From Mytilus galloprovincialis (taxonomy: Eukaryota > Mollusca > Bivalvia > Mytilida > Mytilidae), in the NCBI RefSeq assembly GCF_965363235.1, contig NC_134845.1:64137261-64201260 (forward strand): DNA of 64,000 nucleotides, written 5' to 3'. Positions 1 through 64,000 of this stretch are shown here, one piece after another. How positions within the stretch are numbered: the first letter of the stretch is position 1; each line of letters begins with the position of its first letter. The notes beneath the pieces were generated by a model. It was not told the DNA's origin. It was given only the letters and a program-made list of their open reading frames with translations, and made no database searches. The translations under genes were made by a program, and so were the position numbers.

Positions 1-259
1 TTAAAACACGCTTGTCATATCCTAAGCCTTTAAAAATATGCATTGGAGAATGTGTATTACGAAAATATTTGCCTTTTTGCTTATTATCTATCATATCATA
101 TCATATAGTTTTGTTGTGGTAATATAACGTTAACATGTTATAAAAGTCAGCAACAACAAAAAAAAGAATGCATTGCTATCTTTCTAAAACGTTTCACATA
201 ATTAATCTTACGATTGATTTTAATTTTTTCTTCGAAGAAAAATTACACAAAACTCTTAC

Positions 260-665
260 CTTGAGAACTGCTAAATGACCCTTGTAATTGTTTAATTGTC
301 TGCTCGTGTTGTTGGATCAATGTTTGTTGATGCTGGTTTGATGTCTGTTGTTGATAGATTGATATTTGTTGTTGATTAATTAATGACTGTTGTTGTTGCG
401 TTAACGTCTTCTGTTGTTGGATTGATGTCTGATGTTGCTGAATTGTTTTCTCTTGCTGTTGAATAGTTAACGTCTGTTGTTGATTTTCAATAGATAACTG
501 TTTTACCGTAGCATTTAATATTGCAACAATATTTTCTACTCGGTTCAACCTATTAATTAGTATGTCTTGGTCATCAAGCAATAACCTCTTTTCTTCCAAT
601 TTGACCATATTTACCTTAAAACAGAGAAAAAAATATAAGCAGACAATTCTACTAATCTGTTCCAT
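260..665 (-). CDS. Gene A, exon 1 only: signal peptide plus Gln-rich coiled coil (5' part of a short-chain collagen C4-like gene)
   Basis: This is the first exon of a secreted protein gene whose other exons lie left of the window. The reading frame could start at 710, but the internal ATG at 665 gives a better signal peptide (MEQISRIVCLYFFLCFKVN), and the first residues of the longer frame overlap a conserved upstream block seen in all paralogs. After the signal comes the family motif EEKRLLL, then NRLNRVENIVAILNATVKQL, which carries an N-glycosylation sequon (NAT). About 70 residues follow that are dominated by QQQ at seven-residue spacing, which predicts a coiled coil. The exon ends at 260, followed by a GTAAG donor, leaving one base of a codon, the same phase as genes B to E. 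Membership is clear from alignment to B; the C-terminal domain is inferred, not seen. Confidence 0.8.
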
Positions 666-689
666 GTTAGCTATCACATAATTCAACAC

Positions 690-712
690 AAATTGATTCT
701 TATCATTCAAAA
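690..712 (-). promoter_or_regulatory. Conserved upstream block of gene A (TGATAAG)
   Basis: The minus strand reads TGATAAGAATCAATTTGTG about 35 bp before the chosen ATG at 665. The same block lies upstream of genes B to E. It overlaps the first codons of the longer possible frame, which argues for the start at 665. It could be a GATA-factor site, a core-promoter element or 5' UTR; I infer this from conservation only. Confidence 0.5.
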
Positions 713-719
713 GTCAGAA

Positions 720-978
720 AAGGTCACAAGGTGTCTCAAAATGTTATCATGCGTATGGCAACATATACGTTTGAAATCCCGATGAGTATATGGTGGTCTT
801 GAGTTGTCTTCTATTCTTTTGGCAGGTAGCTGTTTCTTTTCTTTTGGCAGGTTGCTGTTTCTTTAACACATTTCCCGTTACCATACTCTGATTAAATGAC
901 TTATTTTTACCAGCTCATTAATTTTTCATGAATGTTCAAGCAGTTTTGTTAAGAATGTTACGACATTTAAAAACAAAG
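720..978. other. Upstream flank of gene A
   Basis: A+T-rich sequence upstream of the first exon of gene A. The part next to the gene (GAAAAGGTCA near 716-728) resembles the flank of gene D, which suggests the duplicated unit extends past the promoter. No coding signal is seen. Two imperfect copies of TTCTTTTGGCAGGT lie at about 814-854. Confidence 0.4.
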
Positions 979-1194
979 TACTGTGGATTCATTATTATTC
1001 GTTGGAAACCAGTTTTCGTGAGCTTCGTGGATACAAGTGAACCACGAAATCAAATGTTCAACGAATAACACATATTTGCAATTGGCTTTGAATACAGAGA
1101 TTGACAAAACCACGAAATCAAATATCCACAAATGTGCAAGTTTTCAGCAATCAACGAAAATTGATACCAACGAAAATGAATGAATTCACAGTAT
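979..1194. repeat. TIR element of the CTGTGGATTCATT family, copy 1
   Basis: The ends are inverted: CTGTGGATTCATT on the left and AATGAATTCACAG on the right, each next to TA. Internal phrases such as CACGAAATCAAAT recur. Similar copies lie at about 22009-22187 (truncated) and 55616-55837. It is a short non-coding element of MITE type; the transposase family is not visible. Confidence 0.6.
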
Positions 1195-1225
1195 TTGATT
1201 TGCTTAGATTTAAACATATAACCAA

Positions 1226-1400
1226 AAAGTAAAATCACAAAAATACTGAACTTAGAGGAAGATCAATTGGGAAAGTCCATTATCACATGGCAAAATCAAA
1301 TAACAAAACGCATCAAAAACGAATGGACAAAAACTGTCATATTCCTGACTTGGTACAGGCATTTTCAAATGTAGAAAATGGTGGATTAAACAAAAGTCAT
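1226..1400 (-). mobile_element. Fossil retroelement 3' tail fragment
   Basis: On the minus strand this matches the tail that follows the reverse-transcriptase fossil at 3230-4415 (phrases such as AAGTCAGGAATATGACA and TTTTGTGATTTTACTTTTT). It is a fragment of an old copy and has no coding content. Confidence 0.5.
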
Positions 1401-1479
1401 TAAAATATTTTTTAAATAATATATGATAATGCTTAATATTTAGTTCTGGATAAATAAGATGCATTGTTAGTTAGGTTGG

Positions 1480-1985
1480 AGTTGCAAACAACGACCGTAA
1501 TTTTCTAGATTTTAACAACGTGTCACGGTTCCAAAAGCGAATTCGGAATATGCCTTCCCCCGTTTTTAACAGTATCTTTCAAATACAAATAAAAATAAAT
1601 CCTCTCATTTCCTGGTTGATGTACTAAAAACCCTTTTACATTTAAAAATGTCTAAATACGCTGCTGAGTTCTATCATGGGTACTACATGTTGTATTTATA
1701 ATTTAAATCAGACTGTCTTAACCCCTGAAGAAGTTATAATTCGGAAATATGGAGGTATATGAAAAGATGTGTGAGAGGTCTTGTCAATGATACAGGCAGC
1801 TAATTCATAAATAGTCATGACATGTTACCTCGAAATTATAAAACATAATTGAATTCTCGAGCTCGTTCCCTTTTTTTGTAATTGTGATGTTTCTTTTGCA
1901 CAATTTCACTGTATTTGTATACTATTAATCATAACGCGTTCGCTGTACCCGTGTCTGAAGTGACGTATTTGTGATTTAATGAAGG
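1480..1985. other. Unassigned spacer
   Basis: A+T-rich sequence between the gene A flank and the hairpin repeat. I see no open frame, gene-family similarity or clear repeat border in it. Confidence 0.35.
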
Positions 1986-1990
1986 AAATT

Positions 1991-2581
1991 TATTTATCTT
2001 ACCTCCTATACATTTCCAGGAATATGATTGGTTAAAAGCGTCCGCGTGCAAACCGTGTATATTTGATATTAGGTTAGTAGGGAGGCGGGGCTTATCTCAT
2101 ACACGGTTAGTAGTGGAGTTACGTCCCTTTATATTCCTTATTAGGTAAGAAGGGGGCGGGGCTTATTTCATACACAGTTAGTAATTGTGTAATGTCCCTT
2201 TATAAAAAACAAAACGGTACTGAGAAAAAATCTTAAAAATTCGAACAGACGAAGCAATTGATGATTAAGATTGAAACAAATTCATAAAACACATTTAAAC
2301 CTTACAAGTCGTTATTGTTGGCATCTGTTTTTGTAGGATCAATGGAAGTATTTTCTTAGTGCTAACAGTATTGAAGACTTGCTCATTTTGAGAATCACTA
2401 GTCTTACTTTCACACGTTAAGATAGTCGGTAAGATAAATTCGTTTCATGTTGTGCTAGTGACGTAATACGGTATATATGGGGTCAGTAAATTCCATATGG
2501 GGATTCGAGCTTCGCTCTCACCCCATATGGAATTTACTGACCCCATATATACCGTATTAGGTCACTAGCACACTATGTAAC
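1991..2581 (+). repeat. About 590-bp hairpin repeat, copy 1
   Basis: One end is a near-perfect hairpin (about 2451-2581): GTGCTAGTGACGTAATACGG, then GGGGTCAGTAAATTCCATATGG, whose arms return in reverse order and end in CACTATGTAAC. The other end includes two imperfect copies of a block with GGCGGGGCTTAT and CATACAC. The whole unit reappears in reverse orientation at 6060-6654. It is non-coding and looks like a non-autonomous mobile element. Confidence 0.65.
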
Positions 2582-2819
2582 TAATAGTATTAATGGTTAA
2601 TTAATCAGTGATTTCGTTTCCACAAACTTTTTTAAAATATAATCTAAATTCTTCCATATATATCATGTATATATAACGAGTTTATTTCAAAGTTTAACTA
2701 TCCCAGCAGAACAAATATATTTTAGATGGGATGAAACGTCTAAATTTCATAAGCCAAAGACTAGACAAAATAACATATATTTGATATCATTAGTTTTGAA
2801 TTTAGTAATTAAAACATTC

Positions 2820-3120
2820 AGATCCTGCTCGACATGTGGCATCCGTCGTATTACTCATGTACGTACAAACCAAGTGATAAGTCTAATTCTATATGTCACA
2901 TTTGTGGAAAAGGAGAACGGAATTTTGTTTACGTCATTGTTACGTCGTCATCTTTGAAACAGAAAATTCCAAAACAATCAACCACATTTTAACTTGTGAT
3001 GGCGTCGTTTCCGTAAAATTTTTGAAGGGATAATTTTCAACGTTAGTACTAGGAACTCGTTATTAAAATTGCTTTATTGTGAGCAACAATCCTCTTCCAA
3101 TGAAATCATGATAAACAAAT
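2820..3120 (-). mobile_element. Fossil retroelement fragment (tail 2 type)
   Basis: The phrase CTGCTCGACATGTGGCATCC and the bases after it resemble the fragment at 21425-21710, where the same phrases sit beside reverse-transcriptase coding remains. It is an old broken fragment. Confidence 0.45.
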
Positions 3121-3229
3121 CCTGTACTATCGAAAATGATATTTGAATATAAATAACTAAAAACACGACGTGAGGAACAGGGTTCCAACAATGTCTACCA
3201 ACATTTCACTGAAATAAAAAAAATCGTCT

Positions 3230-4415
3230 AAAAGAAATAATCCACCATACTTTTCAATATAAAAATTGTAGCATGCGCTATACATTTATTACTTTGGAAT
3301 ACCATATAGCATATTTTGTTAATAGTGAACAAAAAGGTAAAAGATGTTACACACAGGAACAAGTGATCCGTATGCGTGAGTTTCTTATTGACAACATATT
3401 TGTTGAATTTGCAGGTAGAATTTTTCAACAAATTGTCGGCATTACTATTGGAACGAACTGTGCACATTTCCTTGCGACCTCTTCTTATTTCCATATGAGT
3501 TGGAGTTCCATCAGACACAAAAAAACAAGATGATTAAAAATGTCAGGTAATTTAATTTCACATTTAGATGATTATATTGATAATGTTCTTTCCATTAATA
3601 ATCTTAACTTTTCTTATTGGGTTCTGAGACTATTTTAATTTTGAAACTATTCAATTTCCCCAAACTTATTAACACAATATAAACTTTGCGTGCATATGGG
3701 ATATACATTTCCTAACTTTTTTGTTATTCAGATACTACTCATAATTTGTAAAACGTCACCAATGTCTGAGCAAAAGGTAATAAGCCAGGGGTATGCCAAA
3801 GAACTTATCGTTCTTTTTCTAAAAAAAATCATCGAAAGGTACCAAGACCTTGTTGATAAATATTCCGTATCAACTTCACAAATGACATCCGATGGTCTTA
3901 AAGTATAGATTCTGTGTACTGATGTCATCATAATAACGTGTTAAAATATTCTCTTTGGATGTTACTTTAACTGTTTAGTCAATTTTTGTGATATTCATTT
4001 GACGTGGCTCTGTACTTCATTCCGTCATTGTGTTATTTTGCTATGATATTTTTGTGGATTCTTGTCTTTCATTTTTGCTTACGAGCTTTCTCTATATGCC
4101 AGTTGGTGTCTCTTTGTCACATATTTGTTTGTTTTTATAGTTATTGAGATTATAGCACAATGTTGACTGCTGTACCCATATTGTGACATTTTTACCTGTT
4201 TTGTATTGTTTTGTTCACACATCATTGTCAATATAATGGAATTTTATTAAACTGTCACACAAGTGAGAGGTTTAGCTAGTTATAAACCAGGTTCAAGTCA
4301 CCATTTTTACTTACGAAAATGTCTGTACAAAGTCAGGAATATGACAAGGGACTATGCGTTTTGAATTTTCATTGGAGTTCAATATTTTTGTGACTCTACT
4401 TTTAAAGGATGGTGC
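3230..4415 (+). mobile_element. Fossil reverse-transcriptase retroelement with 3' tail
   Basis: Plus-strand remnants carry reverse-transcriptase-like phrases (about 3345-3530, including a GTNCA motif) and the C-terminal phrase ISQGYAKEL (about 3780). A non-coding tail runs to about 4415, with phrases such as ATGCCAGTTGGTGTCTC and AGCACAATGTTGACTGCTGT that recur at 14665-14935. The copy is broken and old. The family may be Penelope-like; I cannot settle this by eye. Confidence 0.6.
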
Positions 4416-4627
4416 TTTGAAATGACACGTCGTAATCATTAGTTAAATGCCTCAACAATTGTTTCAAAAATAACCTTTTTGTTCCGGTATACGAAAAATA
4501 AATATGGAAGGATCTTATACCGTAATGAGACTTGTTTTCTCGGGGCTCTAATTGTCAAGCTGTGATTCAAAGCATTCATAAAACTAACGAGAAAATAGAT
4601 TTTAATTAATTCTTTTCTTGTCATCTA

Positions 4628-7600
4628 TCACTTAGAACAGACTACACATGTAAGGGGATAATTGTTTATATACGGAGGACATTTCAATGATCCACATTTG
4701 GAAAGAACTTCATAAAACAATTTACCAAGATGCTGATCAACGCCTCCAATAATATATTCTGGGTTGAGCTCAACACATACGTAAGCCGAAGCGGCTGCAT
4801 GACCATGATTCCCTGACGCCAAATATCCATGATACTCCATCGTCCAGCCCTTGTAACATGTATTTTTTCCCGGAATCATAACAACAGATGTGGCACGTTC
4901 TGTTCTACATAGAGCACAAGGTACGTCTTCATCGTTAGCATTGGATGCAAAGAAAGCGTTGTCAAATTCTGCACCGTACATACGTCCAAAATCTGACCCA
5001 CTAGTCTTTACATAATCTGGATCTGGTGGTAAGCATACATATTCAGCAGCTGCACCTGTATCAGTATAGTGACTTCCACCTGCAAAGCCTGTTATAAGAA
5101 TGTAATATTAATATTGAGACATATTGCATTTATATTCTTCAAAAAATGTACGTTATAGTCTTAAATTTGTTAAAATTTATTTGCAATATTGGTGAAATAC
5201 AATATTTTAAAATAAAAATTCTTTCTTTGTCAAGTGAAGACAACTATGTATTCTTTCTTGAAATAACCGTCACTAAGATATACTTTTGATATAAAACGTC
5301 CGATGGAATGTTCTAATAGAGTTATTTAGAATACACATTTTCACTCAAAGTTTGCATATTCAATAGAAAAATTCAACGATAGGAAAAAAGAGGCGGATGA
5401 TAACAAATAAAACATTAACCCTCCTAAGTCGACGATATGACAGTCTGGACTACATATTAGTTTGCAGTGGCGCTTGATTCGTGATTACGGTCGGAAAAAG
5501 ACCATCGACACTTTTTTAGTTCGGACCAGCAAACCGGTTGTCTTATCATTGGGGTAAAACAAAATTAATATTTGATTTTAAATTGTAACACTGACACTTA
5601 TAATCGTAACATATTATATATTTTTTAGAATAACATGATACTGATTTCATTAACATGCTGACTCAACCAGATACTGAGTTCTTAGCAAATGTTCGTCATA
5701 TACAAACTTCATATATAGGATCATAAACTAATTTTATCAAACTACTTCCAGTTGAAAACACAATGTTAACAAGGCACCACAGGAATAAGACTGGCAACTA
5801 CAAGAACCTTAACCGTGCAATCCATCAAATTAACTTCATAATAATATTTACCGGAATATACCAATTCTGTATTATTATTTGGGCACTGCTTTCTTCCCCA
5901 TCGTATATAGGTTGTTCCAAGACCTGAAATGAAGAAACTTATATTCGACGTATTGCAGATAGACCAATGGCAAATATGTTGAAAGATAGATTGTTAAAAC
6001 ATGAAACGGAGGCTCGTTTATCATTATATTGATCTCTAATAACTCGAGTTGATATTATTAGTTACATAGTGTGCTAGTGACATAATACGGTATATATGGG
6101 GTTAGTAAGTTCCATAAGGGGTTAAAGCGAAGCTCGAATCCCCATATGGAATTTACTGACCCCATATATACCGTCTTACGTAACTAGCACACTATGTAAC
6201 GAATTTATCTTACCGACTATCTTAACGTGTAAAATTTAGACTAGTGACCTATCAAAATGAGCAAGTCTTCAATACAGTTAACATTAACATGATTAAGAAA
6301 CTACTTCCTTTGATCCTACAAAAACAGATGCCAACAATGACAATTTGTTAGATTTAAATGTGTTTTATGAATTTATTACACTTTATCATCACTTTCTTCG
6401 TCTGTTGAAACCTTTAAGGTTTTTTCTCAGTACTGTTTTGTTTTTCTAAAGGGACGTTACACCACTACTAACCGTGAATGAAATAAACCCCGCCTCCTTA
6501 TAACCTTAGATGGAATATAAAGGGACGTAACTCCACTACTAACTGTGTATGAAATAAGCCCTGCCTCCCAACTAACCTAATATTGAATATACTCGGCTTC
6601 CACGAGAATGCTGTTAACCAATCATATTCCTAGAAATGTATAGGTAAGATAACAAGCGATATCCTATTCTTACAAGTTGTAAAAACCTATTTCTCTAATG
6701 GTTACAACTCTAATTATGTTAAATAAAAAATTCCAATTATCGTTGATCTAGTCTATACCACATCCTGTTTGATTGCATATGTCATTGTCAGGTGTCAAAC
6801 TTTAACATCAGAAAATTAAGACTTTTAGTGTGCTTCAGATTCTAATAAAATCTAAAAAAAGGAGATTCACTGCATGAAAAGGTTGATTTGGATTACTTTA
6901 CTCATGTAAAGACAAAGATAGGCACTTTGTTACACTATATATCTCAATACCCATTATTTGGTGAATCAATACATGATAAATTTGCATTCGTACACTATAA
7001 ATGCAAAGAAATTGCAAAATTATGCTAATCTTTCCTTAACTTTTAAACAAAGTTGAATGTAAGTAAAGACAACGGTCTTATAAACTTACATTTATAAAGT
7101 ACTGAAACGTATTTAAATGTTAACCTTAATTGGTTGTTTTGTCGTCCGATATAAATAAACGAAAGGCCGCTTTTTACGTTGAATTTACAACATCGTCAAA
7201 CATAAGCAAAGAAGACATTTGTATTTGCGTTCTATTCGCATAGTGTGTTAGATATATGCAAAGGTTTTCCATATATTTGCAAATGTTCATATAGCTTCCG
7301 AAATATATTTTAATATGAATCTCAGCCGTGCTCAGACGAAGACAAAGATATCTATCAATCAGAATTTTGGGGTTTGCATATTCACCGCATATGCATCATC
7401 AACATACTGTAACTAGTAACAACACGGATGTTGGGAAATGACACTGTGAGCTATTCTTTGACTTAAAAATTTTGTTGGCATCTTTTGTAGAATCTCTTCT
7501 TTACGAAAAAAAATCTTACTTGGAATGCTGTTAAATGAGCTTTGCAACTGTTTAATTGTCTGTTCCTGCTGTTGATTTATTGTCTGCTGTTGTTGGATTG

Positions 7601-7931
7601 TTGTCTGCTGTTGTTGGATTAATGCCTGTTGTTGTTGAATTGTTGCCTGTTGCTGCTGGTTGGATATGTTTTGTTGTGTAATCCATGCCTGTTGTTGAAG
7701 GGTTGATATCTGATGTTGCTGAATGGTTTTCTCTTGCTGTTGAATAGTTAACGTCTGCTGTTGATTTTCAGTGGATAGCTGTTTCACTGTGGCATTCAGT
7801 ATTGCAACGATATTTTCTACTCGGTTTAGACGATTAACGAGTACATCTGGATCATTAAGCAATAACCTCTTTTCTTCGGTGGTGACCAAATTAACACTAA
7901 AACAAAAGAAATATATTAACCAAATGATCAT
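4628..7931 (-). CDS. Gene B: secreted coiled-coil protein with short-chain collagen C4-like Cys-rich domain
   Basis: Three exons join in frame with GT-AG borders: 7520-7931, 5852-5923 and 4628-5088 (945 nt, 314 residues plus stop). The signal peptide is MIIWLIYFFCFSVNLVTT. Residues about 25-50 (NRLNRVENIVAILNATVKQL) start a coiled coil with an NAT sequon. Residues about 55-130 are a run of Gln-rich heptads, the longest in the array. Exon 2 gives TTYIRWGRKQCPNNNTEL with a second sequon (NNT). Exon 3 gives YVCLPPDPDYVKTSGSDFG, DVPCALCR, IPGKNTCY, YHGYLASG, YVCVELNPEYI, KCGSLKCPPY and LTCVVCSK, so the domain has ten cysteines counting the one in exon 2. This pattern is that of proteins labelled short-chain collagen C4-like in sponges and bivalves, but there is no Gly-X-Y repeat. 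It is likely extracellular; its ligand is unknown. A hairpin repeat (6060-6654) sits in intron 1. Confidence 0.88.
6060..6654 (-). repeat. About 590-bp hairpin repeat, copy 2 (in intron 1 of gene B)
   Basis: This is the reverse complement of the repeat at 1991-2581. It starts with the hairpin (GTTACATAGTGTGCTAGTGA to about 6200) and ends at the block CCAATCATATTCCT, AAATGTATAGGTAAGATA. The two copies flank the 3' half of gene B in opposite orientation. Confidence 0.65.
6655..7519. other. Rest of intron 1 of gene B
   Basis: A+T-rich intron sequence between the hairpin repeat and exon 1 of gene B. No repeat border or coding signal stands out. Confidence 0.4.
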
Positions 7932-7970
7932 ACTTGAACTTCGTTCGTGTGCTTTGAAGAAACGATTGGA

Positions 7971-7994
7971 TATAAATTATTTCTTATCAATCTA
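7971..7994 (-). promoter_or_regulatory. Conserved upstream block of gene B (TGATAAG) with TATA-like stretch
   Basis: The minus strand reads TTGATAAGAAATAATTTATA. TGATAAG is shared with the four paralogs at 53 bp from the ATG, and a TATA-like ATTTATAT follows it. Which part is promoter and which is 5' UTR cannot be told from sequence alone. Confidence 0.5.
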
Positions 7995-7999
7995 ATGTT

Positions 8000-9215
8000 A
8001 TGGAAGGTGACATAGACAAAGATATAAACAAGTTTACATGCATATGCCAACTGGTGCATGTGAACCCAACGATCTGGTTTGTACCATTTTTAAAAGAACA
8101 TCTATGATTCGGCATACTTCTACATTTTCAATAATTGTGTAACCGACTAGAAATTTTTGAAGGCAAGCAGTTTTTTTATTGTGCATATCGACTAATTTAT
8201 AAAACAAATCAACAAACGAAATCATCGGAAGCGTAAATATATAATATAAGAATGTTATCGTGACCATTATAATTCCACTCGAAACAATATAAACCTTACT
8301 TTACAAAACTTAAAATGTGACAATTTATTATAGAACGTTTTTGTTCTTCGAAGTAAATTCGCTGATATGTACCATTGAATCAGATCAAATGTTCCTTCTT
8401 TGAATTTAGTATTCGAACGTTAGTAGTACCCTTAGTCTTTGATGAACTGCAACTATTCAAATGGCCGATCAAAAATACTGGGACTATGGGTGCCATTTTT
8501 TTTTTGTGAAATATTATTCAAATACCGTAAAAATGAAACTAAAATTGGCCAAAACCACTCATTTCCTAATGATATCCTACAGCAGCTTTTCTATCATTTC
8601 TAAAACTTCTAATGAGTTTCGATTTAGGTATGTAATGAACTGCATGGTTTCAGAACAGCAAAACCATTGAACATAGCCGTAAAAAGATTTAGTAGGAAAT
8701 ATTAAGGAATAATATAAGATATGCTAAGGTAAGGTCAAAGGTGTATCTACACAATACCTAGTTAATCAACACACATAGCCTTAAACTGCCAGTCAAATAT
8801 AAAAACGCAAAATATAAACGCAGGATTAAAATTTTAGTGTAATCGATCCAGGCTGCTCAAAATTACCTACATACATTATACCTACGAAGACCAAAACCAA
8901 AAGTTCTGAAATTTTAATGTGTTTATAGGTAAACAGTGTTAAACTCTGAATAGATCTTGATAAAACAATTGAAAGCAAGTGCGTGTAATATTGAAGGTTT
9001 TATACAACAGAAGAAAAGAAAATATTATATACTATAAAAAACCAAAAACGACTTTCAACTGAAACCTAGTAAACAACATATGCTACAGAAGGACTGGATA
9101 TTTGGTTCCAAACAACAGCAGGCAAAAATTCGATTCAAAAATAAATTATCATTCAAAATTTACTCATTGCAAAAAAAAAATGATCGTAATACTAAGAATT
9201 GATACCCCAGGAGAA
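8000..9215. other. Upstream flank of gene B (shared with gene C and the relic copy)
   Basis: About 8030-8680 resembles the upstream flank of gene C (18100-18570) and of the relic (20460-20740). Shared landmarks are TTTACATGCA, CATATGCCAA, CTGCAACT and an AT-rich run ending in CCGTAAA. This shows that the duplicated unit extended at least 700 bp upstream. From about 8690 to 9215 nothing is recognised. Confidence 0.5.
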
Positions 9216-9350
9216 GATTTACTAATCTGTATTTGGCTAAGCCTTTTCCGAAGTTTTTGCCCTCAATGCTCTGAAACTTCGTTCTTAATTTGGTATGTTA
9301 GCTTGTTTGATTCGAGCGTCAGTGGTCATGTTTTTGTAAAATAAATGACT
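9215..9350 (+). repeat. Bivalve interspersed repeat (TTCGAGCGTCA type), copy 1
   Basis: Phrases GATTCGAGCGTCAGTGGTCA and GCTCTGAAACTTCGTTCTTA match, with changes, the repeat at 42035-42235. It ends in a block that in intact copies reads GTAGACGAAACGCG; here that block is degraded. Probably a SINE-like or 3'-truncated LINE end. Confidence 0.5.
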
Positions 9351-9424
9351 GTTTAGCTTAAAATAGCTGGTTTATCTTTTTTGGAATGATAAGGATTTTT
9401 TTAAATTTAATTTCTGCACAAGAA

Positions 9425-10370
9425 TATAAAAAAGATGATGAGGTATGAATGCCAATGAGACAACTCTCCACAAGAAACCAAAATGATACATTAATTAACA
9501 ACTATAAGTCACCATACGGACTTCAACAATGAGCAAAGCCCATACCGCATAATCAGCTATAAAAAGTCCCGAAATGACAAATTTAAAACAATTCAAACGA
9601 GAAAATTAACGGCCTTATTTATGTACAAAAAAATGAACAAAAAACAAATATGTAAGACAAAAACAAACGGCAACCACTGAATTACATTTTTACAGGCTCC
9701 TGACTTTGAACAGGCACATAAATACATAATCTGGCGGGGCTAAACATGTTAGCGGGATCCCAACCCTCTCCCTAACCTGGAACAGTGGTATAACAGTACA
9801 ACATAAAATCAGTTGAAAAAGGCTTAACTCATCAGATGGACAAAAATACAAGTGGACGTGGCCGGGTACTTATACATCACAACAACAAAAAGACATGAGG
9901 TACAGATCTGAGAGTACTCGCAGTGAACTTACAGCTTGTTCAAAGCCACTAACCACTAATAAACAAAAACACATATATCTAAGACTAAATTATTAATCCG
10001 TACACATACAACATCCAATGGATTTAGTGCAAAGACATCATAAACCTTGTGCATTGCCAAGATACAGGTTTCGACAGATTGTAGGTCCATGAATGTGTAT
10101 ATGTATATAACATACTAGTTATATTTAATTTGCTTTTCAGTTACTGATAATAGAATCAATATTTATACCAATAAAAACAATATTCAATGGTCGTATAAAA
10201 GTGTTGAATTGGTAACCTTTTAGAATAAGTTTATTTGAAGGAGAGATAAGTTTACCCGGATCATTTCTAAATTTCAGGGCATGGTTAACATCATTTCCGT
10301 AAAAATGAAGATGTGCTATCCCGTTTGAAATATGTTTTCAACCAAACTCATTTAATCTATACATTATAAT
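9425..10370 (-). mobile_element. Fossil retroelement: tail 1 plus C-terminal end of reverse-transcriptase region
   Basis: Read on the minus strand, the remains of the reverse-transcriptase C terminus (about 10140-10370) are followed by a roughly 800-bp tail that contains GAGTACTCTCAGATCTGTA and ends with GTTGTCTCATTGGCATTCAT. The same arrangement recurs at 15470-16450 and 26862-28571. The copy is old and broken. Confidence 0.6.
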
Positions 10371-13300
10371 TTTCCATTTAATATGGTAAAGAGACAATGA
10401 ATGTTGATTAATTATATTATCAAGGTTGTACAGTAGTAACGAGATAAACGCTGTATGCGGCGGACAAGATAACCATTGTGTACATCAGAGAAGAGACAAC
10501 GATGTGTATAACAAAAAAGGTCAATAATTTCTGGAAAAAAATCTCAAACCCTCACACAAGAAAATAAAAATAAAATCTTACCAATAACACCCTACACAAC
10601 AAAAAGAGATTCACATAACATTTGAAGTAGTGATATTTAAGCTTAACCTCAAATTTGCAGGCTTATTGAACCATATGAACTGTCTCAGGCACAATTTGCA
10701 TAATGCAATTTTTGCTGTTCAGATATAACCTTTTCTGTTTTGTATCATTGTTTTGTTTAACTCAAACCAGCGGTCACTTGTCCAACGCGGTCATCGGTCA
10801 ATAGTTGTTTCATGATCTTCATTTCGATTTTGTTTACAAGGTTCATTTTAATGTTTAACTACCAAAATAGCTATACCGAAAAATGTATGTGTTCAGTATC
10901 GAAGTCAAAATGAAAATTGAAACCAGTTTGCAACAGAGATTCTTCAATAGACGGTGAACTCGTGAATTCCATGTCTTCCACTTCTTTGCATTTCTATTAG
11001 AAACCGTACTGCCAACTTATTTATCCACGAAATTAAACTTTTAAATCATTTCTTCACGTTTACGGGCTGTATAAAAAGATAACCTTCAGGTTAACGTTTA
11101 AAGGGCCTGCTGGTGATTTTGTGTTATTTCAATGAACTATTTTAATTTTAACTTCATTGTTGGAATAACAAATCGAAAGAAGCTTCAAAACCAACAAACG
11201 CAGTTTATATGAGGGTCTGGAAGGTCTCTCCGTATTTTGAATTATTATGGTTAATTTTTTCTATTCTTTATATTTTCAATACTCTATTTTTCATATTCTA
11301 GTACTAGTACCCCATTATCACTCTTCTTCATCGTTGTTGGGGTTGCTTTTTATTGTATATTTACCCAATAATTTTCTATTTTGTAAACACCATCCATACC
11401 CTCTTTTATAGTTGGTTGTTCAAAAGGTGAAAGCCTGCGTGAAGACGTGTCAACCTTCCCATATATCGTATACTGACTTCGAAACTGTCATCTTCGATCA
11501 TAAAGGCGGAGTTTATTTTACAAAACGGAGAAAATTTTCGGGATTCATCCTCATCAGGAACGTTCGCAGTCGATTATCTTTATGGGGTGGGTTAAACGAA
11601 TCATAGAAGAATTGAGGATGTGGAAATAAGACAGAAATCCAATCACAGATGAATTTTAAAAGATATAACAATAAAAAAAAATCAAATCAAATGTAAGTCT
11701 AAATTTGAATGATTATTCAATACAAATAAATGTTAATAATGTTAGTACGCTATTTTATCACCGACGATTGTGACATTTCATAATGATTACTTACAATACT
11801 AGTTTCTGGATTTGATTACCGTTCCAGAGCACATAAGATTACTATTGATAACTCTGTATTTATTGAGGTTTGTTTTCTCATATTTTAGTTTTTTATTTGT
11901 GTTATTTAGATTGTTGTTTACTCTTTTCGTACAAAATCATAAGAAAAATCATAATCATTAGTCTGTCACATTCACAAGATAAACTAGATCCAACAAAACA
12001 AGCACACTAAAATGAAAACAACAAAAAGGATTCAAAACTAAATTGTGAGTTATCGTTACTTGTAGAAGGCCTCATACATATTTTGAAGTACGATTTGAAT
12101 CATTGTTTTGTATTAGCTTGGTGCCAAGTGTCATATATTTTATGCGTGTAAAGTATTAAAGCCAATGAACAATATACCAATATGTGGGTAAAGTAATAGA
12201 GGCCGTTGGCGATCGACTGCCATTGAAAAATGAGATAATTAGAGAGATTTTGCCTTGTAACAGGCCACCCGTGGACCTCTAAATGTGTTGTTACAAAAGC
12301 TCCTCACTTGCGGTGAGCATGGGATTTATATTATTTCTCAGTCAACATTTTGGGATAAAACTAATCTTTACATGTTTAGTGTTTAAAGAAGAATATGTTA
12401 AGAGTTTTTGTCATAAACATGATGTATTAGTACAGCGTATCAATTCTTTCAATAACTTACAACAGGAGAGCAGGAAATTTTTCTTAACAATACAAACATT
12501 TCATGATAATGGTTACACTATGCATAACTGAATTGAAGATGAAGACCTCCACTATTATACATTATTTTTGTTTTTATTTAAATTTCAAAAGTCTTTTTAG
12601 CATTTTACAATCCTCTCTCGTACTGAGGTGAGTTTAATAATTCCATTTTTACGTTGTTCCTATAATATACATCAATAATTTATTCGATATACTTATGTGT
12701 ACCATGTGTTATTTAAGAAATAAATCATGGCAGCCGTAGATTTGTTTTCATTTAACCTTAGGTTGGGTATTTATATTCGATTATTTTACCCTGAGCGTAA
12801 GTGAATTATTTCGTTTCTAATAGGACAATTTTGTTAAACTTGATAACCGTGAAAGCCCTATACATACGATACTGTTTTTGGCTGTTCCGTTTTACCCAAT
12901 TTTGATAATATTAGTAACATTATATAATTCAATGATGATTTTTTTTCATCGCATTTTTCACTAATATATTTTCTTCCAATGACATTTTATTCGTCCTGAG
13001 GCGTACAAGTAACTTTAAAACGCCCGGTATTTACATTTGATTTTTTGTTTACGGAAACATACTTATGACGTCACCTTGTTTCGTTGCCATGCCAAGACAA
13101 TAACATCATTTCGAGGATTTTCGTTTTATGAAAATTTACCATAAAAATAGATTGAAATAAAAACTGATTTGATTATTTTGCTGTAGAATAGAGATACGTT
13201 TACTGTATCTGAATCTAGGCTAACGTAAACTGTGGATTTTGATGTCGAAAATTGAGAATATGCGGCAGTATAAATAAGTTGGTCGTAACGCGGAACAGCC

Positions 13301-13700
13301 GTTTTTGTGTATTACTGCGTTTGCGCTAAAGGTATATATATTGTGATTATACTGGATGGCGAGAATAAGTGGTCATATAAGAATTACAGTTTGTTGTGTT
13401 GTGGACTGCATGTATTTTTGTCTTTTCAAGCAATGGAGGGTATTTCATTAAAATTTAAATATTATTCTAATTTCCCTTTTGTTATCTTCTCACAGTTTGT
13501 CAACTTTTATCATTTCAGGTAACACCATTGAATTGAAAATGGAAGGAAATGAAACTAAAAATGATCGGCACTTTACTCGACTAGAGGAACAGAAGTTTTG
13601 GCGATTTTCGATACAAACGAACCCTTCACCATTCACTGGAGCAACACAAAATATATATAGATATATCAAAACATCTGAACCAATAATTGATTCCTTTTAT
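10370..13700. other. Long spacer between genes B and C without a recognised feature
   Basis: About 3.3 kb of A+T-rich sequence. Short open frames exist (for example 12283-12531 and 13307-13712) but show no domain, signal peptide or splice partner that I can support. The last 90 bp before gene C (13615-13705) are shared with the downstream flank of the relic copy. Confidence 0.4.
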
Positions 13701-14664
13701 TGTATTATTTAGAACAAACTACACACGTCAATGGATAATTGTTGATGTAGGGTGGACATTTTAAAGATCCACATTTGGTAAGAACATCAAAAAACATTTT
13801 ACCCAGATGCTTATTCACACCTCCGATAATATACTCTGGATTGATGTCAACGCATACGTAAGCAGAAGCAGCTGCATGATAATTTGCTCCTGAAGACAAG
13901 TATCCATGATATTCTTCCCTCCAGCCATTGTAACATGTATTCTTACCAGGAATCATTATAACAGATGTCGAAAAAGTAGTTCTGCAAGAAGCGCAAGGGA
14001 CGTCCTGGGCATGTGCATTCGAAGCAAAAAAGTTGCCGTAAAATTCAGCCCCATACATATGCCCATAGTCGGATCCGCTTGTCTTTACATAATTTGGATC
14101 TGGTGGTAAACATACATATTCAGCAGCCGAGCCTGTTTCACCATAGTTACCACCAGCGGCATACCCTGTGAAAACAAACATATACACCAAATCATAACAC
14201 GAATGAATGACTCAGGAAAAGTATAATTTAATAAAAAAAAAATTGAGTCGTTTAAAAAAGTTCAATATTCATTCTTAAATTCCAAGAGGGTTTGACATAT
14301 CTATGACTTTATGGTCAGTTTTCTCCGGAATGTTGCATCATTCTGATGCAATTTTTTTTTATAATTTTCACTCACAAGAGTCGACATTATCATATGCATT
14401 CGAATGAAGACAGTTGCAAAACAAAATCAATAAATAATCGAAGAGTGTGTAAATCAAACTCTTGATTAAGATTGAAAATCTTTGTAAGGCTATCTTTGTT
14501 TAGGGTAGGAAAAATGGTTTTTAATTTAGATTGATTTTAATGTTTCATGAACTGCCATTTGACAGAAATGTAATGCCAGTACTCCTGTGTTAAACTAGGA
14601 GAGAAAACTTAAAATGCAAAGGATACACTAAAACAATCGGATTAAATAAATCTGTTTGTTTTAT

Positions 14665-14935
14665 AGTAGTTAAAAGAATATAACACAATGTTGCCTACTG
14701 TACCATTTTTTTTTTAATTTGTACCTATCATGTTTGTTTCTTTTGATACACTTTGTTGTCAATATAATGCGATTTTATGCGACTGTCATACAAATGAGAG
14801 ATTTAGCTAACTATAAAACAAGATTTAAGTCAAAACATGACAGTTGATCTCCATTCATGCGATGTGTTTGAGCTTTTGATTTTGCCATTTGATTAGGGAC
14901 TTTCTTTTTTGAGTTTTTCCCAGTGCGTAGTATAT
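14665..14935 (+). mobile_element. Fossil retroelement 3' tail in intron 2 of gene C
   Basis: Phrases AACACAATGTTGCCTACTGT, GTCAATATAATGCGATTTTA and TTTTGATTTTGCCATTTGAT match the tail of the element at 3230-4415. It is a tail-only fragment, inserted in the sense opposite to gene C. Confidence 0.55.
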
Positions 14936-15469
14936 TTGTTATTTACCTTTTATATACCAATTTAAAAAATAACAACAATATGACAAAAATCAACCTTCAA
15001 ATATATCATGTAGAAATTAAAGACAGACTTCCATGTTTGGATAGAACTTTAATCATCGATGCCAAAAAAAGAAGCACCTTAGTATTTTGAATATTGCACA
15101 GCAGGAGAAAAACTTTATAAAATCATATTCTTACAATTTTTAACAGCGATATCATTATTATTTTTTTTAAATATTTACCTGCATAAACCAATTCTGTATT
15201 ATTATTTGGACACTGCTTTCTTCCCCATCTTATTATGTCGTTCCAATACCTGAAAAACAATATATATATATTATATATTACTCGTGCAATGTCAAATACA
15301 CGACTTACGGAAATATTGATAGATTACGTCTACATTATACTTAATTAATGTTCAATTATTATATACTGCATAGGAGAAATAAAGTAAGCTAACAAACAAA
15401 CTTTGAAAGAATATCATGAACTTCAAAAGGGGCGTTTGTGTAAATCCATGTTTCAACTTTGCGCACGCG

Positions 15470-16450
15470 TGTAATCAAACGACAACCATTGAATAACAGG
15501 CTTCTGACTTGGGACATGTATATTCAGAATGTGGCGGAGTAAAATTAGTCAAACATCATGGACAGTTGTGTAATAGTAGTACATAAGAACAGACTATAAA
15601 AATCAGATGAAATGTGCTTAACTGGTAAGATTGATACAGAGCAGAAGCACATCTAACAAAAAAAAGCCAGAGTGGACGTGACAAGATACCTCTACCCCCT
15701 CTCAGCAAAAATACACTAAGTACATATCTGAGAGTACTCGCAGTTACTTACACCTAGTTCAAAGCCAACAACAACTAATAAAAAAATCGTATATCTAAAC
15801 TGAAATATCGATCAGTTCACATCCAACATCCAATGGATTTAGTGTATTACCAGTATGAGAAATATAGTGGTATCGACAGATTTTAGAGACATGAATGTTC
15901 ATATGTACATGTATAACGGTAATTTTTAGTTTAATTTCTAATTTACTTATTATCTAATCAATATCAATACCAATAAAACAATATTTAAAGACCTAATTAA
16001 AGTGTTGAATTTGTAACCTTTCAGAATAAGTTTCATTAAAGGATCGATAAATTTACCCAGATTGTATCTAAATTTCAAAGCTCTGTAAACAACATCTCCA
16101 TTAAAATTACGATACGATATCCCTTTATAAGTACAACCAACTTCCAAAAGAAATCTTTAGATCTAATGCAGAATTTGGTAAAGGTTTTAAGTAATTTGTG
16201 GTATCGAACTCCTTGGCTAAATACTATACAATTTTCATATACATTACGGTAATCGAAATTCAAAATGTCACAACAGACACGGGCAAAGCGAAAGAGTTCA
16301 ATTATATAAACACCGTACGAAATAATCCAATTTGATACGTATTATAGAATATCATAGTGTACAGTTTCCCGTGTAAAGCTGATGTGTCGAAGTCGAGGAA
16401 AGGACAGCTATTCCCGTTTATATTTGATTCACCTTAAGTGGGTTCCTTTC
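15470..16450 (-). mobile_element. Fossil retroelement in intron 1 of gene C
   Basis: On the minus strand, reverse-transcriptase remnants with phrases such as RYHKLLKTFTKF and LIRSLNIV (about 15950-16450) are followed by a tail with CAGATATGTACTTAGTG. Gene D's intron holds a better-preserved relative. The copy is broken, and its upstream part was copied again by the 689-bp tandem duplication. Confidence 0.6.
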
Positions 16451-17483
16451 AATAAATTTCGGCAGTATATTAAAAAAATTCTTGATTATCGATTGCAAAT
16501 ATCATCACGTAACGATAAGTGTTAGCTCGACATTTGACCGCGTTAAAGTTTTGATTAAATGATAGGGTGAATCAAAATCTTTTAGAGAGAATGCACACAA
16601 ATTTAACACATATTAAAGGATGTACATGCTGAGACAAGACATGTTGAACCCAATGAAGGGGATTAAACCGCATTACCAATGTTCTGGCGGAGCTTACGTT
16701 TTAATTTGCATAAGGACAATCTATAAAGAGATGTGTGTGATAAAGATGATGGCCGTTATAATTATAATTATAATTGATTTCTAATCACCTATCAATTACG
16801 ATACGATATCCCTCTATAAATACAACCAACTTCCAAACGAAATCTTTAGATCTAATGCAGAATTTGGTAAATGTTTTAAGTAGTTTGTGGTATCGAACTC
16901 CTTGACTAAATACTATACAATTTTCATATACATTACGGTAATCGAAATTCAAAATGTCACAACAGACACGGGCAAAGCGAAAGAGTTCAATTATATAAAC
17001 ACCGTACGAAATAATCCAATTTGATACGTATTATAGAATATCATAGTGTACAGTTTCCCGTGTAAAGCTGATGTGTCGAAGTCGATGAAAGGACAGCTAT
17101 TCCCGTTTATATTTGATTCACCTTAAGTGAGTTCCTTTTAATAAATTTCGGCAGTATATTAAAATAATTCTTGATTATCGAATGAAAATATCATCACGTA
17201 GCGATAAGTGTTAGCTCGACATTTGACCGCGTTAAAGTTTTGATTAAATGATAGGGTGAATCAAAATCTTTTAGAGAGAATGCACACAAATTTAACACAT
17301 ATTGAAGGATGTACATGCTGAGACAAGACATGTTGAACCCAATGAAGGGGATTAAACCGCATTACCAATGTTCGGGCGGGGCTTACGTTTTAATTTGCAT
17401 AACGACAATCTATAAGAAGATGTGTGTGATAAAGATGATGGCCGTTAAAATTATAATTATAATTGATTTCTAATCACCTATCA
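16106..17483. repeat. Two-copy 689-bp tandem duplication in intron 1 of gene C
   Basis: The segment 16106-16794 is repeated at 16795-17483 with only scattered differences. Each copy begins at ATTACGATACGATATCCCT and ends with TTGATTTCTAATCACCTATC. It includes part of the retroelement fossil and about 350 bp of older intron sequence, so it arose after that insertion. The high similarity suggests it is young. Confidence 0.85.
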
Positions 17484-18041
17484 GTGTAACCGAACGGATA
17501 TACAGTAAACTGAGTGTATGATATAAGCCGAATATAGTAACTTGACACTTCATTGACGATTTTATCCCGAAACACCTGTCTATAGACTTTTCCTAAATAA
17601 GCGAACCGTTTAAACCATGTCAAGTCAAGTGAACTAAATCAAGTCATATGATCATTAAAAAGACCCATAATGATCAGTTTAAGAATATCAAATATATACA
17701 ATACAGTCTTACTTTTAATGCTGTTAAACGAGCTTTGAAGTAGTTTTATTGTCTGTTCCTGTTGTTGGATTGAAGTCTCCTGTTGCTGAATGATTATATC
17801 TTGTTGTTGATTTGTTAATAGCTGTTGGTGGTTTTCAGAAGTTAGCTGCCTAACTGTAGCATTTAGTATCGCCACGACACCTTCCATTCGGTTGAGCCGA
17901 TTATTCATAACATCTAGGTCATTGAGCAATAATCTCTTTTCTTCTGTGGTAACCAGGTCAACCTTAAAACAAAGAAAATATATCAACCACAAAATCATAC
18001 TTGAACGTATCTCATGTGCTTTGAATGAACGATTTGACGCA

Positions 18042-18060
18042 AATTGTTTCTTATCAATCT
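18042..18060 (-). promoter_or_regulatory. Conserved upstream block of gene C (TGATAAG)
   Basis: The minus strand reads TTGATAAGAAACAATTTG, 53 bp before the ATG at 17998. It aligns base for base with the block of gene B apart from a few changes. Confidence 0.5.
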
Positions 18061-18099
18061 TGTGTTAAGAAAGGTTAAATAGACAAAGATTATCATCAA

Positions 18100-18580
18100 G
18101 TTTACATGCACATATGCCAAACGGTGCATTTGAAAATCACGATCGGGACATGGTCATTACTACAAGGACATCTTCCTTTCAACATAATACTAAATTGGAA
18201 TTTTAGGTATATAATATATAAAGAAATAAGTATGACCTTTATATTTCAAAACACAAATACAATAAAAAAAGAAACAGCCGTTCTATTAAAAAAAGTTAAG
18301 AAGTTTGCATAAAACTTTATTTACTTTGCAAAACATAAAAGGTAACAATTTTCACAGAATATTTTCTTCCAAGAGATAGATTCGTTGACATGTTACCGTT
18401 GACACAAATTAACTGTCAAGTCTTAATGAATGTGATTGAAACATTCGACTGTTGTATTCTTAGCCTGCAACTAACCCGATGTCCCATTCATAATATGGGG
18501 ACTGTGGGTGGAATTTCATTGAGAAATATTTTTTCCAAATCCCGTAAATTTGTTTTTGTTAAAAACCCTCATAAAGCTGA
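18100..18580. other. Upstream flank of gene C (shared unit sequence)
   Basis: The region resembles 8030-8560 upstream of gene B (CATATGCCAA, GTGCATTTGAAA, CTGCAACTA, GGGACTGTGGGTGG and CCCGTAAA). It shows that genes B and C came from duplication of one larger unit. Confidence 0.5.
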
Positions 18581-18790
18581 CATTAACTATTGGGCTAAGC
18601 GGGCAAATCTTATCATTTGCCTACCACGTCAGTCGCGTTGTCGTCCATCGTCGGCGTTCGTAAACAGCTACAAAGATCTTCTCCTCTGAAACTACTTGTT
18701 CGAATTTAACCAAACTTGGCCACAATCGTTTTTGTGTATTTAGTATTATAAGATGTGTCCAATGACCCCACCTAAATATGTTCGGAAAGT
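18580..18790 (+). repeat. Common bivalve interspersed repeat (CTTCTCCTCTGAAACTACT type)
   Basis: Phrases GTCGTCCATCGTCGGCGTTC, ATCTTCTCCTCTGAAACTAC, AAACTTGGCCACAATCG and GATGTGTCCAATGACCCC are those of a repeat that is abundant in mollusc genomes. It is non-coding, and its origin is unclear. Confidence 0.5.
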
Positions 18791-19025
18791 CGGTAAGACA
18801 AATTCGTAACATAGTGTAAAAGTAACCTAATACGATATATATGGGGTCAGTAAATTCCTTATAGGGATTCGAGCTTCGCTTTTAGTTTGTTACCCGGATT
18901 TGTATTTTCCCAATCGATTTATGAATTTTGAACAGCGTTATACTACTATTGCCTTTATTTAACCCATATGGAATTGACTGAACCCGTATATATCATATAA
19001 GGTCACTAGCACACAATGTTACTAA
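18790..19025. repeat. Hairpin repeat, copy 3, with a widened loop
   Basis: The arms GGGGTCAGTAAATTCCTTAT and CATATGGAATTGACTGA match the hairpin of the repeats at 2451-2581 and 6060-6200, ending in GTCACTAGCACACAATGTTA. About 80 extra bases fill the loop. Only the hairpin end of the element is present here. Confidence 0.6.
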
Positions 19026-19402
19026 TAATATTGAGGTACATTAAGAACCTTACAATCCGGTTTGAATGAGATCATAACTTTACGACAAAAGAGGATTTTT
19101 TTCTTTTTTATTGTTATTTTAACATTTATAATATAACATTCGCATAGCATATGGAATACATCTCTCCAATTTGATAAAGTATTGAACGTGTGCGTTTCCT
19201 ATCATCATTTTTCGTGTGGAGTTTGCTAATTACAAGCTTCTTGTTAGTAAATGTTTAGTCATCGTTGTATAGACGCAGTCATAATTTGTTTGATCGTTAT
19301 TAAACATCTATGTCACAGATTACCAAGTAAGGAACTATAACCTTATTTAACATCCTGTCCCTTTTTCTTCGATACTTTCAATGGATTTGTGACATAACCC
19401 TG

Positions 19403-19549
19403 TTGCGGATCCAGAACCTTTCGTAAGGGGGAGTCCGCTGACTGATATATGGGGGCCGCTCCTGTCATCATTCAGGGATTCCAATATAATCAATCAAATT
19501 GTTCCCACCAAAGGGGGACCGGGACCCCAGTGCCCCCTGGATCCGCCTA
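19403..19549. repeat. GGCGGATC-ended element, copy 1
   Basis: The outer ends are inverted: GCGGATCCAG on the left and CTGGATCCGC on the right. The body contains G- and C-runs and GGGATTCCAATATAATCAA. Relatives lie at 41797-41906 and 47552-47674. Probably a MITE-type element. Confidence 0.55.
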
Positions 19550-19574
19550 TGTAAAAAACTTATCAGACTAATTG

Positions 19575-19700
19575 AAAAATGCTGGCTTCCTTGAGCATCA
19601 CTACGGATACTAAGGGTGGAGCTTGAGCTGCTTACCCTTCCAGAGCACCCACAATCACCTCGGTATTATGGGGGGATTGGTGATGTTCATTGTATTGTAT
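19575..19700 (+). mobile_element. Fossil retroelement tail 2 fragment
   Basis: The phrases TGCTTACCCTTCCAGAGCAC and the following ATTATGGGG resemble the start of the tail 2 copies at 22185 and 23830. It is a short old fragment. Confidence 0.4.
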
Positions 19701-20329
19701 CTCTGAGATACAAACTATTTAATAAAACATGCACACAACAAAACATAATAGAGCTCACTAATATGACCAACCACAAAACGATTAATACAACAATTGTGAG
19801 TTTGTGTTCTACTTTTAAGTTCTGTGAAATATTTTAAACTAAGAACGTTGGAAAACTGCCCATTCGTTGCACATGGTTGTACGCAGCATGCGAAAGGAAG
19901 TTGTGCCACGAAATAAAACAACAGACTAATTTTATCCCTTATTTTACTAAAAAAAAAAAACAGTGGCGAATTTTTTTACAATATTTTATATTTCACAAGA
20001 CGGATTTCTCTCTTAATTCTTCATTGAGAATGGTTTTTAATACTGAGGTGTGTTAAGACACAATTTTGTATAGTAGCATATTTCTCAACCATTTATTCTA
20101 TATCCTTCTGTATGTCATATGTGTGTGTATAATTGAGTTGTGGGCTGCTATATGTTTGTATTTTTTTGATATTTCTTTTTAGTAATGTTTGTGTCTTTTT
20201 TATATCCTTTAAATGTTGTTTTGATCCCTTTGTTGTTCTATTATTTAATGTAGAAACAACCATTTAGTAATAAAAGTGACAAAAGTATAAGAATGATTAA
20301 ATCGTTGTCCATGTAAATACAAGTGTTTC

Positions 20330-20740
20330 AAACCATCGATTGGTACAAATCCTTCAACATTCACTGGAACAATGTATATCTAAACATATTAGAAAACTTG
20401 AATATATAGTTGGTATTTTTATTTTATTACTTAGAACAAACTACAAAAAAAACAAAAGAAGTTTGCATACAACTATGTATACAAATTTGTAAAATTTGAA
20501 ACGTTAAAAATCATCACACAATATAGAGTTATAGAGTATGGGATTTGAAAATTAGTCCATAATACCAGTAGCCTTTTCTGACCTGCAACTGTTCAAATTG
20601 AAGATCCATAGTGAAAGGAGTGTGGGGTGGCATTCTTTTCTTTGTGGAATACATTTTTCGAAATTCCGTAAACATGAAACGCATTTTGCTAAGACACATT
20701 TATTTTTGCTTAGTTGAATCATATAGACCCATTTTTCTTA
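20330..20740 (-). pseudogene. Relic gene copy: 3' tail joined to an upstream flank, body lost
   Basis: At about 20418-20442 the minus strand reads the last codons of exon 3 (VVCSK then stop) in the context TTACTTAGAACAAACTAC shared with genes C, D and E. The bases to the left (from about 20330) resemble the downstream flank of gene C (13615-13705), with the shared words CAAATCCTTC and ATTCACTGGA. To the right, within a few tens of bases, the sequence matches the upstream flanks of genes B (8435-8560) and C (18300-18560), for example CTGCAACT and later ATTCCGTAAACATGAAAC. The three exons that should lie between are absent. This looks like an array unit that lost its body by an internal deletion. 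The assignment rests on short similarities, so it is moderately confident. Confidence 0.6.
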
Positions 20741-21239
20741 ATTAATAAATCCGCAAATGAGATTCGTACTATGCATTCTATTGAATTTGTGGTTTAAGAA
20801 CAATAGAAAAGAGATGGACGTCAACTTGCAGTAGTGATGTTTTAGCTTTAGCTCTAATTTGAAGGCCGAATTATGACTATAACGTATACTGAACTAAATA
20901 ATAGAATAACAAGATACACCAACCTGCAAGAGAAACTCAAAACGGAAAATCATTTATGAAATGGTAAAAATAACAGCATATCTCACGGATGAAAAACAAC
21001 TGTCATATATACAAAAATAAATCAATGTCCTTTTCTAATCATTGGTTTTTACTGACTGTACGAATTTTGTTGTGGAAGGGTAGCGCCACTGTTAATTTTT
21101 CAGACAAGTGCCATGAATAATCCAAAAATCCAGGTTTTACAAAATTCCCCATCAATCTGATCAAATAGGTGAAAATAAGTTTCAAGTGAAACAACTAGAC
21201 AAATTTACAAATGACTAATTCAAATGTTCAATATTTGTT

Positions 21240-21880
21240 AAAAGGGAAAAGGCGAAAGATACCAGAGGGACAGTCAAACTCGAAAACAAACTGACAACGT
21301 CATGGCTATAAAGGAAAAAGTCAAACAGACAAATAATAGTACACATCACACAAAATAAAAACTAAAAACAAAGCAACACGAACCCCACCAAAAACTGGGG
21401 ATGATTTATGGTGCTCTGGAAGGGTAAGCAGATTCTGCTTCAAATATGGCACCCGTCGAGTTGCTCATGTTATTACAAATCCGGTAAATAGTTTTATTCG
21501 GTACGTCACATTCTTAAAAAGAGAAGGCGATTGTAGTTTCGACGTAAGAAACATATCCGATATAATCTGTTATACGGTTATTTCATAATGTTCAACCAAC
21601 CCGTGATGGCATCCGTAAAATGTACGATGGCATGATTTCAACTTCTCTATTTTGGACTCTTAGTTCAATAGCTTCTTGTGAGCAGTAACCCTCTATCAAG
21701 GAAATACAAGCCAGGGAATATCGTTTTAATTGGAAAATAGATACTCCGTATGCAGGCGGTGATGGAATGTTGCAAGATAGAAAATAAAAGTTCACAATTG
21801 GGAAGCCGAAATCATCTCTTTTGTTGTAAAGTTTTGTTTACAACCGACCCTCATTGTGAATTTCTAGATGTACGTCAAGA
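21240..21880 (-). mobile_element. Fossil retroelement: tail 2 plus reverse-transcriptase remnant
   Basis: On the minus strand about 21590-21880 reads phrases typical of the reverse transcriptase of this family (YNKRDDFGFPIVNF and AYGVSIFQLKRY). The tail (GGTATCTTTCGCCTTTTCC and ACTGTCCCTCT) lies to the left down to 21240. The copy is broken. A separate upstream portion lies at 22400-22650. Confidence 0.6.
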
Positions 21881-22008
21881 TATGAGGCAGACCTAGCTGT
21901 ATCTGTTATATCCTTTATTTCTAGTTTGATGGTTCAACATAGTCACCAAATTTTGAATTATGTAGCGAGAGAACATCATTTATTATAGCAGAAAGTTAAG
22001 TTAAAGGA

Positions 22009-22187
22009 TACTGTGGATTCATTTATGTTCATGGGTACAAATTTTCGTGGACTTAGGAAAACTAACATGTTCGTAGATTTTTAATTTCGTGGTTTTGCTA
22101 ATGTCTGCATACAAATCTGTCGAAAGTGTATTATCCATTGAACATTTAAATTCATGGTTGAACTGTATCCACGAAATCCACGACAAT
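22009..22187 (+). repeat. TIR element of the CTGTGGATTCATT family, copy 2 (right end lost)
   Basis: It starts ATACTGTGGATTCATTTATG and continues with ATTTTCGTGGACTTAGG and AATTTCGTGG like the copy at 979-1194. The right inverted end is missing; the sequence passes directly into retroelement tail 2 at about 22187. Confidence 0.55.
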
Positions 22188-22390
22188 TACCCTTCCGGAG
22201 CACCTGAGATCAACCCTAGTTTTTGGTGGGGGTCGTGTTGCTTATTTCTTTGGTTTTCTATGCTGTGTCATGTGTACTATTGTTTGACTGTTTGTCTTTT
22301 TCAGTTTTAGCCATGGCATTGTCAGTTTATTTTAGATTTATGACCTTGACTGTGCCTCTGGTATCTTTCGTCCCTCTTTGATATCCAACG
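22185..22390 (+). mobile_element. Fossil retroelement tail 2
   Basis: The phrases TACCCTTCCGGAGCACCTGA, TTAGCCATGGCATTGTCAG and GGTATCTTTCGTCCCTCTTT also occur, diverged, at 23815-24070 and 35225-35480. It is the 3' tail of a reverse-transcriptase element, orientated plus. Confidence 0.6.
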
Positions 22391-22399
22391 AATAATAAT

Positions 22400-22650
22400 G
22401 AAATCCCAGTATTGCTAACTTCTCATCTTTCTTCTTAGAAATTCCTGTATGAAGTCAGCCTCATAATAATAGAAGAACAGGTCGGCAAGAAGAGGGGCAT
22501 AAAAGGTTTCCATTGGAATGCCAACAGTTTGTTGAAAAACACGTCCTCCAAACGTAACAAATATATTGTCAATCAAGAAGTCAAGCATCTTGATAATGTC
22601 AGTTTCAGAGAATTTATTCGTTAAAATCAGAGTGATTTTTTACAAAGTAG
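22400..22650 (-). mobile_element. Fossil reverse-transcriptase fragment
   Basis: The minus strand gives phrases such as MLDFLIDNIFVTFGGR, VFQQTVGIPM and APLLADLFFYYYEADFIQ, a reverse-transcriptase core region of the same family as 3230-3530 and 34905-35060. It is a fossil fragment. Confidence 0.65.
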
Positions 22651-23039
22651 TATTTATCCCTTCCTACGACAAGTTATTTGGATCTACGTTGGCCATTCCT
22701 TTTTATAAAACAAAGCAAAACCAACTCTCTCGATTTGTCTTTTAGTTTTATGGATAAAGAACATTATAAAGCTGCACATTCGTTGCTTATGGTTGTATGC
22801 AATAAGTGTAAGGGTGATGTGTCATGATATAAAGCAACCTACAAAATATATCCCATTTTGGTTATTTCGGTCAAATACAGTGACGAATTTTGTTCACAAT
22901 ACATACATTTAAAAGGACACTAGTTTCTCTCTGACCAACTTAACTGAATTATTCACATAGAACCTTCACTCTTATATATATAAAATTGTTGTTTACTTTT
23001 AAGTTTCAACAATCGTTTCTTGTATCTATTGTTTTGTAT

Positions 23040-23515
23040 TTTTCAACAAACAATCGGTATTTCATTTTGAACCAACTGTGCTCCTCTTTTTGTCGACTGG
23101 TTCCTCTATTCATATGAGTTTGCTTTCATACAACAATTTCTTAGGAATAAAGACAAGAAATGAGCAGACTCGTTCTAAAAACTTTCCTATATAAAATTTT
23201 CTATCACTAAATATTTAAAAACAATTTCACTATGTTGAACACATCTATCCCATCGAACTAGAGATAAGTATACAACAGATACAGTTAAGTCTCCAAGTGT
23301 ATACAATATATAAGGGCAACAGTACTATACCGCTGTTCGAATGGTTTATATTTGTGGCTAATAAGGAAGCTATAAACCAAGAGTTCCACGTGGAGAAGTT
23401 GAAATCATGTCTTCGTAAATTTTACGGACGCCATCACGAGTTGGTTGACCATTATGAAATACCTGTTTTACAGAAGATTGCAGATATATGTAAAAAAAAA
23501 AACCAAATATGTTGA
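23040..23515 (+). mobile_element. Fossil reverse-transcriptase fragment
   Basis: Remnants on the plus strand include the GxNCAP-like core near 23050-23160 and, at 23370-23500, LKSCLRKFYGRHHELVDHYE, the conserved C-terminal phrase of this family. The copy is broken. It is followed by two different tail fragments in opposite orientations, which points to repeated insertion at this spot. Confidence 0.6.
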
Positions 23516-23745
23516 ATGATTGCAAACGAGACAATTCTTTTCAAGAGACCAAATGACACAGGTCACCCGTTTTTTCAACAATGAGCAAACCCATTCCGCA
23601 AAGTCAGCTAAAAAATGTCCAGAAATGAGAAATGTAAAACAATTCAAACAAGAAAATTAACGGCCTAATTTAGGTACAAAATTAACGAAAAACAAATATG
23701 TAACAGAGCAACAAACGACAACCACTTAATAACGTGTTCCTTATG
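23515..23745 (-). mobile_element. Fossil retroelement tail 1
   Basis: Phrases TTCAACAATGAGCAAACCCA, GAAAATTAACGGCCTAATTT and ACAAACGACAACCACTTAAT match the tail at 9425-9700. It is a tail-only fragment on the minus strand. Confidence 0.55.
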
Positions 23746-23814
23746 TCGTATCTACACTTTGGTCCCATGTTCCCGAATATGTCCTTCCAAATTAGACCAA
23801 TTACTAGGTTTGTA

Positions 23815-24070
23815 CTAACATGAGCAACGCAACGGGTGTCAAATGTGGAGCAGGATCTGCTTACTCTTTCGTAGCACCTGAGATAATCCCCAGTTTTTGG
23901 TTTGGGTTCAGGTTGCTCATTCAGCCTTAAATTTAATTATCTATGTTATGCTTGTGTGCTATTGTTTGTTTGTTGGTCTTTTTCCTTTTTAATCATGGCT
24001 TTGTCAAGTTATTTTTGACTTGTGAGTTTGAATGTTTCTCTGATATTTTCCGCCCCTCTTTTAGCATTAT
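23815..24070 (+). mobile_element. Fossil retroelement tail 2
   Basis: The sequence reads GGAGCAGGATCTGCTTACTC, AGCACCTGAGATAATCCCCA and TTTTTAATCATGGCTTTGTC, a diverged match to 22185-22390. Confidence 0.55.
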
Positions 24071-24475
24071 CAAATGATCTTTAAAACTGTAGTGTGCTTG
24101 GGCTACACTTCAATTTGTTTGTTCGTATTATTTATCTCAATCGGTTTTTTTTATTGTTTTTTGGAAACGTATCTTTGTCATATTTAGGTTTTCTTTGTAG
24201 TTGAGTTTGAGGCTCAAGGTGTTTGTCTTTCTTGGGGGTTTTTCTGACAATGTTGTTATCTTTTTTTTTAGACTCTAAATGTAGTTCTTTTACTTTTTCA
24301 TTTAATAACTTCATGTAGCAACAACCAATTTAAAATGTCAGTGACTAAAGTCTAAGAATGTTTTTTTTTCATAGAAATACAAGTGTTTTCGAATATCGAT
24401 TCCTACAAATCCTTTACCTTATTTGAGCATTATATATTAAAAATGTGAATCTGTATTTTGATATCTTTTATTTTA

Positions 24476-27400
24476 TTACTTAGAACAGACTACACATGTC
24501 AATGGATAATCGTTAATGTACGGTGGACATTTCAAAGATCCGCATTTGGAAAGAACTTCATAAAACAGTTTACCGTAATGTTGATCAACGCCTCCCATAA
24601 TGTATTCAGGTTGTATGTCAACGCAGACGAAAGCAGAAGCAACGTTTTCAACGTGATGTCCAGAGGCCAAATATCCATGGTATTCCTCTTTCCATCCGCT
24701 GTAACATGTATTCTTCCCAGGAATCATGATCACAGATGAAGCACGAAGAGTTCTACAAAGAGCACATGGGACGTCCTGGTTATCAGAATTGGAAGCAAAA
24801 AAGTTTGAGTCAAATTCTCCACCAAACATACGACCATAATCTGACCCACTAGTCTTTAAATAATTTGGATCTGGTGGTAAGCATACATATTCAGCAGGCG
24901 AACCTGGATCGCTATATTGACCACCACCTGCAAATCCTGTGATTAAAAGAAAGAAAAACTGTGATAATTAAATATGATATGTTTATATGTATATTATGCT
25001 GTTTCGTATCGTAGACTGATTATACTTTCACACGTGTAAATTCAAGTAAAATAAGATTTTCCATATCAAATATGATCAAAGATAAACAGCATATTATTTA
25101 GAACGACCGATTCGCATTTCGTCTACATGATACTAAATAAATCAGTGGGTCTCTATTCAAAGTAGTTTACAGGTGAAATCAATAGTAAAGTTTAAGAGCA
25201 TTTTTAACAATTCAAAAGGATGGAAAACAAACCCTACACATTAAATATACCGATATACTCTGATAAGATATGAACAAGGAAATTATGACTGGCACATTAC
25301 TTAGGAAGCAAGGATAAAATATCTGCGCTACAACAGTAACGAGCTAATGTGGCTACAGTTTTTGTTGAATGCTGTCATTCAAGTAACAACAAAGATTAGA
25401 AACATCACTGCTAAGTTGTATTAATCAAGGAATTGTATATTTATACGATCATTCCTCGTATTGACACACAAAGACATACATTACGGTCTGGATTGGGATA
25501 ACGGAATACAGATCTCGGGCGCTTTAAAAATTATATAGAACTAAATAGTAAAATTCAAAAGAAAATAAGGGGGCTACAATTTATAGAATAGAGAATAATG
25601 GGCAAATGAAATTAAAGAATACAGGAATAATGACCGCCATCAACACACTCAACCATAAGGTAGTATTATCTAAAGTATTGATAGTGAAACCGATGAGGCT
25701 TACCTAACACATGTTACAACCATATCTGAATATTGAGGTCTTGAAACGGAAATTCACAATTCAATCTAACATAAGCATAAAGGGGAATAGCAAGACAAAG
25801 ATATACAATTGTCACTAGAAACCTTCAATGACAGAATACACGTGCAGCTGTTCGGATTGAATATAAGACAAGAGATCTCGTTGGAGTTATTTGATTCTGA
25901 TTTTAATTAATTTTGTATTATGTATTTAAGTCACATTCTTACCTGAGTAAACTAGTTCTGTGCTATTAATTGGACATTGCTTTCTCCCCCATCTAATATA
26001 CGTTGTTCCAATGCCTGGAATATATTTTTTAATTCGGACATTGTAAGCACATAAACAATTATGGCATTCTGCAATTCAACATGAGTTAAGTGTAAAATAC
26101 ACAAATTCGCTGAATAAACGAAAATCCAAACAACTCGTTGTTATAGTGAAATTATGAATTACCACAGACAAAGTTTTAATATAACACGTGTATGGTTTAA
26201 ATCCCTATTATATTAACTGTGAAGAGAAACGTTAAATGCCTTTTCTGTGGTAATATGCATGACACCACAATACAAAGGGCTGATGTTAAAAAGATAAAAC
26301 GGAGAAATAGTGTATATAATATCATTATATCTAAATAGTTAGATGCAGTGTAAAGGACTAGGTCCGGTAAGGACCGATTATGGCCTCAAATTTCAGGTTC
26401 ATCTGACGAAAGATTTTGACCACTTTTTAAACACTTAAGTGTCTATTTCATTTGAATTAATTAGTTTATGTGAAAGATTTTAACAGATTTAGTCATTAAA
26501 AACGATCTGATTCAAGCTCAAATATGAAAAATCTACCTAATATGCCGAAAAATGTCACTTTTCAGATGGTTTTTGGTAAAAATGAAAGTGGCCGCATCCG
26601 TGTTCATCCTCAACCTTTATATATGTTATGTATTATCATAAAATACAACTTACATTGCAATATTAAGGATGAACACGAATGCGGCCACTTTCGTTTTACA
26701 CGAAAACCGTCTAAAATTTAACTAAAATGCTAGAATTATGAGGATTTCAGTAATTTAGCATGACTTCATGGTGCTAGTACCGGATATATGTGCATTGTAT
26801 TGTCAAAAACAGCCCATATTTATGTAGCAGAAGCATTCTACTGTCCAATAAATAACTAAAGAGATATAGGAAGATGTGGTGTGAGTGCCAATGAGACAAC
26901 TCTCCATACAAATAACAATTTAAAAAGTAAACCATTATAGGTTAAAGTACGGCCTTCAACACGGAGCCTTAGCTCACACCGAACAACAAGCTATAAAGGG
27001 CCCCAAAATTACTAGTGTAAAACCATTCAAACGGGAAAACCAACGGTCTAATCTATATAAACAAAACGAGAAACGAGAAACACGTATATATTACATAAAC
27101 AAACGACAACTACTGTACATCAGATTCCTGACTTAGGACAGGTGCAAACATTTGCAGCGGGATTAAACGTTTTAATGGATCCAAACCTTCTCCCTTTTTC
27201 TGAAACAATAGCATAACATCACAACAAAGAAAAACATACGATAAAATATCAATTGGCAGACTTAACTCAATCAAAAAACGTATGATTAAACAATGAACGA
27301 ATAAATTTGATCTGCGATATCTGAATACAAATGCACAGTTAATTAAATATTAGAGACAAACATTCATGACCAAAAAGCTAACAAACAAATTCAAAAACAG

Positions 27401-29193
27401 GACATGACTGAGAAATATTTAACCAATCAATGTTCACTTTAGAAAAAAACCGGTTTTTTTATAATCTTGAAGTTTATACAAATGTTGTAAGAATAAGTGA
27501 AGATATTACAAATAATCAAAGCTGGTGTACAGACAAGATCCGTATAAATAAAACATGACAAAAAAGCATTATAAACAGTATCAACAGTTCGAATTAACAA
27601 GAAAATACGATTTGAGAGTACTCGCAGTTACTGACAGCTAGTTAAAAGCCAAAACCAATTAATAATAAAAAATCATGCATCAGAGACTAAAATCGACTAA
27701 AACACATCACAGGGATTTAGTATTTTAACGTCATTAATAGTCAAAGAAGACATGACTTGTGCAATGCCAAAAATAAATGTATCGACAGGTAGTAGTATAG
27801 TGAAGAGCGACTTCTATAGAAATAAAAGTTAACGTGTCTGTGTCTCTATACATCTCGCCTCAAAAGATAATGAAATTTAGTTATGTTTTAATTTGCTAGT
27901 GACAATATCAATATTAGTGCCAATGTGAACTATATTCAGAGATCTTATTACAATATCGGTACGATAACCCTTACTTATAAGTTTGTTTAAAGGTTCGATG
28001 AGTTTACAAGGATCACATAGTGATTTCCTCGCTTTAAGTACAATATTACCATAAAATTTAGGATGTGAAATACCATTTTTAATAAGCTTTCTACAGGTAT
28101 AGCCAAATTTACTAATCAAATCTTTGTATCTATGAAAGAATTTAGTAAAAGTTTTAAGTAATTTATGGTATCGAAATCCCTGACACAACAATTTACCAGT
28201 GATGCATTGATTACGTTCGTTAAAATCTATGACATCAGAACACACACGGGCAAACCGAACGAGTTGCGATATATAAACACCGTATGATGGAGCCAAAGGC
28301 ACATCGCCGTCTAAAAAAGGAAAATTAACAATAGGAAATGAAAAATCGTCTCTTTTGTCGTAAATTTTAGTGTGAAGTTTCCCGTTTGAAATTGAAATGT
28401 CTAAATCTAGAAAAGGACAACTGTTGCTGTTTATGTTAGATTTAGTTAAAGTAAGTTCGTTTGGGTAAATTTCTGAAGTATATTTAGAGAACTCTGGATT
28501 ATTCAACGAAAAAATATCATCCAGATAACGGTAGGTATTTTTGAATGTATCAACCAAATGTAACAATGATGTTTACATTTTAACAATTTTGTAAAACTGC
28601 TATATTTTGGGGCCAAAAAGGGGTCTTACTGAACCTACTCCTTTTTAATTTTAAATTGATTAATATCGTAATACACGGGTTTATTAAATGAAAGCTTCTT
28701 TTCATGGAGCAACAGGTGAAGACACCTTTTCAAATTACCAATGTATGAACAATATTCCTTAACTGATACAATTTTCAATATCTTTCACTTTTGAAATCTC
28801 GAATTTTTAGCTAAAGACGGTACCTTGCAATCTTTAAAAGAGAAGATAAAAACCATATCTGTTTGTCTTTTAGAGTTGGGATTTTTTTTTATAATCTAGT
28901 TGTCAAATAAAGCGATTTTTAATAAATAGTAAGTTAAAAGAATGAATTATAAACAACATAAAAGTCTTACTTTGAGTAGTGCTAACATAATCTTGTAACT
29001 GTTTAATAGTCTTTTCCTGTTTCTGAATTGTTATTGACTGTTGTTGTACTGTGCTATTGAGTACCGCCACGACACTTTCTAGTCGATTCAACCGATTAAT
29101 CAGTACATCTGGGTCATTCAGCAGTAGCCGCTTCTCTTCTGTGGTGACCAAACTGACCTTTAAACAAAGAAAAAATATAAACCATGCAATCAT
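24476..29193 (-). CDS. Gene D: secreted short coiled-coil protein with short-chain collagen C4-like domain
   Basis: Exons at 28971-29193, 25943-26014 and 24476-24936 join in frame (756 nt, 251 residues plus stop). The open frame extends to 29235, but the ATG at 29193 gives the family-type signal peptide MIAWFIFFLCLKVSLVTT and the usual distance (about 53 bp) from the TGATAAG block. The coiled coil is the shortest of the array: after the NST sequon it has only about four heptads (QQSITIQKQEKTIKQLQ). Exon 2 reads TTYIRWGRKQCPINSTEL, keeping a sequon as NST. Exon 3 keeps every cysteine (YVCLPP, DVPCALCR, KNTCY, FVCVD, KCGSLKCPPY, LTCVVCSK). Intron 1 is unusually long (26015-28970) because it contains a palindromic element itself interrupted by a retroelement. 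Two overlapping AATAAA-like signals lie just past the stop. Confidence 0.87.
26352..28644. mobile_element. Palindromic AAAGGAGTAGGT element in intron 1 of gene D, split by a retroelement
   Basis: The left part (26352-26861) and right part (28572-28644) match, in order, the uninterrupted copy at 63165-63753 read in reverse. The ends are AAAGGACTAGGTCCGG and ACCTACTCCTTT. Near the centre is a hairpin whose arms contain GAAAGTGGCCGCATCCGTGT and its reverse (26581-26700). The element is non-coding. The retroelement at 26862-28571 lies inside it. Confidence 0.75.
26862..28571 (-). mobile_element. Fossil retroelement, 5'-truncated, inserted in a palindromic element
   Basis: The minus strand holds an open reverse-transcriptase portion (27877-28566) with the catalytic YLDDI motif, then CPFLDLDI, KIYDKRDDFSFPIVNF, GVYISQLVRFARVC and FRYHKLLKTFTKFF. 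A roughly 1-kb non-coding tail ends at 26862 (GTTGTCTCATTGGCACTCAC). The part upstream of the YLDDI region is absent, which fits a copy cut short at its 5' end during target-primed integration. The family is a non-LTR type, perhaps Penelope-like. It is the best-preserved copy here but incomplete, and I do not treat it as a host gene. Confidence 0.72.
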
Positions 29194-29232
29194 TGTAAGA
29201 TGTCTATTATCAGCTTTGAGGAAATAAAGTGA

Positions 29233-29254
29233 CACACATTGATCCTTATCATTC
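29233..29254 (-). promoter_or_regulatory. Conserved upstream block of gene D (TGATAAG)
   Basis: The minus strand reads ATGATAAGGATCAATGTGTG, 53 bp before the ATG at 29193. The matching spacing supports 29193, not 29235, as the start codon. Confidence 0.5.
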
Positions 29255-29690
29255 TAGAGCTAGAAAAGGTCATAAAGGATATCAGTAGGTTTACATTTAA
29301 TGATATAAGAATGTGTTAATATTGCCATGTGCATATGACATATTTTTAAGAAAATTGTAGTTTTGCTTTTATCTATGTTGATGAATAGTATTAACGACTG
29401 ATTGTAATCATAAATTTAATGAAAAAGGTGTAAAAAGGGGAATGAAAATAAATAAACAAGAAGAAACGGTAACCGCCGTCGAAATGTAATTATTACTATT
29501 TCTACATAGGAACAATACAATCAAATAAGGACTCTTTAATAAACAACACCCTGAATAACAGTTACTTATTGACGTTTTCAATACAAATATAACAAAGTAT
29601 TCAAAAATAAAAATAATTATTGAGTCAGACACATTTTGACAGTTTTTATACTGTTAATGCTGGTGAATACTGAATTGAAAATGGTTAATA
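29240..29690. other. Upstream flank of gene D
   Basis: The first 50 bp resemble the gene A flank (GAAAAGGTCA). After about 29400 it is A+T-rich sequence with no recognised feature. Confidence 0.4.
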
Positions 29691-29955
29691 TTTATGTCCC
29701 ACTTAGGGGCAGTAAGTTTTTTGGTCTGTTCTTCCGTTCGTCCGTCTGTCCCACTTCCTGTTAGAGTTTTTGTTTTTTGACAATGTAGTTTTCGATGAAG
29801 TTGAAGTCCAATCAACTTGAAACTTAGTACACATGTTATGATATTTTTAGTTTGAATTGCAAATTTCCCAATTGATCCCAGTTTCATGGCCGCCGGAAAT
29901 AGAAAATGATAGTGCGAGTGGGACATTTGTGTATTATGGACACATTCTTGTTGTT
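29690..29955 (+). repeat. Common bivalve interspersed repeat (GTTGAAGTCCAATCAACTTG type)
   Basis: Landmarks are CCGTTCGTCCGTCTGTCCCA, AGTTGAAGTCCAATCAACTT, GAAACTTAGTACACATGTTA and ATAGAAAATGATAGTGCGAG followed by GGACACATTCTTGTT. This is a well-known, abundant repeat in bivalve DNA. It is non-coding here. Confidence 0.6.
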
Positions 29956-30354
29956 TCAAGTATTTCAAAAGAGGATGAAATGGTAGTTTAAATCTTTCCT
30001 TCATTCAGTTTTAATTTACTTCAAAGACTTGTTCTTAATGTGTTGTGTTGTTCAACATCTAGGACGATTTGCAATTTATATGGTTTTTGGAAATATATAT
30101 ATATGACAGTTATGTTAGAGGATAAAAAGATAACAATTTCGTTGCTGTTCAATATCCACTGGGTATAAATTACTTAGGCCATAATGTTAGCAAATATTGA
30201 GATGCAAAAGGTGCAATATTGTAATCTGTTAATCGTTCGTTCTACAACTTCACGAGTAATTAAGTCAGATTCGGTTTGGTTGGAATGTTAAACATATTTC
30301 TTTGTATTTGTAAAACACTTATAGAAAATGTTGATTCTCACAATCGAAAAGAGT

Positions 30355-30950
30355 TACATGATATAGATGTGTTATGAGAGCTAATGAGACAACTCTCTAT
30401 CCTAGTCACAATTTGTAAAAGTAAACCATAATTATAAATACACAGGCAAATTTCATTCACATTAATTTCACGTGAATTTAAATTCATGTGAATCTCACGT
30501 GAAATTCACGTGAATTTCACCTCAAACGAGCTTATACGTGAAACTCACGTGAAATCAGTTTATGTAAGTTTCACATTAATCTCACGTGAATTTCACATAA
30601 AAATCACATGAATTTTCAAGTGAGTTTCATGTATAAGCTCGTTTGAGGTGAATCTCACATGAAATTTTTCACGTGAATTTCTTGTGAGATTTATGTGAAA
30701 CTCACGTGAGCAAATTTTACCTGTGTAGTCAAAGTACGGTCTGCAGAACGGAGCCTTTGTTCACATCGAACAGCAAGATATAAAAGGATACTAAAAAAGA
30801 CTAGTGTTAAACCATTCAAACGGGAATACCAACGATTTAATATATATAAAAAACGAGAAACAACTAACACTTATGAACCACATCAACAAACGACAACTAC
30901 TGAACATCAGATTCCTGACTTAGATAGATACAAACAAATGCATCGGGTTA
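30355..30950 (-). mobile_element. Fossil retroelement tail 1, split by a foldback element
   Basis: The left part (30355-30438) and right part (30728-30950) are consecutive pieces of the tail seen uninterrupted at 26870-27150 and 49150-49420 (ATGAGACAACTCTC, GTAAACCAT, then GTCAAAGTACGGTC and CGACAACTACTGAACATCAG). The foldback element at 30441-30725 lies between them. Confidence 0.7.
30441..30725. mobile_element. 285-bp foldback element rich in CACGTG, inserted at TA
   Basis: The ends CACAGGCAAATTT and AAATTTTACCTGTG are inverted and flanked by TA on both sides (30439-30440 and 30726-30727). The whole body is a long imperfect palindrome: CACCTCAAACGAGCTTAT on the left returns as ATAAGCTCGTTTGAGGTG on the right. 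Variants of TTCACGTGAATT fill it, with about seven CACGTG hexamers. It is non-coding. The TA duplication suggests Tc1/mariner-type mobilisation, an inference from the target site only. Confidence 0.8.
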
Positions 30951-31554
30951 AAATGTTTTATAAGGTGAAATTTAAATTTCATTTTTTTTTGTCGAATGAT
31001 GTTTTCAAGCATTCGTTATCGGTTATTAGCTGTTTTTTGTGGTGGAGAGATTGTAGGGAGAAAGCGTATTTCGAATTTTGTTTGGCAAAACTCAGCTTTA
31101 AGAACGGAAATTTGATTTTCAACATAAAATGAAATGGTAATTTTCGCTACAAATCCGAGACTTAGAATCCATTTTTAGCGGCCTTAAATACAGATCAACA
31201 AAGAATCGAACAGAAATCAACCGTAATGATGGTTTTAGATGTTCCATTTCCGTACTGAAAATTAGACACTATCCAGTCTTTTAAATAGTTAACTATTATG
31301 ATAACTAGGTGTGTCGTTAACAAATAGATGCCAAATGACTGGCAATATTTTGAACTGTCCTTCAAATGATTCCCTTTTGCTCAATCAACTTAATAAAGAT
31401 TATCATTATTCTATTGATGTTGTTCACTCGTAATCTTTTGCGGTACACTTAAAAAAAAATCCCGATTTTTTTGTACGTTGCTGTATGAAAACTTCTTTGA
31501 ATTATAACAACAAATAATAGAGCCTCGGACAGAACGATTTTATATTGATCAGCA

Positions 31555-31692
31555 TTGTTCAAATGACGTGGAATCCGTTAACTATGAGTCGCCGTATGAC
31601 CATCAACAATGAGTAAAATACATACCGTAAATCCAACTTAGAGGAAAAATAATTCAAATGAAAACACCAACCAAAAAATGCCCCACTAAGGT
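31555..31692 (-). mobile_element. Degraded retroelement tail 1 fragment
   Basis: Phrases GAATCCGTTAACTATGAGTC, GTATGACCATCAACAATGAG and AAATGAAAACACCAACC are diverged from the tail at 9470-9610. It is an old fragment. Confidence 0.4.
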
Positions 31693-31696
31693 TTAA

Positions 31697-33163
31697 GGGG
31701 AAATTCCGCGATTTTTTATTTATCATCTTATTATGTTCATCTCAACATAAAAAACACATTTGCAAAGTTTTAAATTAATATTCCTTCTAATAACGGAGAA
31801 AATCAAGTATTTGTAACTTTTTTGGTTGAAAATCTCGAGTGGGTCGTGACGTATCAGCCCGATTTGTTGAATTCTGGGAAAAAATAAAATCTTTTTAATT
31901 CTTATAGCTTATCGACAATTTACGTAATTAAAAGCGCACATCTGACGAATGGTCGTAGTTATTAACCACAATATAAGAATGGACGAAAATGAATATGCGT
32001 ATACCGTTTTGTATTTATTGAATTAAACTTCCTATATAAAACTATCTCTAGTAAATATTTTCGAATAAATTTCATTAATTATTGTTGAGTTTTTATTCAT
32101 AAAATATCTACTTATATTGAACTGAAAATATTTCCGTTCTATTTACCGTTATTATTTTGGTAATCATTTCAATGCAACTTATGTGTGAGCAGAGTGTGTT
32201 AATTATTTTGTAACGGTCACTGTATATTTCTCGGCTTCATGTCAATTCGTTTACCTTGTAGCAATTTAGCCGCAGGTGTGAATTCAAGCGTACACAGGTA
32301 TGAGTGTTGTTATTTGGGATGGATGAACAGAGAGTGTGTGCCATATCTAATACATTAAGATTTAATACGCGATGACAATTAAAATGTATGAACTAATTGA
32401 AAATAAAATTCAGATTCGTATTATAAATTCGGAAAGTTTACAGAATTTAAATTGAAACAATTTTTGATAACGTTTTATGCGGCAATATTCGTAAAGATTC
32501 AAATAAACAGTCAAATAATTATAGTACTTTTAATCTTAAAAAATATTGTTAAATTTATAATTATTAAGGAGATACCATTGCACATGTGTTTAATTTACTT
32601 TACCGAAATTATTTTATTTGTATTGAATCTGCCGATGTATAAATGCTAACAACTGCAAACAATCGCAAAACTTATTTTAAAGTTTTTATTGAAAAAATAT
32701 AATAGCACAATGCCTGCTTTTTATTTTATCTTCTTTTACATAATTTAATACAACTCACAATCACTTCTTACTCACTATAAATAGTTTTCTTTTGATTTAT
32801 CTCTTGTATGAGGTCTTGAATTGTCGTGTTTAAACACATGAAAATGAAAGGAAATAATTTCTATATTCTAATATAATTTAATACTCTAAACTAAAGGATA
32901 GCTGTTATTAATTCCAAATATAGTAATTGTAGTACTTCAAAGCCTAGATGAGTAATGTATTGCTGACAATGACACCAAACATAAGACCAGTTCGACACAT
33001 TGAAACAATGTTTACTTGTATACTTTTCCCGAGGTATAAGCGCCATTGAGGACGAGCTCCAGAGGTTCTTTCTAATGCACAAACTTTTATATTTATGAGA
33101 ATGGGATTTTTTATGCTTAAAGAACAACATATCATTTTTTTATTTTTTTTGCGAAGTTTCCCT
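31697..33163. mobile_element. 1.47-kb element with inverted ends flanked by TTAA
   Basis: The left end GGGGAAATTCCGCGATTTTT and the right end, which on the other strand reads AGGGAAACTTCGCAAAAAAA, are imperfect inverted repeats. TTAA flanks both sides (31693-31696 and 33164-33167). The interior is A+T-rich, with no transposase that I can see. TTAA targets are typical of piggyBac-type transposition, so this may be a non-autonomous relative; the termini themselves are not diagnostic. Confidence 0.55.
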
Positions 33164-33184
33164 TTAAGTTGATTCGACTTTATT

Positions 33185-33320
33185 AAAAACTACCATGACC
33201 AAAAACGTTAACCTAAAGCGGGACAAACGGACGAATGATCGGACACACGGACGGGCGGAAAGAGCAACGAACGAACGGATGCAGAGACTGAAAAACATAA
33301 TGCCACTAGGCGGGGCATAA
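33185..33320. repeat. Common bivalve interspersed repeat (ATAATGCC...GGGGCATAAA type)
   Basis: The sequence contains ACCATGACCAAAAACGTTAA, GGACAAACGGACGAATG and CATAATGCCACTAGGCGGGG. This is related to the repeat at 29690-29955 read from the other strand (its GGACGGACG-type start). Non-coding. Confidence 0.5.
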
Positions 33321-33639
33321 AAAGAAAATATTTATGACGGACGTCCGACATCAACCAAAGACAATAAAAAAAAATAACCAGCTCCAGACTTGGAACAGGC
33401 ACTTGCATACTATATATTAATATAGGATCTTGCGAGTAAAAACTGATTTTGAGTGCTCTACCATGCAATAAAACATGAGAGCAAACTGCGAAAACACTGT
33501 CCACGGATCCAAATTGATAATGGGGTTGAGGTCTAAAAGACAGACATGTCAAATTTCACTTTTTTTCTATGATTATTCTGTATTTATTCAAGTTTAATTT
33601 ATTTAAAACTTTTAAAGTTGACTTCTGCTGTAATTAATT

Positions 33640-33955
33640 ATTTCCTGTCGATGTCGGAGGAGACGTTAATAAGATGGGAACGGAACGTCACCATCTAAAA
33701 ATAGATAATTAACAATATAAGAAATGAAAAGTCGTCTCTTTTATCATATATTTTAGTATTAAGCTACCCGTTTAAGATATAGATATCAAGATCCAGGAAA
33801 GGGCAGTGTTCATTGTTAGTATATGCTTTATTTAAAGTCAATTCGGCAGGATAAATCTCTTTAGTGTACATTCCAAAGTCGTCATTATTGAAAAATGAGT
33901 GATGCCCTCGTCTTAAGGAAATGGAGCATAAAGTGTTACATTTGACATCCACATT
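33640..33955 (-). mobile_element. Fossil reverse-transcriptase fragment
   Basis: The minus strand shows YTKEIYPAELTLNKAY and CPFLDLDIYILNG, matching the fossil in intron 1 of gene D (27877-28566). It is a broken fragment near the 3' end of gene E. Confidence 0.6.
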
Positions 33956-34262
33956 TCCGCATGTCCGTCACATATTTGCTTTCCCACTCTCAATAAAGTT
34001 TTCCTCGTCCAAATCTGAAAACTGCAACATGCAGACAGAGTTCGACTTTTAAGTAGAAAAATTGAAAGCTTGAGCGAGGGCATTCGTTTCCGTAGACACA
34101 TTTTTCTGTTGTTTTATGACATTTTGCTTTTTTGTATTCGTGAAATTTGAGATGAAGTCTTTTCTTGCTAAATTTTATTTCTGTGCATTCGGTAGTGAAG
34201 AGGAAAGTTGAAATAAATAAGTAACACAAAAACATAATCTTATTTTTTTCTTAGTTTTATGT

Positions 34263-36297
34263 TTACTTAGAACAAACTACGCAAGTCAGAGGGTAGTTGT
34301 TCTTGTATGGTGGACACTTCAAAGAACCGCATTTGGTAAGAACTCCAAAAAGAAGTTTACCAAAATGTCGATCCACGCCTCCTATAATATACTCTGGTTT
34401 TATATCAACGCATGCGTACGTTGAAGCAGCTTGATTACCAATAGCTCCTGACGCCAAATATCCATGGTATTCAACCTTCCATCCACTGTAACACGTGTTC
34501 TTCCCTGGGATCATTATAGCTGTGTTAGCATGATTTGTACGACAAAGAGCACAAGGGACGTCTTCATTTGCAGCGTCATCAGCAAAGAAATTAGTGTAAA
34601 ATTCTGCTCCGTACATTCGGCCATGATCCTCGCCACTAGTCTTAACGTAGTTTGGGTCTGGTGGTAGACATACGTGTTCGACAGCCGCACCTATTTCGTT
34701 GTAATGTCCCCCACCTGCATAACCTAAAGGAAACAGACAAAATATTTGCTATTCAAATATGCATTGTACATTTACCATTCAGCTCAACTCTGGTTTTGTG
34801 CATCATATTTTACAAGTTTAATCAAACTTACATATTTTGGCAAATGTTTTAAATTTCAAAAAATCAGAAGAAATTTTTTTCTGAGAAACCGTCATTATCA
34901 GAATGCTTGATTTTTTTATTGACAACATATGTAATACGTTTAGAGAACGTGTTTTTCAACAAATAATCGGCATACCCATGGGAACCAACTGTGCCCCTTG
35001 TGTCAACTTGGTCCTTCAGTCATATCAGTCTGACTTCATACGGAAACATATTGAGAAGAAAGAAAGGAAGTAATCAGTATCCTTTAACATTAATTTCCGC
35101 TATATATAATTTATGTTATCTCTCTCTAAAAAAAATTTAAAAATTGGTGATTAGACTGAACGCATCTATTCCATCGAAATCCCGTCCTCATGTCCCAGAA
35201 TGTGACCTACCAAATAAGACTTATCATCGGGTTTGATGAGAAACTCGATGGGTGCCACTTGTGGGGAAGTATATGCTTACCCTTCTGGAGATCCGGAGAT
35301 CACCCCAGTCATTAAGGGGTTTCTTGTTGCTCAGTCTTGAGTTATTTTCTTTGTTGTGTTTCATGTACTTTTGTATGTCTATTGGTGTTTTTTTCTTTCT
35401 TTTTTAGACATGGCGTACTCAGTTTATTTTCGACTTATGAGTATGAATGTTCCATTGGTATATTTCACTTCTCTCTTTTGGATATAAACTTTTTATGTGC
35501 GCTTTTTAAATGGGACTCGCAAGAGGTATCTTTCCTTTGACTAAAAGATAAGTTGCATAGCAAATCTATAGTATACCTGAATAAACAAGTTCTGTATTAT
35601 TATGTGGGCACTGTTTTCTTCCCCATATAATGTACGTTGCTCCAGAATCTAAAAAGTAGACACGACTTTTATTATGACCAGTTTCTAATACCCATATAGG
35701 TACAGACAAGTATACACTGAAATGAAATATCCTTGTACATATTCCGTATAAATAAACATTTGAGAAGCTTCATGGCAAAAGAAAAATCATGGAGATGGCG
35801 TATGGTATGATTGCCAATAAATTGAATGAATTAACTAGTCGAAAAGCTACATCTCACTTTAAAATATAAGTCGATGACATATATGCTATGATTGCCAATA
35901 AGACAACAATATATATGTACTAGAGGCCAAGGACAAGGATGAAAACAAACTCAAAATCTCCATACCTAGCTGTATAGAATGTATACATACGCAGGTATGT
36001 CGTGCATATTTAAAGAAGAAAGTACAATAATAATTATGATATAATGGTCTTACTTTGGACACTGTTCAATGAACTTTGTAGTTGTTGAATAGTTTTTTCC
36101 TGTTGTATGATAGTTGACGCCTGTTGTTGGTTTTCTGTTTTAAGTTGGACAACCGTACTATTTAGAACAGTCACGACACTTTCAAGTCGGTTCAATCGAT
36201 TCACTAGTACATCTGGGTCATTGAGCAATAGCCTCTTATCTTCAGTATAAACAATGTTTCCCCTTACACAGAGAAAATATATCAACAAGAGAATCAT
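34263..36297 (-). CDS. Gene E: secreted coiled-coil protein with short-chain collagen C4-like domain
   Basis: Exons at 36054-36297, 35577-35648 and 34263-34723 join in frame (777 nt, 258 residues plus stop). The signal peptide is MILLLIYFLCVRGNIVYT, followed by EDKRLLLNDPDVLVNRLNR, an NST sequon and about five heptads with Gln-rich faces. Exon 2 reads ATTYIIWGRKQCPHNNTEL: the Arg of the family motif YIRWGRK is Ile here, and exon 2 starts with Asp-Ser-Gly-Ala instead of Leu/Ile-Gly-Thr. Exon 3 has the full cysteine set, with DVPCALCR, IPGKNTCY, YACVD, KCGSLKCPPY and LTCVVCSK. It is the most compact gene and the last recognisable copy on the right. Intron 2 holds a retroelement fossil (about 34895-35480). 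The function is not known beyond secretion and probable oligomerisation. Confidence 0.88.
34895..35480 (+). mobile_element. Fossil retroelement in intron 2 of gene E
   Basis: Plus-strand phrases FQQIIGIPMGTNCAPC (about 34950-35005) belong to the reverse-transcriptase core. Tail 2 follows at 35225-35480 (GGGTGCCACTTGTGG, TACCCTTCTGGAGATCCGGA and TTAGACATGGCGTACTCAG). It is inserted opposite to gene E. Old and broken. Confidence 0.65.
35785..35920. mobile_element. Retroelement tail-end fragments in intron 1 of gene E
   Basis: Two short pieces, GGTATGATTGCCAATAAATT and CTATGATTGCCAATAAGACA, both resemble the terminal bases of retroelement tail 1. They may be two small insertions or a local duplication. 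Confidence 0.35.
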
Positions 36298-36337
36298 TGC
36301 AATATGTGCACTTTTTCACTCGTGAATAATAATTTGA

Positions 36338-36359
36338 CACGACTTGATTCTTATCTTTT
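36338..36359 (-). promoter_or_regulatory. Conserved upstream block of gene E (AGATAAG)
   Basis: The minus strand reads AAGATAAGAATCAAGTCGTG, 54 bp before the ATG at 36297. The core GATAAGAATCAA equals that of gene A. Confidence 0.5.
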
Positions 36360-36489
36360 AAGGGCTTGTCTTGTGATCAGTGTAAGTTTGTTTCGAATAA
36401 TAATGTGTACAATAGGCCGTTAGTTTTATCGTTTAAATTGTTTTACATTTATCATTTTGAGATCTTTTATATCTGACTCTGGTAATGGT

Positions 36490-36800
36490 TTTGGCATTGC
36501 TCATTATTGGAGGTCGTACGGAGAACTATAGTTGTTAACTTCTATGTCATTTGGTCTATAGAGGAGAGTTTTCTCATTGGTAATCAAACAAACTTTTCTT
36601 ATTATATATGTTGATTTACATCTTTAGGTAATGTTTCCAATACCTATTAAAAATAGCTCGTTACATGTAAAAACTCTGGTGCAGTAGTAAATGAGAAACA
36701 TGAGAAAGTAAACACAATCAAGACACGACCTGACGTGCTGTTGAGGTAAAATTGATTAAAGACTTTCCGTTTTGGAATTCGATATTTGTGTCATTTACTT
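36490..36800 (+). mobile_element. Retroelement tail fragments upstream of gene E
   Basis: GGAGGTCGTACGGAGAACTA to TTCTCATTGGTAATCA (36508-36593) is tail 1 on the plus strand. AAGACTTTCCGTTTTGGAAT (about 36759) with TTTGTGTCATTTACTTTTTT is the end of the tail seen at 4330-4415. Both are short, diverged pieces. Confidence 0.45.
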
Positions 36801-38455
36801 TTTTGACGAGCTATAGCATCTTAGATTAGGAAAGCGAAAAAGAGTTAATAGGTCCGTCCAAACATCCTAAAATACTATCAAAAAGTTAGCCTATAAAAAT
36901 CATAGATCATCGTTAACGAATATTATCATTTTGAAATGAAACATTGTCATTGTAACTCTGAAACTCTGAAACCGTAAAAACGATAAGAGTGGAAAGCTCT
37001 TGAACTGAATTCCATGGTAAAAGGATTTTATGATTGGTGGCATTAAGTTATTAGTATAATAGTTTCAGTCGTAACACAGAATAGTTTAACAAAGTTGAAT
37101 ATACAATGCATCGGTGAAACAATGAAGATCTGCAATCGAACATATACATGTACTAGTATCATAAATATATATAGATATATTTACATAAGTCTTTGTATCA
37201 GATAATATTAAACAAATGAATTAATAAAATAATCAATTTTACTCCCCTTTCTGCAATTTTGATATGCCAGACAATGAATGGTACTTCCCTAAAATGCCAA
37301 CTAAAGCATAAAACTAAATATATTGGAATAAAATCGATCAATAAAGTAAGTAAGACAACGGGAGGATACTTTCCCATACATTTCCATTTATACAGTTTAG
37401 TATGATTTTCCAGATAAAGTATTTCTCAGGGATAAGTTATCCCAAAATAATTTTAATAATTATGATATCTTGTATATATTTATATTGCATTTTTAAGTAT
37501 TATATATGGAGCTTTGTTCAATGTATCTATTAATTGATGACTTAAGTGCCTCCCATAATTCCAAATGGTCTTAAATACAGGGTTCATAGATAGCTGCATT
37601 AAAACAGAAATGATCACATAATTTTCATTTTGTGTTTGAATTTTTATGCCTGTGACAGTGTGTATCGTCACGAGTTATGCCGCTTTGTCCGGGAAAATAT
37701 ATGATAATGTAAGACTGTATTTTTGATTGATTATTTTGTTTAAAAAATAATTAATTATTATGTGATTTTATTGGCAAAAAAATTGTGATTATGCAATTGC
37801 TTGGACACCCCCATTTTATTACAAAAATATTTAAATGATTTTTAAATTTTTATTTTTGTTTTTACTGTTACAATAAGGGAGCAAGGGACGACATCAAAAA
37901 ATCAACGAAGGATAACAAACTTAATTCAAATAGTTTGAGGGGGAGGGGGAAGATTGCTGCAAATTTTGTTTAATTGACATCGATTTTATGTATACCCTTA
38001 TTGGTCACTCAATCAATTTTTCCCAAATTACGTTAAGAGGGGTAGGGGGTCAGTGTTGCAAAGTCGAGTGTACCTTTTGCTGACGGTATATGATCACATG
38101 ACTCATGAATCAAAATGACTGACAACTGTTGCACAAGTCGTGACAAGGTGAAGGTCCACAAGAGACAACAGTAAATGTTTTATAACAACCATGTAACTGA
38201 ATGTAAGAGATCTTTCGTGAACAACTCAAGGTTCAATATATGTTATTAATAGCAAATCATTATCATAAACCCTGATTTTTCATAATCTGATTATGATAGT
38301 TTTGGGGATTTTCTATCAAATCGTAAATAGGTTAGATATTGTCTGCATGTAACGTGTAAGATCCTGCAACAACTCTAACCTGTAGATGGTCTGTTGCAAT
38401 TCTAAATACCTAAGCTAAATTCTGCCCCTGTAAAATTTGCATACGCATTTGCAGA
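36800..38455. other. Spacer without recognised feature
   Basis: A+T-rich sequence with short open frames only. No exon, signal peptide or repeat border is supportable. Confidence 0.35.
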
Positions 38456-38460
38456 TTAAT

Positions 38461-38751
38461 GAGGGGGAGGACAGGGGGGTACCCTTCTCCCTTCTCCCAC
38501 CCCTCTTCTCCTTTCTCCTACCCCCGTTCTCCTTTCTCCCATTAGAATAAAACATCTCCTTTTGAGATATTTTTTCTTGAAATATTAGAAAATTTTTAAA
38601 AAGGAGAGATATTTTATTTTTTCTCCTTTTTCCAACTTTTTCTCCTTTCTCCCAGCCTTCCTCTCCTTTCTCCTACCCCCTTTCTCCCACCCCCTTTCTC
38701 CTTTCTCCTACCCCCTTTCTCCCTGTCTCCCTTACCCCTGTCCTCCCCCTC
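38461..38751. repeat. 291-bp polypyrimidine element with GAGGGGGAGGACAGGGG inverted ends
   Basis: The left end GAGGGGGAGGACAGGGG reappears inverted at the right end (CCCCTGTCCTCCCCCTC), and ATTAAT flanks both sides (38455-38460 and 38752-38757). The interior is made of CTCCTTTCTCCTACCCCC-type phrases, interrupted by a short AT-rich palindromic core (TAAAACATCTCCTTTTGAGA and its partner AGGAGAGATATTTTATT). ATTAAT is itself a palindrome, so it may be a target duplication or part of the ends. Confidence 0.65.
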
Positions 38752-38780
38752 ATTAATGTTTCTGTCAATAGGGGTACATT

Positions 38781-39698
38781 TAGTCCGAGATTACTCTGAC
38801 GTCCAACGGCTGTTTTGCCAGACAAGCTGGGCCGTGGGACGTCAGAGCTTGTCCCATATAAAAAAGTGGATATTTGCCCACCCAAAATAGATGCGCTGCT
38901 TCATCGCTTCTGGTGCCGACTGATGGCCTTGGAATTATATAAATCGGGCACCAATCTTTTCATTTTTCATTTATCTTTTCATTTATGGATGTTTCACCTA
39001 CCTGCCAACCTTTATTTTTCCATATTTCAACAGTTTTCACAGAGACCCATCGATTTCTGCATTTTGCCTTTCATTTTCAAAGATTATCACGTGACCACGA
39101 GAAAACAGTGATGATTTATGCAAATGACCATAATGTAACACCTCGTTCATTTACGATGCAAGTTATCTAAATGTCCAAGAGCTTCCGATTGTTCTCGTGG
39201 TCGGAACTAAATGCTTAATACCGATCTCCTGTAAAGGTGGTGAAAAATCGTGGTTGGCTACTAAATGCTTAATACCGATCTCCTGTAAAGGTGGTGAAAA
39301 ATCGTGGTTGGCTACTAAATGTTAAACATCGATCTCCTACAAAATTTGCATATTTGAGTCTCAAGGCCACGAACTCTCTCGTAACTTGACGTCCATTTGA
39401 AAGTGAAAGTCAAAATGCAGAAATCGATGGGTCTCTGTGAAAACTGTTAAAATATGGAATAAATAAAAGTTGGCAGGTAGTTGAAACTTACATAAATGAA
39501 AAGATAAATGAAAAATGAACAGATTGATGCCCGATTTATATAATTCCAAGGCCGTCAGTCGGCAACAGAAGCGACGAAGCAGCGCATCTATTTTGGGTGG
39601 GCAAATATCCACTTTTTGATATGGGACGAGCTCTGACGTCCCACGGCCCCAGCTTGTCTGGCAAAACAGCCGTTGGACGTCAGAGTAATCTCGGACTA
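38781..39698. mobile_element. 918-bp foldback element with 9-bp target duplication
   Basis: The element starts TAGTCCGAGATTACTCTGAC and ends with the exact inverse. The arms (about 38781-39160 and 39370-39698) are long, near-identical inverted repeats. The 9-bp direct repeat GGGTACATT flanks it exactly (38772-38780 and 39699-39707). The centre holds about 2.4 copies of a 54-bp direct repeat (from 39206) starting ACTAAATGCTTAATACCGA. Long inverted ends plus a 9-bp target duplication are typical of Mutator-like foldback elements. No transposase is present; the short open frames in the arms are incidental. Confidence 0.85.
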
Positions 39699-39994
39699 GG
39701 GTACATTACAAGCATGGATGAAATACACACACCCTTTTGCCTGTGACAATTTACCCTGTTTTTTTCAGTGACATTGCATATTCCTGACCTTTTTCCAAAT
39801 TGAACCCCATTACAGAACTAATTGTCGAATTGGTCTCATCCGGAATGTGCATAGATAAAATCCTCTTGTTTTAGTTTTCTTAATGGATTATTCGTAGCCT
39901 AAGTAGAACAGAGGAAAATACTTGGAACAAAATGATTATGCTTTATTAGTGTGGTTGTTGTTCTCTTTATCTGATCTATGGTCTCTTCCTACTT

Positions 39995-40235
39995 TAAGGG
40001 AGATAAAATAGTATAGCTCAACTAAGCATAAGGGAGATAACTTATTATAGCTCATCTAAGCATATATAAGGGAGATTATTATTATAGCTCAACCAAGCAT
40101 AAGGGAGATAACTTATAGCTCAAACAAGCATATAAGCGAAATAACTTATTACAGCTCAACCAAGCATAAGAGAGATAACTTATTATATCCAAGCATAAGG
40201 GAGATAACCTATTTATCACATCTAAGCATAGGGAA
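39995..40235. repeat. Minisatellite, about 40-bp unit, six to seven copies
   Basis: The unit AAGGGAGATAACTTATTATA followed by GCTCAACTAAGCATA repeats with small length changes between 39995 and 40235. AAGGGAGATAAC is a recurring mollusc sequence word. No coding content. Confidence 0.7.
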
Positions 40236-40415
40236 GTGTTAAAACTTATTAGAACAAAATCAAACATAATATGGTTAAATTAAGTAATATAAGCTGGATC
40301 TCCATATGATATAGTTGTATATATATAGCATGTTTCACACAGACACAACATTTAAAGCAATCCATCAATTTAAAGATTTACCTACATACACTAGCTTAAA
40401 AGGCTTGGAGTTAAA

Positions 40416-40565
40416 TCAGATTAACATAAAGGTTACTGTAAAGGTTACTTTAAATCCCTTTTTGGATTCTGAGTCTGGAGTGATTTTTTACCTCTTAAAG
40501 GTTGCTATTTCATAAAATCACTCCAGATTCAGAACCCCAAAAGGAATTACAGCAGGTTAATCAGT
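40416..40565. repeat. Short hairpin element around CTGGAGTGATTTT
   Basis: The left arm CAGATTAAC ... GGATTCTGAGTCTGGAGTGA returns on the right as TCACTCCAGATTCAGAACC ... GTTAATCAG, making a roughly 150-bp imperfect palindrome with a short direct repeat (AAGGTTACTGTA, AAGGTTACTTTA) in the left arm only. MITE-like, non-coding. Confidence 0.6.
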
Positions 40566-40772
40566 CTAAATGTGCAACTAATTTAATTATTTTTGCTGAG
40601 TTTTAAATCACATGATAAGCATTAATGAATGACAAAACAAGAAGATGAAAAAACAAAAACAATTGAAACAGAGGAGAGAAAAGTTGTCAGAAAACAGTAA
40701 AAAAAACTTTAGCAAAAGTTGAATTATCTCCCTTTGTACACCAATTGAGACAAATTCGTACTATACATGAAT

Positions 40773-40813
40773 TAGTCCGAGGTTATGTTGGATGTCAGAG
40801 TAATCTCTGACTA
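40773..40813. mobile_element. 41-bp miniature relative of the 918-bp foldback element
   Basis: It starts TAGTCCGAGG and ends ATGTCAGAGTAATCTCTGAC plus TA, i.e. the outermost bases of both ends of the element at 38781-39698 with nearly everything between lost. It is flanked by TACATGAAT (40764-40772) and TACATGTAT (40814-40822), a 9-bp target duplication with one mismatch. Confidence 0.75.
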
Positions 40814-40944
40814 TACATGTATATGCAAATAAAAGCTTTAAAGTATAAAAGATTAGCCTTCTACTGTCTAAAACTTTGGTACAAGAAATATTCAGACACA
40901 TGTATGTGCAAACAGCATGATGATGCAATGTTTAAAATATATAC

Positions 40945-41180
40945 AGTATAAGGGAGATGCCGTATGATTTCCAATGAGACAATAATTCCATGAAAGACAG
41001 GATGTAAGCAGTTAAAGACAACCATATTGCCTTCAATAATTGATTTAGAAAACAACAGCCTAATTTATAACAAAACAATTTAAGAAAAACAAGTATGACA
41101 GACAGACGCAAAATCCAATAAAACCACTGAACTATAAGCTCTTGAATTGGGACATGCACACATAAAATATAGGTCATTAA
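40945..41180 (-). mobile_element. Fossil retroelement tail 1
   Basis: Phrases GCCGTATGATTTCCAATGAG, ACAACCATATTGCCTTCAAT and CACTGAACTATAAGCTCTTG follow the order of tail 1 at 9425-9720, with much divergence. Confidence 0.5.
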
Positions 41181-41796
41181 TTATAATTTCAAATAGATTG
41201 ATAGGTTGTTTTATATTGAATTTATATATAAACTTGCAGTTGGTTGCATTTGTGTGCAGCTCTCAGAGAACTTAAGTTCAACTACAATTTTTGGCTTTAT
41301 GGTATAAGAATCATTAAAACGTATATATATACAATTATTTTTGATACAATAAAAAGTCCTTTAAAATGTGATTTAAGAATAAAAAACACTTCACATCACA
41401 TTGTTATAAATCAAACGTCATTTTAATATGTGAGCACTTTCTCTTCATCTCCTATGGTTCATCAGACAGTATTGACTTCGTTTATAGTATTAACTTGTGA
41501 CATTACTAATAGTCTAATATCTTGCAGTAGTCATAAATTAGAATAATGAATGATAAATTGCATGCCAAAGTGCACTTCCTTTTCAAGTATGGATTGAACA
41601 GTTGAAAAAAGAATTGTTTCTTTGCTGCAAGCAGTGTAACGTAATTTAATTTTAGTCCACACCTAAAACAGAAAGATTTTAATGCATCTTCTTTCTACAT
41701 TCATCAAAATGTTAAGAATATGGAGAATTCCTATTTGAGGGGTCCTTTATTTGCTGTTTATGGATTCTGACTTTAAACAATACTCAATAGTCTATT

Positions 41797-41906
41797 GCAG
41801 AGGCGGATTTAAAGGGGGCATTGATTATTTAAGGAATCACTGAAGCATGACTGGAGCTAGCCTCCTCTTAGGCAGTCAGTGGGCCTAAGATCTAGATCCA
41901 CCACTG
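41797..41906. repeat. GGCGGATT-ended element, copy 2
   Basis: It opens GCAGAGGCGGATTTAAAGG and closes GATCTAGATCCACCACTG. The middle AAGGAATCACTGAAGCATGA is shared with the copy at 47552-47674. Confidence 0.55.
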
Positions 41907-42034
41907 TATTGTTTTGAACAATGTAGTTTTCATTACAAGTGGGACATATTGCACAATAAATGATATTTCTGATTTACAGTTCATACTTAAATTTGAAATT
42001 AACTGTTTACAAAATTTAGAATTTTTGAAAAACT

Positions 42035-42235
42035 AAGGCTTTTCTACCTCAGGCATAGATTACCTTAGCTGTATTTGGCATAACTTTTAGGAATTTTGGT
42101 CTTTAATGCTCTTCAACTTTGTACTTTATTTGGCCTTTTTAACTTTTTTGGATTCGAGCGTCACTGATGATTCTTTTGTAGACGAAACACGCATTTAGCA
42201 TATATACAAAATTTAGTCCTGGTATCTATGATGAG
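42035..42235 (+). repeat. Bivalve interspersed repeat (TTCGAGCGTCA type), copy 2
   Basis: A better-preserved relative of 9215-9350: GCTGTATTTGGCATAACTTT, ATGCTCTTCAACTTTGTACT, GATTCGAGCGTCACTGATGA and GTAGACGAAACACGC. Its end carries TTTAGTCCTGGTATC. Probably SINE-like. Confidence 0.6.
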
Positions 42236-42239
42236 TTTA

Positions 42240-45200
42240 TTTGGTTTGATGACTGTGTCTCTCTGATTTTAGAGTTTTACTTTGTCCTACTACTATCACA
42301 TTGCATGTAGCACATGTATCTTGAATCACAGATATTTTTTTTTTATTTCTGCCATCTTCTGTGTAGTAAAAGCTGTGAAGTCTCTATAGACTTGATTAAT
42401 GTAAAATAGATAAAAAAAATCCCTTTGCTGTACTTAATTCTTTTGATGACATGGATTGTGTGTTTCAAGAATGGAATTTTTTGCTGTTAATCTTTTCTGT
42501 CATTTCTGTGTAAACACTTAAAGAAACAATATTTGATTAACAATGTGATATTTTGTATTTTTCATTCTTAAATCAGTTAAAAAAAGTAATGTTTTCTAAA
42601 GCTAGTGAAATTCATCCTCTTACAATTTACTGGAATTTCAAAATATATTTCCCCCAAAACACGAAAAGGTTCCTTTTTTCAACCATATGGCAGGACACAG
42701 ATCAGTAGATAAACTGTTCAAATAACTTTCATATCCTTGTGTTACCAGTGAAAAGTGTTGAGTTATCTCCCTTCAGTTGGCATTATATTTCTTTCAAAAA
42801 ATAAACTAGTAAATTTATATGGTGAAAATGTTTAAGCAAATTGCCCTTGATGGATAATTTTTTTTTTGAAACCTGCAATAAATTGGTCACATATATATGC
42901 CACACATGTACACTACTTTACAGAAAGAAAGTTTATTTGAATTCAACAAACATTTCAAACCTAAGCTCTTTTCACAGAATATAAATCATATTTAGTTACA
43001 AACAAAACAAGTAATGAAGCAATGCAGCATGAAAATAAATAATTGTATCACAGTTCAACTTTAGAAAACAAATAACTGACCCTAAAGCCACCAAAAAACA
43101 CAAAATTAAAAATAAGAAAATCCAATGCATGTAAAAGATTTGCAAATAGATCCCTGATGATCACAGTATGCATTACAATCTTTTCCAACTACTAAGATTA
43201 ATATTTTTCTTGTGCGTCCAAAGTTTTGTAAATATTAACTTACTAGTTTTAATAAAAAAAAAAGTCTTGTCTTGGTTTTTTTTTTGGTTTTTTTACCTCC
43301 ACAGTTGCTACTCTTGAAAGTCAATTTGTAACATGGAATACTACAATACAATTATCGCAGATTCTTCAGCTTGAATTATTAGTTTTATCCATGTCAGATG
43401 ATTTTTACTGGCAAAGCAATAAACAATGGCTTAGTATGCAGCTTTTCTCAGGGGTAAACTGCTTAGTACATGCCACAAGTATTTGTTCAACAGCAACTGT
43501 AAAGAAATTAGATATTTGTAAAATAACATGAACTATTTTGTCTATTTATCAAACAGTAAGTTAATGTTATTATAACGTTGGACATTCCTGTCTTTGTATA
43601 GTGTAATCCCTTTGTTGAACATGCTTGTGAAAGTTATTTTTTCTGTAAACAAACTTTGTTTTTATTTGGTATTTTTGTTTCAGATGAACAGGAACTTTGT
43701 TTGATTTGATTGAATGACCTGACAATAAACACTGTCAAGACTCAGATGACCAAAATCCTATATGTCAGAGATTACACAAAGCTTTTGATGAAATGAGAGA
43801 ATAATAAAGAAATTAGTCCTTGTGATGAATTGAGAAGTAGGTTTACACTTCCGATTGTTTTCCAACAATGAACATAACTTATATTACTTATATATAGTGG
43901 CAGAATTAGGAAAGCTACGATATATATGGTTAATGCATACACTTTTTGCAAGTCCCACTATACATACATGTAGCTGTTTTTGGTCCCAGTCTGTGAAAAA
44001 AGTCAATGGATGGTGACTTAATTTAACAATTTGATGCAACATAAATTAATACTGTAATTATACTTTTGACCCACTTTTAACAACAATTGGTTCAAATATG
44101 TTTCATGAATTTGAGGACCTGATTGAGCTCCTCTGAATTTGTTGGCAGGCATGGATCAAGATTTTTTTTAATGGTTATTGTCTTGGGGTTCAAACAGGAA
44201 ACAGGAATGGGTTTAAGGATGATTTTTGGTAGTTTTTGCATAAAGGAGAGTTTGTGATGGAGGATTAGTAAAAACTTTAGACCTAATGGTTGGGCCATCT
44301 GAGTGACTTTTATTTTGTGTCATTTTCACGCTTTTGGTTTTTGTTTTTATTTGCCCGTTCACTCACCACATCAGCTGTTGAACAATTGTTTTATTTTTTT
44401 AATTGCAAGGACATTTTCATGTTAGATCTTGAGATGTCAGATTTCTGTAAAAAAATAAATTGAAATGCAAGTCCTACCAGTAATTTAACACTATAATTTC
44501 TGAAGTAACTTATTTACAAATGAGAACTTATAATTTACATCTTTTCATATCTGTTACATGAGTTCTTAAATAACAATTATATTGTATAGATTTCAAATTC
44601 CCTGATAACCTGCTGTTTATAATACAAATTTATGGACCACCTTGTCTGTGTTTTCAGTATAACTTTCAATTTATTATGTCAGAGTTATCTGCTCTTTGAT
44701 AATAATGAAATCTGTTTCCTTTCATTATCATATATGTTGACAGAAAAGATTAATTAATTAGAAATTTAATTAATTGAAGAGGTCAAAGTTTATCTAAATG
44801 ATTTAAAGAAATGGCCTTATAATTGTTATGTAGAGACTGTTAAGTAATATGGGTTATACATGCAGACATTTAAAGAGAAATAATAATTAATTTACATTAT
44901 ATTTACATTGTTAAGTTCTGTTTTGCATAATTTCATGTATGATATCTGATATGTATGCAAAGATGTGCCTATTCTTTCAGTTTGGTTTTGTATCATGCAT
45001 CTCAAAGACATTCCAAGGTGTGCGCTGTGTGTCAATTTAGATTTAAGACCCCACATTTACAGGATTTTGTTCATTCATATATAGCAGAACAATTTTTCAG
45101 ATGGTACCAAAATCCTTAAGCCGAATTCATGGCATAAAGGGGTGCACATTTTTGAAATAAAACACCCAACTGTTAAGTCCTTTTAGATGATTTTTTGTTG

Positions 45201-46655
45201 TTTGCTAATTTATATCATATACATGATAAGTTATAACTGCACCTTCTAGGACCTTCATGATTTGTTGATGATATTTGTATGTCCAGTGGCAAATATTTCA
45301 TGTATAATAAGGATAAGAATCATATAGATAGTACCTACCAAATTGCAGTTACCTATAGCATTATTGATACAAAAGTCAGTCAAAAATGTCACTCAGACAG
45401 GTACTCAGGCTGCTGTCTGTAACTTTCAGTTAGGATGGGGTTTTGTTCCATTTTAAGGTGTCACTATCAGACTTTGAGATACACTCGCACCCGCAAAGTG
45501 GAAAGGGATTAATATAAGTTGCCAAATTTTTTCCCAATCCACTATAAATAAATATGTTTAAACTAAACTAAAACTTTGAGATGAAGAACGGCAATATTGA
45601 ATAAATGATCAGTTCCTTTACTTAAGGTTAATGAAGTGAATATACATGTTTTTTTTTGTTTTTTTATATACATTGAATTTGATGCTCTATTTTATCAGAA
45701 TAATAATTGCAGTTAATATGATAAATGAGCACATGTTATTGTTTAACTTTATAAATAGAAATAATTGTATGCATAATGCATATTTAATAACACTTTTAGT
45801 TTTATTGTTTGTTAAAAACATATGTTTTATTCACGCTTTGTGTCTCTTTTATAGGTTGTCACATGCATGGAAGATGAAATAAACAACAGTAAGAAAGATC
45901 AAAGAATATGTAAATGAGTTTTCCATGCATTTATCTCCTAGGTATCATACTTTTAACCTGACCTTTGAGTTTTCTCTAATTTGTAAATTGACCAAATACT
46001 TACTTTGATATACAATAGTTTCAATTTGACCTGTTGATTGAATAGATGTCATTTTCATGGATCATTGATTTCATCCTTTTTATGATGGGTCACTTTCTTT
46101 ACAGATCATTAAGAAATTTGGTAGGCTGACTTGTTCCATTAACACCCATCTGTAATCATAAATCTTGAGGGTATTTGGTAAATTAAAACCAAACATGAAA
46201 TTTTACAGTTCCAGGAGCCATAAAAATGATTATGTTATTATTGTTATATAAAACACAGGCACAGATCAAGGCATTTTTAAAAGGAGTGTTACAACGTTTG
46301 CAAGTCATAAAAAGGGGGAGGTCCAACCATATGTCTCATATACAAAGCATTAGGTATCAACCAAAAAGGGGGGATTATTAATGATGTTACCCCATATCCA
46401 CTGCATATCTGCAACTGAAATAAGACCAGTTTCAATTTTTCTTAAAGTTTTAGTTACTTTACTGCCCTTGTACGCCATTGGCGTTTTAGTGCTATATTTA
46501 AATTTTCTTTAATCTATGAAGTCAATTTATGTTCCTATTTTCAAAATTTCCATTTAATTTCAAAATCACAACACCAACAACAGTTGATTTTTTATGTGCT
46601 TAAAATCTGAACAACAATGTCGAGATAAATAAGAGGGTGGTTTGTGCCCATGTTA
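42240..46655. other. Long A+T-rich stretch without supportable gene
   Basis: About 4.4 kb. I find homopolymer and AT runs and a phrase TGTCCAGTGGCAAATATTTC at 45280-45300 that is repeated at 49908-49927 (see 49860). Short open frames (44092-44298, 45646-45882) lack any protein signature. It could be intergenic or intronic. Confidence 0.4.
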
Positions 46656-46659
46656 ATAT

Positions 46660-46795
46660 AAAAACGAAGATGTGGTATGATTGCCAATGAGACCACTGTC
46701 CACAAGAGACCAAAATGACACAGATATTAACAACTATAGGTCACTGTATGGCCTTCAACAATGAGCAAAGCCCATAACGCATAGTCTTGTTCAAC
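46660..46795 (-). mobile_element. Fossil retroelement tail 1 end
   Basis: The sequence GATGTGGTATGATTGCCAAT, GAGACCAAAATGACACAGAT, TTCAACAATGAGCAAAGCCC is a relatively well-preserved 130-bp end of tail 1. Confidence 0.6.
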
Positions 46796-47551
46796 TTGTA
46801 AAACTTGTTAAACCCCACCCACACTAGTACTTTTTGTTTAGCCTGTATCAAGACAGGCTATTTAGATTATGCGTTGCAGACCTACTGGATTCTGAATATA
46901 GGGGCTGTGGGCTGCCAAACTAGACTAAATTTTGTCAGTATCCAGAGAAAATTTCACTGATTTTTTTTTGAAGGAATACAGTGTTACCATCAGGAAAACA
47001 TGTTACAAATTTTCTTGACATGAGCCAACTGAAGTCTTGGCTGACATTCCTAAACACTGTAAGCTTTAGTGAGAAGAAACAAAAACAAGCTTTTAAGTAT
47101 TTTTGTTTGATGTGGCCTTGTATGAAAACTGCAAAGCAAACATGCTATTTCAAGACCACTAAGATGTTTTTAACTACTATGCTTGTAAATATCATCTAAC
47201 TTCCAGATTCTTTTGAATCAAAGAGAACCGTTAGTTGAGTTAATTTGTTAAAATGATGGTGATCTCTAATGCATTTTAAATGACTGCATAAATAAATGAG
47301 GGTATGGATGGGTTAAATTACGGAAAAGAGATTAAGGTGGTACCCAACACTTTAACTAAAATTAAATTGGCTTGTTTAACTTTCATAAAATTTTGTCTAA
47401 GTATTTACTTTGACCCTTTAACAAAAAAATAAAAATTTCAAAAACTTTGAACCAATCGTTTTGTCAGAAAAATTACACTGGTTATATAGCAGTTTGACAA
47501 ACACAAATTTTGATTATTGAAAAGCTTAATATTCCTTTTACAACACAACGT

Positions 47552-47674
47552 AATTAAAGGGGGGGGGCCTGGGCCCACCCTTTCGTGGGAAAAATTTGGT
47601 TGGTTATATAGGGAATCATTGAAGCATGACTGGAGCGGGCCCCCCCTTAGGAAAAGTACTGGATCTGCCACTGC
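47552..47674. repeat. GGCGGATC-type element, copy 3
   Basis: A G-run and C-run frame the body GGTTATATAGGGAATCATTG, AAGCATGACTGGAGCGGGCC, ending in CTGGATCTGCCACTG. It matches 41797-41906. Confidence 0.55.
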
Positions 47675-47699
47675 AAGAGAATTATGGGTTGAAGAATAG

Positions 47700-49000
47700 T
47701 AAAAATTTAAATTACCTAAGTTGTAAAGAATACAGAATTGGATTCCCCCATCCATACTCTCATATATGCACCCACTAATGCTTCACAGTAATTAATTATT
47801 TTTAAACATTTTTCAGAATCCTGTCATTGAAGTTTGAAAGATAGTGTTGTTTTGACAGTGAGAAGAAATAAAGAAGGATTTGGTAACTGTCTCATCTGGT
47901 AAAACTTAAAAAACTTTCTTTGTTTGCAAATCCACCAGACTTAAAAACATCTATGTAAACAAAAATTAACAGCAAATTAACCAGAAAATTCAAACATCTT
48001 TAAATTATCCTCCCTTTTCCTTTAATTTACAGAGTTTTTATTCATTAGCAATGAATTACACCATCTTTCAAAGAAAGGAAAATGTAAAACATATCTTTTC
48101 ATCAGGTTTATTTTCATTACACTTAGCAAAGAATGCGGAATTTATTAGTAAGTGTTGAAACAAGTGATTAACCGGCAGTAAAGTACCGGAAAAAAACATT
48201 CTTGCATAATCAACGGTTATTTTAATAAAAATTAGTTCTGTCCCTGACTAATTACTTTACCATGCCATTTAGATTAAAAGATAAAACAATTTCACTTGCT
48301 CAGCAGTAGTTTATAAACATTAATTTACACTTGGCGCTAAGTTTGTGTGTTTTGAATTTTTTCGCTTCATTTTTCAAGCGTTGATAATTAGTATTTTTTC
48401 AAGATGCGAAAGTTTTTTAGTGACTTTTTGATGAAGGGGTTGTATAACACGTTTTGAACTTCTGCTAAATGAGGAATAAATTTCACTTTGATCAATGTAG
48501 CTTTGGAACCTTTTATTTTTTCAGGCGGAGTAAATTAAATAAAGCAGGTTTATTTTTAATAAATACTTTGATGAACATTAGTAATGGGAAAAGTATGGGT
48601 TTTTCAACTTACCGGTACACATGTATATAAAAGATTTGTCTTGAAAACCTAGAATGAGCAATATTTCAGAACTTTTTAAGATAGGAAGCAATTATAAATA
48701 AACTTGAATTAATGCTAATAATTGGTTACAAATAGTCTGTCTAAAACAGCAAATTTAAGTATGGTTATAGTAAGTAGGTAGGCTTGTTTGACTTGTTAAA
48801 AAGTATGTTTAACAGGTTTAACACTGCCACATTTTTGTGTCTGTCCCAAGTGAGGAACCTCTGTCCATTGTTTGTTTTGTTTGTTTTGTATGTTCTTTTA
48901 ATTTTAGTTCATTTATATTTTAAATCAGAGTTTAGTGTGAAGTCCATTTTCACTGAACTGGTACACATTTTTTGTTAAGGAGCCTGCAGAAGCTTAGCCT
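47700..49000. other. Spacer without recognised feature
   Basis: A+T-rich sequence. No splice-bordered open frame or repeat border that I can support. Confidence 0.35.
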
Positions 49001-49110
49001 CAGGGTACATGATTTTCCTAGTGTGCTGAAGACCTGTTGGTGGCCTTGGCTTGGGTTGTTTTCTCTTTGACACATTCCTCATCTCCATTTTCAATTTTTT
49101 GTGTCATCTG
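49000..49110 (+). repeat. Short interspersed repeat (TCTCTTTGACACATTCC type)
   Basis: The sequence GACCTGTTGGTGGCCTTGGC, TTTTCTCTTTGACACATTCC and CATTTTCAATTTT is shared with 61250-61370 (plus) and 62065-62165 (reverse). Three copies in this window show it is an interspersed repeat. Confidence 0.55.
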
Positions 49111-49149
49111 CCATATTATTATTATACTTGTACATTATGTTAAGGATTT

Positions 49150-49420
49150 GGACAAATAGATATAAGAAGATGTGGTATGAGCGCCAATGCAGCAACTCTT
49201 AATCCAAGTCTCAATTTGTGAAAGTAAACCATTATAGGTCAAAGTACGGTCTTTTAACATGGAGCCACACCGGACAGTAAGCTATAAAGGGCCCAAAAAA
49301 TGACTTGAAGAGAAAACAATTTGAAAGAGAAAACCAAAAAATCTAATTGATTAAAAAAATGTTTGCAGACAGCAATTTAAAATAACAACAACTCTCTAAC
49401 AGGCTCCTGCTTTTAAAGAA
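49150..49420 (-). mobile_element. Fossil retroelement tail 1
   Basis: The phrases GAAGATGTGGTATGAGCGCC, GTAAACCATTATAGGTCAAA and CAGTAAGCTATAAAGGGCCC give the uninterrupted order of the tail that is split by a foldback at 30441-30725, so it acts as an empty-site reference. Confidence 0.6.
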
Positions 49421-49859
49421 TATAATGGGTTTTAAAAATGATCATGAGTATTAGCCACCCCTAATCTAGCTTTGTCAGTGGAGTGCATATTTAAAAGAGA
49501 GACCAAAGAAACTAAAGAGATATTCACACTAAAAAAATTAATTTGAAAATGTTAAAAAAAATAAAAAAGGACCTGAAGACAAACAGCACTGACAGTATTC
49601 AAAACACTACAGACTGAGTAACACCAACCCTACAAAAATCAGTTGGAAATGACTTTAAACTTACAAGAAAATGAAAAAAAAACAAAATCCAGAGGACCAT
49701 AGGTAACTTAGCTATCTAAGAGTACTTACAGTTATTGAAAGATACTGGCATGAAAACTTATCAAGAAAATAAATCTATGTGTGTAAATATTTTTTTCAAA
49801 TTGTAACTAGTCAAAAGTTACTAAAGTCACTGGTTGAAAGGCCAAGTTGTCTTTGGCAT

Positions 49860-50115
49860 AGAATAATTAACTATTATATTGATTGATTGATTGTTGTTTA
49901 CTTTATGTCCAGTGGCAAATATTTCATGCATGTTCAGGATGATCAACTAATATACATACCTTGTATTGTAGGAACAAAAAGTTGGATTTTTCTTGCATAG
50001 AAGAACTTGGGACAGATTGTTCATCTAATATTTGGATAAATTGAGGTTTGTTTTACATCCAGTGGCTAATATTTCATACATATTCAGGTCGATCAACAAA
50101 TGTTAGAACCATATA
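49860..50115 (+). repeat. Two copies of the TCCAGTGGCAAATATTTCAT repeat
   Basis: TGTCCAGTGGCAAATATTTC at 49907 is followed by ATGTTCAGGATGATCAAC. ATCCAGTGGCTAATATTTCA at 50060 is followed by ATTCAGGTCGATCAAC. A third copy of the core lies at 45280. Probably a tRNA-unrelated short repeat, dispersed in bivalves. Confidence 0.5.
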
Positions 50116-50119
50116 ATGT

Positions 50120-51930
50120 GCTGTAGTAAAAAAAATCGGATTAGGAATTTGAAAATTTTATATTGGTTTATTTTATGAATTGACATCAGCATTGAATTCT
50201 TTAAATAATGTACCATGTTCTGAATCATTCATTGTCAATTTCGTCAGAGAAAGTTTTTAATTTAAACTTAATCCGTAGTGTCAAATTTAAATTTTGATAA
50301 ATGCATTTAAATCTCTCAATATTTATTCGATATTATTGAAGCAACATAAACTTTTCAATTCATTAAATCAAATTAATGCTATATAGGAGGGCAACATATT
50401 AGATAGATCAATAAAAATGAACAGGAGTAATTCATCGGAGGTAATTCTACCGATTGACAATTTAAATATGTTTGTTATAAGGGATTAAATCATTGTTCGC
50501 CTCATAATAAAGATAATATTAGTCACTTACTTTCTAATAATATGGGATTCAGATTTTTCCATTCGTAAAATATGATTTCAAGTTTTAATCATTTTAGTGT
50601 AGTGCAAAAAATATGAATTAGCTTGATCTCTGCTTAACCTTTTGATCCAACATTTTTTTAGATGCATGGTTTGTGAAAAATATTCAGGCCTTTCTTTCAA
50701 ATTGGAAGATTTCTTTGTGAACATTTTAGGATGAATATAAAAGCATAATTTAGAAAGTACAAGTATAGAAAAATTTAACTGTTGCAGCTTATATAGATCC
50801 TAATTCTTTTTCAATTTTTGTTGGGTAATACTATATGTGAATGCAATGTTAATACAGAATTAATTCTTATGCTTCAAGTAAAACATTTGAATAGTAATAT
50901 CTAGGAATAGACAGACAATTGCAGAGAAATTAGTAAAAAGAAAGAAAAAGATTTGGTCTTTACAGAAATGGTTTGTATAAGTAAATGAGAAGTAAAAACT
51001 GGTTATACTGGTTTAAAATTCAATTTTGAAACTTTTTTAAGGGATTTCATTTTTAGAACGTTTATTTTTTCTCTCTCTCTCTTTTATTTATATGATTGTT
51101 TATTATATGTTTATTATACATTTTCTATTGAAAATAAAATTTTAAGATGTTATTTTGAACATCAAAGGTGAAGTCACACCTCTATAGGTCAATGTATTGT
51201 CCTAAAACAAAAAATACTTTCTGCAAATTCATGATGGATTGAGAGGTAATAGAAATCAAAAGTTTAAGTTTACATAAACTATAACGCTGAATCAAAACAT
51301 CTTAATTCTTATCAAGAAAAGTTCTTTACTTTTGGTGTTTTCTTTGTAATAAATCATGCAGTATATGAGCCAAACCAAATTTCATGCATTTTATCAGCAA
51401 AATTTTCTCCATGCTTGCAAACAATGGTAAACCTTGTTAAAACAATTTAACAAAATCTAATAAAATTTGATTTGATATGATTGAAAACTTTTTTTCTACA
51501 GGTGAGAAAATAAAATGAAAAGTAAAAGAAAATATATGCCTTGATTAGAAAAAGGGGTTGACTAGTTATGAGAGTAATGGAGCATGCCATTTTTTATTGC
51601 CGAAAACTTAGATGAAGTAGATATCCACTTGTCACATGATAAACAACACTTAAAACAATTGTGCTGATTTTCAAGAGCCCACCTGTTGTTTTAACCAGGT
51701 AAGTGGATTATAATTTTGTACATATGTATTGGCTACCATTATGAAAAGATTATAGTTGAAGATAATTTGAATGTACTTAGACAAATTTATGATAGTGGAA
51801 AAAAGGGGAGATGACTAAGAATAAACTAATATCAAATGATTTTATCTTTCAATTCATAAAAGAATATCAACACTTAATAAAAAAAAGATTTTTCAAAATG
51901 CTCCATATAATAAATTTTTGTAAAATAACA
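50120..51930. other. Spacer without recognised feature
   Basis: A+T-rich sequence with a CT run at about 51070-51083. No supportable gene. Confidence 0.35.
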
Positions 51931-51936
51931 TCAATG

Positions 51937-52033
51937 AAAACAGCAATGGGTACCATTGAATTGAAGTATCGAAACAGCAATGGGTACCATTGAATTGAAG
52001 TATCGAAACAGCAATGGGTACCATTGAATTGAA
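51937..52033. repeat. 34-bp tandem repeat, three copies
   Basis: The unit GAAACAGCAATGGGTACCAT followed by TGAATTGAAGTATC occurs three times head to tail with almost no change. AATGGGTACCATT inside it is nearly palindromic. The perfect copies suggest recent expansion. Confidence 0.85.
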
Positions 52034-52039
52034 AATATT

Positions 52040-53066
52040 TCAGTTATTGGATTGTTGTTTTCTAAGATTTTTATTTGATAGGGTGACCCATTACCTGCCA
52101 AACCTGCCAAGGGTGATGTCTTTTAATTAAATGATACAAACTTATGTTAAACTAAAATTGCATCCTATTTATGTCAAAAGAAAAAAGAAGAAAAAATGTT
52201 GCTGTCACAATAAAGTTTAAAAAAAATGACCATGAAATTAACATACATACATGCTAACTTCACATAATAATTAGAACGAGTCCTTCAGATACAGACCCCT
52301 ATAATTAAAGACCCTACTCCCTATTGTAATGGACTGGTACCTGATGTGTGACAGGACACACTTGATTAAATCACATTGATTCAGTGGTATTAAAAAGGTG
52401 TCAATTTCTAATCATACTTATTGAAATGAACAGATACATGTCAGTTTCTTATGCAACTACCTTACAGGTATTTGAATGGGAATTTCAATAAAATTCAATT
52501 TTATGGCTTTTTTATGAACTGGGGGCTACAACGTGACCGTAAAAAAGTTTGAGGGAAGTTAAAGAATTAGTTACAGTCCAGAATTGTCTATTCAGTCGAA
52601 AGAGTGTTTTCTGTTAGATAACTAGTTACTATTTGGATTAATTAGGAGGATAACCTAAAAAAAATTGGGTTTTGCATTGTAGAGGCTGATTTTAAATACA
52701 GAAAAAGGAGTGTTGGTTTCCTATCAGGTAAATTTAAAAATTAAATTAGCACATTTATTGTAAATTTAAACAAAATTCTAAAAAATGCTCTCAACTTTTA
52801 TGTAGATTACAAAAACCTATAGTACCTTATGTAATGTCCTTTAAAAAACTAATAATATTGCAGTATTTGGATTTGAGATGGCAGCCTTGTAATACCCAAA
52901 TATTTGACTTTTAGATTTTTAAACCAATGATTTTTATTAATTTTTTTATTAATTAGCTCAGCAGTAATTTAATTTTGTATTACATGTACTATAATCATAC
53001 TCTCACTATATATTCAACCAATCAAAACACTGGATTTGATGTTTCAAGCACAAATTTTGTACTCAT
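52040..53066. other. Spacer without recognised feature
   Basis: A+T-rich sequence; nothing supportable. Confidence 0.35.
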
Positions 53067-53995
53067 GGCCTACTTCGATTCGTCCAACTCTGGTTACTCG
53101 AGTTAAATTTTTAGGTTTGATTGTGCATGCGCCAAGAGCGTATTAATCGAATCAAAAGCTGTGATGGAGAGTTACTCGAGGTCCATTGTTTACCTTAACA
53201 TCATGGGTGAATTTAAGATACTAAACCATATTTTTAGTGATGATGAATAAACGATTGCAATTCAGTAAATAATTGATTCTGACAAAATCTGAATACAATT
53301 ATTGACAACTTTGTTGCCCAGGGAATGTTTTTTTTTACCTCAGCGGGAAAATGCAAAGTTTTCATTTATTTTGGATCTTCAGGATTCGAAGATTTTTTTC
53401 CTGCAATCCCAGGATCTATCCCCTTATAACCACCCCAAACATGGCTGCGTGCAGGCTGAGCATATAGGATATATTACCGAAAGGGGGCGAAGGGGGTCCT
53501 AATAAGAGAAGAACTGTTAACTGAATTTGACAATAATTGTTAACAGCTAAAAAAATATTCACAATAGCTAATAACAATGAATAAAAAACGCCCAGAACAC
53601 AAGAACAGTAAAGGTCACCTTGCCCCCTTCTGAAAAGTGTAACTGAGGTACACATGTGTATATTTTAGCAATCATTTACAATTGATGGACATTGATGTAA
53701 TAACATAGATATATATATTGTTGTCTTTTCATGTGACTATTGATATTGAACACTTAAACTTCTATTTCGTCACATAAAATGGCTAAAATCCTTTTAAATC
53801 GTAAAAAATATATTTTTAAAAAGCACTCCTGTCTCTTTTGTCACCATCTTGTCGTTTAACTCAGCTCTATTAAACCTGGTCAGGGGCAGGGTTGATATCG
53901 AGTTAACTCGAGGGTTGGGAAATGATAAAACTCGGGTACTTCGATTGCAAATCGAGTAACTCTGGTTACCCGAGTTGGACGAATCGAAGTAGGCC
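53067..53995. mobile_element. About 929-bp element with GGCCTACTTCGATTCGTCC inverted ends
   Basis: The left end GGCCTACTTCGATTCGTCCA is followed by ACTCTGGTTACTCGAGTTA. The right end is its inverse with few changes (TAACTCTGGTTACCCGAGTT then GGACGAATCGAAGTAGGCC). Extra ACTCGAG-type motifs lie inside each end. The interior is A+T-rich and non-coding. No clear target duplication is visible, so the superfamily is open. Confidence 0.65.
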
Positions 53996-54002
53996 CTGAA
54001 GT

Positions 54003-54095
54003 TCTGGGTAAAGTTGTATGACCATAGTTGTTAATGTCTGTGTCATTTTGGTCTCTTGTGGAGAGTTGTCTCATTGGCAATCATACACATCTTGT
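54003..54095 (+). mobile_element. Fossil retroelement tail 1 end
   Basis: TTGTTAATGTCTGTGTCATT, TTGGTCTCTTGTGGAGAGTT and GTCTCATTGGCAATCATACA are the terminal bases of tail 1 in plus orientation, directly beside the TIR element at 53067-53995. Confidence 0.6.
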
Positions 54096-54099
54096 TTTT

Positions 54100-55360
54100 T
54101 TGTATATAGCCCCTGACAATTGGAGTCTTCTCCCCTCATCTCATTTCCTTCTTGTCAGAAACCCATTGGGCTTAAATTACCAAAAATAGTGCATGATAAG
54201 TCCTCTGTAAATGATCATTCTTTTGTTCTTTAATATTCTTCTTCTGAAAGTAGTAGATGAAATATATATATATAAACTTCACAGGATTGATGATTTGAAG
54301 TCCAGTTACATAACAGTCTTCATTTATGTTGTACAAGTGGTAAACATGGCCACATTAATAGTGGCACAAAGTTTCAAGTAAACTAATGGGAAAACACATT
54401 TTCATCTTCTTATGAAACTACTTTGCAAATTTCAACATCTTAGCAAGAATGATTTATTAAATGAAGGTTCTCTAACTAATTTGTCCTAGGTTTGTTCTGA
54501 TCAGATAAAAAGTATGACTACAATCTGTGATTCTGATAAGCCAATGTAAGAAATCTTCTTATCAATCAAAGCAAATTAAAATTATAAAGATAGAGGATTC
54601 AGGCAGACCTTCAACAATAGACCCCCATTTAGTAATGATAGGACAGCATGCATTACACATGCATAGTTCCCTTTATAGAAACCTAAAAAGGAGAGCATGT
54701 TGGATAGGACAGCAATTTTGCCTTGCAATCACCATCATATTTGCAGAATATGGGACATGCACCCATCCTACAGTAGGCATCTAATTTAAAGTCTTAGCCA
54801 ACTAAAAGCCACACTGCAATTTTACAGCCTAGATGGGTGAAGTCTTGTGAGTCAACCCTAAATAAATAGAAACTTCTATCACCTCACACTTCAGATGTAT
54901 GTTCTCTTATTCGTTCATCCCATTCTTTTTCTCTCATTACTTTATAAACTTATGTGTAGATATAAACTTTGTATATTTTAACAAAAGTTCATGATCTCGT
55001 CTCATATAAATATTTATAAATTTTACCGATAAAAAAAGACCTGGGGTTGGAATGAGTAATATGTCTTGTGGGTGATCATTGACTATTAACTATCAGTCAT
55101 TATATACAATAGTACTAAGAGAAGATACTTTTTAAAGGTTAAGAAAAATAGAGATCAAACGTTTTAAATGGAGAGGTGTTAACTAAAACTGCATGTATTG
55201 TTACAGGCAGTTTTTTATCATTCATAAATATCTATCAGTAAATGAGAAAGGATTATATTAAACATTGATAATTTTTTGCGTAACCTCAAAAATTTGTTTG
55301 CATTTTAAAGCATCTACCTCTTCAAAATATTAGCAAGGTGCTACTTGATGCTTTCCCGCT
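54100..55360. other. Spacer without recognised feature
   Basis: A+T-rich sequence; the open frame at 54527-54784 has no recognisable domain and I do not call it a gene. Confidence 0.35.
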
Positions 55361-55363
55361 GGT

Positions 55364-55558
55364 TACTGTGAACCAACTTATTTTCGCGGATACTTAATTT
55401 CACGTTTTCCTCTTTCTAGTCAACTTCACGGCTATTTAATTTCGGGATTTTCTAATTTACTTGATGTAGTTTGATAAGGATAGATCCAAGATTTATTTTC
55501 GCGTAATTTTTCTAGTCGTGAAAACAAAACACACGCGAAAATAAATTGGTTTACAGTA
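55364..55558. repeat. TIR element with ACTGTGAACCAACTTATTTTC ends
   Basis: The left end (ACTGTGAACCAA, CTTATTTTCGCG) and right end (CGCGAAAATAAATTGGTTTAC, then AGT) are inverted. Words such as TTTCGCG and GCGAAAAT recur. MITE-type, non-coding. Confidence 0.6.
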
Positions 55559-55615
55559 TTGGTTTTTAATAAGGGGATTTTGCCTGTTTGTTTTACTTAT
55601 CACAATTTTTCGATA

Positions 55616-55837
55616 TACTGTGAATTCATCATTATTCGTATTTCGTAAGATACCAATTTTCATTGATTTTGTGTGTTAAGGTAATGAATGAATTTAAATA
55701 TTCAATGAAATACAAATTTTCTGTCAGGTTCAGTATACAAATTTTGGAAAAACAACGAAATCACATATTCTCAAAGATGCAAGTTTTCCTCAAACTATGA
55801 AAATTGGTACCTATGAAAATGTATGAATCCACAGTAT
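55616..55837. repeat. TIR element of the CTGTGGATTCATT family, copy 3
   Basis: The left end is TACTGTGAATTCATCATTAT and the right end ATGTATGAATCCACAGTA. The interior resembles the copy at 979-1194 (AACGAAATCACATATTCTC; AAGTTTTCC). Confidence 0.6.
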
Positions 55838-55839
55838 AC

Positions 55840-58800
55840 AAGTTTTCAAGAATTTTATGCTCCTTTATGTTGCAAATAGATACAAGTACTTGGAAATTGT
55901 ATTCTCCTTTATGGAAAATCTTTTCAATAGTCCATTACTATATAGAGCCAAATCCACACACTTAACTATACCATGTACCCAAATATAAAGCTAAAAATTT
56001 TGCCAAAATACTTAACCCAGAAACAAAGATAAAGCATCATAAAACCCTAAAAAGTTCGTCAAAACGTATTGCTTATAGTATCAGTAGAATTGCACATTTT
56101 GGTAGCTTGCAACAATGACTGTGACTGTTTAGTCTAGCAATAAAACATATATGCACTTAATTGTATATATTTAAAATATAATAAACATGTCTGGTTAATA
56201 CATTGCTGACCCGAGCATGTTAAAGAGATGTTTGGCCAGGGGTCAGTTTATAAGAAAACATATCTAGATAGTTTGTATAGCATATAATCATAAAACACTC
56301 GTTTACGGTATGTGACTAAAAATTTTATGAAATTATTCATATTTTTATGGATGAGAAATGGATTTTGAAGAAGCTCAAAGGCTGAATATATTTTGTCATT
56401 AAAATATAACATTTTCTCTATATGCATGCAGGGTTCGATGCTTGGCTGATCACAGAGAAAGTCGGGAGACAAACCGAGAAATGGGCTATTAGTCTATCTC
56501 TATTATCTTAAAGGGTTTGACCCATTAGAGGCAATTTCATTTCCATCTTAATCTTTTGATAGCTATATTATACATTTTAAAATATATTGGTCTTCTTTAT
56601 AACATTAAAATTTGTCAAAGATACATTTTATTTTATTGTCAAATGTATTTCTTTATCAGTCTAAATTCTTGATAGATGAGTTTGTTTTATGTTGTGATGG
56701 ATAGACGGGATAATAGTTTTATAAAAGACAGAGTTTAATTGGTTAAGCTGATTTATCGTAAAAAAATCTTAAATTTTGTTGAAAATTAAATTTTGATAAT
56801 AAATTTTAAAAGTTTTTACTTTTGATATATTAAATCAAGATTTATATTTAATGTAAAATATTGTCATTTTCATAATGGAGATGTTCTGTGTGAGTCATTT
56901 ATATAGAATTAAAAAAAAGGGGGGGGGGGGGGTAGGGAATATTTCAATGGTCAATGAAATGGATGCAAGCTAACAACAAAACAATAAAATTATTTTTCTT
57001 TTATAATTTACAAAACAGATTTGTCTCTTTTGATATGGAGTTAAAATAATAAGTTTTTTAAGGGAAAAACACCCTTGTTTTTATTTCTTATAAATTTTTA
57101 CTAATTAATTACATTTCTTTTTTTACCAAAAAAAAAACAGAAATGTCTAAAGTGTATATCAATATATCAATGTATTGTCTTTTGAAATGAAGCTAAAAAA
57201 ATCTTACTTTTTTTTAAAGTAAGTATTCAATGATTAATTACTGCTGGGAAAAGTTAAGACACCTTTCAACAACAAACTATCCATTTTAACTGAAGTGTTG
57301 AAATTTTGGAGGAAAATAATTGACAAAAAGTATTTTTTGTGAATAATTGTAAAGTTGTGAAAATGCTGTAATTGTTTTTGCACTATGACACATTCTTATA
57401 ACAATATTTCATCACTTCGCTGACAGTAATTTCATTTTCATGGTATGATAGCAATCTTTAGCTGATTTTCTTGTTCTCCTAAAAAAGATCACCTCATTAT
57501 CAAAGCACTGAAAGAACTGTTGAAACAGATTAAAATAATGAAGTAAAAATATATCTTTGTGATTTCCCCCATATCACAAATATTCGTATTTGATTAAAAT
57601 TATGCATGAAAAAAGACTTTTATTGTGATAAAGTTACTGAGAATTTCAACTGAAGAAGTTTAACAAATGTGCACTTCATATTAAAAAACTGCAAAAATCA
57701 TTCCGCTATCTGAGAAATGGTATTGTGAAAATGTTATGAAAGGGAAGCATAAACTGTATAATTGGTTTTGGATAATGAGTAGATTTTGGTTTATCATCAT
57801 TCTAAAGTAGATGGCAATAACAGGGTTTGGTGCTAATATAAATACATTGTGTAGCAACATTAATTAGCAAGATCGCATAGTCTGGTACATAATTTCCTTT
57901 CTGAAGTGGTGTAATTTAATGAAGCAAGTTTCTGGCAGGTTAACAGTAGGGTGGCAGGGATAGAGTCTACAGAATCAATAGGTTTAATGACAATATTGTT
58001 TCATATCCTGGGGAGCTTAGGTCTGGTCCTGTATTCTGTTTGTGTTTACAAATAAAATATAATTACAGCTCATTTTAATTAGATTGAGTCAACCAAGTGC
58101 AATCTTCTAAACTTTTTAAGCCTTTGTCGAATCATTGCTTAAGGACCATTATTTTCAAACCATTTCTGACAAAACCATCATATCTTTTTTAAACACAGAT
58201 ATTCTTAATTTGCATTGCAATTTGCCTTCTTGTTTGTAAATGCTTGGTAGTATGCTGGGTTTTTTTTTATAGATTTTTATCTCATGAAAAAATTATTACT
58301 CAGAGAAGATCCTAAATGTTCAATATCATACTTTATCATTTTAATTTCAAAAGGTCAAACAAAAGATAAATTTCTGCTCACTTCTAATATAAAGGATATC
58401 AGTACATTTTTATTTATTTATTTTATTTGCCAACAAATGTCCACGAATTGGAAAAATTCTAATGTTATGAGTTCATATTTTTGATGAATTTTGCATTGGT
58501 AACTTTTATTTGATTAAACATTACAATGAAATGATCACCCTTAACCTCAAAATTTTAGAAATAATAGAACCCACCAACAAATAATGAACTATTAGTTTAT
58601 TTTATGTTTATTTGTATGACTAATTAAAACTTGTGGTAAACCATTATTAAATGTTATATTTCCTTATTCAATTTGTAAAACCACCAAAAATTATGATACC
58701 CAATGAAATTGAACCTAATGTAAGACTTTAAAATGATATGATGTTAGCATATATTTACATGCTAAAAAATTGTTAAAACCTGAGTGAAAATTTGTTTTCA

Positions 58801-61245
58801 ATAAGAAATAAGTACATGAATAGTTGAATTTGTTTAGTGGTTTCATTTTAAATCAACAGGGAAGATAGCAAATTTGATGCAAATTGTGGACACGTTTTTG
58901 ACATATTTTATCAAGTGCAGACATAGAAATTTCATTGTGGTCATTTACTGTATGTCTGTGCATCTATTTCACTTGACCAATTACAAAAAATAAAATTTCA
59001 AAATGGTCCACTACCCTAATGTGACATGTGTTAAACACACCACAAAGAATTGTTTTATTTAATAAAATAGTATTGAATTTAACAATGAGTGAATGTTGAG
59101 AAAATCGGCACAAGTGAAAAAGGACATGGAGGTTTTTATTCTCATTTTGTTCTCATTGCCCTAGACTCAGGTCAATTATTTATGAATGTCTTCTTTGATG
59201 AATAAAAATTTGATTATAAGTGCCTAATTCACCAGAAATTGACTACAGTAACTTCATTAGAAGTAAATTAAATGTCTATTACGATTGGTCAGGGGATTGA
59301 AATGTTGTTTTCACCTCACCCCAGGGTGTCTAAATACAACATAAAAAGATTGTAGTAGTCACCTCAATAGCTTTCAAACCTGTGAAATCTATTGTTCCCT
59401 AAACACTTAAGATTATAATCAAAAAATTTTAATGGAATTTCCTGCAGATATAGGTGGTTAACTTAAAAGGTAAAAAGTTTTAAGAAACGAAATAAGATAC
59501 AAATCTTGTTCTCATACCCCTTCTGACAAAAGTAACAGTTCTTCTAGGGGAGATAATCTTGTTCGACCACCTTTAATATATCAAGATAAAATCTTATCTT
59601 CTAAGATGAAAGAATAGAGCAGTACATTAAACAAATCAATTATTTTTTTAATTATAAGATTAGTTCAAGTGAAAAATGAGAAATCTAAACATTTCAGGTT
59701 TAAAATGAAATTAATTATATAATTTGTAAAATTTATAAAACCATTATTGATAGAGCCTTCTGTTGTTTCGCACCATTTGAGATATTGATCAAAATTATCA
59801 CACTTTGCTTTAATGTTCCCTATTTGGAAACTATTAAAGTAAATGAAGACATTATTATTATTGTGCAGATGTGTTAAAATTGTCACTTTCTTCTCTGGTG
59901 AATGCAGGTATGATTTTTTATCTCTAAAAATTTAAGTATATATATCAAAATGATATTTGTTCATAAAACGAGCTGACCTTTTAACAATTTTAATTAAGTT
60001 TTAAAAACAAGTTTGTAATTCATTGTATAGGCTAATTGTAATTTATATAAATGGTTCAGACAAATTAATTACTAACCAAAGGAATAAATTATCACTTAAA
60101 AGTTTTAGATGAACAATTAATATAGATGATGGTCTAAATGAAGGTATATATATAAAAGAGAATAACAGGCAAAAAAATAAATAGAGATCTAAAAAGATGG
60201 GCCAAAAAATCTATATAGAAAGATGTGCAAGAGAATAAGGAGACGATAATAATGGACAAAAAAAAAGGTTTGTGAAAGATTTGCAAAAAATCAATAAAAA
60301 TAACCAAATTCTAAAAAAATAAAAAAAAAAAATAGAATAATGGGTAAATAAAACTCATAAAAATCTTCTTAGATACTTAAAATGTTCTATTGAAATATAT
60401 ATATATTATATATACAAATCTACTCTAACATCGTTAGGTTGATTTTCGAGGCACTTTATATATATATATATATATAAGTTATAAAAAATTTGTTTTAAGG
60501 CTGAGTTTACTAAGAGAAACCATTATGGCATAGGACGAAAAATTTGTGTTCAAAGTTCTTTCAATTTTTGGCCGTATAAAGTTCCATACATTCTTACAGC
60601 TTTATAAATTTAAAGTTAGAAAAATCACAGCTAATCTGTTGATGGTCAGCGTGAACTCGACATTCTCATCCTTTGATTTTTTTTATGGGCTTTGCTATAA
60701 TAGTTACTGTTAAATATAATACAAAATTTTACAACCTAAATTGCCTTTTATAGAAGAAAAGGAGAAAGTTTTCTATTATAAAAAGATCCTAAAAATAACA
60801 TTTTATGTCCATTTTGTTCCGGTCCTGTATTGTAACTGTAACAGATGCTAATGTGCGTCCTGGCGCTTGACCATTGGTCAGAACAATACCTGATCATTCT
60901 GTATTCAACACTTGGGGTATTTCAAATGGATTTTGTAATCGCTATGATTGGATTACCTGAAATCTCTTAATGGAGGTTTGGAAACTTGGAAAATCATTCA
61001 ATGGATAAACAAAAGTGTATTGAAGGCATAATTACAGTAAGATTGGGTGATAATTGGTTAATGGGTGTTTTATAAGGTATTAGTACATCTTTATCCTTAA
61101 CTAATAAAAAACATTTGTTTCCCCCCTGTTTTTAACAGAATAAACTGTCAGTTATATTTAGCATGTAATCTTTTTTTGTAAAGAACTTTTCATATGCATT
61201 TAGTTGATCATTAAATATAAGTTTCCTGCTTTGGTAATATCTGAC
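55840..61245. other. Long A+T-rich stretch without supportable gene
   Basis: About 5.4 kb with a poly-G run (about 56919-56932) and TA runs (60396-60415 and 60458-60475). No open frame with protein features, no splice-linked exons and no repeat borders that I can defend. Confidence 0.4.
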
Positions 61246-61249
61246 TTTA

Positions 61250-61372
61250 TATGGATTTTCTTGCTGTTTTGAAGACCCATTGGTGGCCTTCTGCTGTTTT
61301 CTGCTCTTTGGTCGGGTTAATTGTCTCTTTGACACATTCCCCATTTCTATTCTCAATTTTAATTTTTAACAT
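61250..61372 (+). repeat. Short interspersed repeat (TCTCTTTGACACATTCC type), copy 2
   Basis: GACCCATTGGTGGCCTTCTG, TGGTCGGGTTAATTGTCTCT and TTGACACATTCCCCATTTCT match 49000-49110 and, in reverse, 62065-62165. Confidence 0.55.
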
Positions 61373-61865
61373 ATTCCAATGGATGTCCTTTGGCAGAACA
61401 AATATAAGCAATATATATATATATTCTAACATATTCCAATGCGTAGTTTTAACCTGCTGAAATAATTAGTTGTTGTCTTTTTGTATTTAATTTATGCAAA
61501 TTTTATTTATACTTAATTAAATTACGGTGACAGTCTGCATAAAATTATATTTTTATTCATAGAAAAATGATTGTACATCACATCAAAGTATCACGCATCT
61601 GTCAGCAAACTTCTACCTCTCTGCGGCACGCAATACGTAAAAAAACAACTTTTTTATTAATTAGTATGTAAATGATGACAAGGCTTCATGAAAAATTACT
61701 CTTTAAAAATCGTCAAGCTGATGTAGAATGACCATTAATCTCGTCGTAAAAAACATGACATGTATTTTAATATCACTCCTAACATGGTGTCACATGGTTG
61801 AAGTGTGTCCTGTTGATGATGTTTAGCGAGATCAAAATACAATATGTTATGCATCTGGAGTTGTG

Positions 61866-61928
61866 GACATCTTGTTTTAGGTGGTTTGACACTAGATCTT
61901 GGACATCTTGTTTTAAGGGGGTTTGACA
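61866..61928. repeat. Direct repeat of about 30 bp
   Basis: TGGACATCTTGTTTTAGGTG plus GTTTGACAC is followed at once by TGGACATCTTGTTTTAAGGG plus GGTTTGACAC. Two copies only. Confidence 0.6.
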
Positions 61929-62064
61929 CATGATTTTGTTGTAATTATTGCACATTTATGTAAATTGTCAAATGTTGACATGGGAGATGATGATATTGGC
62001 AGGGTAGATTCAAAATGTCAGATTTTAGCCTTGACCATGGCCTATTTATTACATTTTTGATAGA

Positions 62065-62165
62065 ATAAAATTGAGAATGGAAATGGGGAATGTGTCAAAG
62101 AGACAACAACCCGACCAAATAAAAAACAACAGCAGAGGGTCACCAACAGGTCTTCAATGTAGCGA
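62065..62165 (-). repeat. Short interspersed repeat (TCTCTTTGACACATTCC type), copy 3
   Basis: It is the reverse complement of 61250-61372: AAATTGAGAATGGAAATGGG, GAATGTGTCAAAGAGACAAC, AACCCGACCAAATAAAAAAC. It lies about 0.7 kb from copy 2 in the opposite orientation. Confidence 0.55.
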
Positions 62166-63106
62166 GAAATTCCCGCATTAGTGAAAGGCATATCTTGTAG
62201 TCTGTGATTTATCATTTGAAAAGACAAGTTTTGACTTTAAATTTAGGACCAAATAGTCCCTAATACATCAGATAATAATACAGAAGAACATCTTGCTCAG
62301 TTCTTATTAAACTTTTAAAGTACTTTTTTCTAATTAATATTAAAATTCGTTATGTATAGGAAGCTTCAAATCATCGAATACCAACTAAATTATTAAAAAA
62401 AAACATTTTAGGACAACACTGTATAAAAAACATTCAAGTGGCCAGTATATAATGTATATAAACAAAAACAAAAAGATAAATTATTTTTTTAAGATGACAG
62501 ATTATAAGCTAAGGTTGACTTGTGACAGAGTACAAGAGACATAAAACATCCTGTGTTCATCCACTGTTCCGACTGTGATCGTAGTACCTTGTCGGCCAAA
62601 AATATATTTTGTCATGTTTATAGTTTTATGGAGAAACCTTTGTTGCTATCTTAGGTGATACAGATGATATATCATTGTTGTTATTCAGTCTTGTTGTGGC
62701 TCTCCTACAGAGTTTGAGGTTTTCTGAAATAAATGTCCTTATTTCACATCACTAATGACAGTTGAGAAATAGAGAAAAATTCTGGACCTAATACCTGTGT
62801 CTGTGATTGAATTAAGGAATTTTGGTAGAATCTCGAGGGTAGAATACTTTCTTCTAGAATGGACACCTGAATTTAATTGAAAACTTGAAAACTTTAAAAT
62901 ACCCCTTCACCATCAAGTTAACAAATTGAGATGCGAAAAAGAAGATATGATGTGAAATATGCTTGCTATGTAGTCAGCTTGGCCGTGATCCGAGCAGTTT
63001 AATAACAAAATTAATAATCTACACAAAACTGGACCAATTGACATTATAAAGCAAACAACTATTGATCAATCATTATAAGACCAGAGCTCTTCTCAATGAG
63101 GAGGGG

Positions 63107-63833
63107 TCCTGATCCGGAAATCCCGGGCTTCAAAACACGAAATCCTGAGGTCCTGGATTTAAATAAAGGAGTAGGTTCAGTAAGACTCCTTTTTGGCCCC
63201 AAAATATAGCAGTTTTAGAAAATTGTGAATATGTAATCGTTAAAACATTAATTGAAAAGTAGAATGCTTCTGCTACACAAATATGGGCTGTTTTTGACTA
63301 TACAATGCACATATATCGAGTACTAGCATCAATAAGTCATGCTGAATTACTGAAATCTTCACATTTGTTGCATTTTAGCAAAATTTTAGACGGTTTCCGT
63401 CTTAAATGAAAGTGGCCGCATTCGTGTTCATCCATAATATTGAAGTGTAAGTTGTAATTGATGATAATACATACTATATATAAAGGTTGAGGATGAACAC
63501 GGATGCGGCCACTTTCATTTTTGACAAAATACATCTAAAAAGTGACGATTTTTGGCAAATTTGATAGATTTTTTTATATTTAAGCTTGAATCAGAGCGTT
63601 TTTATGACTTAATAAGTACGAATCGTGCACATAAACTAATTGATTCAATTGAAATAGACCCTTAAATGTTTAAAAAATGTCTAAAATCTGTCGTTATATT
63701 AACTTAAAAATTGAGGCCGAAATCAGCCCTTATCTGACCGGACCTACTCCTTTAAATCCCAACATCCTGAAAAGGAACTCCTGGATCCAGAAATCCCGAG
63801 TTTAAAAACACCCAATCCTGGAGTCCTGATAAA
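63107..63833. repeat. Pair of about 45-bp direct repeats split by a palindromic element
   Basis: CCTGATCCGGAAATCCCGGG with the following AATCCTGAGGTCCTGG (63108-63157), and CCTGGATCCAGAAATCCCGA with AATCCTGGAGTCCTG (63781-63829), are diverged copies of one unit. The palindromic element at 63165-63753 lies between them. Confidence 0.55.
63165..63753. mobile_element. 589-bp palindromic AAAGGAGTAGGT element, uninterrupted copy
   Basis: The inverted ends are AAAGGAGTAGGTTCAGTAAG and, on the other strand, AAAGGAGTAGGTCCGGTCAG. A central hairpin carries GAAAGTGGCCGCATTCGTGT and its inverse (about 63408-63520). AAAT borders both sides and may be a 4-bp target duplication. The reverse-orientated relative in intron 1 of gene D is split by a retroelement. 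Non-coding. Confidence 0.7.
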
Positions 63834-64000
63834 GGTCCTATCCCCCCCTTCAATTGAACGTTTATTTGAAATTTGTATCCACAATTGTTGTCTCACTGGA
63901 AATCTGTGTTTATGAAAAACACTGTCACTGAAGTCTTGTTATAATACATAAGCCATAAACTGCGTTACAGTAACTTTCCAATATATTAGGAGCCCTCCAT

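Follow-up and report, generated by a model that had tools for sequence, protein, structure and literature searches.

Spongin short-chain collagens (SSCC; 'short-chain collagen C4', CAS4_EPHMU) are the closest described counterparts in head type, and the NC1 domains of spongins are reported in PMC5395295 to have seven cysteines in common with collagen IV, three of their own and no HSQ motif. The closest layout is that of the bivalve C1q-like type II proteins, which according to PMC6835236 are secreted, possess a coiled coil instead of collagen and have undergone tandem expansion on the same strand. In the gill of Mytilus galloprovincialis, 'short-chain collagen C4' belongs to the top transcripts (PMC4581086); it is also up in the pedal disc of Exaiptasia (PMC6626399) and is termed a shell-biomineralization gene in an oyster gill study (PMC12040131). 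These labels may denote genes other than those described here. Titles and abstract beginnings of the literature covered mention no spongin-type proteins with a coiled-coil stem, which is a weak absence, subscription journals being mostly outside that scope.

The window, that is, the whole 64-kb stretch of Mytilus galloprovincialis DNA analyzed here, contains four three-exon genes, copies A to D, arranged head-to-tail and all on the minus strand according to splice models, and a fifth copy, E, of which only exon 1 is visible because the window stops inside its first intron, leaving exons 2 and 3 unseen. The exons obtained from the splice models, with stem lengths counted in the heptad register, and a GATAAG hexamer are as follows.

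36350..36355, minus strand: GATAAG, located 58 nt ahead of the copy A ATG
29245-29250, 18050-18055, 7983-7988 and 699-704, minus strand: GATAAG at the same aligned place in copies B, C, D and E, respectively
36054..36297, minus strand: copy A exon 1, hydrophobic signal-peptide-like start and 61-residue coiled-coil stem
35577..35648, minus strand: copy A exon 2, 72 nt, beginning of the head, including Cys 1
34263..34723, minus strand: copy A exon 3, 461 nt, remaining head with nine cysteines
28971..29193, minus strand: copy B exon 1, 54-residue stem
25943..26014, minus strand: copy B exon 2, 72 nt
24476..24936, minus strand: copy B exon 3, 461 nt
17713..17998, minus strand: copy C exon 1, 75-residue stem, open frame
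15179..15249, minus strand: copy C exon 2, 71 nt, broken frame (pseudogene or assembly error)
13705..14165, minus strand: copy C exon 3, 461 nt, open frame
7520..7931, minus strand: copy D exon 1, 117-residue stem, 21-nt tandem repeats
5852..5923, minus strand: copy D exon 2, 72 nt
4628..5088, minus strand: copy D exon 3, 461 nt
260..665, minus strand: copy E exon 1, 110-residue stem, 21-nt tandem repeats

The tandem arrangement on one strand that had been proposed in the first-pass annotation was borne out both by these models, which have GT/AG splice sites, and by tblastn between the copies. Its statement that five copies share one three-exon plan holds for A to D and not for E, which is represented by exon 1 only. 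Of the exon lengths it gave, 461 nt is found for exon 3 in all four copies and 72 nt for exon 2 in three (A, B and D), copy C having 71 nt, and the identical intron phases it described are phase 1/phase 1 in the three intact copies. Copy C can also be recognized as the one decaying member noticed earlier: a base is missing from its exon 2 (the length difference is located near 15229-15238), the frame is broken and stops follow directly, with exons 1 and 3 open and the splice sites intact.

Of the 13 exon peptides, 12 served as queries in the search for copies, that of copy C exon 2 being omitted. All pairs from different copies matched each other, namely 20/20 for exon 1 (E 8e-31 to 8e-19), 9/9 for exon 2 (E 2e-11 to 5e-8, copy C exon 2 serving as target only) and 12/12 for exon 3 (E 9e-83 to 3e-74, 70-77% identity), and this likeness is far beyond chance. 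Seven matches fell elsewhere in the window than on the 13 exons, all with E values of 0.47-1.0, so at that sensitivity no additional copy or fragment was seen. The region contains many dispersed repeats. None of ten open frames taken from the 3-55 kb interval matched Pfam at E 0.01, and the 38 stretches of viral contigs and 14 stretches of prokaryote contigs that fitted a pattern included none confirmed as relatives.

Measured from KRLLL to the exon end, the stems consist of 61 (A), 54 (B), 75 (C), 117 (D) and 110 (E) residues, five lengths that are all equal modulo 7, and one heptad register runs throughout. Hydrophobic residues recur with 3.5-residue periodicity in all five (p 0.0008-0.0096, 5000 shuffles each) and are concentrated at positions a (6/9 in A, 6/8 in B, 8/11 in C, 11/17 in D and 11/16 in E) and d (7/9, 5/8, 7/11, 7/17 and 6/16, respectively). 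A helix was predicted by AlphaFold2 over residues 28-134 of D with a mean pLDDT of 87.9 (single chain, five aligned exon-1 peptides). In the later heptads of D and E position d is mostly Gln, forming a polar core, a point against the reading preferred below. In favor of a trimer is the motif R-h-x-x-h-E, defined together with its register in PMC3653964, which is present at g-a-x-x-d-e in strict form in four stems and in all five if Met is allowed, copy C having Met at d (the second h); when each stem was shuffled 20,000 times, 131-414 of the shuffled versions contained the relaxed motif anywhere. Since the motif stands at the right register, a parallel trimer is predicted to be the likeliest oligomer, which agrees with the trimeric or higher-order stem considered probable before. 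Each stem contains 0-1 glycines, and Gly-X-Y runs of at least 4 triplets are absent from all six frames of the whole 64-kb window including introns, with no hidden Gly-X-Y exon found there. The layout originally described, a collagen-less coiled-coil stem followed by a head, is supported, and a hydrophobic start precedes the stem.

The head is 176 residues long and has ten cysteines in identical places in all three intact copies (A, B and D), the number noted at first pass, and the nine located in exon 3 are all kept in copy C too. An HSQ motif is absent from the head sequences by reading, and the head fits the account of spongin-type heads, with ten cysteines and without HSQ, given in PMC5395295. 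When the cysteines were placed by eye, eight matched collagen IV and two were the head's own, versus seven and three in that account. The head is composed of two similar halves, each ending with CxxC, an arrangement also reported for spongin and collagen IV NC1, and shuffles reaching the same half-to-half score numbered 16 (A), 2 (B) and 0 (D) of 2000. Compared with the collagen IV NC1 domain, matched halves gave Z values of 1.9 and 3.1 and crossed halves -0.4 and 1.4, and the head taken in full reached only 1.5-1.7 with one NC1 half or the other; when cysteines were held in place, 2/60 shuffles equalled each matched-half score. The hhalign comparison of the head with collagen IV NC1 was not significant (P 0.14, probability 0.4 percent), and a profile search of PDB with the head returned no matches up to E 10. 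In Pfam, the copy A head matched no family, exon 3 of copy C had one weak chance-like match (E 0.37), and full-length A and D matched seven and three families, respectively, at E 0.005-0.52, all below curated cut-offs; C1q gave no match up to E 1 with full A, full D, the head of A or exon 3 of C. The AlphaFold2 head model, built from four exon-3 sequences, was of low confidence (mean pLDDT 28.3). An NC1-type fold is proposed for the head, and its cysteines would form disulphides.

At the amino acid level exon 3 differs by 23-30% between copies, and dN/dS over this exon is 0.10-0.23 in 6/6 pairs with dS of 0.75-1.86, values that come from four copies only, at high dS, with a second method, YN00, failing for 3/6 pairs. 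Judged from these ratios, the heads are under purifying selection. The 32-codon core of exon 1 gave dN of 0.07-0.25 and dS of 0.78-3.75 in ten pairs. The variable exon-3 residues cluster, for example, at 93-98 and 63-68 (p 0.001 for lag-1 autocorrelation, p 0.07 for the best six-residue window). This clustering is compatible with a few variable loops, yet it does not amount to evidence for positive selection.

It is reasonable to suggest that each intact gene encodes a small, secreted protein, a probably trimeric coiled-coil rod with a ten-cysteine head of the spongin/NC1 type, which would probably serve as a multivalent extracellular binder or cross-linker. Exon 1 would provide the signal-peptide-like start and the rod, and exons 2 and 3 the head of the spongin short-chain-collagen/collagen IV NC1 type. 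Three chains would most likely zip in parallel via the rod through R-h-x-x-h-E so that three heads, locked by disulphides, are displayed at one of its ends, the coiled coil taking over the role that collagen has as the rod in true spongins. The rod length would be altered through gain or loss of whole heptads, so that the reach changes with the register unbroken. The first-pass annotation had likened the array to a diversifying family, and an immune recognition family with heads selected for variety could indeed be seen in a tandem array with one broken copy, in the clustered variable residues and in the parallel with the C1q tandem expansion of bivalves (PMC6835236). Such a family seems unlikely, however: the test for positive selection among heads gave no dN/dS above 0.23 in the six pairs, so overall diversifying selection is unsupported, the head cysteines are invariant, the best variable window reaches only p 0.07, and near-identical recent copies are absent from the window, exon 3 being at most 77% identical. 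Diversification as the driver is unsupported. An array that is largely a relic, with copies broken or silent, is very improbable; the broken exon 2 of copy C and the abundance of dispersed repeats would agree with it, but the frames of A, B and D are intact and the private exon-3 codon changes are mostly synonymous in the copies, even in C (11 synonymous and 2 not).

Collagen IV cross-links head-to-head through NC1. Head-to-head cross-linking of trimers into a secreted network such as gill mucus, byssus or shell matrix, with no role in non-self recognition, is a real though not a probable possibility for these proteins. A structural matrix or mucus protein of this kind would fit the purifying selection on the heads, the fit of the head to a family known from the extracellular matrix (PMC5395295) and the gill, pedal-disc and shell labels of 'short-chain collagen C4' (PMC4581086, PMC6626399 and PMC12040131), but those labels may stand for other genes than the present ones, the Gly-X-Y rod is missing and the exon-3 divergence seems to go beyond what a bulk structural repeat would need. 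Under the preferred reading of a multivalent binder or cross-linker, the spongin/NC1 head, usually seen as a collagen end cap, would operate on a non-collagen trimer rod, and the exchange of collagen for a coiled coil would be the same as in bivalve C1q proteins. Since rods of 54 to 117 residues occur naturally on similar heads, how reach influences binding or the formation of networks would be open to direct testing. A more tentative and rather doubtful extension treats the stem exon as a portable module (signal peptide and coiled coil, ending at a phase-1 intron) that exon shuffling substituted for the collagen rod in an ancient protein of the spongin type, much as coiled coils replaced collagen in bivalve C1q, the reach being tuned in whole-heptad steps by the 21-nt coding repeat; if true, this would define a hitherto unrecognized class of collagen-free NC1-headed trimers acting as soluble multivalent binders.

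Spongin short-chain collagens, as portrayed in PMC5395295, possess an NC1-like C-terminal head that, like the head of the present proteins, has ten cysteines and no HSQ, a likeness drawn from the published description and not from alignment with SSCC sequences; they differ in having a short Gly-X-Y region, which is replaced here by the heptad coiled coil. Like the head found here, the collagen IV NC1 domain is built of two tandem halves that both close with CxxC, and the alignment is better between matched than between crossed halves, although that domain has twelve cysteines in about 229 residues, whereas the present head has ten in 176, without HSQ and without collagen. With the bivalve C1q-like type II proteins the array shares its layout and tandem expansion but not the head, which is not C1q as far as Pfam is concerned. 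The best reading of these genes is that they would represent a spongin-type counterpart of the bivalve coiled-coil C1q proteins.

On the minus strand, the window contains four complete genes arranged head-to-tail (copies A to D), plus exon 1 of another (copy E), with 3963-6478 nt between the stop codon of one copy and the ATG of the next. The exons, with coordinates derived from splice sites and open frames, are:

36297-36054, 35648-35577 and 34723-34263, minus strand: copy A, exons 1, 2 and 3
29193-28971, 26014-25943 and 24936-24476, minus strand: copy B, exons 1, 2 and 3
17998-17713, 15249-15179 and 14165-13705, minus strand: copy C, exons 1, 2 and 3
7931-7520, 5923-5852 and 5088-4628, minus strand: copy D, exons 1, 2 and 3
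665-260, minus strand: copy E, exon 1

The array is real and ordered, and its earlier description was slightly off. The first-pass annotation had assigned to five copies a single three-exon plan with exons 2 and 3 of 72 and 461 nt; the plan stands for A to D but cannot be claimed for E, because any later exons of that copy fall outside the window, and the lengths hold for exon 3 in all four complete copies and for exon 2 in A, B and D, but not in C (71 nt). Both introns of A, B and D are in phase 1. Between-copy tblastn matches were obtained for 20 of 20 pairs with exon 1 (E 8e-31 to 8e-19), 9 of 9 with exon 2 (E 2e-11 to 5e-8) and 12 of 12 with exon 3 (E 9e-83 to 3e-74), with no matches of one exon type to another. 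When all exon peptides but that of C exon 2 (12 of 13) were searched against the window, the matches falling outside the 13 exons were no better than E 0.47-1.0. In the region 37000-64000, possibly intergenic or a long intron, no recognisable gene was found: it yielded no exon of this family, and the five open frames there, of the ten compared with Pfam, gave no match.

Exon 2 of copy C is short by one base near 15229-15238 and stops follow directly. Since the splice sites and exons 1 and 3 of this copy are intact and its private exon-3 codon changes are mostly synonymous (11 synonymous and 2 not, compared to 12/6 in A, 4/2 in B and 9/0 in D), the frame break is either a recent event or an assembly error.

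The most notable feature of the array is that the stem, the coiled-coil part encoded by exon 1, differs in length between copies by whole heptads, with a trimer motif retained in relaxed form in all five.

Stem of each copy: residues from the common KRLLL up to where exon 1 ends; hydrophobic residues at heptad positions a and d; p for 3.5-residue periodicity (5000 shuffles each); trimer-motif variant
A: 61; a 6/9, d 7/9; p 0.002; RLNRLE
B: 54; a 6/8, d 5/8; p 0.0096; RLNRLE
C: 75; a 8/11, d 7/11; p 0.0008; RLNRME
D: 117; a 11/17, d 7/17; p 0.0034; RLNRVE
E: 110; a 11/16, d 6/16; p 0.0014; RLNRVE

All the length differences are multiples of seven, and a single heptad register fits the entire stem without a stutter. 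Were the lengths free, the chance of four independent in-frame differences each being divisible by seven would be about 0.0004, (1/7)^4; given the relatedness of the copies and the 21-nt tandem repeats of D and E, the figure serves as a rough guide. These coding repeats, in exon 1 of D (7566-7655) and E (320-484), form a minisatellite with one heptad per unit, and slippage in them could change rod length with register and frame kept. The motif, R-h-x-x-h-E with the first h at a, lies at stem residues 14-19; PMC3653964 gives its form as Arg(g)-h(a)-x-x-h(d)-Glu(e) and allows Leu, Ile or Val at d; the variant of C, with Met there, is therefore not the strict form. In later heptads of D and E, position a is often Ile and position d Gln, which makes a polar core, and a sequon (NST or NAT) at stem residue 26 is common to all five copies. 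The AlphaFold2 model of the D exon-1 peptide (mean pLDDT 87.9) predicts a helix at 28-134 and another at 2-25, thus supporting the helix and saying nothing for an oligomer. The stem had been described as free of Gly-X-Y, and indeed no run of four or more triplets was found in six frames of the 64 kb.

The head, encoded by exons 2 and 3, comprises 176 residues. The proposed ten-cysteine C-terminal domain was borne out, with ten cysteines at identical positions in A, B and D and the nine of exon 3 also present in C. The two halves of the head, each closed by CxxC, are alike beyond shuffles: out of 2000 for each copy, 16 in A, 2 in B and 0 in D reach the observed score. No Pfam family matches the head, a profile search of the PDB gave no hits up to E 10, the hhalign comparison with collagen IV NC1 was weak (P 0.14, probability 0.4 percent), and structure prediction for exon 3 failed (mean pLDDT 28.3). 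In half-by-half profile alignment with collagen IV NC1 (60 shuffles each), the first halves gave Z 1.9 (4/60 shuffles as high, 2/60 with cysteines fixed) and the second halves Z 3.1 (0/60 and 2/60), compared to Z -0.4 (36/60) and 1.4 (6/60) for the crossed halves and 1.7 and 1.5 for the entire head against each NC1 half. Matched halves are favoured in this pattern, and the head is likely to be related to collagen IV NC1.

Overall diversifying selection on the heads, in line with the suggested likeness to diversifying protein families, is not supported: dN/dS in the six exon-3 pairs is 0.156, 0.098, 0.128, 0.225, 0.191 and 0.135 (YN00 gave no result for three of the six), with dS of 0.75-1.86, and the copies therefore look old and constrained. 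Variable exon-3 residues do cluster (lag-1 autocorrelation 0.25, p 0.001), mostly in residues 93-98, 63-68, 5-10 and 48-53, the top window taken alone having p 0.07.

Upstream of each copy, GATAAG occupies an identical aligned position, 57-58 nt before the ATG in A to D and 39 nt before an earlier ATG in E:

36350-36355, minus strand: GATAAG of copy A
29245-29250, minus strand: GATAAG of copy B
18050-18055, minus strand: GATAAG of copy C
7983-7988, minus strand: GATAAG of copy D
699-704, minus strand: GATAAG of copy E

Including these five, the window has 35 occurrences on both strands (about 0.27 per kb per strand). The hexamer may be a GATA-factor site or a piece of a conserved 5' leader; GATA-type sites are linked with gut and blood-cell expression in invertebrates.

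The sequence GCCAATGAGACAACTCTCCA, known from Mytilus, occurs in dispersed repeats. Two near-identical (98%) 300-nt direct repeats lie 689 nt apart (16105-16404 and 16794-17093), and a related stretch, 28106-28287, is spanned by a 231-codon open frame (27877-28572) with no Pfam match; together they look like remains of a reverse-transcribing element. Pyrimidine-rich low-complexity tandem repeats at 38482-38731 produce spurious open frames. The inverted repeat pairs, 79-94% complementary, are probably mobile elements:

2005-2593 and 6049-6644: inverted repeat pair
38829-39017 and 39461-39649: inverted repeat pair
26361-26853 and 63247-63739: inverted repeat pair

The products are probably secreted, judging by the hydrophobic start found in all five copies (best ten-residue hydropathy mean 2.6-3.2). 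The likeliest working mode would be a secreted parallel trimer, in which the rod would fix the distance and three disulphide-locked heads would bind or cross-link. In PMC4581086, 'short-chain collagen C4' is listed among the top transcripts of M. galloprovincialis gill, with 1423 reads in the non-shared list for gill and, in the gill list, a fold change of 1,235; the name is used also in papers on Pinna, Exaiptasia, Pinctada and oyster. In every case it is a family label not tied to these genes.

The genes are best described as a tandem set of spongin-type variants with a coiled coil and no collagen, the head's membership in that family being putative. The proteins would work like a short-chain collagen with a different rod, and they are not classed as collagens. 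Like spongin NC1 as described in PMC5395295, the heads total ten cysteines and are without HSQ; unlike it, with seven cysteines in common with collagen IV and three of its own, they have, by eye, eight in common and two of their own. In bivalve C1q proteins, according to the account in PMC6835236, collagen tails are extremely rare and coiled coils seem to stand in for them, tandem duplication affecting 297 (62.39%) of the eastern-oyster C1qDC genes; here also, a coiled coil appears to have been exchanged for collagen.
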